Source: a virus. From it: 28,408 nt of DNA. The DNA is taken from positions 60,748 to 89,155 of the IMG/VR virus record IMGVR_UViG_3300001472_000009; one strand, given 5' to 3'. Position numbers and translations under genes: made by a program. Below the pieces are notes generated by a model that was not told the origin of the DNA, ran no database searches, and saw only the letters and a program-made list of their open reading frames with translations. This document shows positions 1 through 28,408 of the stretch, piece after piece. Each line of letters opens with the position of its first letter. The stretch's first letter is position 1.

Positions 1-792
1 ATGTCCTCTGATTTTGAGATTAAGAAAGCAGAACAAGGTATTATCTATATCGATGAAATAGATAAGAAAGCTAAAAAGGGTGAAAGTATTTCTATCACTA
101 AAGATGTTAGTGGTGAAGGTGTTCAACAAGCCTTACTAAAAATTGTTGAAGGTACGGTTGTTCGTGTTCCGCCAGGTGGTGGAAGAAAACATCCCGGTGC
201 AGAAATGCTTGAAGTTGATACAAGCAAAATATTATTCATTGTTGGTGGTGCATTTGTAGGACTTGATAAAGTAATTAAACGAAGATTGAATGCTAATGGT
301 TCAATTGGTTTTGGTGCTAGAGTTATGTCACAAGACAACAATGATATGAAAGTATCCCAAGAAGTATTGCCAGAAGATGTAATTAAATATGGTATTATTC
401 CAGAATTTATGGGACGTTTTCCAATACTAGTAGGTATTAATGACTTAACAGAAATTGAGTTAAGCCGAATACTAACAGAGCCAAAGAATAATTTAACTGC
501 ACAATTTAAAAAGATTTTTAAACTAGACGGTGTAGATTTGAATTTTACTGAGGACGCAATAACAGAAATCTCTAAAATGGCAAAAACAAATAAGACAGGA
601 GCAAGAGGTCTTAGAAGTGTTTTAGAAAAGTCATTATTAAAACTACAATTCAAATTACCTAAGCTATCAAAGAATGCTGGCTTAACGTCTGTTGAAATTA
701 CTGGTGACTTTATCAAAAACAAATCAGATCCAATTTTGGTATTTAAGGATGTTGTAGAGGAAACAAAAAATATAAATGAAAAGAAACTTTAA
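1..792 (+). CDS. clpX: ATP-dependent Clp protease ATP-binding subunit ClpX, 3' part (cut by window edge)
   Basis: AAA+ unfoldase that feeds tagged proteins to ClpP. The visible 263 residues align throughout with the second half of bacterial ClpX. They contain Walker B IYIDEID (D18/E19), the RKH pore loop (62-64), the IGF ClpP-docking tripeptide (102-104), the arginine finger in GRFP (R139) and sensor 2 in GARGLR (R202). The first Met is probably internal, because in the family this point lies just before Walker B. The zinc-binding domain, Walker A and GYVG pore loop would lie upstream of the window. The gene overlaps infC by 17 nt and so heads an operon with two translation genes. Retention of RKH, IGF and the ATPase residues argues for a working unfoldase able to use host ClpP; that use is inference. 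Confidence 0.95.
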
Positions 793-1318
793 GGAAGAAG
801 GGCGAAAGCCTTTCGTCATTGCCAATCAACGTATTCGTGCAGACGAGTTACGTGTGGTAACAGACCAAGGTGAACAACTTGGTGTCATGCAAAAAGATGA
901 AGCACAACAAAAGGCTGATGCCGAAGGACTAGATTTAGTTCTGATTGTTCCTAATGCAAATCCTCCAGTAGCAAAGATTATTAGTATTAATAAATACAAC
1001 TACGAAATTAAAAAACGTGACAAAGAGAAGGCAAAATTAGCCAGACAAAGTTTAGTTGAAGTTAAAGAAGTTAAGTTTAGACCAGCTATAGGTGAGAACG
1101 ACCTAAAGATGAAACTTATGCAGGTTCAAAAGTTTATTGACAAAGGCAATAAAGTAAAAGTGACAATACAAATGAGAGGCAGAGAGAATTCTAAATCAAG
1201 TGAAGTTTTAGATTTCTTCAATTCCCAAATCTCTGAGTACTTAAGTAGTTTTAAGTATGACCTCCCTCTAAAAACTAATGGGAATAGAATAATAGGTATA
1301 GTAATAAAAAATGACTAG
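776..1318 (+). CDS. infC: Translation initiation factor IF-3
   Basis: IF-3 binds the 30S platform, keeps subunits apart and checks start codon and initiator tRNA. The 180-residue product has the full family length. It has an N-domain ([30 protein letters not shown]), a Lys-rich linker helix around residues 75-95, and a C-domain with VKEVKFRP, a KL...[11 protein letters not shown] stretch and the MRGREN turn typical of IF-3. The ATG lies inside the end of clpX, and a GAGGA Shine-Dalgarno sits at 757-761. The 3' end overlaps the bS21 gene by 8 nt (ATGACTAG), so translation is probably coupled. A host-like complete IF-3 is uncommon in phages. No key segment is missing, so a functional factor that competes with host IF-3 is plausible. 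Confidence 0.95.
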
Positions 1319-1586
1319 TTACAATAATAGTTATAAAAGCAGAAATAACAGAAATGACAGGAACGATTTTACACAAACAGGAAAATCAGGCCTAACAGTA
1401 CATGTAAGAGACGGACAATTCGAAAGAGCATTAAGAAAGTTCAAAAAGAAAGTCCAAGAACACGGCATTATACAAGAGGTGCGTGACAGAAAGGCTTATG
1501 TTAAACCAAGTGAAATTAAACGTAAAGCTAAGGACGCCGGCAAAAAGCGTTGGTACAGAAAAAGAAAAGAGAGTGAATTCCAATAA
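1311..1586 (+). CDS. rpsU: Small ribosomal subunit protein bS21 with N-terminal extension
   Basis: bS21 sits on the 30S platform beside the 16S rRNA 3' end and aids mRNA binding. Residues about 28-85 match bS21: VHVRDGQFERALRKFKKKV, then a turn, EVRDRKAYVKPSE and a very basic helix. At 91 residues it is longer than the roughly 70 of bacterial bS21. The extra part is an N-terminal tail of about 25 residues rich in Asn, Arg and Ser, likely disordered. The start codon overlaps the infC stop (ATGACTAG), and the gene ends 2 nt before a hairpin terminator. Phage-encoded bS21 is known from marine phages; its pairing with IF-3 in one operon is the notable part here. Confidence 0.92.
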   Translation: MTSYNNSYKSRNNRNDRNDFTQTGKSGLTVHVRDGQFERALRKFKKKVQEHGIIQEVRDRKAYVKPSEIKRKAKDAGKKRWYRKRKESEFQ

Positions 1587-1587
1587 A

Positions 1588-1611
1588 AAAGGGGAACCTA
1601 AGTCCCCCTTT
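1588..1611 (+). terminator. Hairpin terminator between convergent genes
   Basis: AAAGGGG (1588-1594) pairs with CCCCTTT (1605-1611) around a 10-nt loop just after the bS21 stop codon. The flanking A run and T run mean that it could stop transcription from both sides, which suits its place between the convergent bS21 gene and the minus-strand gene 1634-1951. Confidence 0.7.
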
Positions 1612-1633
1612 AAATATTAATGATTAGTTTTTA

Positions 1634-1951
1634 TTAGAACAAATGATTATCAGAGAATTCTTCAAAAATTGGTTGACTATCTGTAAATGCAGACATTTGA
1701 GAACCGATATCGGTTTCAATCGCAGTCATAGTTTCGTTATTTGGGTAAACAACGGTAACCATGCCTTCAAATTTATCAGTAGTCAATTCTTCTTTATATT
1801 TTGTAGCATCGTTCAAGTCTATGCCGTTATCAGAAAGAATTGTTCTCATAAGGGTATAGTATGAATCGTAGTTATTCTCAGAAATCAGTTGTGCATTATC
1901 ATCATATTGTTTTACAATATGTGGATAAAATACTTTAGTTTCTTTAATCAT
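1634..1951 (-). CDS. Hypothetical phage protein (105 aa), late-transcribed
   Basis: I do not recognise the family. The acidic 105-residue product begins MIKETKVFYPHIV and has no membrane segment, signal peptide or Cys motif. A consensus AGGAGG Shine-Dalgarno (complement of 1961-1966) lies 9 nt before the ATG. A GATAAATA late-type promoter lies at 1991-1998 on the same strand. It stands alone as a minus-strand gene between two plus-strand operons and ends at the shared hairpin at 1588-1611. The strong ribosome site and late promoter suggest abundant late expression, for example a virion or assembly protein, but no sequence feature shows the role. Confidence 0.75.
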   Translation of the reverse strand: MIKETKVFYPHIVKQYDDNAQLISENNYDSYYTLMRTILSDNGIDLNDATKYKEELTTDKFEGMVTVVYPNNETMTAIETDIGSQMSAFTDSQPIFEEFSDNHLF

Positions 1952-1990
1952 AATAGGTGGCCTCCTAAAAATACTGTTTGATTATATACT

Positions 1991-1998
1991 TATTTATC
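1991..1998 (-). promoter_or_regulatory. Late-type promoter (GATAAATA), minus strand
   Basis: The complement of TATTTATC reads GATAAATA, matching the T4 late -10 element TATAAATA except for the first base. By T4 spacing, transcription would start near 1985, giving a ~34-nt leader before the ATG at 1951. Confidence 0.65.
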
Positions 1999-2021
1999 AA
2001 AAAACATAGAAGGATATTAAA

Positions 2022-2267
2022 TTGACCATAGATTTAGACAAATTATCATTAAGAGAACTGCAACAAGAAAGCACTAGAGCATTGCTTACGCAGGACGGTA
2101 CTAGTGGTGGTATATCAAAATATAACAAAAAAGCTAATCATAATAGTCAACTTTGGTACAAAGCAGTCCTAGAAGACTATATTGAGAAATATGGCGGTCT
2201 TCCTTGTGATGCAGGACCTTCGAAGGGAATTGTACTTTTTTCAGAAAAACTTGAGAAAAAGACTTGA
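2022..2267 (+). CDS. Hypothetical phage protein (81 aa), TTG start
   Basis: A small soluble protein of unknown function. The likely start is TTG at 2022, since an AGAAGGA ribosome site (2008-2014) is well placed and no ATG fits. The sequence opens with a short acidic helix (DLDKLSLRELQQES) and later has a WYKAVLEDYIEKYGGLP segment typical of compact phage helical proteins. No catalytic motif or Cys pair is present. The stop codon TGA is embedded in the TTGACA box of the next promoter, so the gene ends where the hsp20 transcription unit begins. I saw no clear plus-strand promoter in the short gap upstream. Confidence 0.65.
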   Translation: MTIDLDKLSLRELQQESTRALLTQDGTSGGISKYNKKANHNSQLWYKAVLEDYIEKYGGLPCDAGPSKGIVLFSEKLEKKT

Positions 2268-2292
2268 CATTTCTACCATTAATGATTATATT
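2264..2292 (+). promoter_or_regulatory. Sigma70-type promoter upstream of hsp20
   Basis: TTGACA (2264-2269), a 17-nt spacer and TATATT (2287-2292). Perfect -35 box and optimal spacing; suits host RNA polymerase early in infection. Confidence 0.75.
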
Positions 2293-2313
2293 ATAATATG
2301 TACATATATTATG

Positions 2314-2321
2314 TATAAATA
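2314..2321 (+). promoter_or_regulatory. Late-type promoter (TATAAATA) upstream of hsp20
   Basis: An exact T4 late octamer, downstream of the sigma70-type promoter. The expected start is near 2327, so hsp20 appears to have both an early and a late transcript. Confidence 0.7.
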
Positions 2322-2324
2322 ACT

Positions 2325-2353
2325 ATGTAGATTGCTTTAGATAGGATCTACAT
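2325..2353 (+). other. Leader hairpin in hsp20 5' UTR
   Basis: ATGTAGAT (2325-2332) and ATCTACAT (2346-2353) form a perfect 8-bp stem around a 13-nt loop. It lies at the 5' end predicted for the late transcript and about 20 nt before the Shine-Dalgarno, which it does not cover. Confidence 0.55.
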
Positions 2354-2385
2354 TTAAATCAACTTGCTTAACAAAGGAGTAAACA

Positions 2386-2823
2386 ATGACAAACGGACTA
2401 TCTATTTTTAACCAGTTACGACCTGTAACTGTAGGCTTTGACAACATGTTTGACCATTTCGAATCAATGTTCGATGGAAACGGCCCAACATTTCAAACAC
2501 AAGTAAACTTCCCACCTTACAACATAGTAAAAACAGGTGATTTCACTTATGATGTAGAACTGGCACTTGCTGGTTTCTCAAAAGATGATATTACAGTTGA
2601 CTATGCTGATAACATCTTATCTGTTAAATCAATCAAAAAAGATGAGAAGAAAGAAGAAGGCGTTCTTCATAGAGGTATCTCTAAGAGAATGTTTTCTAAA
2701 TCTTTCACTATCGCAGATGATGTTGAAGTAAAAGGTGCTGAGTTGAAGGACGGGTTACTAAAAGTATCTTTAGAACGTATCGTTCCAGAAGGTAAAAAGC
2801 CTCGTAATATTGAAATCTCATAG
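2386..2823 (+). CDS. hsp20: Small heat shock protein, Hsp20/IbpA family
   Basis: An ATP-independent holdase that binds unfolding proteins. The 145-residue product matches IbpA-type sHsps along its whole length. It has an N-terminal arm with GFDNMFDHFESMF, an alpha-crystallin domain from about residue 42 (PPYNIVKTGD, VELALAGFSKDDI, LSVKS, HRGISKRMFSKSF, GLLKVSLER) and a C-terminal I-x-I anchor (IEI) just before the end. A strong AAAGGAG site precedes the ATG. Hsp20 is a near-universal gene of T4-like marine phages. Its double promoter (sigma70-type and late) and leader hairpin suggest expression through most of infection, together with clpX and clpS as a proteostasis set. Confidence 0.96.
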   Translation: MTNGLSIFNQLRPVTVGFDNMFDHFESMFDGNGPTFQTQVNFPPYNIVKTGDFTYDVELALAGFSKDDITVDYADNILSVKSIKKDEKKEEGVLHRGISKRMFSKSFTIADDVEVKGAELKDGLLKVSLERIVPEGKKPRNIEIS

Positions 2824-2838
2824 TAGAAAATATTACTT

Positions 2839-2846
2839 CATAAATA
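2839..2846 (+). promoter_or_regulatory. Late-type promoter (CATAAATA)
   Basis: A T4-late-like octamer with C at the first position, 16 nt after the hsp20 stop. The expected start near 2852 falls inside the hairpin that follows. It would serve the sulfotransferase-like gene at 2890. Confidence 0.5.
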
Positions 2847-2871
2847 GAAGCGAGGGCTAGTTCCTCGCTTC
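2847..2871 (+). terminator. 9-bp hairpin after hsp20, possible terminator
   Basis: GAAGCGAGG (2847-2855) pairs perfectly with CCTCGCTTC (2863-2871) around a 7-nt loop. There is no T run after it, so it may act as an attenuator or processing site. A transcript begun at the overlapping late promoter would lose most of the left arm. Confidence 0.55.
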
Positions 2872-2889
2872 CTCATGGAGTAATATAAA

Positions 2890-3747
2890 ATGAATAAACA
2901 TACATCTGTATGGTGTCAACCCAGGTCAGGGTCGTCTGCATACTGTAATCATCTAAAAAAAACTAGAAAAGTATTTTCTGACTCTGCACAAGAGTTTATG
3001 TCTGCCTCTCAATTTTGGCCTATGTTGCAAGAACCAGGAACAGACTCAGCAGACAATTTTAAAATGTCAATAGAAAGTTTTCCATACGATAACGAATTAA
3101 GAATTAAACTTAAACATGACGCATATAAGATTTATGATAATATAAAAAATACACATAATCCAAAGTGGTTATGGACAGATTGGAAACTGACTGATAAAGG
3201 TATTAAGCCTTATTATACTAGAAGTATACCAAGACATTATTTAGAAGACACATTCCCTTCAAGACCATGGGCACAAGAACTACTCACAAAATCAAAAGTA
3301 CCAGAAGTAATAAAGTTATATAATTATGATAATTTTCAATTTGAAGATATTGCATATGATACAAATCATCATTTATTAATTAGAGAGCCGTTAGATAACG
3401 CATTAAGTCAGATTGTTGCATATATAACTATGGTATGGCATCAAGAAAGTAATGATGAAAATAAAGTAAGAATTAAAGAAACAATTAGTTTTAAGCCTAT
3501 AAAAAATGACCCTCATAAGAAAACACCATATCAAATAGCAGAGTATTGTTTTAAATCTAATATTGATATGTTGGAACAGTTGGGGGACAAAGTAGATGTT
3601 ATAGCAAAGTATGAGGATATGGAATTTAAAAATAATCGTTATAAGAAAATGCATACATTACGAGAGAAATTAGCAGTGTGTTCAGATTTACATTTCTTAG
3701 ACGATATGAGAAATAACTATAATAAAAGACTTGATTCATTACTCTAA
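2890..3747 (+). CDS. Sulfotransferase-like protein
   Basis: Probably transfers sulfate from PAPS to an unknown acceptor. Near the N-terminus a strand is followed by QPRSGSSAYCNHL (PRSGSS at 11-16), the form of the 5'-phosphosulfate-binding loop of sulfotransferases. Later, LLIREPLDNALSQ gives R165 and S173, eight residues apart as in the 3'-phosphate-binding motif of that superfamily. The rest of the 285 residues is divergent and Lys-rich, and I recognise no closer family. A GGAG ribosome site precedes the ATG. An APS-kinase-like gene and an HxGH nucleotidyltransferase at 9863-10751 could supply PAPS, which strengthens the call. A structural role for the fold without catalysis cannot be ruled out. 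Confidence 0.6.
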   Translation: MNKHTSVWCQPRSGSSAYCNHLKKTRKVFSDSAQEFMSASQFWPMLQEPGTDSADNFKMSIESFPYDNELRIKLKHDAYKIYDNIKNTHNPKWLWTDWKLTDKGIKPYYTRSIPRHYLEDTFPSRPWAQELLTKSKVPEVIKLYNYDNFQFEDIAYDTNHHLLIREPLDNALSQIVAYITMVWHQESNDENKVRIKETISFKPIKNDPHKKTPYQIAEYCFKSNIDMLEQLGDKVDVIAKYEDMEFKNNRYKKMHTLREKLAVCSDLHFLDDMRNNYNKRLDSLL

Positions 3748-3759
3748 AAATGATATAAT
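3731..3759 (+). promoter_or_regulatory. Sigma70-type promoter upstream of clpS
   Basis: TTGATT (3731-3736), a 17-nt spacer and TATAAT (3754-3759) with an extended -10 TGA. It lies partly inside the 3' end of the preceding gene. Confidence 0.65.
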
Positions 3760-3762
3760 TCA

Positions 3763-3770
3763 GATAAATA
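3763..3770 (+). promoter_or_regulatory. Late-type promoter (GATAAATA) upstream of clpS
   Basis: A T4-late-like octamer only 3 nt after the sigma70 -10 box, 21 nt before the clpS ATG. Gives clpS an early/late promoter pair like that of hsp20. Confidence 0.65.
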
Positions 3771-3791
3771 GTTTAGACAGTGAGAAAATAA

Positions 3792-4106
3792 ATGCAAACA
3801 CAAAACGATAGCGAAACAATAGTTGATTCATCTTCTAGGACTTCAATAGAACCCCCTAAAAGATACTATGTTGTTATGCATAATGATGATGGTACGCCTA
3901 TCGAATTTGTAGTAAAAATATTAATGGACCTGTACAAACACGAAGAACAAACGGCGACTGACTTAGCAAATAAAATTCACGTAGATGAAAAAGCTATTGT
4001 CGGTATGTTCAATTTAGAAATAGCAGAACAGAAGGTGGAAGAGACTCACGGAGCAAGTAGGGCGCATGGTTACCCATTAACGGTGACATTAGAACAAGCA
4101 GATTAA
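3792..4106 (+). CDS. clpS: ClpS, N-degron adaptor for Clp protease
   Basis: ClpS delivers proteins with destabilising N-terminal residues to ClpA(P). The 104-residue product aligns end to end with bacterial ClpS: a flexible N-terminal extension (1-20), PPKRYYVVMHNDDGTPIEFV, the central helices and the C-terminal YPLTVTLEQAD strand. The degron-binding residues N31, D32, D33 and H63 are present. The gatekeeper Met of E. coli ClpS (M40) is Ile here (I37), a change in the pocket rim that may alter which N-terminal residues fit. The start is backed by the family length and a GTGAG site upstream. It is served by both a sigma70-type and a late promoter. The phage would depend on a host ClpA, since none is seen in this window. 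Confidence 0.94.
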   Translation: MQTQNDSETIVDSSSRTSIEPPKRYYVVMHNDDGTPIEFVVKILMDLYKHEEQTATDLANKIHVDEKAIVGMFNLEIAEQKVEETHGASRAHGYPLTVTLEQAD

Positions 4107-4119
4107 CCAGAGACTCGAC

Positions 4120-4863
4120 ATGACCACATATAGAATATTACAATATAACACGGACGACCTCCGCCTCGGATGGGACGTGTTTGAAACGTCTAGTAATAAA
4201 GCTGACATAATGCTATTACAACGTTTTCCAAAGAAAGAATACAAAGAACTATGCAACGTAGCAAATAGAGCCTTTCTCACAGATAGTGTAGGACCTAATC
4301 AATTAAGTTTAGCAATATGCAGAAGTGATAGAGTAACCTCTATGGGAGGGGTAGAAACTATTACACTACCAAGCCATCAATTAATAACAGCAATAGGTAA
4401 TCCATTTCAAGGATCAACTGCATTAAAGATAGTATTAGGACAAGTATCGATAGTATCAGTACTCCCATGTTATCCAGAACCCATAGGTGAATATCCAGTA
4501 TCAGAGGCAGACTTAGAAAAAGACATAAAATTTTTACTAGAAATGTTTAAAGATACACCAACGATAATAGCAGGTGATTTTCATACAAGTCCAAGACATG
4601 AAAGTATCAATGAGTTAATTAAAGATAACGGATTTAAAAGTTATTTGGATGGTCATAACACATTTAAGACCTCGGATGGTCAAATGATTAATTTAGATAG
4701 ATTATTATGTAACTTTAGTGTTGACATTTCAGATATAATAGTGCATAATACAGATACAGATATACAACAAGGGCATTTTCCTATAACATATACATTAAGT
4801 TGGGAGCCCAATAAAAAAGACGAATCGAATGAGGACATAAATGAATTTAAAAATCTTACATGA
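4120..4863 (+). CDS. Endonuclease/exonuclease/phosphatase-fold protein, active site degenerate
   Basis: The fold is recognisable from the N-terminal strand with N10 (LQYN), ADIMLLQ (28-34), IIAGDF (149-154), NLDRLL and a C-terminal GHFPITYTL. Several residues that bind metal or catalyse in this superfamily are changed. LQE is LQR (R35), GDFN is GDFH (H155), and the Asp of the final SDH motif is Gly. D153, the LDRLL Asp and the last His remain. It may therefore be a binding protein or have altered chemistry rather than being a standard nuclease. It follows clpS by 13 nt and overlaps the methyltransferase-like gene by 23 nt, so the three probably share a transcript. Confidence 0.7.
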   Translation: MTTYRILQYNTDDLRLGWDVFETSSNKADIMLLQRFPKKEYKELCNVANRAFLTDSVGPNQLSLAICRSDRVTSMGGVETITLPSHQLITAIGNPFQGSTALKIVLGQVSIVSVLPCYPEPIGEYPVSEADLEKDIKFLLEMFKDTPTIIAGDFHTSPRHESINELIKDNGFKSYLDGHNTFKTSDGQMINLDRLLCNFSVDISDIIVHNTDTDIQQGHFPITYTLSWEPNKKDESNEDINEFKNLT

Positions 4864-5518
4864 ACTGGATAGAATACTAAAAAACAATCCTAGTTTGCAA
4901 TCAGACAAACATACCTTTTGTCAAGTTGTCAATGGTGTGTTTGATATAGAATTAAATCAAATTGATGATATAGAAATTCATGCATTAGCAGAACAAATTG
5001 ATAGAGCGGTATTGTCAAACTATTTTAGTAAAGTTTGGCAACCCGAAACAAAGAAATACAAGTATAGTGGACTAGCTATTATTGATGAGGTCAATAGTAT
5101 GAACCCAGACAATGTAATTGATATTGGTTGTGGGTATAACGAGTTCAAAGGTAAGATTAAAAATCTAATTGGCATTGATCCATATAATGACAGAGCGGAT
5201 GTAGGTGTACACACATTAGATTATAAACCAGATATTGAATTTGATGTTGCTATATGTTTAGGTAGTATCAATTTCGGTAGCAGTGATAAGATACTTAATG
5301 AACTTGAAAATGTAGTAAACATGGTCAAGTCGGGCGGTTTCTTATACTTTAGAGTTAATCCTGGTATTCAACATGATAAACCAGCGGCTAAATGGATTAA
5401 CTTTTATGATTGGGATCCAATCTTCATTTCAAATGCCGCAGAACATCTTAAATGTAATGTACTAACACTACGACAAGATGAAGGTGACCGTTTTTATTTT
5501 GTTTTACGAAAAAAATAG
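4841..5518 (+). CDS. Class I SAM-dependent methyltransferase-like protein
   Basis: The 225-residue product has a helical N-terminal part of about 80 residues, then a Rossmann-type core. Motif I is VIDIGCGYNEF, the next strand is LIGIDPY with the acidic residue that would bind the ribose hydroxyls, a FDVAICLGSINFG strand corresponds to motif IV, and MVKSGGFLYFRV matches the usual strand after helix E. No target-recognition motif such as NPPY or PCQ is seen, so the substrate is unknown; a small molecule or protein is as likely as nucleic acid. It overlaps the preceding gene by 23 nt and ends this operon 39 nt before a late promoter. Confidence 0.75.
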   Translation: MNLKILHELDRILKNNPSLQSDKHTFCQVVNGVFDIELNQIDDIEIHALAEQIDRAVLSNYFSKVWQPETKKYKYSGLAIIDEVNSMNPDNVIDIGCGYNEFKGKIKNLIGIDPYNDRADVGVHTLDYKPDIEFDVAICLGSINFGSSDKILNELENVVNMVKSGGFLYFRVNPGIQHDKPAAKWINFYDWDPIFISNAAEHLKCNVLTLRQDEGDRFYFVLRKK

Positions 5519-5557
5519 AAAAAAACAGCCTTTAGAATTATATTAGCATATAATTAT

Positions 5558-5565
5558 GATAAATA
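5558..5565 (+). promoter_or_regulatory. Late-type promoter (GATAAATA) for the tctC operon
   Basis: A T4-late-like octamer in the 207-nt gap before tctC. Expected start at about 5571. I found no convincing sigma70 promoter in this gap, so the transporter operon looks mainly late. Confidence 0.65.
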
Positions 5566-5570
5566 AAAGT

Positions 5571-5725
5571 AATACGGAACCGTATTTCAACATGTATTGC
5601 AGAGTTGTAGAACATGTCTAACCCTCAAAAAACTTTAACTTTTGAAGAAAGGTGTATGGGCATTACTTTGTAATATCTACTCATATACTATTCTTTAAAA
5701 AACTAAACTCACAAAGGAGAAATAT
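5571..5725 (+). other. Long structured leader of tctC, with 5'-terminal hairpin and possible short ORF
   Basis: The predicted late transcript begins with AATACGG/CCGTATT (5571-5577 and 5580-5586), a near-perfect hairpin at the very 5' end. About 140 nt of leader follow before the AAAGGAG site of tctC. Within it, 5614-5673 could encode a 19-residue peptide (MSNPQKTLTFEERCMGITL), with only a weak AGAG ribosome site. No known riboswitch was recognised. The length is unusual, as other leaders in the window are 20-60 nt. Confidence 0.45.
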
Positions 5726-6781
5726 ATGTTTAGAAAACTACTAATGACAGTTGCATTGACATTTGGTCTCGCAACATCGGCATTGGCTGATTATACATTG
5801 ATTGTCCCACAGGAACCTGGTAAAGGTACTTCTGTATGGGGAGAAATCATTGCTAAGAACTTAGAAAAGTTCATCGGTGAACCAGTCGTGGTTCGTCATA
5901 TTCCAGGCGCAAGAGATATTCCTGGTTTCAATAAATTCCACAACAGTCTTCGTTTTGATGACAAAACAATCATGGTTGCACATGGTGGTAACGGTGTATC
6001 ATACTTACTAGATAAAGTTGATTACAATTATTTCGATTATGAACTAATTGGTTCAATGAACAACGATATCGTTCTTGGTAAGCATGAAGGCGCAAGTGAA
6101 AAAGAAGACAATTGGACAATCGCAGGCGGATCAGGTTTCGAACCAGATGCGGCGGCAGTTGCAATGTTAATCTGTGGTCCAACAGGTAATAACTCAGTTG
6201 ACGATTATCTAGCATGTTGGAGAGAACGTGTAACATGGGTAAACGGCGTATCAGGCGGTGAAAAGCGTCTTGGTTTTAAAAACGGCGAATTCGATGTAGC
6301 ACGTGAATCACCAGCGGCATGGAAACGTTTCTACGAAGGTATTGAAGGTAATGAATTGTGGTTCACACACGGTATCCTAGACTTAGAAAATAATGTACAA
6401 ATGGCAGATCCAAACTTCCCTAACACACAGTTTGAGGATGTATACGAGTCACTATGGGGCGAAAGACCATCAGGTGATTTATATCAAGCATATAAACTAA
6501 CTCGTAACTGGCGTGATGCTATTCAAAAGTCACTTTGGATGAACAAAGGTAACCCAAATGCGGCAAAAGTTAAAGCGGCTGTGACTGAAATGATTAATGA
6601 TCCAGTTGCAAGTGCAGAGATTTATGCTAAGACTGGTGTTTACCCTTGGATTCAAGATGGACCAGCTTTATTGGCGGCTCTGAAATCTTTGATTACAGAA
6701 AAAGCACTTAAAGATGCGGTTCGTTGGAATCAAGAAGCATACGGCTTCCCATCAATCTATAAGCCTGAACTTTTAGACTAA
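5726..6781 (+). CDS. tctC: Tripartite tricarboxylate transporter, periplasmic binding protein TctC
   Basis: Captures a carboxylate substrate in the periplasm and hands it to TctA. A signal peptide is clear: basic MFRKLL, a hydrophobic stretch, then ATSALA with cleavage before DYTLIVP. The mature part follows the Bug/TctC pattern, with an early glycine-rich ligand loop (VPQEPGKGTSVWGEIIAKNLEKFIGEPVV cut here into its two lobes' start) and V.H.PGARDIPGFN after it. The 351 residues are slightly longer than the usual ~320. It sits 10 nt before tctA behind a strong AAAGGAG site. The ligand cannot be told from sequence. Production in the host implies export through host Sec. The late promoter upstream suggests expression late rather than early. 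Confidence 0.88.
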   Translation: MFRKLLMTVALTFGLATSALADYTLIVPQEPGKGTSVWGEIIAKNLEKFIGEPVVVRHIPGARDIPGFNKFHNSLRFDDKTIMVAHGGNGVSYLLDKVDYNYFDYELIGSMNNDIVLGKHEGASEKEDNWTIAGGSGFEPDAAAVAMLICGPTGNNSVDDYLACWRERVTWVNGVSGGEKRLGFKNGEFDVARESPAAWKRFYEGIEGNELWFTHGILDLENNVQMADPNFPNTQFEDVYESLWGERPSGDLYQAYKLTRNWRDAIQKSLWMNKGNPNAAKVKAAVTEMINDPVASAEIYAKTGVYPWIQDGPALLAALKSLITEKALKDAVRWNQEAYGFPSIYKPELLD

Positions 6782-6791
6782 GGATATAGCT

Positions 6792-8300
6792 ATGGAATAT
6801 GTTATCTGGGCTTTGATTGGCACCTGTTATGGAATGCTAGTTGGTATTATACCTATCGCAGGTGTAACTACCGCCCTGATAACTGTCTTTAGCATGGGAG
6901 CATACTTTATGGCCGACCCCTATTTGGGGTTGGTCTTTTTAACGGCTATCGTGGCAAGTTGTGCCAGTGCAGATAGTTACACAAGTATTCTTACTGGTAT
7001 TCCAGGCGCAAGTACAACTGCGGCATGTGTTATTGATGGTTATCCTATGGCGAAGAAAGGTCAATCGGCCAGGGCAATGGGAATTGCTATTACAGATTCA
7101 ACATTTAATGGTGTAGTATTTGCGGCTCTAACCTTTTTCTTACTTCCTTATTATGGGAAAGTAATTGTATTATTTGGTCGTCCAGAATTTCTGGGCTTCA
7201 TGTTAATGGCACTTGCATGTGTAGGTTTCGTTGCAAGTAAGAATGTTTTCTTAAGTATCTGTGCAATCATATTTGGTTTAGCAGTAGGTATGGTAGGTGA
7301 AGATGTTGTAAGTAATCCTAGATTAACATTTGGTTGGGAATATTTACAAAATGGAATTGGCATGGTTGTTTTACTATCAGGCTTATTCGGTGTACCAGAA
7401 TTATTAGATGGATTTAGAAGAAAATTAAAATCAGCGGCACCACCAATGGAAGGAAATTACTTTGATGGACTGAAACAAGGCTTTGGTGATTGCAGAAGAC
7501 ATTGGAGAGATATGATAAGAGGTGGACTGATTGGTTTCGTTACTGGTTTATTACCAGGTGTAGGAGGAGCAGTAGGTGACTTCTTAGCATACGGTGCCAC
7601 AAAAGCCGCACATAAAGACAAAGACCAAGAAGTACCTTTTGGATCAGGAAATCCAGTAGGGTTATTAGGCTGTGAAGGAGCCAACAATGCACAGAAAGTA
7701 TCTAGTATGATACCTGCTTGTTTGTTTGGTATTCCAGCGGCACCATTTGCGGCTATGGTTATGGCAATCTGTATGTACTTTGGTATGGAGATTGGTACTC
7801 CTAGTTTGTTAGATGATATTCAATTTACAAACAGTTTAGCATTTGGTTATATTTTTGGAACTGTCGGTGTAGCACTATTAAGTATATTTTTATACAAATG
7901 GATTCTTAAAATATTAGAAGTTCCTTTCTGGATTTATGCGACATTTATTTTAGCAGTAATTGTTTATGCTAATATGCAATACACAGGTGGTTGGGAAGAT
8001 TTAGCCTTACTAGCTATCTTAAGTGCTATTGGCGTTGTATGTAAAACATACAATATTAGTAGACCAGCAATTCTTGTTGCATATGTTGTTGCATTTAAAA
8101 TCGATGAATATTTTTGGGGTACACTACAGTTGTATGGTTACAAACAATGGAAACCAGGATTGAGTTCGATGTCAGACTTTAGATGGTTTGATTTATTCAA
8201 CATTTATAATCATCCTATTTTTCTTGTATGTATTCTTATAGCTTTAGGTATATTCATAAATAGTCTTGTAAGAAAAGATAAAGGACTCGATTATACATGA
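6792..8300 (+). CDS. tctA: Tripartite tricarboxylate transporter, large membrane subunit TctA
   Basis: The inner-membrane channel subunit, 502 residues (normal length), with about ten or more hydrophobic segments. Two family signatures are visible: SILTGIPGAST followed by VIDGYPMAKKGQSARAMG near residues 64-100, and GLLPGVGGAVGDFLAY, then GCEGANNAQK and IPACLFGIPAAP in the second half. It starts 10 nt after tctC and ends in a 4-nt ATGA overlap with the oxygenase gene. The small subunit TctB (four membrane segments) is not found next to it or elsewhere in the window. The pair may borrow host TctB or work without it. Transporter genes of this kind act as auxiliary metabolic genes in phage; the substrate is unknown. 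Confidence 0.93.
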   Translation: MEYVIWALIGTCYGMLVGIIPIAGVTTALITVFSMGAYFMADPYLGLVFLTAIVASCASADSYTSILTGIPGASTTAACVIDGYPMAKKGQSARAMGIAITDSTFNGVVFAALTFFLLPYYGKVIVLFGRPEFLGFMLMALACVGFVASKNVFLSICAIIFGLAVGMVGEDVVSNPRLTFGWEYLQNGIGMVVLLSGLFGVPELLDGFRRKLKSAAPPMEGNYFDGLKQGFGDCRRHWRDMIRGGLIGFVTGLLPGVGGAVGDFLAYGATKAAHKDKDQEVPFGSGNPVGLLGCEGANNAQKVSSMIPACLFGIPAAPFAAMVMAICMYFGMEIGTPSLLDDIQFTNSLAFGYIFGTVGVALLSIFLYKWILKILEVPFWIYATFILAVIVYANMQYTGGWEDLALLAILSAIGVVCKTYNISRPAILVAYVVAFKIDEYFWGTLQLYGYKQWKPGLSSMSDFRWFDLFNIYNHPIFLVCILIALGIFINSLVRKDKGLDYT

Positions 8301-9043
8301 TACACAAAACAAATTGGTCTAAGACCTTAAAAGATCCATCTGAATTCGAATCGAATTGGGATTGGACAGTAGCACATAGCGAATATCATTTTGATGATAA
8401 CAAAGTTGATAAAGAAGGTGAATGGTTTAAGGTATTAGGCCGATTTGATAATCCAGATTTGTGGAAAGAAGATAGAGATAGATTAGTTGAGCAATCAACA
8501 AAAGCTATTAATTGGGAAACTCGTAAATTCTACGGAGATAGAGAAGACGAGTCCCCAATGTTAAAACAAGAAGAATATGATATTGCACAAGGTGGTGGGG
8601 ATCCTAAAAAACTTATGCTTACAAATATGAAAGATGAGTTAGAAGATTATCCAATGCTTGTTAAAATGAAAGAACACTTTGGAGTAATAGGCGGAAAAGA
8701 TGAATTAAAATATCGTGCCCATGTGCAGTTAACAGGTCAAATGTTTAATTTACATATTGATAAACTATGGGACAGATGTATCGATGATCCAGAACAAGTA
8801 TGTCGTATTACATTTTTCTTAGATGATTGGAAACCAGGACAATTTTATATGTATGGAAATTGTATCTACGAAAGATGGAAAGCTGGTGAGGCTCATATTT
8901 TTGATTGGGCTAACGCACCACATGCCACTGCAAACACAAGTAATTTCCCTAGACCATCTATTCAGATTACAGGATTAAAATCTGAAAAGACTAGAGAAAT
9001 TATCGCTAATGGGTCACGTGATACGATATGGACACTAGAGTAA
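8297..9043 (+). CDS. 2-oxoglutarate/Fe(II)-dependent oxygenase, aspartyl-hydroxylase-like
   Basis: Likely hydroxylates a protein side chain or small molecule with Fe(II), oxygen and 2-oxoglutarate. The jelly-roll metal site is visible: HVQLTGQMFNLHIDK with H153-x-D155, the distal His in NAPHATAN (H209), and R219 in FPRPSIQITG for 2-oxoglutarate binding. The strand VCRITFFLDDWKPGQFYMYG and the W-x-AGEAHIFDW stretch between them fit the aspartyl/asparaginyl beta-hydroxylase branch. The N-terminal 110 residues are charged and not assigned. It overlaps tctA by 4 nt and the DUF2061 gene by 16 nt. Its neighbours suggest a modification cassette rather than carbon import as its role. Confidence 0.82.
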   Translation: MIHKTNWSKTLKDPSEFESNWDWTVAHSEYHFDDNKVDKEGEWFKVLGRFDNPDLWKEDRDRLVEQSTKAINWETRKFYGDREDESPMLKQEEYDIAQGGGDPKKLMLTNMKDELEDYPMLVKMKEHFGVIGGKDELKYRAHVQLTGQMFNLHIDKLWDRCIDDPEQVCRITFFLDDWKPGQFYMYGNCIYERWKAGEAHIFDWANAPHATANTSNFPRPSIQITGLKSEKTREIIANGSRDTIWTLE

Positions 9044-9228
9044 GAAGTCTTGTTAAAACTGTATCTTGGAGATTAACAGGAACTCTTTGTACATTTTTAA
9101 TCAGTTATGCAATACTACGTGATTTAACTATCAGTGGTTCTATTGCAATCATTCAATTAACAGCCAACACTATAGTATTTTATATACATGAACGTATATG
9201 GAATCTAGTAAAATGGGGTAAACGTTGA
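9028..9228 (+). CDS. DUF2061 family small membrane protein
   Basis: The 66-residue product shows the DUF2061 pattern: R..VKTVSWRLTGTLCTFLISY, a second hydrophobic stretch (SGSIAIIQLTANTIVFYI) and the closing HERIWNLVKWG. Two membrane segments are predicted by eye, with basic ends. It lies in the overlap chain between the oxygenase and the P-loop gene (16 nt and 4 nt overlaps). DUF2061 proteins are of unknown function; in bacteria they are often found near sulfate-assimilation genes, as with the APS-kinase-like gene two places downstream. It has two segments and the wrong motifs for TctB. Confidence 0.85.
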   Translation: MDTRVRSLVKTVSWRLTGTLCTFLISYAILRDLTISGSIAIIQLTANTIVFYIHERIWNLVKWGKR

Positions 9229-9866
9229 AACCATTATTAACAATAATGACAGGGCCACAGGGAAGTGGTAATCACTTATTCAGTAAAGCACTAGGACAAA
9301 ATAAAAATATATTCGTATGGCCTGCATTGCAAGAAAAGTATTGGGAAGGCCATGATTTAGAACCCTTTGCAGAGTGCTGGAAAGATCCTTTAAAACTAAA
9401 TGATTTTGACTGGAAACAAAGTCAGTATTTCATCACAAGTATCAGTTGCCCATATTTTGATGATGGAGTAGAAACTATTCCACAGTATAATGATTTCATA
9501 AATATAGCGAAGAAATTTGCTGATATCCAATTTCTAATAATAGGAAGAGATAGAAACATTATGAGATTGCAACAAGAACGTGTAAGAGGAAAACATACTA
9601 CTCCTGATTTTATGTCGCAAATAGATAGTATAATTTTTAATTTTAGGACTATCTTTGCAAGCCAAGAAATGTTATACTTATACAAGTTAAATTATTTACA
9701 ATGGTTAGAAAAAGAATTAGGATTATTAGATAGTGAATTAACAGAAGACAATATTAGATTACTAGAGATATTATCTAAAGACGCAAACGAAAAATATATC
9801 TCACAAACAGAATCAGAATTGGATAAAATAATAAAATTAGCAAGTAGTCGGAAAGGGGCAATATGA
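9225..9866 (+). CDS. P-loop protein, possibly sulfotransferase/kinase-like
   Basis: The start is TTG at 9225 with a GGGGTAA site upstream, overlapping the DUF2061 stop by 4 nt. Right after it, LLTIMTGPQGSGNHLFSKAL forms a strand, glycine-rich loop and helix, like a Walker A or 5'-phosphosulfate loop but with Asn in place of the usual Lys. A later strand FLIIGRDRNIMRLQQ resembles the RD motif of nucleotide-binding kinases and sulfotransferases, though it lacks the Ser eight residues after Arg seen in true sulfotransferases. The C-terminal 70 residues are helical and acidic. Function unknown. Position directly before the APS-kinase-like gene links it to that pathway. Confidence 0.55.
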   Translation: MKPLLTIMTGPQGSGNHLFSKALGQNKNIFVWPALQEKYWEGHDLEPFAECWKDPLKLNDFDWKQSQYFITSISCPYFDDGVETIPQYNDFINIAKKFADIQFLIIGRDRNIMRLQQERVRGKHTTPDFMSQIDSIIFNFRTIFASQEMLYLYKLNYLQWLEKELGLLDSELTEDNIRLLEILSKDANEKYISQTESELDKIIKLASSRKGAI

Positions 9867-10354
9867 AAATTTTAATATTTGGTTTACCGGGAAGTGGCAA
9901 GAGTACTCTTGCAGAACCACTAGCAAAACTTCTTGGAGGCGTTCATGTCAATGCAGATAGAGTACGAGAAAAGTATGAAGGGCATGATATGAGTAAGTGG
10001 GACTTTAGTCCCGAAGGACGTATGAGACAAGCACAAAGAATGAAGTTGCTTAGTGATGGAGTAATTATGGCTGGCAAAATTGCGGTTGCTGACTTTGTTT
10101 GCCCCACACAAAAAGCAAGAGAAGAATTTGGTGCAGACTTTACAGTATGGATGGATACTATTGAAGAAGGTAGATACGAAGACACAAACAAGATGTTTGA
10201 AAAACCCGGTGTATATGATAGAGATTATCATGTGTCAGAATGGTTTGATGATACTCATTTACAATTAGTTCCTATTGTAGAAAGATATATGAAGAAAACA
10301 TCAACAACACCTGTAGGATACAGTGCATGGAGATTAGATAATGACGATATTTGA
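9863..10354 (+). CDS. Adenylylsulfate kinase-like P-loop kinase
   Basis: Related to APS kinase, which phosphorylates adenylylsulfate to PAPS. It has Walker A GLPGSGKST (7-15), HVNADRVREKY in the place of the family's DGDNxR, a R..QAQRM helix, then AGKIAVADFVCPTQKAREEF matching the isP...R segment, and FTVWMDTIEEGR corresponding to the EVyvd strand. FEKP near residue 112 stands where the family has its lid. The KGLY lid motif is missing, so the substrate may not be APS. At 163 residues it is a little shorter than bacterial CysC. It overlaps the P-loop gene by 4 nt and the nucleotidyltransferase by 14 nt, so the two enzymes are probably made together. Confidence 0.75.
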   Translation: MKILIFGLPGSGKSTLAEPLAKLLGGVHVNADRVREKYEGHDMSKWDFSPEGRMRQAQRMKLLSDGVIMAGKIAVADFVCPTQKAREEFGADFTVWMDTIEEGRYEDTNKMFEKPGVYDRDYHVSEWFDDTHLQLVPIVERYMKKTSTTPVGYSAWRLDNDDI

Positions 10355-10751
10355 TACATTTAAACCCACAACACAAATGTTAGGCAGATGGCAACCTTGG
10401 CATGATGGACATACTGAATTATTTAAACGTGCATTAGCAGAAACAGGACAAGTTTGTATTCAAATTAGAACTGTTCCACAACAAGAAGATGCAAGTGGCG
10501 GACGTACAGTAGTACAAGATGATAATCCTTTTATTGCTACAGATGTAGAAGAAAACATTAAGAAAGAATTAGAAAAAGTAGGATACGCATATGGGCATGA
10601 GTATATCATAATGAGAGTGCCTAATATAGTAGATATTAGCTATGGAAGAGGCGTAGGTTACACATTCACAGAACATGATTTAGGAAAAGAGATACACAAT
10701 ATTAGTGCTACAAAAATACGTAAAGAAATGAGAGAAAAAGGTAAGTTATAA
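10341..10751 (+). CDS. HxGH nucleotidyltransferase (ATP sulfurylase / cytidylyltransferase superfamily)
   Basis: Adds a nucleotide to a phosphate- or sulfate-bearing substrate. The 136-residue product has MLGRWQPWHDGHTELF, in which W-H-D-G-H fits the HxGH signature, and ends with ISATKIRKEM, the ISxTxxR motif of the same superfamily. This minimal form is shared by NMN adenylyltransferase, CTP:glycerol-phosphate transferases and the catalytic core of ATP sulfurylase. Direct coupling with an APS-kinase-like gene makes an ATP-sulfurylase-type reaction attractive, but the sequence alone cannot settle the substrate. It is the last gene of the tct operon; a sigma70-type promoter starts 2 nt after it. 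Confidence 0.8.
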   Translation: MTIFDTFKPTTQMLGRWQPWHDGHTELFKRALAETGQVCIQIRTVPQQEDASGGRTVVQDDNPFIATDVEENIKKELEKVGYAYGHEYIIMRVPNIVDISYGRGVGYTFTEHDLGKEIHNISATKIRKEMREKGKL

Positions 10752-10752
10752 A

Positions 10753-10781
10753 TTGACTTTATAGTTTAAATTTGTTATAAT
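10753..10781 (+). promoter_or_regulatory. Sigma70-type promoter
   Basis: TTGACT (10753-10758), a 17-nt spacer and TATAAT (10776-10781). The expected start lies at about 10788, past the first ATG of the next ORF (10783), so this promoter mainly fits the nucleosidase-HIT-radical SAM group. Confidence 0.7.
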
Positions 10782-10782
10782 T

Positions 10783-11007
10783 ATGATAGTTTATATTAAA
10801 TATGCAAGTGCGATTACTATATTAATCGCAATGAGTTTACATGTTGCAGGTATAACTCCCTGGAACAGTATCTTTCAATTATGTGGAGCGGCAGGTTGGT
10901 GCTACGTTGGTTACAAATGGAAAGAAAAAGCAATATTGCTTAACTTTGTTCCACAGTTTTTAATAATCATACCAATGTTAGTATGGATATATTGGATAAG
11001 TAAGTAA
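10783..11007 (+). CDS. Small integral membrane protein (74 aa)
   Basis: Three short hydrophobic stretches separated by a YKWKEKA turn suggest two or three membrane segments. The pattern (an N-terminal helix, TPWN, a GAAGWCYVGYKWKEKAILLN block and a closing helix) recurs in small marine phage proteins of unknown function. The start is uncertain: ATG 10783 has no ribosome site and lies upstream of the start point expected from the promoter that overlaps it. The next in-frame ATG is at 10831, also without a clear site. It ends 9 nt before the nucleosidase gene. Function unknown. Confidence 0.6.
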   Translation: MIVYIKYASAITILIAMSLHVAGITPWNSIFQLCGAAGWCYVGYKWKEKAILLNFVPQFLIIIPMLVWIYWISK

Positions 11008-11016
11008 GGAAATAAA

Positions 11017-11730
11017 ATGACAGTAGGTGTAATATCAGCAATCCCAGAAGAATACTCTAAACTAGAATGGGATAGCGAACCAAGAACTGAAATGATTATC
11101 AATAAGATTTTTCAGTTTGGTAATATGAACGGTGTAAAAGTTATAGCGGCAGAATGTGGTATAGGCAAAGTTAATGCTAGTATGACTACTGCATTGCTAT
11201 TAGGACATTTTGGGTGTGACAGTATCGTATTCTCAGGAGTAGCAGGTGGGTTAAATCCAAAGTATAATATTGGTGATGTATTAGTTGCAGAACAACTTAT
11301 TCAGCATGATTATGGTGCAGTGGTAAATGGGCAAGTAATTAGTGCGATACCAGGTAGTTTTCCGGGTATGGTAGATGAGAATGAAGATGTATCATATAAA
11401 ATGTCAACAGACATGCGTGATGCAGTAAAACATACATTAGGTGATAGGGTAAAGTTTGGTAGAATTTTAACAGGTGATACATACCTTGCTTGTTCTAAAA
11501 CAAGAGAAATGTTTCATAAACAGTTTAAAGCAGATGCAATAGAAATGGAAGGAGGAGCAATCGCTCAAGTATGCTGTAATTGGCATAAACCATTTATTGT
11601 TGTACGTGTATTAAGCGATTTATCGGGAAATGATTCGCATTTCGATTTTAATGAATTTGTTGACGAAAGTTCAGCAAAGTCGGCAGAGATTGTAAATAGA
11701 TTACTGCCTGTAATGGATGCATGGGCATGA
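11017..11730 (+). CDS. mtnN: 5'-methylthioadenosine/S-adenosylhomocysteine nucleosidase
   Basis: Cleaves adenine from MTA, SAH and also 5'-deoxyadenosine. The 237 residues align throughout with bacterial Pfs/MTAN: GVISAIPEEY with E12, the CGIGKVNAS loop, SGVAGGLNPKYNIGDV, the base-binding EMEGGAIAQVC, and LSDLSG with the catalytic Asp. An AAGGAAA site precedes the ATG. Length is normal. It is followed by a HIT protein (4-nt overlap) and a radical SAM enzyme, both SAM- or nucleotide-linked, which suggests it removes inhibitory SAM by-products during infection. A methyltransferase-like gene at 4841 could be another source of SAH. Confidence 0.93.
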   Translation: MTVGVISAIPEEYSKLEWDSEPRTEMIINKIFQFGNMNGVKVIAAECGIGKVNASMTTALLLGHFGCDSIVFSGVAGGLNPKYNIGDVLVAEQLIQHDYGAVVNGQVISAIPGSFPGMVDENEDVSYKMSTDMRDAVKHTLGDRVKFGRILTGDTYLACSKTREMFHKQFKADAIEMEGGAIAQVCCNWHKPFIVVRVLSDLSGNDSHFDFNEFVDESSAKSAEIVNRLLPVMDAWA

Positions 11731-12170
11731 TAGAAAAATTTGAAGATACCCCTTTTGAACAAAACAAACAAAAAGTAATAGAAGAAACACATTTTTATAA
11801 AGCATTTGAAGACAAGTGGCCAGTATGTGATGGTCATTTGCTTTTTGTTCCTAAACAAAATAGTGTTAAGTTTATCTCAGTCGCTTTACAGGCTACAGTT
11901 TTGTATGGAGAAAAACTAATTGAAGAAGGCAAGATAGACGGATATAATTTTGGGATGAATATGAGAGAAGAAGCTGGCCAATCAGTAATGTGGCCACATA
12001 TACATTTTATGCCAAGACATAAAGATGATTGTGAAGGCTTTCCAGGTAGTGTTAGATTAGCACATAGAGGGGGAAAAGGTCCACTCTATTATATGGAACA
12101 CCCTAAATACAAAGAAGAATTTATTGAAAAACACCAAGATGAGATAGACGAGGACGGATTTAAATTTTAA
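11727..12170 (+). CDS. HIT-like nucleotide hydrolase/transferase, first triad His replaced
   Basis: HIT proteins act on nucleotide phosphoramidates or dinucleotides. GHLLFVPK and GYNFGMNMREEAGQSV lead into WPHIHFMPR, which stands in place of the histidine triad H-x-H-x-H-x-x. The middle (nucleophilic) and last His are present, and the first is Trp. The enzyme may still work, but its acid-base relay is altered. I place the start at ATG 11727, which forms a typical ATGA overlap with mtnN; ATG 11721 (two residues more) is possible, and neither has a strong ribosome site. It ends directly against the radical SAM start codon (TAA-ATG). Confidence 0.75.
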   Translation: MIEKFEDTPFEQNKQKVIEETHFYKAFEDKWPVCDGHLLFVPKQNSVKFISVALQATVLYGEKLIEEGKIDGYNFGMNMREEAGQSVMWPHIHFMPRHKDDCEGFPGSVRLAHRGGKGPLYYMEHPKYKEEFIEKHQDEIDEDGFKF

Positions 12171-13613
12171 ATGGACAGTAAAACTTTCTGCATTGCACCA
12201 TGGCACGATGTTCATATTATAACAGACGGGACATTTAAAGGATGTTGCGTTATGAACCATGGCGAAGTGGGAGGTAGACTACTGACTAACGGTGTTGTTC
12301 ATACAGTATCAGACAGCGGTGTTAACGGTGCTATGAATTCTGATACAAGTAAAGAACTAAGATTAGATATGCTACAAGGCAAATGGCATACTAATTGTAC
12401 AAGATGCAAAAATGAAGAATCATCTGGCATGCGTAGTATGAGACAATTATACGGCGACAGATGGCAAGACTTCACACAAGTTGAAGCAGAGAAAATTACT
12501 AATAAAGAAACTGGTGAAATACCAGCAGACCATAAACCTTTCTATTATGACATTCAGTTAGGTAATCTATGTAATCTTAAATGTAGAATATGTAATCCAT
12601 TAGTTAGTTCAGCTTGGATACCTGATTATATGAAAATGATGAGATTAGGTAATAAAGCAAAGATTAAAGTAAGAGGTGGTAAAAAACCATTCTCTATTGA
12701 TATTGAACATATCAAAGGTAAAAAGTATGATATCTCACCTAACCCATTTGCATGGGCAGAATCAGATGAGTTTTGGGAACAAATGTCTTCTATCAAAGGA
12801 GAAATTGACCATCTATATTTGATTGGTGGTGAACCAATGATGATACATCGGCACTTTAAGTTTTTGGAAGAATGTGTTGAGAGTGGTGATGCAAGTCATA
12901 TTACATTACAGTATGATACTAACTTAACAAATATCCCTGAAAAAGTTATGGGATATTGGTCTCATTTCAAATCTTTAATGATTGGTTTTAGTATTGACGG
13001 TATGGGCCCAGAGTTAGAATATATGAGACACCCTGTGAAGTGGCCACATATTCTTAAGAATATAAACAGAGTAGAAGAATTTGCAAAGAACAATGATAAT
13101 GTCAAGCTAAATGATTCTATTACAATTAGTACATATAATGTACTGCATATACTTGACTTCATTGAATGGAAAGTAAAAGCAGGAAAAAACGATTATAATT
13201 ATCTATGGCAATGGCATGATGAGAACTTTTGTGCCCATCCATTACATGGTCCTGATTTTCTATGTGTTAAAACAATGCCTCTAAGTGCTAAGAAGTATGT
13301 AACGCAGAGATATTATGAATGGCGTGATAAGATGATAGAATGGTGTGACAGTATTGACGAGTATTCAGGAAAACGTAAACCAGAAGATATCAAACAAGCT
13401 ATAATCAAATTTGTTGATAGATGGGTAGAGTTCATCAATCAAGAAAATTGGTCACATAGAGTATGGAAATTTTGGGAATATACAAACGATTTAGATACTG
13501 TTCGAGGTGAGAACTTCACAGAAATATTCCCTGAACTTGCTAAGATTATGAACGATTATCCAAAGAAACCTCATTGGTTTCATATCCCTACAAATACATA
13601 TAAAACAGAATAA
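12171..13613 (+). CDS. Radical SAM protein with N-terminal twitch/SPASM-like Cys region
   Basis: Uses a 4Fe-4S cluster to split SAM for radical chemistry. The cluster motif C134-x3-C138-x2-C141 lies in LGNLCNLKCRICNP, followed by LYLIGGEPMM (GGEP motif) and TNLT further on. Before it, FCIAPW, GCC (25-26) and CTRC (76-79) give extra cysteines as in twitch/SPASM proteins, which often bind auxiliary clusters but usually at the C-terminus. The 480 residues end in a Trp-rich helical part. Similar twitch-type proteins occur widely in marine T4-like phages with unknown substrate. The start codon follows the HIT stop directly. It closes the operon; a late promoter begins 10 nt after it. Confidence 0.88.
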   Translation: MDSKTFCIAPWHDVHIITDGTFKGCCVMNHGEVGGRLLTNGVVHTVSDSGVNGAMNSDTSKELRLDMLQGKWHTNCTRCKNEESSGMRSMRQLYGDRWQDFTQVEAEKITNKETGEIPADHKPFYYDIQLGNLCNLKCRICNPLVSSAWIPDYMKMMRLGNKAKIKVRGGKKPFSIDIEHIKGKKYDISPNPFAWAESDEFWEQMSSIKGEIDHLYLIGGEPMMIHRHFKFLEECVESGDASHITLQYDTNLTNIPEKVMGYWSHFKSLMIGFSIDGMGPELEYMRHPVKWPHILKNINRVEEFAKNNDNVKLNDSITISTYNVLHILDFIEWKVKAGKNDYNYLWQWHDENFCAHPLHGPDFLCVKTMPLSAKKYVTQRYYEWRDKMIEWCDSIDEYSGKRKPEDIKQAIIKFVDRWVEFINQENWSHRVWKFWEYTNDLDTVRGENFTEIFPELAKIMNDYPKKPHWFHIPTNTYKTE

Positions 13614-13623
13614 GAGAAATACT

Positions 13624-13631
13624 GATAAATA
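13624..13631 (+). promoter_or_regulatory. Late-type promoter (GATAAATA) for the lipase-endolysin cassette
   Basis: A T4-late-like octamer 39 nt before the lipase ATG, with expected start near 13637. It overlaps the left arm of the hairpin at 13630-13663. Confidence 0.7.
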
Positions 13632-13663
13632 GTCGTAGTTATCTATTAAGGAGAAAACGACTA
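13630..13663 (+). other. Hairpin spanning the lipase ribosome site
   Basis: TAGTCGT (13630-13636) pairs with ACGACTA (13657-13663), closing a 20-nt loop that holds the AAGGAG site (13648-13653). The right arm ends on the A of the start codon. Read-through RNA can form it. RNA begun at the late promoter (about 13637) lacks the left arm. Confidence 0.5.
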
Positions 13664-14673
13664 TGATGATTTTTTTAGTAAAATATTTTATAAAATGGGT
13701 TATCCAAGGTTGGATCCTTGCCAGATTGGCAAAAAGAGTTAGAAAGTACCTTGTAAAAAAATACGATTTAGAAAGTAAATTCAAAGAAACTTGTGTAAAC
13801 AAGAAAGAAATTGATTGGACTAAGATTAAATGGTACGCTGAACTAGCCGGTTATATTTACAAAGATAACGAAAGTATTCAGAAAAAGTACAAGAATCTCG
13901 ACAAGAAAATCTACATAAACGAGATTAACGAAATCAAGTACTGCATTATTAAAGACACTCATAGACAATCATATTACGTATCAATAAGAGGTACAAAGAA
14001 TTCACATAATGCAATGCAAGATATTAACTTTTTCAAAGATAAAAGTTTTAGATTAGGTATAGATTTACATACAGGGTTTCATAGAACTGCCGAAATGATA
14101 GCAGATGATATTATGGGTAGATTAGATAAAACTTGGGATGTAACTGTAACTGGTCACAGTTTAGGTGGTGCAGAAGCAGTAATCGTAAGTTGGTACTTAG
14201 ATTATGCAGGGTTTAAAGTTTCTGAATGTATTACATACGGACAACCTAAAGTAACAGATTCACATGGGACAAGAGCAATGAGAGGTAAGATTAAACTTAC
14301 CCGTGTTGTAAATGAAACTGATATAGTATCATTAGTCCCACCAACAGGTACACACAGACATAGATATGCTCATAGTGGTACCTTAATTAAATTGCTAGAC
14401 AATGGCAAGTATTGTCATTTAGAAGAACCAGATAGTTTAAACTTTGGGGTAAATAGTTTCTGGTTATTTGCGGCAAGAGAAGATTTCTCATTTTGGGAAG
14501 TAGGCAAAGAACTGCCTGACCATTACATGACAAGCTACATTGACAACATTACTAAGATAGTCAACAATGGCGAAGAGGTCCTATGGAATAAAAGATTGGA
14601 TTACATTGAAGATAGTGGCATGTTAGGTGAATGGGTAAAAAGCGATAAGAAGAAAGGTAAGGGTAAAAAATAG
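13663..14673 (+). CDS. Class 3 (fungal-type) lipase
   Basis: An alpha/beta hydrolase likely to cleave lipid esters. The nucleophile elbow GHSLGG puts Ser at residue 166. The Asp of NETDIVSLVPP (D220) and the His in LPDHYMTSY (H287) complete a triad in the order of Lipase_3 proteins. YYVSIRGTKN and HTGFH also fit that family. The first 25 residues are hydrophobic with a basic end (MMIFLVKYFIKWVIQGWILARLAKRV, shown here only as an anchor-like stretch), suggesting attachment to the inner membrane. A late promoter and AAGGAG site precede it. It is followed without a gap by DUF6356, a nuclease and an endolysin, so membrane damage at lysis is a reasonable guess. Confidence 0.85.
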   Translation: MMIFLVKYFIKWVIQGWILARLAKRVRKYLVKKYDLESKFKETCVNKKEIDWTKIKWYAELAGYIYKDNESIQKKYKNLDKKIYINEINEIKYCIIKDTHRQSYYVSIRGTKNSHNAMQDINFFKDKSFRLGIDLHTGFHRTAEMIADDIMGRLDKTWDVTVTGHSLGGAEAVIVSWYLDYAGFKVSECITYGQPKVTDSHGTRAMRGKIKLTRVVNETDIVSLVPPTGTHRHRYAHSGTLIKLLDNGKYCHLEEPDSLNFGVNSFWLFAAREDFSFWEVGKELPDHYMTSYIDNITKIVNNGEEVLWNKRLDYIEDSGMLGEWVKSDKKKGKGKK

Positions 14674-14910
14674 ATGGAAGATAAATTAATCGACATTGAC
14701 CATTTAGACAAAGCAGAAGCAAACTGGTTCACACATTTTTATAAGGCGATGTATTTTAATGGTGTTGGTTTGTTAATGGTAATAACAGGTATCATTCATG
14801 CTTTCTTCCCACAGTTTTTTGGATTTCTTCCATATAAATTGGCGAAGAAAATAACAGATGGGACTGAAAAAGCATTTCCCGGCTGTTTAAAAGATACCAA
14901 TAAAAAGTAA
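14674..14910 (+). CDS. DUF6356-like small protein with one membrane segment
   Basis: The 78-residue product has FTHFYKAMYF, one hydrophobic helix (NGVGLLMVITGIIHAFFPQFF) and a basic KLAKKI segment. This is the layout of DUF6356, a family common in alphaproteobacteria and marine phages with no known function. It starts directly after the lipase stop codon. A single membrane helix beside an endolysin gene allows a holin-like role, but the amphipathic features of pinholins are not evident, so that remains a guess. Confidence 0.7.
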   Translation: MEDKLIDIDHLDKAEANWFTHFYKAMYFNGVGLLMVITGIIHAFFPQFFGFLPYKLAKKITDGTEKAFPGCLKDTNKK

Positions 14911-14922
14911 TAGGAGAGGACT

Positions 14923-15363
14923 ATGTACGAATACCGATGTAAAGTACTAAGAATAGTAGACGGAGACACAGTAGACGTTGATATTGACTTAGGATTTGGT
15001 GTATGGATGCACCGAGAAAGAGTAAGGATCATGGGTATTGATACTCCTGAATCCAGAACAAGAGATTTAACTGAAAAGAAATTTGGACTTGCGGCGAAAG
15101 AGTTTGTAAGATTTCTAATGCCAGTTGGATCTAGTCAAATCATTATAACACAAAAAGACAAGACAGGTAAATTTGGTAGAATTTTAGGAGACTTTAAAAT
15201 CTGGGATAAAGATAAAGATGACTACGTAACATTTACTACGGTTATGTTAGATAATCATCATGCAGTCCCATATGAAGGTCAATCAAAAGATGCCATACAA
15301 GAAGCACACTTGAAAAATAGAGAATGGCTAATAGAAGCAGGCCAAGTAAAGTTGGAGGACTAG
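14923..15363 (+). CDS. Thermonuclease (staphylococcal nuclease) family protein
   Basis: Ca-dependent nuclease of the SNase fold. IVDGDTVDV gives the metal-binding Asp (D13/D15), ERVRIMGIDTPES gives R35, D40 and E43, and GKFGRILGD gives R86, so every catalytic residue of the family is present. The 146-residue length suits the single domain. There is no signal peptide, so it would act in the cytoplasm or after lysis. An AGGAG site lies 7-11 nt before the ATG. It belongs to the late cassette between DUF6356 and the endolysin. Late timing fits clean-up of nucleic acid rather than early host-DNA breakdown. Confidence 0.92.
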   Translation: MYEYRCKVLRIVDGDTVDVDIDLGFGVWMHRERVRIMGIDTPESRTRDLTEKKFGLAAKEFVRFLMPVGSSQIIITQKDKTGKFGRILGDFKIWDKDKDDYVTFTTVMLDNHHAVPYEGQSKDAIQEAHLKNREWLIEAGQVKLED

Positions 15364-15368
15364 TAAAA

Positions 15369-16199
15369 ATGGCTTTTAAGTTTAATTTCACTGTAGAACA
15401 TGTAGCAGAGTTGCTACCACGTATAGATGCTAATGAATGGCATGATGCAATGACTAGGGTTTTACCTAGATGGGATATTGATACCGTTGATAGAGTAGCA
15501 GGTTTTATTGCTCAAACGGCTCATGAGTCCGCAGGTTATACTGTTCTATCTGAAAATCTAAATTATAGTGCAGACGCACTAGATAAGATTTTTCCGAAAT
15601 ACTTTAAACGTGCAGGAAGAAATGCACAAGAATATCATAGACAACCAGAAAAGATTGCTAACGTAATCTATGCAAGTCGTATGGATAACGGCAACACTTC
15701 TAGTGGTGACGGTTGGAGATTTAGAGGTGGAGGTATTCTACAACTAACAGGTCGTCACAATTATACAAAGTTTGGTGAGTCAGAAAGAAGAACTGCCGAA
15801 GATTGTACAGATTTTGTTCGTACACCTATTGGTGCATTAGCAAGTGCATGTTGGTTCTGGGATACTAATAAGATTAATCGTTATTGCGATAATCAAGATA
15901 TCGTTGGAATGACGAAACGTATCAATGGTGGAACTATAGGACTAGAAGACCGTAAGAAACATTATACACATGCAATAGAAGTTTTAGGTGGACACTATAA
16001 TCCAAAAGAGATACTTGAAACTGTGCGTAAAGGTAGTAAAGGAAGTACTGTTGCAAAAATGCAAAAAGCCCTTGGTATCAGTGCAGATGGAGATTTCGGT
16101 CCCGGAACAGAAGCTAAACTGCAAGAATGGCAAAGAGCAAATGGCTTAGTAGCTGATGGCATTGCAGGCCCAAATACTTTAGCTAAACTGTTAGGTTAG
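15369..16199 (+). CDS. Endolysin: GH19 chitinase/lysozyme-like domain plus PG_binding_1 domain
   Basis: Probable peptidoglycan hydrolase. The GH19 catalytic domain shows AQTAHESAG (E53) and LSENLNYSA (E62) as the two acidic residues, then GWRFRGGGILQLTGRHNY and a CWFWDTN helix. From about residue 216, VRKGSKGSTVAKMQKALG, DGDFGPGTEAKLQEWQ and DGIAGPNTLAKL form a full peptidoglycan-binding domain. I chose ATG 15369, as GGAGG (15354-15358) sits 10 nt before it; an upstream in-frame ATG at 15324 lies within the nuclease gene without a site. There is no signal peptide, so a holin or leak in the membrane is needed for release. Confidence 0.92.
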   Translation: MAFKFNFTVEHVAELLPRIDANEWHDAMTRVLPRWDIDTVDRVAGFIAQTAHESAGYTVLSENLNYSADALDKIFPKYFKRAGRNAQEYHRQPEKIANVIYASRMDNGNTSSGDGWRFRGGGILQLTGRHNYTKFGESERRTAEDCTDFVRTPIGALASACWFWDTNKINRYCDNQDIVGMTKRINGGTIGLEDRKKHYTHAIEVLGGHYNPKEILETVRKGSKGSTVAKMQKALGISADGDFGPGTEAKLQEWQRANGLVADGIAGPNTLAKLLG

Positions 16200-16297
16200 T
16201 GAACCCACAACTTATTACAGTTTACCTCATGATAGGTATTTGTATATTATTACACTTTGTTGTGATACCAATATGGATGTGGAATTTAGGATTATAA
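16199..16297 (+). CDS. Candidate tiny membrane protein (32 aa) after the endolysin
   Basis: A GTG codon overlapping the endolysin stop opens a 32-codon frame: MNPQLITVYL, then MIGICILLHFVVIPIWMW and NLGL. It is almost wholly one hydrophobic helix with a Pro. There is no good ribosome site, so translation would need coupling to the endolysin. It fills the gap before the terminator. It may be a small lysis protein or just an open frame; evidence is limited to position and hydrophobicity. Confidence 0.35.
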   Translation: MNPQLITVYLMIGICILLHFVVIPIWMWNLGL

Positions 16298-16303
16298 AAG
16301 AAT

Positions 16304-16327
16304 AAAGGGAGCGTTGCTCCCTTTTTT
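16304..16327 (+). terminator. Strong intrinsic terminator, probably bidirectional
   Basis: AAAGGGAGC (16304-16312) and GCTCCCTTT (16316-16324) form a 9-bp stem with a 3-nt loop, followed by more T residues. It separates the plus-strand lysis cassette from the convergent minus-strand late cluster. Confidence 0.85.
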
Positions 16328-16463
16328 ACTTACCCTGTCCTCTATATTTCTTAAAGGATCTTTTCTTGTGTTTGTTATTAGGTCGAGACCTAGTAGAATT
16401 ACCTATAGATGTTCTTTTCTTAGGTCCTCTTTCATGTGCAGTAGCACTAGCATTATATCTCAT
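16326..16463 (-). CDS. Small, very basic conserved phage protein (45 aa)
   Basis: A 45-residue frame begins MRYNASATAHERGPKKR and ends KHKKRSFKKYRGQGK, with basic residues making up about a third and no Cys. An AAGGA site lies just before the ATG. Similar short basic proteins with SRPxNKHKK segments occur in T4-like marine phages, and their charge suggests nucleic-acid or ribosome contact. It is the last gene of the minus-strand late cluster, and its stop codon abuts the shared terminator. Confidence 0.65.
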   Translation of the reverse strand: MRYNASATAHERGPKKRTSIGNSTRSRPNNKHKKRSFKKYRGQGK

Positions 16464-16485
16464 AGTTCCTTTTAGTTAAGTATGA

Positions 16486-16902
16486 TTACCACTTTCTACA
16501 TGACCAATATCTTGCTTTTGTTTTTGGTCCTGGGTTATCACAATTATGTCTTGCCCTAAAAGATTTTCTTCTAGCAGGATTAGACTTTTTAATACGCATG
16601 TTAGGATCGCCAAAGTTTACTTTAACTACGTTACCTTTATCATTCTTAACGTACACTTTAAACTTTTTAACATCACCTTGCATTGGTTTATTTAATTTTA
16701 CGGTTCTTCCTTGATACTCAGCTTCAAACATATCTGTCTCATCTTCTGAGAACCCAAGATAGCCATATTCTTCATGAAAGTCTTGTTCATCTTCTAGTAC
16801 AACTTCATTCGTAACAGTTTCACTATTAATAGTTTCTTCATCACGAATTGCATCAACTATAGAATCACGCAATCTTTTCATTTCATTAGATAATTGACTC
16901 AT
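16486..16902 (-). CDS. Conserved T4-like phage protein (138 aa), acidic N-terminus and basic Cys-containing C-terminus
   Basis: Function unknown. Residues 1-60 are strongly acidic and probably helical. Residues 75-138 form a compact basic module: VYVKNDKGNVVKVNFGDPN, then RRKSFRARHNC and ARYWSCRKW. The two Cys with nearby His may bind metal, though the pattern is short. The same C-terminal module is one I associate with T4-like marine phage genomes, often near structural genes. Overlaps the upstream Cys-rich gene by 4 nt (ATGA), so it is part of the late minus-strand operon driven from about 19093. Confidence 0.7.
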   Translation of the reverse strand: MSQLSNEMKRLRDSIVDAIRDEETINSETVTNEVVLEDEQDFHEEYGYLGFSEDETDMFEAEYQGRTVKLNKPMQGDVKKFKVYVKNDKGNVVKVNFGDPNMRIKKSNPARRKSFRARHNCDNPGPKTKARYWSCRKW

Positions 16903-17099
16903 TTCTTTTTTCCTTTGTTAGTGCATTCTGAACATCTACAGTGTTCGCATATTTTTACTTCTCTGTATTCACCACCGTCACACGCATAGTCTTTAAATGT
17001 TGCGTACTTGCCTGTACCACAATGTGATGAATGTCCACAATTTTGACAATGAACTTGCGAAGTCTTTGTTGACATCGGTTCTATCATCATTTCTGGCAT
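16899..17099 (-). CDS. Cys/His-rich small protein, possible zinc ribbon (66 aa)
   Basis: Seven Cys and several His are arranged as CQNCGHSSHCG and CEHCRCSEC, separated by an aromatic, acidic stretch with one more Cys. Two CxxC knuckles of this kind usually hold zinc. No DNA-binding helix can be seen. It overlaps the genes on both sides (1 nt and 4 nt). Function unknown; small zinc proteins in phages are often binding or inhibitor proteins, but nothing here specifies a partner. Confidence 0.65.
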   Translation of the reverse strand: MPEMMIEPMSTKTSQVHCQNCGHSSHCGTGKYATFKDYACDGGEYREVKICEHCRCSECTNKGKKK

Positions 17100-17296
17100 T
17101 ATTTACTTCCTATATATCCTGCTATGATACCGATTAGTCCGGTAAGTGCCATCTTCATAAGAGTGATTACACTTTCATCTACAGGTCTATTTTCTTGTAG
17201 TGCTACATAATAGTCACCAATTATTATAACTCCTAGTAATGATAATACTCCTACTACTAGCATCATAATAATTAAATCTTTTAAATTTTTAATCAT
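17099..17296 (-). CDS. Two-segment membrane protein, holin candidate (65 aa)
   Basis: Two hydrophobic helices are clear, LIIMMLVVGVLSLLGVIII (about 8-26) and MALTGLIGIIAGYIGSK (about 49-65), joined by a polar loop with DYYVALQENRPVDES. The N-terminus is short and basic. This size and layout are those of class II-type holins, and the Gly-rich second helix fits helix packing in such pores. It lies in a late operon, but on the strand opposite to the endolysin. The holin role is inference; other small membrane proteins look alike. Confidence 0.6.
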   Translation of the reverse strand: MIKNLKDLIIMMLVVGVLSLLGVIIIGDYYVALQENRPVDESVITLMKMALTGLIGIIAGYIGSK

Positions 17297-17429
17297 TTGC
17301 TTTTAATCCTCTTAGATATTTGTACTCATATCTAGTATCACCTTGCATGTATCTTTGCCATGCTGGAGTGTTTAATCTTTTGTCTGCTTCTGTAACTTGC
17401 ATTTTAGTAATTTTTTTATTCTTATTCAT
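17289..17429 (-). CDS. Small conserved phage-like protein (46 aa)
   Basis: A 46-codon frame begins MNKNKKITKMQVTEADKRLN and has TPAWQRYMQGDTRYEYK and LRGLKAND after it. The ATG lies 1 nt past the upstream gene's stop codon, and its own stop overlaps the next start by 8 nt (ATGATTAA), the same overlap style as elsewhere in the window. That tight fit is the best evidence that it is real. It is basic and soluble, with unknown function. Confidence 0.6.
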   Translation of the reverse strand: MNKNKKITKMQVTEADKRLNTPAWQRYMQGDTRYEYKYLRGLKAND

Positions 17430-17430
17430 A

Positions 17431-17835
17431 TTATTTCTTTGGACGATTGCTTACGTTTTTTGCTTTACCCTTACGGTTTGCATTTGGATCATTTGCTTTT
17501 TTACGTTTAACTGCATTGGCTACTGCTTTCTTGCCACCACTACTTCTTAGACTTGCGGCTTTTGATTTAGATAGACATTTAGGTTTACCTTCACCTTTAT
17601 CACTATCACCACATTTGCCTACACGTTCGCCTTTAGTATTGTAACGGTCCCAACCGCCACCACCAGCACCGCCTTTTTTGCCTTTGCCAAACCAAGCACG
17701 TAAATCTTCATCTAACACTGATTCAACTTTACGACAGTCTGGAACTGTTTTACCAAACATTTTCTTTGTGCCGTGCTTCTTATAGCCTTTCCAACACTTC
17801 TCAAAAAGTTTACTATCTATTTCTGCGATTTTCAT
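17431..17835 (-). CDS. DUF5872-like protein, Gly- and Lys-rich (134 aa)
   Basis: A central block WFGKGKKGGAGGGGWDRYN followed by TKGERVGKCG, then GEGKPKCLSKSKAASLRSSGGKK and DPNANRKGKAKNV, matches my memory of DUF5872, a module of marine phages and some large viruses. The N-terminal 40 residues include KCWKGYKKHGTKKMFGK and a further Cys. The protein is very basic, so DNA or capsid-core contact is possible. It overlaps the 404-residue gene by 4 nt and is probably made with it. No enzyme motif is seen. Confidence 0.7.
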   Translation of the reverse strand: MKIAEIDSKLFEKCWKGYKKHGTKKMFGKTVPDCRKVESVLDEDLRAWFGKGKKGGAGGGGWDRYNTKGERVGKCGDSDKGEGKPKCLSKSKAASLRSSGGKKAVANAVKRKKANDPNANRKGKAKNVSNRPKK

Positions 17836-19046
17836 TTATCTGAATTGCCCCAATTTTTAGCACCGACTTTACGACACTTTACTAAGGCACCTGATGCATA
17901 AGCACTAGGCCAAACTTTATATCTGCTTTTGACTTTATGATAACAAGCATCTTTTTCACCAGCGGCTTCATCGAATTGTTGTTCGGTTAATGCTTCTAAT
18001 CCTTCATTTACCTTACCAGTGTCATCGCCTACTTTTTTGCTTGGAGAATTCATTAGTTGTCCGCCTTTTTCTTTAGCAAGTCTACGCATATTTTTCTTAT
18101 TACCTTTAGCAATATACTTACCATCTACAACAACACCGTATGTTGTGTCTTTGGGAATAACTTCATCAATTTTGCCTTCGTCCATACTATACTGTGAGAA
18201 CATTGCAAGTATATCATCTTCGTTTGCTCTTAACCATTTTCCGTGGTCATCACCATGCATACTATACAAGTGACTAAATGCATCATTTTTAGTGTAGTCA
18301 TGTCTAATAGCATCGGTGGCAGTTTGTAGCATGTTTGAATCTGGCCAATCAATACTATCAAGTGGCATTGTTCTTACTTCATTTAATTCGTCTTTATAAT
18401 AACCTTCGCCTTGTTTTATTAAACTTGCTAAGTCTTCACCTGGGTGTGCATCAATCCAATGCATTATATCAGCAATGATATCGCCTGGAGCATCAGCCCC
18501 CATTTTTACTAAAATATTGTCAATGTTTTTTACACTTTCGTCTCTGCCTCTAGCAACACTACCACCTTTTTCTTCTGTCTTCATGCCAGTATAGTCATTG
18601 TCAAGTTTTTGAAAGTCTTCATAAGAAATATACATGTCAGTGTCAGGGTCATAGTATGAACCTTCTTTTGGATCATAGTAAACTACTTTACCACTTAGTG
18701 TAGAGAAAGGACCTTCTAGTCCATCACGTGCTTGATACTTTTCTTTATCCATTGCTGGAAGAACTTTGTAACCTTCGTCTACTTGTTGACCGTCCATGTA
18801 ATCTGCGACATTTTGTAAGTAGTCTTCTGCCATAGTTAATTTAGATGCAACCCAACCTTCAAGACCGTCTTGTTCTGATAAATCTTTAATATGTTTTGCT
18901 ATTCTTACTGAACTTTTAACAGATGATAATAATTGTGATTTTGCCATACTGACTTCATGGTCTGTATGATTTGCATCTTCCATATCGTGTTCTATTACTT
19001 TCATAGCATTTTCAACGATATTCTTCCATTTTTTTACATTTGACAT
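17832..19046 (-). CDS. Large modular late protein, probably virion-associated (404 aa)
   Basis: The first gene of the minus-strand late cluster. I see at least three parts: a helical N-terminal region ending in LEGWVASKLTMAEDYLQNVADYM (about 62-84), an acidic middle with many Tyr and Asp, and a C-terminal module DACYHKVKSRYKVWPSAYAS-ALVKCRK ending in NWGNS. The last module recurs in T4-like marine phage proteins of otherwise unrelated sequence. An AAAGGA site precedes the ATG and a GATAAATA late promoter lies ~53 nt upstream. Late timing, size and modular make-up suggest a structural or packaging protein. No fold could be named. Confidence 0.7.
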   Translation of the reverse strand: MSNVKKWKNIVENAMKVIEHDMEDANHTDHEVSMAKSQLLSSVKSSVRIAKHIKDLSEQDGLEGWVASKLTMAEDYLQNVADYMDGQQVDEGYKVLPAMDKEKYQARDGLEGPFSTLSGKVVYYDPKEGSYYDPDTDMYISYEDFQKLDNDYTGMKTEEKGGSVARGRDESVKNIDNILVKMGADAPGDIIADIMHWIDAHPGEDLASLIKQGEGYYKDELNEVRTMPLDSIDWPDSNMLQTATDAIRHDYTKNDAFSHLYSMHGDDHGKWLRANEDDILAMFSQYSMDEGKIDEVIPKDTTYGVVVDGKYIAKGNKKNMRRLAKEKGGQLMNSPSKKVGDDTGKVNEGLEALTEQQFDEAAGEKDACYHKVKSRYKVWPSAYASGALVKCRKVGAKNWGNSDK

Positions 19047-19068
19047 AACGAATTCCTTTAATAAAACC

Positions 19069-19097
19069 TTGACTTTTGGTTTATATTGTAATATAAT
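19069..19097 (+). promoter_or_regulatory. Sigma70-type promoter, plus strand
   Basis: TTGACT (19069-19074), a 17-nt spacer and TATAAT (19092-19097). Starts the plus-strand group at 19133. It is interleaved with a minus-strand late promoter. Confidence 0.75.
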
Positions 19098-19098
19098 G

Positions 19099-19106
19099 TA
19101 TTTATC
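19099..19106 (-). promoter_or_regulatory. Late-type promoter (GATAAATA), minus strand
   Basis: The complement of TATTTATC; expected start near 19093, inside the plus-strand -10 box. Would drive the whole minus-strand cluster 19046 down to 16326. Confidence 0.65.
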
Positions 19107-19132
19107 ATTATTGTAAAGGAAGTAGACAGGTT

Positions 19133-19417
19133 ATGACACACGAATTTAAATTTAAGTTTAGCACACGTGAACAATTCTATGGTATTGTTAGACTGCTTAA
19201 TGCTGAATGTGGAAAAGGTAACTGGACTATTAAAGGTAAAGTACTTAAAGGATTGAAACGAATTGAGACTACATGGGGTGGTTGGGGTACGTCCTCACAT
19301 AATACTGCGTATACTCCATATATAGAAAAAACTGTAGTCGTGCCTGAGAAGTACAAACATGTAGAATCTATGCTACTTTTCATATACAAAGATGAACGAA
19401 TTAAATCTAATGACTAA
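19133..19417 (+). CDS. Hypothetical phage protein (94 aa)
   Basis: I do not recognise it. The product starts with a strand-rich stretch (HEFKFKFSTREQFYGIVRLL), has a Cys at about 26, a Gly/Trp/Ser-rich centre (TTWGGWGTSSHNTAY) and a charged C-terminus (FIYKDERIKSND). There is no membrane segment or known catalytic motif. An AAAGGA site lies at 19115-19120. It is the first gene after a sigma70-type promoter and so probably early. It overlaps the GIY-YIG gene by 8 nt. Confidence 0.7.
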   Translation: MTHEFKFKFSTREQFYGIVRLLNAECGKGNWTIKGKVLKGLKRIETTWGGWGTSSHNTAYTPYIEKTVVVPEKYKHVESMLLFIYKDERIKSND

Positions 19418-19814
19418 GACTTTACTTACAATAGAAAAAGCACTACATAGTAGACTGAAAGCGGAAGATATATCTCCCGTTAGTGTACAAGTATTCCCAT
19501 CATGGGAAGAGGGCTTTAAAGGACACAAAAGAAAAAGAGGTGTCTATGTTATTTTTGATGAAGAAGAAATGATTTATGTAGGGAAGGGCTTTTTCTCTGC
19601 ACGTAATAAAAGTCATTATGACAAAGCAACAAATAAAGCAAATTATAATCCAAAAGGCTGGATATGGTTTAAAGAAAATTATAATTATAGTATTGACAAC
19701 TGGCACCTATTTCTGATAGAATTGAGTAGTGAAATAGATATAACTTTTATGGAAGGCGCATTGATTAAAGATTTGCGTCCAATCGCAAACGATGAGGTAT
19801 ACATTGACAGGTAA
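19410..19814 (+). CDS. GIY-YIG domain protein, probable nuclease
   Basis: The core RGVYVIFDEEEMIYVGKG has G-V-Y and Y-V-G about ten residues apart as in the GIY-YIG domain. FSARNKSH supplies the catalytic Arg, MEGALIKDLRP the metal-binding Glu, and N in PIAND closes the pattern. There is no extra DNA-binding domain, so it is closer to a stand-alone domain than to a homing enzyme. The start is uncertain: ATG 19410 forms the ATGACTAA overlap common in this window, while ATG 19392 adds six residues. It overlaps uvsE by 23 nt. Possible roles are host DNA breakdown or repair beside UvsE. Confidence 0.75.
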   Translation: MTKTLLTIEKALHSRLKAEDISPVSVQVFPSWEEGFKGHKRKRGVYVIFDEEEMIYVGKGFFSARNKSHYDKATNKANYNPKGWIWFKENYNYSIDNWHLFLIELSSEIDITFMEGALIKDLRPIANDEVYIDR

Positions 19815-20817
19815 AGTTGGGTTTGCATGTAAATTCATGCATGAAAATCAAAGTCTCAAACCTAAAGAGTTGAAGGAGATTCAACAGCCACTAAACTTTC
19901 GTGGTACAACTATTAGATGGTTACGAGAACATAAGGAACAATCACAAGAAAAAGTTTACGAACTTGTAGAACATAACTTGAATGCTACAGAAAATCTTAT
20001 TGACTACGTAAGCACACTTCCATTGGAGCAACGTATGTTGCGACTAGGTAGTGATATGTTACCTGCATATACAGAAGTTAATCATCAGCATCTAACAAAA
20101 ACTAATTATATCACTAATTTGATAGCAGATAGACTAAATACAATTGGTGAGAAGGCTAGGGCAAACAATGTTCGTTTATCTATGCACCCTGGACAATTTA
20201 CTGTTCTTGCATCAGACAGACCTGATGTTGTAGAAAATAGTATAAAGGAGTTCGAATACCATGCAGATATCATCAGGTGGATGGGCTATGGCAAGTCGTT
20301 TCAAGATTTCAAATGCAACGTCCATATATCGGGTAGAAAAGGTCCAGAAGGCATCAAAGCAATCCTCCCAAGATTATCCCAAGAAGCGAGAAACACAATC
20401 ACAATCGAAAACGAAGAAATGTCGTGGGGTCTCGATTCTTGCTTAGAACTAGAAAAAGATGTAGCACTAGTGCTAGACATACATCATCACTGGATACACA
20501 GTGCAGGTGAATACATAGGAATAAACGATGATAGAGTTAAACGAGTTATTGATAGTTGGCGGGGTGTTAGGCCTGCTATGCATTATAGTGTTAGTCGGGA
20601 AGATTATATCCCGGAGCATCGACAAGATGTTAGACCAGACTTTCAAAAACTTTTAGAGACTGGACACAAAAAAGCTAAACTACGGGCTCACAGTGACTAT
20701 ATGTGGAATGATGCAGTAAATGAATGGGCAGGTACATTCCGTAAAGATTTCGATATCATGGTAGAAGCCAAATGTAAAAATTTAGCAAGTATTCCTTTTG
20801 AGGAGAGTACAAGATGA
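19792..20817 (+). CDS. uvsE: UV damage endonuclease UvsE/UvdE
   Basis: Nicks DNA 5' of UV photoproducts. The 341 residues form a TIM-barrel with the family's metal-binding segments: RLSMHPGQFTVL, CNVHISG, ITIENEEMSWG, LVLDIHHHWIH, AMHYSVSR, LRAHSDYMW and DIMVEAKCK. The N-terminal KVGFACK strand also fits. Length is close to bacterial UvsE. The ATG is inside the end of the GIY-YIG gene, and the stop overlaps the next small gene by 4 nt. Helps repair sunlight damage, as expected for a surface-water phage, and is probably expressed from the sigma70-type promoter at 19069. Confidence 0.93.
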   Translation: MRYTLTGKVGFACKFMHENQSLKPKELKEIQQPLNFRGTTIRWLREHKEQSQEKVYELVEHNLNATENLIDYVSTLPLEQRMLRLGSDMLPAYTEVNHQHLTKTNYITNLIADRLNTIGEKARANNVRLSMHPGQFTVLASDRPDVVENSIKEFEYHADIIRWMGYGKSFQDFKCNVHISGRKGPEGIKAILPRLSQEARNTITIENEEMSWGLDSCLELEKDVALVLDIHHHWIHSAGEYIGINDDRVKRVIDSWRGVRPAMHYSVSREDYIPEHRQDVRPDFQKLLETGHKKAKLRAHSDYMWNDAVNEWAGTFRKDFDIMVEAKCKNLASIPFEESTR

Positions 20818-20954
20818 ATAAAGAAAACATTATGAAAGAAATTGAGAAACTAACAGAAATGTTGCATATTTCAGAAATTGAAAAAGTACAACACAAATAT
20901 TTGGAAGGGATTAGGGAAAAGATAATGGCGTTGAGTACCAAATTAAATAAATGA
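20814..20954 (+). CDS. Small coiled-coil-like protein (46 aa)
   Basis: A 46-codon frame beginning MNKENIMKEIEKLTEMLHIS, with leucines and isoleucines spaced for an amphipathic helix through most of its length. AGGAG (20801-20805) is well placed and the start overlaps the uvsE stop (ATGA). Its own stop overlaps the next start by 4 nt. Function unknown. Confidence 0.6.
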   Translation: MNKENIMKEIEKLTEMLHISEIEKVQHKYLEGIREKIMALSTKLNK

Positions 20955-21130
20955 AATCATTCACAATAGAATTAAAAGTTGGTGATAAAATCGATTTGGG
21001 TCGGTTCAAAAACGTGCGGTCCGAAATAAAAGACATTAAACTTGACGACCATGGTCAACCAGTAATCATTACAAGTAAAGGTGAGAAGAAAGCATTAAGT
21101 TTTAGACTTAGAAAATTGGATACTAAATGA
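20951..21130 (+). CDS. Small conserved phage protein (59 aa)
   Basis: MKSFTIELKVGDKIDLGRFK followed by KNVRSEIKDIKLDDHGQPVII-type strands and a basic KALSFRLRKL end. Beta-rich and basic, with no catalytic motif. Its start overlaps the preceding stop and its stop overlaps the next start, each by 4 nt (ATGA), which supports it as a true gene. The opening strand pattern is one I associate with small T4-like phage proteins of unknown function. Confidence 0.6.
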   Translation: MKSFTIELKVGDKIDLGRFKNVRSEIKDIKLDDHGQPVIITSKGEKKALSFRLRKLDTK

Positions 21131-21366
21131 GACCTACGTTACAACAATTAGTAGAATTAGCAAAAGAATCAAAGATAACAGATCCAATAGACTGGTCAAA
21201 CTTAAATGTATCAGAAGATACTGTTTATGATATGATTGGTCTTAGTGTTATTGAAATGTTAGATAAAGTAGAAGGTGAGAATGCTGAGATAATTATGTCT
21301 GCCTCTATACTTAAACTAACGGTTGAAAACTTTGTATTAAACTTACGTTTACAAGGTAAGGTATGA
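21127..21366 (+). CDS. Hypothetical phage protein (79 aa)
   Basis: An acidic, mostly helical protein that begins MRPTLQQLVELAKESKITDP and has a NLNVSEDTVYDMIGLSVIEML centre. No motif is recognised. It is framed by 4-nt overlaps on both sides, in a chain of small genes after uvsE that are probably translated together. Conserved small proteins of this type are common in marine T4-like phages; no role can be given. Confidence 0.65.
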   Translation: MRPTLQQLVELAKESKITDPIDWSNLNVSEDTVYDMIGLSVIEMLDKVEGENAEIIMSASILKLTVENFVLNLRLQGKV

Positions 21367-21524
21367 GCCAAGGGTGTTGCAATGACGTTACTATTACTCA
21401 AAAGAACGTAACAGTTGAAATAGAAGATTTTTCATTTATCGTCAGAATTCAATTTTGTAGCAACTGTGGTAGTAAGAAATCTGGAGGAACTGGAATAAGT
21501 GATGGCAAAAAAATACGGAATTAA
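21363..21524 (+). CDS. Small Cys-containing protein, possible zinc-binding (53 aa)
   Basis: A 53-codon frame beginning MSQGCCNDVTITQKNV and later FCSNCGSKKSGG. The CC pair near the start and the CSNC knuckle could hold one zinc. It opens with an ATGA overlap and overlaps the next gene by about 23 nt. No further family could be named. Confidence 0.55.
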   Translation: MSQGCCNDVTITQKNVTVEIEDFSFIVRIQFCSNCGSKKSGGTGISDGKKIRN

Positions 21525-21696
21525 GTTTTATAGTTTAGATGGTGATTCTATTTGGATAACAGAAGATAGTAAATATTGTATGGATTTAAAAATAAGATTA
21601 TTTGATACAGAAGAAGATGCTGATGAGACGGCAAATTTGTTTCGATTAAAAGGCAAAGAACATATGGTAAAGGTAGTAGAATATGTCACTAAATAA
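21502..21696 (+). CDS. Hypothetical small phage protein (64 aa)
   Basis: MAKKYGIKFYSLDGDSIWIT, then a FDTEEDADETANLFRLKGKE helix and a VKVVEYV strand, giving a small alpha/beta protein resembling a single ferredoxin-like or DUF-type unit. GGAGG at 21483-21487 could serve GTG 21499 (one residue longer) or ATG 21502; I use the ATG. It overlaps the MazG-like gene by 14 nt. Function unknown. Confidence 0.65.
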   Translation: MAKKYGIKFYSLDGDSIWITEDSKYCMDLKIRLFDTEEDADETANLFRLKGKEHMVKVVEYVTK

Positions 21697-21973
21697 TTTG
21701 CAAGAACTTATGACTATTACTATGGAAGAATGCGGTGAACTAACTCAAGTATGTAGTAAGATAATGAGAAAGTTTGACAATGTTGATGAAATAACAAGCA
21801 AGACACATACTGCACAATCTCAACGTAATAAGATTATCGAAGAAGCAGGCGATGTTTTGTGTATGTTAGAATTATTAGTTGAGAACGGATTAGTTGAGTG
21901 GAACGAACTTAAAGACCGTGTACAAGTTAAAAGAAATAAACTAGAGAAGTGGTCTACATTAATAAAGGAATGA
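21683..21973 (+). CDS. MazG-like all-alpha NTP pyrophosphohydrolase
   Basis: Probably hydrolyses a nucleoside triphosphate or similar to monophosphate and pyrophosphate. The 96-residue helical protein has the metal-binding pairs MEECGEL (E16, E19) and IIEEAGDVLCML (E54, D57), in the spacing of MazG-type enzymes. Small one-domain forms like this are frequent in phages. They are proposed to clean modified nucleotides or to lower alarmone levels; which applies here is unknown. It overlaps the gene before it by 14 nt and stops 4 nt before the next start. Confidence 0.8.
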   Translation: MSLNNLQELMTITMEECGELTQVCSKIMRKFDNVDEITSKTHTAQSQRNKIIEEAGDVLCMLELLVENGLVEWNELKDRVQVKRNKLEKWSTLIKE

Positions 21974-21977
21974 AGTA

Positions 21978-22178
21978 ATGTCAACATCGTGGATGTCACC
22001 AATAAGAAAACAGTATTTTAAGATTATACAAAATCTTACAAACAATGCAGATATATTCAGTAGAATGTATTCGGAGACCGGTGATAAAGGCGCATTTGAG
22101 GCTTACAAAAATTACGTAAAAGAAATAAAAGAAATAAAAGAGTTAATTATAACTAAAGAAAAAGAGGATAATAAGTGA
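21978..22178 (+). CDS. Hypothetical small helical protein (66 aa)
   Basis: The sequence MSTSWMSPIRKQYFKIIQNL is followed by a helix with alternating charge that ends EIKEIKELIITKEKEDNK, with a short tandem KEIKEIKE repeat. AAAGGAATGAAGTA precedes the ATG. It overlaps the next gene by 4 nt. No family could be named. Confidence 0.6.
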   Translation: MSTSWMSPIRKQYFKIIQNLTNNADIFSRMYSETGDKGAFEAYKNYVKEIKEIKELIITKEKEDNK

Positions 22179-22366
22179 TACGTTGGTACGATTACATAGC
22201 AAGTTTTTTGATGGCAGACTTTTTATTAGTCCAAATTAAAATTGCACTTATATCTCCTGTATGGTGGCAACAATCATTCGCCGTGTTTTGTGCTTGGGGT
22301 TTATACAATCTTTGGATAAACATATATTGCATATGGCGATTAAGACAGGAGAATGAAAGAATATGA
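22175..22366 (+). CDS. Small Trp-rich membrane protein (63 aa), GTG start
   Basis: A GTG start overlaps the previous stop (GTGA), with an AGAGGA site upstream. Two hydrophobic stretches (about 8-30 and 34-54) rich in Trp and aromatic residues make it an integral membrane protein, with a basic WRLRQENER tail. It ends in an ATGA overlap with the dehydrogenase-like gene. The role is unknown; a membrane-targeted superinfection or lysis role is possible but unsupported. Confidence 0.6.
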   Translation: MIRWYDYIASFLMADFLLVQIKIALISPVWWQQSFAVFCAWGLYNLWINIYCIWRLRQENERI

Positions 22367-23088
22367 TATTAATAGTTGGGTGCGGATTTGTAGGGGAAAC
22401 GGTAGCAAAATCACTTGAAGAAAATGGAACAGTAGTTGTAAGAATTGATCCAAAGCTAAATGATAATAAGATACACGATTATCCAAAGGCTAAAGGTGCA
22501 GTGGTGTGTGTTCCTACACCAACAGTAGATGGTAAGTGTGATGATAGCATTATCAGAACTGTATTAGAAGAATTAAAAGATACAAAGGTACTATTAAAAT
22601 GTACAGTACCACCTGATATGTTAGCAACATATCCAGACAATGTAACATACAATCCTGAGTTTTTAAGAGCAAATACGGCTAAAGAAGATTGGGATAGACA
22701 GAAACACTTTATACTTGGTGGGTCTCCGCAAGGTTGTCATTATTGGAGAAACGTATTTTCATATCTCAATGTGTTCTTTTTCGATGTAGATAGAGCAACA
22801 GCAAGTATGATAAAATATGTTCACAATTCTTGGTTAGCAACAAAAGTAGCATTTTTTCATGAAATGAAAAATAATCTTGACAATTCCTATAATCATGATA
22901 AGATGATAGATATATTAGGCTTATTTGAGAATATAGGACCTAGTCATATGAAGGCACCTAATGAAGATGGTGGACTTGGTTATGGAGGACATTGTTTTCC
23001 TAAAGATACTGAGGCATTCTATGATTACTCAAAAAGCGAAATATTAAAAACAGTAATAGAAGTAAACAATAAATTGAGAAAAGAGTAA
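22363..23088 (+). CDS. UDP-glucose/GDP-mannose 6-dehydrogenase-like protein, short form
   Basis: Resembles enzymes that oxidise a nucleotide sugar to the uronic acid. The N-terminal NAD site is GCGFVGETVA (6-15). CVPTPT, YNPEFLRAN, KYVHNSWLATKVAF and GYGGHCFPKD follow in family order, with the catalytic Cys at 211 and the Lys of FPKD present. At 241 residues it lacks the whole C-terminal UDP-binding domain of the ~390-450-residue family, and the N-terminal domain is itself trimmed. It may act on another substrate or as a dimer with changed specificity. It overlaps the small membrane gene by 4 nt and is 2 nt from the exonuclease. Confidence 0.85.
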   Translation: MILIVGCGFVGETVAKSLEENGTVVVRIDPKLNDNKIHDYPKAKGAVVCVPTPTVDGKCDDSIIRTVLEELKDTKVLLKCTVPPDMLATYPDNVTYNPEFLRANTAKEDWDRQKHFILGGSPQGCHYWRNVFSYLNVFFFDVDRATASMIKYVHNSWLATKVAFFHEMKNNLDNSYNHDKMIDILGLFENIGPSHMKAPNEDGGLGYGGHCFPKDTEAFYDYSKSEILKTVIEVNNKLRKE

Positions 23089-23090
23089 CT

Positions 23091-23627
23091 ATGCCAACAC
23101 ATGCAACAATCGACTTAGAAACATTAAGTACGAAACCTGAGGCAGTACTATTGACTATAGGTGCAATTAAGTTTGACCCTTTTACAAATGATCCGCCTTA
23201 TAAAGAATTTTACTATAGAGCAAACGTGGATGAACAAACTGCTATGGGCAGACATGTTGAAGATGGAACGTTGCAATGGTGGTCAAGACAGGCTCCCGAA
23301 ATTGTTGAGGAAGCATTGTCAGATGAAAATAGACATTCAGTAAAAGATATTCTAATTAAATTAAACAAGTATCTTGTTGGGGTAGATAAGATTTGGTGTC
23401 AAGGACCAGTGTTTGATATTGCTATTTTAGAAAATTTATATAGACAATTAGGCTTACATTATAATTGGGCATTCTATAACATTAGGGATAGTAGAACATT
23501 GTTCAGTCTTATGCCAAGAGATCCTAGAAAAGATATATCTTTTGCCGCCCACAATGCATTAGAAGATTGTAGAATACAAAGTATTTGTGTACAGAAATCA
23601 CTAAGAAACTTAGGCGTTACTCAGTAA
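23091..23627 (+). CDS. DEDD-family 3'-5' exonuclease
   Basis: The acidic motifs are visible as ATIDLETLS (Exo I), WCQGPVFDIAILENLY (Exo II) and AAHNALEDCRIQS (Exo III with H), giving the DEDDh order. The pattern resembles the Rv2179c/T4 DexA-type group, which act on RNA or DNA 3' ends. The length of 178 suits a single domain without polymerase parts. It starts 2 nt after the dehydrogenase-like gene and its stop abuts that of the convergent gene on the minus strand (1 nt apart), leaving no space for a terminator hairpin. Confidence 0.87.
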   Translation: MPTHATIDLETLSTKPEAVLLTIGAIKFDPFTNDPPYKEFYYRANVDEQTAMGRHVEDGTLQWWSRQAPEIVEEALSDENRHSVKDILIKLNKYLVGVDKIWCQGPVFDIAILENLYRQLGLHYNWAFYNIRDSRTLFSLMPRDPRKDISFAAHNALEDCRIQSICVQKSLRNLGVTQ

Positions 23628-24110
23628 CTACCACCTGCCTTGGCCTTTACCTACAATCCAAACAATAAAAACAACAATGACTGATAGTCCTATCGCAAGA
23701 GATAAACCTATAATCCATTCTAAGATTTTTTGTTTTTTTTCTTCTGCGGCGTAGACTGCCGCTTTACGTTCACTACGCATTCGTGCTTCTATTCCAACAA
23801 TTTCTTTCCATGCCGAAGGTCCATAATATAAACTAATATGGGAACGTAATTCTTCACGCATTTCTTTTGCTTTTTGCTGGTGACCCCAAACTTCTAGGGC
23901 ATTTTGTTCTACTTTACTCGCTCCAAATAGTTTTTTAAACATAGGAGGATTTTCTGCTTGTCGATGTGCAAAGTCTAAATCACTCATTGACGTTGCCCAC
24001 GTTTGTAGGGTGCCTGCCATATCATGCAAACTTTTGCCTGTTTCTACTGCTGATTTGATGCCGCGATAGGCGGCTGTTGCCATACCAATGGCGGATACTG
24101 GATCAATCAT
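23628..24110 (-). CDS. Conserved phage protein with C-terminal membrane helix, late (160 aa)
   Basis: Starts MIDPVSAIGMATAAYRGIKS, has a long charged helical region and ends with one strong hydrophobic helix (EWIIGLSLAIGLSVIVVFIV) and a short basic tail. I recall this layout (a PVSAIGMATAAYRGIKSA opening) from T4-like marine phages, where it is uncharacterised and often near virion genes. A GGAGAGG site and a TATAAATA late promoter precede it on the minus strand. A tail-anchored virion or host-membrane protein is plausible. Confidence 0.7.
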   Translation of the reverse strand: MIDPVSAIGMATAAYRGIKSAVETGKSLHDMAGTLQTWATSMSDLDFAHRQAENPPMFKKLFGASKVEQNALEVWGHQQKAKEMREELRSHISLYYGPSAWKEIVGIEARMRSERKAAVYAAEEKKQKILEWIIGLSLAIGLSVIVVFIVWIVGKGQGRW

Positions 24111-24142
24111 ATACCTCTCCTCATATGAAGTGCCTATATCTT

Positions 24143-24150
24143 TATTTATA
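24143..24150 (-). promoter_or_regulatory. Late-type promoter (TATAAATA), minus strand
   Basis: An exact T4 late octamer on the minus strand; expected start near 24137, about 27 nt before the ATG at 24110. Confidence 0.7.
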
Positions 24151-24156
24151 AAAAAC

Positions 24157-24185
24157 TTGACAAATCCTTTACTTTATGTTAAAGT
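24157..24185 (+). promoter_or_regulatory. Sigma70-type promoter, plus strand
   Basis: TTGACA (24157-24162), a 17-nt spacer and TAAAGT (24180-24185). Weak -10, perfect -35. Divergent to the late promoter at 24143-24150. Confidence 0.5.
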
Positions 24186-24212
24186 AGTTCTTACAAATCA
24201 GGAGTGTATAGT

Positions 24213-24674
24213 ATGACAATGCATTTAGTAGGTCCGTATATGACCACCAATAGTTATAAGAAGAAAAAACGCAGTAAGATTACGGCTGGTAAAATGAAAC
24301 AATTTGAGATTGATTTACGTGCATATAATAAAAATATGAAACGTGTCGGCAGTCATAATCTTCAAATGACTATGGATGAGTATATTGATTATCGACAAGG
24401 CTATTATAAGCCTAAGTCAGAACCACGTGCAGTACAAACACCGTGGCATTACTCAGGTGCTAATATACGTGAGACAGAGCATGTTGCTAGTCTATCTTCT
24501 GATTCAGGTATTGGTACTGCAACAAAGAAACCTGCGATGCAGTATTCAGGTGAACGTAAACTTGTAGGTATCGCAATGATGCATAAATCTAATCTTGTTC
24601 CTGTATTTGCAGATGAAGATGATAAGACAGGTCAGAAACAGGCTACAGAAATTGCACAGATGAGGAGAAACTAA
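24213..24674 (+). CDS. Conserved T4-like phage protein (153 aa)
   Basis: Opens MTMHLVGPYMTTNSYKKKKR and continues with a basic helical part, MTMDEYIDYRQGYY and a Ser-rich second half. I recognise the HLVGPYMTTNSYKK opening from T4-like marine phages, where the function is unknown. I chose ATG 24213, as AGGAG at 24200-24204 is 8 nt upstream; a GTG at 24204 falls within that site. The start overlap with the next gene (TAATG) suggests coupled translation. An early role is suggested only by its promoter. Confidence 0.75.
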   Translation: MTMHLVGPYMTTNSYKKKKRSKITAGKMKQFEIDLRAYNKNMKRVGSHNLQMTMDEYIDYRQGYYKPKSEPRAVQTPWHYSGANIRETEHVASLSSDSGIGTATKKPAMQYSGERKLVGIAMMHKSNLVPVFADEDDKTGQKQATEIAQMRRN

Positions 24675-24808
24675 TGAATAGAAACCAAATATTATTCACA
24701 GTAATCATTCTTGTAATGTTGACAGTTGTGTTATCTAGTTGCAGTAACATAGAAGACAACTGCACAGATGATGGCTGTCCTAGTTTTCATGAGTTAAACA
24801 ATGAATAA
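24674..24808 (+). CDS. Small lipoprotein (44 aa)
   Basis: The frame begins MNRNQI, then a hydrophobic LFTVIILVMLTVV stretch and the lipobox LSSC, with the acylated Cys at 23. The mature part is only 22 residues, acidic with two more Cys (DNC, DGC). GAGGAGA lies upstream, the start overlaps the previous stop (TAATG) and the end overlaps the next gene by 8 nt (ATGAATAA). A phage lipoprotein this small could be an outer spanin or a superinfection-exclusion factor. The absence of the Pro-rich body of Rz1 spanins weakens the first option. Confidence 0.65.
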   Translation: MNRNQILFTVIILVMLTVVLSSCSNIEDNCTDDGCPSFHELNNE

Positions 24809-25091
24809 AGTTTGGAGTGTAACAATCAATGGACAAAACGATTGTGTTGTAATGACAGGTGAACAAGCAATGGTTATTACACTAAAGTTTTCACCAGATA
24901 TTCAAATTATTGATATGACAGAAAAACACGGTATGACACCTGAGCATATGCAAAAGGCAGACCGTCAACAACAACTAGAAGAATATGGAAGAGACATGTT
25001 TTTTGAAAAATGGGAAGGTGTTGGTGGCTTTAATCATTATGTAAAAGCAGACTGGACTTTCGAAAAATTATTAGCAATGGAGGCAATATGA
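24801..25091 (+). CDS. Hypothetical phage protein (96 aa)
   Basis: The product begins MNKVWSVTINGQNDCVVMTG, a strand-rich opening. A helix EHMQKADRQQQLEEYGRDMFFEKWEG follows, then WTFEKLLAME. It is acidic and soluble, with no catalytic motif. Overlaps of 8 nt with the lipoprotein and 4 nt with the next small basic gene suggest an operon unit. No family could be assigned. Confidence 0.65.
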   Translation: MNKVWSVTINGQNDCVVMTGEQAMVITLKFSPDIQIIDMTEKHGMTPEHMQKADRQQQLEEYGRDMFFEKWEGVGGFNHYVKADWTFEKLLAMEAI

Positions 25092-25195
25092 GTAAAAAAC
25101 TATCAGCAAAAGGCAGAATTAGAAACATTAAAACTGCCGCAAAAAAGTTTAAAAGAAAATTATCTTTTAAAGCAAAGAAAAAAGCGGGTCAATAA
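25088..25195 (+). CDS. Very basic small protein (35 aa)
   Basis: A 35-codon frame of which about 40% is Lys or Arg: MSKKLSAKGRIRNIKTAAKK, then FKRKLSFKAKKKAGQ. Its ends match the overlap style of this region (ATGA in, TAATG out to acpS), and AATGGAGG precedes the ATG. The composition suggests nucleic-acid or ribosome binding. Not assignable further. Confidence 0.6.
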   Translation: MSKKLSAKGRIRNIKTAAKKFKRKLSFKAKKKAGQ

Positions 25196-25608
25196 TGCGA
25201 CATTCACTCAACACAAAAATTCATGGTATAGGTGTAGATATCGTTGAAGTAAAACGAATGAAAGATGCTATAGATAAACATGGCGATAAGTTTGCTATGA
25301 GAATTTTAAGCAAGTTAGAGCATGATAATTATATTGTGTCTCCAAATAAAGCACAGTATCTTGCAAAGTGTTGGGCGGTAAAAGAAGCCTTTGTAAAAGC
25401 AATAGGTACAGGCTTTAAAGGAAACTTTCTTTGGAAGAATATAACATATTTTTCTCCTGCAGGAAGTTTAGGATTAGGTCATCCTCAAGTTAGATATAGT
25501 GATGAAATCAAAAATGATTCATTAATGAATGGAAAAACTGTTCATCTAAGTGTAAGCGATGAACAATCAATAGTAATTGCGTATGTAACTATAGAGGCAA
25601 GAACATGA
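25195..25608 (+). CDS. acpS: Holo-[acyl-carrier-protein] synthase AcpS-like
   Basis: Transfers 4'-phosphopantetheine from CoA to apo-acyl-carrier protein. GIGVDIVEVKRM holds the Mg-binding Asp (D15). AKCWAVKEAFVKAIGTG has the KE..xKA pattern with E64 and K68. The final VHLSVSDEQSIVIAYVTIE strand pair matches the family except that Asp replaces the usual His after Ser. The 137 residues are close to bacterial AcpS, and the substrate ACP is not encoded here, so a host ACP is the likely partner. It starts on the last base of the preceding gene (TAATG) and overlaps the next by 4 nt. AcpS is rarely noted in phages. Confidence 0.88.
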   Translation: MRHSLNTKIHGIGVDIVEVKRMKDAIDKHGDKFAMRILSKLEHDNYIVSPNKAQYLAKCWAVKEAFVKAIGTGFKGNFLWKNITYFSPAGSLGLGHPQVRYSDEIKNDSLMNGKTVHLSVSDEQSIVIAYVTIEART

Positions 25609-25904
25609 CAGACAATATAATACAATTAAGCAAATATAAAAAAGACTTATGGGAACCACCTAGTACAGTGGAAGATGAAGTTGAAGAAATTACAATAGAA
25701 TTCATTCAACAAGCTATCGAACTACTAAATGAATATGGTATGGATCCATATGATACAAGTCTTGGAAATGAAATGGTTGCGGTATCAATGTTGTTTAGAG
25801 CAATGCTTGACAGACAATACGGTAGAGAGAATCATTTACAAACTATGTTAGATGTAATGACTAAAGATATGAAAACAACAGGAGAGGGTAAAGATGATGA
25901 ATAA
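25605..25904 (+). CDS. Hypothetical phage protein (99 aa)
   Basis: An acidic helical protein, starting MTDNIIQLSKYKKDLWEPPS, with VEDEVEEITIEFIQQAIELL in the middle and MVAVSMLFRAMLDRQYGREN later. No known motif. Overlaps acpS by 4 nt and the GreA-like gene by 11 nt. Its composition is like that of small T4-like phage proteins that bind host proteins, but this is not a function call. Confidence 0.65.
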   Translation: MTDNIIQLSKYKKDLWEPPSTVEDEVEEITIEFIQQAIELLNEYGMDPYDTSLGNEMVAVSMLFRAMLDRQYGRENHLQTMLDVMTKDMKTTGEGKDDE

Positions 25905-26448
25905 TACTATTATGGGATTTAAGGTACAACAAACTGATAAATATGCAAGTCAAAATAATAAAAGTGAGAATAAAAATAATATGGACTTAATAAGTGCAAA
26001 AGGCAGAGACGATTTATACAGGAAGATTTTAGAAACACAAGATAAGAGACCTGAAATTACTGACCGTATTCAAGCCGCAAGACTACAAGGTGGCTTAGAA
26101 GAAAATGAGGAACTTTTGGTTGCATTGGAAGATATGCAACGAGTAGATATGGAAGTTCATAGATTACAACAGATGCTTGAAAAAGTTACTGTAATGGATC
26201 CACTCCCAAAAGGGAAGTATAAAAAAGTGTGTTTCGGTGCAACTGTAAAGATTGAAAACTGTGATACTGGCAAACAAATACAATATAAGATTGGTGGAGA
26301 ATTCGACTCAGATCCAAATAATGGCATCATTTCCTTCAAATCTCCTTTAGGAGCCGAGTTAATTGGTTCAGAAAAAGGGGATATTATCGCACTTATGCGA
26401 CCTGCAGGTGACATAGAGTACGAAGTACTTAGAATTTTTGTACCTTAA
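25894..26448 (+). CDS. GreA/GreB-like transcription factor with altered coiled-coil tip
   Basis: GreA enters the RNA polymerase secondary channel and stimulates cleavage of backtracked RNA. After about 30 extra N-terminal residues, residues 52-185 follow GreA: RPEITDRIQAARLQGGLEEN for the coiled coil, MLEKVTVMDP, then the C-domain with VCFGATVKI, YKIGGEFDSD, ISFKSPLGAELIGSEKGD and YEVLRI. At the tip E. coli has GDLKEN (D41, E44); here it is GGLEEN, so D41 is Gly67 while E44 is kept as E70. Loss of that Asp usually impairs cleavage. It may instead block or modify polymerase. The start could be ATG 25894 or 25897; GGAGAGGG lies upstream. Confidence 0.85.
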   Translation: MMNNTIMGFKVQQTDKYASQNNKSENKNNMDLISAKGRDDLYRKILETQDKRPEITDRIQAARLQGGLEENEELLVALEDMQRVDMEVHRLQQMLEKVTVMDPLPKGKYKKVCFGATVKIENCDTGKQIQYKIGGEFDSDPNNGIISFKSPLGAELIGSEKGDIIALMRPAGDIEYEVLRIFVP

Positions 26449-26452
26449 AAAC

Positions 26453-26480
26453 TTGACAAATCTGCGAATCATGTTATAGT
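26453..26480 (+). promoter_or_regulatory. Sigma70-type promoter upstream of sleB-like gene
   Basis: TTGACA (26453-26458), a 16-nt spacer and TATAGT (26475-26480) with TGT extended -10. Lies in the 64-nt gap after the GreA-like gene. Confidence 0.7.
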
Positions 26481-26512
26481 ATATACATAATCAAAAGAAA
26501 GAGGCAGTATAA

Positions 26513-27193
26513 ATGTTAAGATTTCTAAAGATGATGGGTAACGGTATTGTTACTTTAATGAATATAACTACCATAGGTGTATTAATGGCGTTCGCCGCCT
26601 TAGCTACAGGTACAACAATCATGTCAGATGAAACAAAACATGATGATTCTGTTGAGATAGTTATCCCTGTACAAATAGACCCAACATCACGTATTGATAT
26701 GGAATATTTCTTAATCGATCCTTATAAATTTAAAGATGAATTTTGTTTAGCACAAAATATCTTTTTTGAATCAAGTGTTGATAACAAAGCAGGAATGGCC
26801 GCAGTAGCAGACGTTGTTCTCAATCGTGTAAAACATTCTTACTATCCTAATACTATTTGTGAAGTAGTATATCAAGCTAAAATGAAAGAAAGCTGGAAAA
26901 CAAAACAGTTTCCTGATTTACAGGATAGTGAACGTAAGTATATTCCAGTTAAACACAGATGTCAATTTAGTTGGTACTGTGATGGTAAATCAGACGATAT
27001 TCCATTAGGCTCAGAGAATTGGGTTAAAGCACAGATGATTGCTTGGGACATTATGCACAATGATGGACTACGAGGTATCACAGAAGGTGCAACACACTAT
27101 CATGCTACATATGTTAAGCCACGTTGGGCTAGTCAACATAATATGGACTTAGTTGGTCGAATTGGTCTACACATTTTTTATCGTTGGAACTAA
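26513..27193 (+). CDS. SleB-type cell wall hydrolase with N-terminal membrane anchor
   Basis: A lytic-transglycosylase-like (Hydrolase_2) domain. Residues 16-35 form a hydrophobic helix after a basic start, a signal anchor. The domain begins at CLAQNIFFESS with the catalytic Glu86. MAAVADVVLNRV, Y..TICEVVYQ, RCQFSWYCDGK, GATHYHATYVKPRWA and VGRIGLHIFYRW then follow in family order. AGAGGC precedes the ATG. Unlike the GH19 endolysin it has a sigma70-type promoter and no late octamer, so it may be made early, acting on the wall from the membrane (local remodelling or superinfection control) rather than only at lysis. Confidence 0.88.
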   Translation: MLRFLKMMGNGIVTLMNITTIGVLMAFAALATGTTIMSDETKHDDSVEIVIPVQIDPTSRIDMEYFLIDPYKFKDEFCLAQNIFFESSVDNKAGMAAVADVVLNRVKHSYYPNTICEVVYQAKMKESWKTKQFPDLQDSERKYIPVKHRCQFSWYCDGKSDDIPLGSENWVKAQMIAWDIMHNDGLRGITEGATHYHATYVKPRWASQHNMDLVGRIGLHIFYRWN

Positions 27194-27200
27194 AAAACTC

Positions 27201-27229
27201 TTGCAATTTTATCTAATCTGATGTATACT
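27201..27229 (+). promoter_or_regulatory. Sigma70-type promoter
   Basis: TTGCAA (27201-27206), a 17-nt spacer and TATACT (27224-27229). Leader of about 78 nt before the GTG start at 27314. Confidence 0.6.
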
Positions 27230-27313
27230 AATATCAGTTTAAATGAAAACTAAACACCGAAATGTGATTAAACTAAAACGCAATTTTGTCAACTACAGAA
27301 GAGGATTTATGAA

Positions 27314-27562
27314 GTGGCAAACAAAATTCAACGAGGTCGTAAGCCTCGTAAAATGTCTGCATCGATGGAGGAAGCAGTTAGTCTTCTGAAACCGATGAAA
27401 GGTCGTAGTGGGCTGTATGGTTGTTTTAGTAAAAACGACAACGGCGAGTACACTGAGGTAGGTGTATATAATTACTCAACCAAGAAATATGTAATATTTC
27501 GAAGTGAGCATGTTGATGGTACAGCCGTCGATGAAATTAGGGAAGTTATCAAGGGGCTTTAG
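27314..27562 (+). CDS. Small basic phage protein (82 aa), GTG start
   Basis: The GTG at 27314 has GAGGA (27301-27305) 8 nt upstream, better than any ATG in the frame. The product opens with a basic patch MANKIQRGRKPRKMS, then a helix MEEAVSLLKPMKGR and strand-rich GLYGCFSKNDNGEYTEVGVYNY and YVIFRSEHVDG. A small nucleic-acid-binding protein would fit, but no family is recognised. It ends inside a hairpin whose left arm starts before the stop codon. Confidence 0.65.
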   Translation: MANKIQRGRKPRKMSASMEEAVSLLKPMKGRSGLYGCFSKNDNGEYTEVGVYNYSTKKYVIFRSEHVDGTAVDEIREVIKGL

Positions 27563-27569
27563 GCCCTTT
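27551..27569 (+). terminator. Short hairpin at the end of the 27314 gene
   Basis: AAGGGGC (27551-27557) pairs with GCCCTTT (27563-27569) around TTTAG, which contains the stop codon. Only a weak T run follows, so termination is probably partial and guaC may be read through. Confidence 0.5.
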
Positions 27570-27590
27570 GATTACTATTAAGGTAGCTAA

Positions 27591-28408
27591 ATGCATATTG
27601 AGAATGAAATAAAATTAAACTACGATGATGTTCTAATTAGACCTAAACGTAGTACCTTAGGTTCACGTAAAGCAGTTGATTTAGAACGTGGATTTACTTT
27701 CCGTAACTACAAACCATACGTATCACCCGATGTATTACCAGATGGATATCCAGTAGTACAAGAACAATATAGACACTATCGTGGTACACCTATTATGGCA
27801 AGTAACATGGACGGTGTTGGGACATTTGAAATGGCAGATGAGTTAGCTGAACAAAATATCATGACTTGCTTAGTTAAAACTTATTCAACTAATCAGCTTG
27901 TTAGTTTTTTTGATGGTGATATAGATAGTAAAAGAACAAACTATGTAGCTTATTCAATGGGCATCACTGAAAAAGATGAACAAAAATTTAGATTAGTTTA
28001 TGAACAAGCACCTGGTATTAAGTATGTTTGTATTGATGTTGCAAACGGATATTCAGAAAGATTTACTGATTTCGTAAGAGAGTTTAGAAGTCACTATCCA
28101 AATGTTGTTATAATTGCTGGTAACGTAGTTACTGCGGATCAAACACAAGAATTAATTTTGAATGGGGCAGATGTTGTTAAAGTTGGCATCGGTCCTGGTA
28201 GTGTATGCACTACTAGAATACAAACTGGTGTGGGCTATCCTCAACTTTCGGCTGTCATTGAATGTGCAGATGCGGCTCATGGCCTTGGTGGACATATTAT
28301 TGCTGATGGTGGGTGTAACTGCCCTGGAGATATAGCAAAGGCATTTGCTGGTGGCGCCGATTATGTAATGTTAGGAGGTATGTTAGCAGGACATGATGAA
28401 GGTGGTGG
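27591..28408 (+). CDS. guaC: GMP reductase (5' part, cut by window edge)
   Basis: Reduces GMP to IMP with NADPH. The visible 272 codons match GuaC: MHIENEIKLNYDDVLIRPKR at the start, MASNMDGVGTFEMA, VCIDVANGYSERF, IIAGNVVT, VKVGIGPGSVCTTR with the catalytic Cys at 206, GVGYPQLSAVIECADAAHG and DGGCNCPGD. Compared with E. coli GuaC (Cys186) there are about 20 extra residues near positions 41-63 (between FTFRNYK and YRGTPIMA). An AAGG site precedes the ATG. Purine salvage genes help a phage balance nucleotides; the active-site match suggests a working enzyme. The stop lies past the window. Confidence 0.94.
   Translation, partial: MHIENEIKLNYDDVLIRPKRSTLGSRKAVDLERGFTFRNYKPYVSPDVLPDGYPVVQEQYRHYRGTPIMASNMDGVGTFEMADELAEQNIMTCLVKTYSTNQLVSFFDGDIDSKRTNYVAYSMGITEKDEQKFRLVYEQAPGIKYVCIDVANGYSERFTDFVREFRSHYPNVVIIAGNVVTADQTQELILNGADVVKVGIGPGSVCTTRIQTGVGYPQLSAVIECADAAHGLGGHIIADGGCNCPGDIAKAFAGGADYVMLGGMLAGHDEGG

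Follow-up and report, generated by a model that had tools for sequence, protein, structure and literature searches.

Why should 28,408 nucleotides of viral DNA contain not a single GCAGC or GCTGC? A sequence-only reading had reported these words (GCWGC) as missing, and the absence proved to be real and larger than that reading saw. In the window, the whole 28,408-base stretch analyzed here, GCWGC occurs 0 times versus 20.7 ± 4.5 times expected from 100 dinucleotide shuffles, in line with the earlier estimate of a dozen or more. The words GCGGC and GCCGC (GCSGC), which had been described as frequent, are present 30 times versus 6.7 ± 2.7 expected. Shuffling of synonymous codons within the window genes predicts 23.2 ± 2.4 GCWGC sites, and the lowest of 500 shuffles had 15. 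Measured against a maximal-order Markov expectation, no 5-mer in the window is avoided more strongly than GCAGC/GCTGC (0 versus 16.2). The whole 89,155-base record, about one-quarter of the phage, also has none (54.6 expected), and a 342,607-base relative, G001, which is 88% identical to the record and serves here as a stand-in for the phage, has 0 versus 208 expected, or 309 ± 9 when its genes are shuffled with codons preserved. The features of the window that bear on the question are as follows.

1 to 28408, no strand assigned: region free of GCWGC (0 copies), in which GATC, GCGC, and CGCG without an overlapping GG/CC are likewise at 0
5726 to 6781, plus strand: tctC-like gene with six GCSGC and no GCWGC
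6149 to 6156, plus strand: GCGGCGGC, an alanine run inside the tctC-like gene, with overlapping GCGGC at 6149 and 6152 where GCWGC would be expected
6792 to 8300, plus strand: tctA-like gene with six GCSGC and no GCWGC
19792 to 20817, plus strand: UvsE-type endonuclease gene, the anchor that led to G001 (85% DNA identity)
23544 to 24074, no strand assigned: convergent gene pair (second gene on the minus strand) with five GCSGC

The presence of GCSGC across the convergent pair indicates that the effect extends to both strands. Codon choice follows the same pattern: the Ala-Ala pairs of the window, earlier put at about 25 and here counted as 26, begin with GCG (16) or GCC (10) and never with GCA or GCT, whereas Ala before any non-Ala codon is encoded by GCA (260), GCT (101), GCC (35), or GCG (21). 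In G001, GCG or GCC comes first in 343 of 343 pairs. Of the 30 pentamers that share the base composition of GCWGC, most are close to expectation, and those that are strongly low (ACGCG, CGCGA, AGCGC, GCGCA, and CGACG) each contain or equal another avoided word. The loss of GCWGC is confined to the window's own clade, and sister clades retain the word.

Escape from host restriction, one of the explanations put forward earlier, fits these data best, since the absence is absolute, affects both strands, and involves synonymous recoding, and since palindromic and type IIS-like words were lost jointly while the GCWGC loss is clade-limited. The other proposal, a GCWGC cutter belonging to the phage itself, found no support: the C5-methyltransferase profile PF00145 gave no match in G000, G001, G002, G003, or G006, G001 has one amino-methyltransferase-like ORF, and no GCWGC cutter or methylase was found in G000/G001 by a nuclease search that was non-exhaustive. 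The missing word equals or lies within the recognition sites of TseI, ApeKI, and BbvI (GCWGC and GCAGC) or Fnu4HI (GCNGC), but no enzyme or methylase corresponding to these systems was found in G000/G001. The suggested TseI/ApeKI/BbvI specificity is possible; an equally good fit is an enzyme that recognizes GCNGC but is blocked at GCSGC by the GG inside it. A host search with TctA across 84,980 genomes gave a closest match of ~30% identity, and no host could be named.

The framing around a single site was too narrow. Besides GCWGC, about a dozen other words resembling recognition sites are missing or almost missing, and most of them survive solely where they touch GG/CC; this linked survival had been missed by the sequence-only reading. 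The words absent unless touched include GATC, GCGC, CGCG, CAATTG, CAGCTG, CTGCAG, GTGCAC, CGTACG, CTGAAG, and others, and their touched copies occur at about normal frequency. In the 89-kb record, GATC is found solely as GGATC/GATCC (77 of 77), GCGC and CGCG always have a GG/CC neighbor (23 of 23 and 6 of 6, respectively), and AAGCTT, AGATCT, TGATCA, and TCTAGA are at 0. Counts for G001 (observed/expected, both strands, edge GG absent versus present) are as follows.

GATC: 0/1669 without GG, 590/684 with edge GG
CGCG: 0/158 without GG, 62/75 with edge GG
GCGC: 0/231 without GG, 182/117 with edge GG
CAATTG: 0/176 without GG, 42/95 with edge GG
CTGCAG: 0/96 without GG, 32/41 with edge GG
CTGAAG: 0/126 without GG, 42/54 with edge GG
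GTGCAC: 0/67 without GG, 22/37 with edge GG
CAGCTG: 0/41 without GG, 32/22 with edge GG

When words were picked on one genome half and scored on the other, the held-out half had 85/1916 observed/expected without GG (4%) versus 561/753 with GG (75%), and six other edge dinucleotides had no exemption effect in this test. The exemption is polar: sites edged by C and G, in which the first G of GG lies within the site, are rescued to 0.77, and longer sites edged by G and C to just 0.27. GCWGC with an edge GG is not rescued (0/79).

The loss of many words together with exemption by a GG/CC neighbor points to base modification, which had not been considered earlier, and suggests that the phage chemically marks GG, shielding the sites touched by it, and that unmarked sites have been erased. 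The marking base is probably 7-deazaguanine. We therefore read the window as part of a marine T4-like jumbo phage that has been purged of many host restriction sites and whose GG is modified, likely by a 7-deazaguanine-type base, and give this reading a probability of about two in three. The candidate modification genes in G001 are as follows.

40003 to 40590: QueC-like PP-loop protein with a QueC-like C terminus (PF06508, 8.2e-6; PHROG 1550, 3.8e-10)
63455 to 64000: NPPY methyltransferase-like ORF adjoining the DpdA-like gene (PHROG 799, "DNA methyltransferase," 2.2e-30)
64800 to 66341: DpdA-like protein with a TGT-like fold and a DSGG motif
69348 to 70430: conserved GT4-fold glycosyltransferase near the DpdA-like gene
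70523 to 71200: FolE (PF01227, 2.6e-46)
71202 to 72098: QueE (PHROG, 2.8e-52)
228547 to 228993: QueD (PHROG, 1.8e-38)

FolE, QueD, and QueE are thus all encoded in G001; QueD is the sole pathway gene inside the window's own 89-kb record, and FolE, QueE, and the rest are read from G001. Singleton QueC proteins of phages may be unrelated, as cautioned previously (PMC6884629). Genome profile searches with PF00145, PF01702, and PF06508 did not pick up the G001 enzymes, and the DpdA-like gene was spotted by looking for the DSGG motif in ORFs beside the methylase-like one. Its AlphaFold model (pLDDT, 81.8) has archaeosine TGT 1j2b (6.5e-6) and mouse QTRT1/2 (6.1e-5) as the nearest PDB folds, with modest Foldseek TM-scores of 0.35 to 0.40, and its BFVD matches include a Motura "tRNA guanine transglycosylase" and an nt-1 protein. 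DSGG[YFW]Q is kept in 73 of 73 sampled relatives and FD..AS in 71 of 73; the Asp residues of DSGGxQ and FD..AS are presumably the two catalytic aspartates of TGT. Sequence searches against PF01702, PDB, and the CAjan DpdA gave no match, nor was any sequence match found within CAjan or nt-1, and an hhalign comparison with one CAjan sequence was uninformative (probability, 0.1). The likeness is one of fold and not of sequence, and the protein is therefore called DpdA-like and not DpdA.

In the mechanism that we propose, a 7-deazaguanine-type base would be made by FolE, QueD, QueE, and perhaps the QueC-like protein and exchanged into DNA by the divergent TGT-fold transglycosylase, and the nearby GT4-fold glycosyltransferase may enlarge it. 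The modified base would be the first G of 5'-GG-3' (of 5'-G-purine-3' in G003, G006, G010, and G011), and host nucleases would be blocked at sites overlapping the modified dinucleotide, while unprotected sites would stay lethal and be removed through synonymous change. The enzyme behind the GCWGC loss, cutting GCWGC or cutting GCNGC with GCSGC shielded by its internal GG, would not be stopped by an edge modification, so every copy of GCWGC would have had to go.

A GG or GR footprint was found in G001, G014, G003, G006, G010, G011, and the cultured Sinorhizobium phage Phosso, all of which have a DpdA-like gene and the glycosyltransferase; G003, G006, G010, and G011 follow the GR rule. The Pseudomonas phage Paride, which is cultured on strain PAO1 and has both genes, shows a weaker footprint, and Vibrio 2.275.O, with a DpdA-like gene and the pathway and without this glycosyltransferase, has few depleted sites. 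The GG effect was not seen in phiKZ and P-SSM2, which have no DpdA-like gene. CAjan has a known DpdA with GA and GGC contexts, and context effects in its 60-kb genome are weak and indistinct. The Pelagibacter phage HTVC008M, intended as a negative control, proved to follow the GG rule (observed/expected without versus with GG: GATC, 0/622 versus 166/188; GTATAC, 0/79 versus 28/52; CTGCAG, 6/39 versus 16/18). No DpdA, FolE, QueE, or QueD was found in it, the DpdA search including a low-threshold profile, so another enzyme can yield the exemption and the enzyme assignment is tentative. A comparison for enzymes exclusive to the GG-type phages yielded two unconvincing candidates, a P-loop kinase and DUF6267. 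PA5oct, a phage close to Paride, is predicted to encode Mom enzymes as well (PMC7824862), which confounds the footprint in the Paride group.

A GG on one strand is a CC on the other, and the footprint alone cannot separate a modified G from a modified C. CC could thus be protected by a cytosine methylase of short specificity or by a hypermodification enzyme, the 7-deazaguanine genes being incidental or having another role. HTVC008M, obeying the rule without those genes, and the P-loop kinase that it shares with G001 speak for this, as does the NPPY ORF next to the DpdA-like gene. However, this ORF was given less weight as the modifier, being missing from the footprint-bearing G003, G006, G010, and G011 and present in the footprint-free P-SSM2, and the GR rule of G003/G006, which covers GG and GA, is more readily explained by one modified G than by a modified C. 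CviPII-like enzymes methylate cytosine specifically in CC, and an enzyme of this type would be a C5-cytosine methyltransferase, the PF00145 family absent from the five genomes searched. We regard protection through CC as unlikely.

Host restriction alone, with GG-touched survivors reflecting host methylation, is improbable: a single GGATC methylase could account for GATC avoidance except at GGATC, and several HTVC008M palindromes are at zero even with GG, but the exemption in G001 spans at least 10 unrelated words, palindromic and nonpalindromic, and one coincident host methylase would be needed for each. That phage nucleases attack host or rival DNA at GCWGC, GATC, CTGCAG, and the like, obliging the phage genome to lack these sites, is very improbable. 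Host-degrading nucleases do occur in phages, and G001 has PDDEXK and TnsA-like endonuclease families; however, a dozen specificities would require a dozen nucleases, none was linked to any site in the non-exhaustive search, and the GG rule extends beyond the clade to which the GCWGC loss is confined. Mutational or codon bias without any restriction enzyme is already contradicted. The genome is A+T rich, and certain words with a comparable base makeup are scarce, yet the codon-preserving shuffles expect 23 (window) and 309 (G001) sites where none exists, the zeros are absolute across 343 kb, the exemption requires a GG overlapping the site, and sister clades of like composition keep GCWGC.

Restriction-site avoidance is well known in phage genomes, e.g., that of T7. 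As there, type II sites are underrepresented here, but across 343 kb GCWGC and many other sites are wholly absent, and a dinucleotide exemption applies. The modification that we favor resembles the 7-deazaguanine DNA modification of phages such as 9g, CAjan, and nt-1, in which DpdA acts with FolE, QueD, QueE, and QueC (Hutinet et al. 2019, PMC6884629): G001 has FolE, QueD, QueE, a QueC-like protein, and a TGT-fold protein, and a modification that shields phage DNA from restriction enzymes in a short context is proposed from the footprint. The title of Olsen et al. (2023), cited in PMC11945000, names a GA context. In contrast to known DpdA systems, the context suggested here is GG (or GR), the glycosyltransferase is co-conserved, the basis is a genome-wide site footprint and not chemistry, and the transglycosylase has no detectable sequence likeness to the CAjan DpdA. 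Synechococcus phage S-B43 carries a 5-carboxymethylcytosine modification in a GC motif, made by a C5-methylase-type enzyme (PMC12783734). Like S-B43, the phage studied here is marine, would have a base modification at a dinucleotide motif, and may decorate it further, but PF00145 has no match in G001.

Deazaguanine systems have been predicted for the jumbo phages Motura and PA5oct (Iyer et al. 2021, PMC7824862). A homologous transglycosylase is present in PA5oct-group phages, and the Motura protein is a fold match. Whereas that study concerned a few jumbo phages, the transglycosylase is encoded here at at least 597 IMG/VR loci, and a site specificity is deduced from the genomes. It is conceivable, although we hold it only tentatively, that a widespread jumbo-phage family uses a divergent DNA transglycosylase to place a glycosylated 7-deazaguanine at GG/GR, with a specificity legible from the surviving sites; no description of a sugar-decorated 7-deazaguanine was found among the papers searched.

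If the proposed modification is correct, 7-deazaguanine protection would reach a large, mostly unannotated enzyme family of jumbo phages, and a sugar-bearing variant of the base would be suggested. GCWGC would mark a kind of restriction enzyme that beats the shield. Site words missing except beside one dinucleotide would provide a general test, and bare metagenomic phage sequence would reveal, without culturing, both the restriction specificities of the hosts and the dinucleotide that is marked.

GCWGC (GCAGC or GCTGC) is absent from the 28,408 b of the window, where dinucleotide shuffles predict 20.7±4.5 copies, and GCSGC (GCGGC or GCCGC) is in excess (30 versus 6.7 expected from the shuffles). 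Each of the 26 Ala-Ala pairs begins with GCG or GCC, despite GCA and GCT making up 361 of the 417 Ala codons elsewhere in the window. The missing word and the Ala-Ala codon bias had both been claimed in the sequence-only reading; both are borne out, within a pattern larger than the one claimed. With each protein and the pooled codon usage held constant, codon shuffling predicts 23.2±2.4 GCWGC in the window genes, which contain none. Together with the Ala-Ala pairs, this shows that the avoidance is real and made by synonymous choice; the GCSGC excess, roughly 5-fold, mirrors the recoding.

Against a Markov expectation over larger DNA, GCWGC numbers 0 versus 54.6 in G000 (the 89,155-b IMG/VR virus record whose bases 60,748 to 89,155 form the window) and 0 versus 208 in G001, a collinear 342,607-b relative (DNA identity, about 88%) found through a UvsE search. 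Codon shuffling predicts 309±9 copies in the G001 genes, whose 343 Ala-Ala pairs all begin with GCG or GCC. The same gap in related phages was found in G001 but not in the more distant UvsE relatives G002, G003, and G006, which are near expectation. We also compared 9.5-kb loci around a DpdA-like gene (see below). GCWGC and GATC without GG are both at zero in every window-clade locus (L154-L168, L186, L187, L189, L192, and L194), whereas every sister-clade locus has both. GCWGC is very common in sister loci L177, L179-L182, and L185 (40-50 copies per 9.5 kb, versus 0 in the window clade and 6-18 in the remaining sisters), apparently a bias opposite to that of the window clade in a close relative.

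All 295 GATC copies in G001 are GGATC or GATCC, and all copies of GCGC (91) and CGCG (31) have GG/CC overlapping an edge. In a word ranking of G001, CAATTG, CAGCTG, CTGCAG, GTGCAC, CGTACG, GAGCTC, CTGAAG, CGACG, and GCAAGC are at zero or nearly so without GG/CC contact, whereas their GG/CC-touched copies occur in roughly normal number. AAGCTT, AGATCT, and TGATCA, A/T-ended words that GG/CC cannot overlap at the edge, are absent outright. As a guard against circularity, depleted words were picked on one half of G001 and scored on the other, giving 85/1916 (0.044) without edge GG/CC versus 561/753 (0.745) with it; AG, GA, CG, GC, AC, and CA edges gave no comparable rescue. A footprint of this kind (survival with GG or GR contact) was found in G000, G001, G003, G006, G010, G011, G014, and Sinorhizobium phage Phosso and was weaker in Paride. 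In both-strand counts of G011 (IMGVR_UViG_3300017917_002434; 269,730 b; L261-L274), GCGC stood at 0 of about 512 expected, with GG or not, and TGCA at 206 of 1781.

Since many unrelated site-like words have one common exemption, modification of the phage DNA at GG/CC is the simplest explanation (probability, about 0.8); nucleases whose site overlaps the modification would be blocked. Restriction pressure is very probably the cause of the avoidance. The rescue reaches 0.77 for C..G-edged sites, which contain the first G of GG, and 0.27 for longer G..C-edged sites, which contain only the second; the short sites GATC and GCGC break this polarity (0.96). The polarity, with the GR rule (GG and GA) seen in G003, G006, G010, and G011, suggests that the modified base is the G preceding a G or purine; the alternative is the complementary C. 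GCWGC itself is not rescued, with 0 copies bearing edge GG/CC versus 79 expected in G001. Either an enzyme specific for GCWGC tolerates edge modification or a GCNGC enzyme is stopped only when GG/CC lies inside the site, as in GCSGC; both readings fit, and we make no choice between them.

Candidate modification genes were identified in G001:

40003-40590, QueC-like PP-loop protein
64800-66341, 513-aa protein with TGT-like motifs (DpdA-like)
69348-70430, 360-aa protein (glycosyltransferase)
70523-71200, FolE
71202-72098, QueE
228547-228993, QueD

The DpdA-like, 360-aa, FolE, and QueE genes lie between 64.8 and 72.1 kb, in an order conserved in G003, G006, G011, and G014. The 513-aa protein had no sequence match in Pfam, PHROG, or PDB; its predicted structure (pLDDT, 81.8; pTM, 0.84) has archaeosine TGT and mouse QTRT1/2 as its top PDB hits, and its BFVD hits include TGT-like proteins of phages. 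The 360-aa protein is predicted to have a GT4-type retaining glycosyltransferase fold (BshA and MshA matches; E, about 1e-7; pLDDT, 75.6). G000 has QueD (477-923) and none of the other candidates, because it spans only the stretch matching G001 228-319 kb.

The QueC-like gene lies in a minus-strand run (G001 40003-45042; L097) with genes for AMP-binding and sulfotransferase-like proteins, possibly a decoration or surface pathway. Large ORFs bearing a CX3CX2C radical-SAM-like motif, about a dozen to a run, also occur in G001 (95597-106775 and 137439-146886; L099-L102), and the window has a radical-SAM-like gene (12171-13613). An amidinotransferase-resembling protein (by eye) is encoded at G001 221352-222386 (L106:1352-2386; PHROG 25854, unknown function). 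The window further contains genes resembling IF-3 and ribosomal protein S21 by eye (776-1586) and tctC/tctA-like transporter genes (5726-8300); the nearest bacterial relatives of its TctA are only about 30% identical (84,980 genomes).

The DpdA-like gene was found in at least 597 IMG/VR loci and, labelled "hypothetical," in 13 cultured or deposited jumbo-phage records (the PA5oct/Paride group, Phosso, and Vibrio phage 2.275.O). In 2.275.O the genes after it carry the annotations preQ0 reductase, vitamin uptake transporter (COG1738), queuosine gene, and FolE; this phage is without the glycosyltransferase and has few depleted sites. GG had no effect on site survival in phiKZ and P-SSM2. However, Pelagibacter phage HTVC008M (KC465899; L396-L398), intended as a negative control, obeys a clear GG rule, and none of the candidate modification genes was detected in it, so the footprint alone does not identify the enzyme. 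Many palindromes, among them AGATCT, AGTACT, GAATTC, TCATGA, and TCTAGA, are wholly missing from HTVC008M, in which GATC, GTATAC, CTGCAG, and GCGC remain mainly with edge GG/CC; no 7-deazaguanine genes were detected.

7-Deazaguanine modification in phages and its shielding from restriction are established (PMC6884629), and a deazaguanine system has been predicted for PA5oct and Motura (PMC7824862). PMC11945000 cites work that puts dPreQ0 of Pseudomonas phages in a GA context. The literature surveyed describes no GG/GR context, site-survival footprint, or glycosyltransferase partner, and we provisionally regard all three as new. The GG/CC modification is probably a 7-deazaguanine that the DpdA-like enzyme installs; that it is also glycosylated seems rather doubtful.

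Follow-up and report, generated by a model that had tools for sequence, protein, structure and literature searches.

The gre-like gene and its neighbourhood

The window, by which we mean the whole 28,408-nucleotide stretch analysed, is the final 28.4 kb of an 89,155-bp virus record. An intact open reading frame for a protein of 184 amino acids (P0001) occupies positions 25894..26448 (+ strand), exactly where a preliminary description had placed a GreA-like factor, and a Shine-Dalgarno-like sequence (AGGAGAGGG; 25880..25888, +) lies ahead of its ATG. The open reading frame list, Pfam and the nearest-structure match identify the gene as gre-like. No second Gre was found in the 89,155-bp record.

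The product begins with an N-terminal extension, residues 1-29 (25894..25980, +), which was delimited by alignment with its relatives and is disordered in the AF2 model. The following domain, residues 35-97 (25996..26184, +), is an antiparallel coiled coil matching GreA_GreB_N (PF03449; 39.6 bits, cut-off 24.5), with AF2 helices at 35-49, 52-65 and 68-97 and further backing from Foldseek. Residues 110-184 (26221..26445, +) form the C-terminal globular, RNA polymerase (RNAP)-docking domain, and the match to PF01272 (GreA_GreB; 77.5 bits, cut-off 26.9) places the protein in this superfamily. Among solved structures, E. coli GreA (1GRJ; E 9e-19) is the closest; the AF2 model gave TM-scores of 0.80 (by target length) against RNAP-bound Gfh1 (3AOI) and 0.78 against 1GRJ.

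Assignment to narrower families failed. The NCBIfam GreA equivalog cut-offs were missed (best score 106.8 bits versus 167; TIGR01462, 104.1 versus 139), and the Asp-x-x-Glu tip of GreA orthologues (D41/E44) reads G67/E70 in all 11 members of the clade described below. DksA/TraR proteins are characterized by a C4 zinc finger and a DxxDxA tip; the Pfam scan of P0001 returned no zinc finger, and the tip is GxxExE. Rnk pairs a short coiled coil with the GreA_GreB C-domain; the coiled coil here is full-length and the Foldseek match to Rnk is weak (3BMB, TM 0.45 by target). PHROGs has no family for P0001 and PADLOC reported none.

Upstream, a gene for a 99-residue protein (25605..25904, +) overlaps the start of gre by 11 bp. 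It has no match to a known family, and its product is modelled as a small helical bundle with weak structural matches. The downstream neighbour encodes a SleB-type cell wall hydrolase (26513..27193, +; PF07486, 83 bits). The order upstream gene, gre, SleB hydrolase and further conserved genes holds at nine of 11 loci; at the other two an acpS gene takes the upstream place. The T4-type late promoter TATAAATA occurs twice in the window versus 5.5 expected, giving no signal, and sigma70-type matches are overall at chance level. One strong sigma70-type match (TTGACA-16-TATAGT, with TG before the -10) lies between gre and the SleB gene at 26453-26480.

Elsewhere the window carries housekeeping-type genes (1-1586, 2386-2823, 3792-4106 and 25195-25608), among which are a ClpX-like ATPase, IF-3, ribosomal protein S21, HSP20, ClpS and an acpS-like phosphopantetheinyl transferase. 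Also present are TctA, the large membrane subunit of a tripartite tricarboxylate transporter, here in a phage (6792-8300; PF01970, 293 bits), and the UV damage endonuclease UvdE (19792-20817; PF03851, 141 bits).

A conserved clade with a rebuilt tip

Scans of viral sequences, which took in 2.9 million contigs, brought the window protein into a clade of 11 distinct sequences from T4-type large phages. Among the relatives are those on a 342,607-bp contig (87% identical) and a 42-kb contig (66% identical), and a protein shared without change by a second 342-kb contig and a 113-kb contig. One scan used the C-terminal domain alone and was thus unable to favour any tip; five loci (four distinct sequences) were first found in this way, and every member of the clade has GG[LVI]EENEE. 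The N-terminal tail (about 25-30 residues) is likewise common to all 11, with F9 and DKY (residues 15-17) kept. The preliminary description had called a ~30-residue extension extra; it is indeed absent from GreA, but its conservation in all 11 distinct relatives marks it as real coding sequence and not as filler.

The rebuilt tip comprises residues 66-74, GGLEENEEL (26089..26115, +), where GreA has GDLKENAEY. Alignment pairs the catalytic D41 of E. coli GreA with G67 (codon GGC, 26092..26094, +) and E44 with E70, and the Asp to Gly change first noticed in the sequence thus stands. Compared with cellular and other large-phage GreAs, the clade shows D41G, K/S43E, A46E, Y48L/F and R/K52L, while R37, E44, N45 and E47 are retained; helix 1 carries a one-residue deletion. 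The statement that the rest of the coiled coil and the C-domain are kept is therefore accurate for the presence of both domains and for the Ser-Pro pair S150-P151 (26341..26346, +), which is invariant across the clade, but not for positions 43, 46, 48 and 52 or for the length of helix 1. In MtbGre the equivalent Ser is required for RNAP binding, which S127E abolishes (PMC3132773).

The new tip has four acidic residues to the three of GreA, E69 and E72 having been gained. These two could coordinate metal differently, so that "disabled" may be too strong a word for the tip. One explanation, which we consider unlikely, is that the protein is still a cleavage factor that keeps late transcripts moving, its acids having moved such that the second Mg is held by E69-E70 or by E70 together with E72/E73. 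The four acids within nine residues are all invariant in the clade, the equivalents of E44 and N45 remain, and TFS1 cleaves with an adjacent D94-E95, a TFIIS-type DE pair (PMC5715097); moreover, other large-phage GreAs carry a canonical GDLSEN tip, so that phages do use GreA of the cleavage type. Mutants of the known factors speak against such a rearrangement. In MtbGre only the Asp is essential, D43N alone abolishing cleavage and E46R keeping it (PMC3132773), and replacing D41 of E. coli GreA with N or A removes most or all cleavage despite an intact E44, while the mutants still bind RNAP and, at high dose, inhibit elongation (PMC3078854). Furthermore, Tyr48, implicated in holding backtracked RNA (PMC3132773), and the basic residue at 52 are both Leu here.

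Residues 66-67 and 69-73 are invariant among the 11 distinct sequences, and EENEE is the sole stretch of the protein in which three or more consecutive residues never vary. Pairwise dN/dS within the clade is 0.07-0.22, indicating purifying selection. From this value and from the tip being the longest invariant run, we conclude that the tip is maintained by selection and has not decayed. Loss of a catalytic residue can in general be a sign of decay; a neutral or decaying copy of a host gene, its function gone, is nonetheless highly improbable given this strong selection and the conservation of gene and gene order across wide divergence. Over the 90 nt at the start of gre (25894-25983) synonymous changes seem scarce in some pairs (dS 0.08 versus 0.45-0.72 elsewhere) but not in others, and the counts are tiny.

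Tips of cellular and other phage Gre proteins

The tip Asp is present in 80/80 of the nearest cellular GreAs, collected by a tip-independent search, and in all 90 Gre domains (GreA and GreB) read from 100 Pseudomonadota genomes; every one of them reads GD. For this sample of nearest GreAs and Pseudomonadota, the Asp-less tip is found in 11/11 clade members versus 0/170 cellular Gre tips, a difference beyond chance. A phage profile scan of 84,980 genomes, with patterns for the tip plus a coiled-coil stretch, revealed no relative.

Comparison of phage GreA-like tips, which the preliminary description had proposed as a check, shows GG[LVI]EENEE fixed in the clade and different tips in other phages. 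A second Asp-less group of large-phage GreAs has Gly (L012 5001-5468, L013 5001-5468 and L062 3758-4225) or Thr (L063 3695-4219) at this position; this group, with the tips GGVSEN, GGVVEN and GTLEEN, is nested among Asp-keeping phage GreAs. A tree calculated with the tip columns removed keeps the two Asp-less groups apart, each with full support, and the Asp was probably lost separately in two large-phage groups. One common origin for all Asp-less phage GreAs is less likely (forcing the two groups together costs 23 lnL units) but not formally rejected (AU p 0.089). The GreA of Salicola phage SCTP-2, likewise without the Asp, falls with the window clade (SH-aLRT 100), on a long branch. The remaining matches in phage records were mostly bacterial genome contigs or unannotated, unverified records of bacterial appearance, and the tips read from them were canonical. 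Sigma70 region-2 proteins are also found in GreA-bearing large phages, namely G003 and G004 (the records of L013 and L022) and SCTP-2.

Within the Gre family, the protein is a real and conserved variant carried by large phages, and apparently an undescribed one; in a search of the open literature we found no description of a Gre factor whose catalytic Asp is missing throughout a phage group. A broader proposal, which we offer tentatively and hold to be more doubtful than otherwise, is that large phages repeatedly took a bacterial GreA and dropped its catalytic Asp, giving a class of secondary-channel regulators whose T4-type members, with their acid-rich GGxEENEE tip and N-terminal docking peptide, would couple host RNAP to the gp55 programme. 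If this is true, the repeated removal of the Asp defines a previously undescribed class of phage regulators.

Proposed action on host RNA polymerase

Genes for the T4 Gp23 capsid protein and for a gp55-type late sigma are present in both 342-kb relatives (the sigma scored 270 bits to phrog_12791 in the one scanned), and no match to RNAP beta' was obtained in any of 10 phage records, several of these being fragmentary. Host RNAP is thus the expected target. The seizing of host RNAP by phage proteins is a well-studied subject, and the present protein may help to explain how phages of the large T4 type handle host transcription with no polymerase of their own.

The reading to which we give about an even chance is that T4-type large phages acquired a GreA and made of it a regulator of host RNAP, one that binds the enzyme and no longer stimulates cleavage. 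The protein would be expressed in infected cells from an operon of the phage. Judging from the Ser-Pro pair and the fold, its C-terminal domain would dock on the rim of beta' next to the secondary channel, into which the coiled coil would reach. Lacking the Asp by which the second catalytic Mg is held, the tip is expected from the published D41 mutants to stimulate cleavage slightly or not at all, and its acids near the active centre may slow or retune catalysis; host GreA, GreB and DksA might also be kept from the channel, as with Gfh1 and Rv3788. Both are non-cleaving Gre relatives that act as RNAP inhibitors and as competitors of Gre factors (PMC4598747), and overexpressed GreA D41A/E44Y is still toxic (PMC7527559). 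Gfh1 and Rv3788 inhibit via their tip acids, and inhibition is thus not readable from the phage sequence; RNAP binding, loss of cleavage, and inhibition or competition are all inferred for the phage protein.

The earlier suggestion that the protein fills the secondary channel and may inhibit or compete survives as the likeliest reading, to judge from the clade-wide lack of the Asp, S150-P151, the modelled Gre fold and the reliance on host RNAP. A specific part in the switch from sigma70 to late promoters, raised in the same place, finds no support in these results. The like rebuilding of the tip in every relative found suggests that the phage plugs or retunes host RNAP rather than rescuing stalled transcripts. 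The family would also be a natural test of a Gre factor minus cleavage, for which until now there have been laboratory point mutants, Gfh1 and Rv3788.

Binding at a site of the same class would also suit an initiation factor of the DksA/TraR or lambda Orf73 kind, remodelling host promoters (e.g., lowering rRNA synthesis) in favour of phage transcription. Phage TraR homologues such as Orf73 act in this manner and raise phage yield (PMC9239242), and no DksA/TraR-family zinc finger was present in five large-phage records searched, which leaves the niche open. Even so, this is rather improbable: of the three positions in the DxxExA tip motif common to Gre and TraR/DksA (PMC9239242), the clade has lost two, G standing for D and E for A, and the modelled fold is that of Gre and not of DksA.

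A partner of phage or host origin probably binds the disordered N-terminal tail, in which an F/DKY motif is conserved, although this step is speculative. In a separate reading the Gre body would be an RNAP anchor only, with the tail recruiting a phage protein such as the product of the overlapping upstream gene or the gp55/clamp machinery. The retention of F9 and DKY in all members would fit such an adaptor, as would the upstream gene, which overlaps gre in the window and adjoins it at nine of 11 loci. It seems to us a poor prospect, as tail recruitment alone leaves the rebuilding of the tip unexplained, and a search of the other proteins of a 342-kb relative for the tail motif returned, besides gre itself, one loose internal match. 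A query with HTVC008M gp33, run without a positive control, had no hit among the phage records.

In comparison with known systems, lambda Orf73 and TraR are, like the phage protein, secondary-channel factors borne by mobile elements and directed at host RNAP (PMC9239242); they differ in being DksA-type zinc-finger proteins and not Gre. TFS4 of Sulfolobus is a relative of a cleavage factor in which a changed tip made an RNAP inhibitor, and it is linked to virus infection (PMC5715097); however, its fold is the unrelated TFIIS zinc ribbon, its tip has lysine, and it is host-encoded and archaeal. SCTP-2 gp168, annotated as "GreA-like", is a large-phage GreA without the tip Asp that groups with the window clade, but it has another tip (ASLSTEDESEL), no N-terminal tail, a very long branch and another neighbourhood. 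E. coli GreA (1GRJ) shares the two-domain fold of coiled coil and C-domain, the Ser-Pro docking loop and the E44/N45 equivalents; the phage protein, about 28% identical, differs in Asp41 to Gly, in positions 43, 46, 48 and 52, in a helix 1 shorter by one residue, and in its N-terminal tail.

The best reading by analogy is a Gfh1- or Rv3788-like mode of action reached by convergence. Gfh1 of Thermus has the Gre fold and several tip acids, and does not cleave, as may also hold for the phage protein, whose model superposes on RNAP-bound Gfh1. Further marks of Gfh1 are its inhibition of catalysis, its competition with Gre and a C-domain switched by pH. The phage sequence is nearer to GreA (71 bits to 1GRJ versus 34 bits to Gfh1), GGxEENEE is not the tip of Gfh1, and the gene is here phage-borne. 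Rv3788 of M. tuberculosis, in contrast, keeps both tip acids, which it needs for inhibition (PMC4598747), and is cellular; like the phage protein it is a Gre homologue without the tip Tyr, and its cleavage activity is undetectable (PMC3132773).
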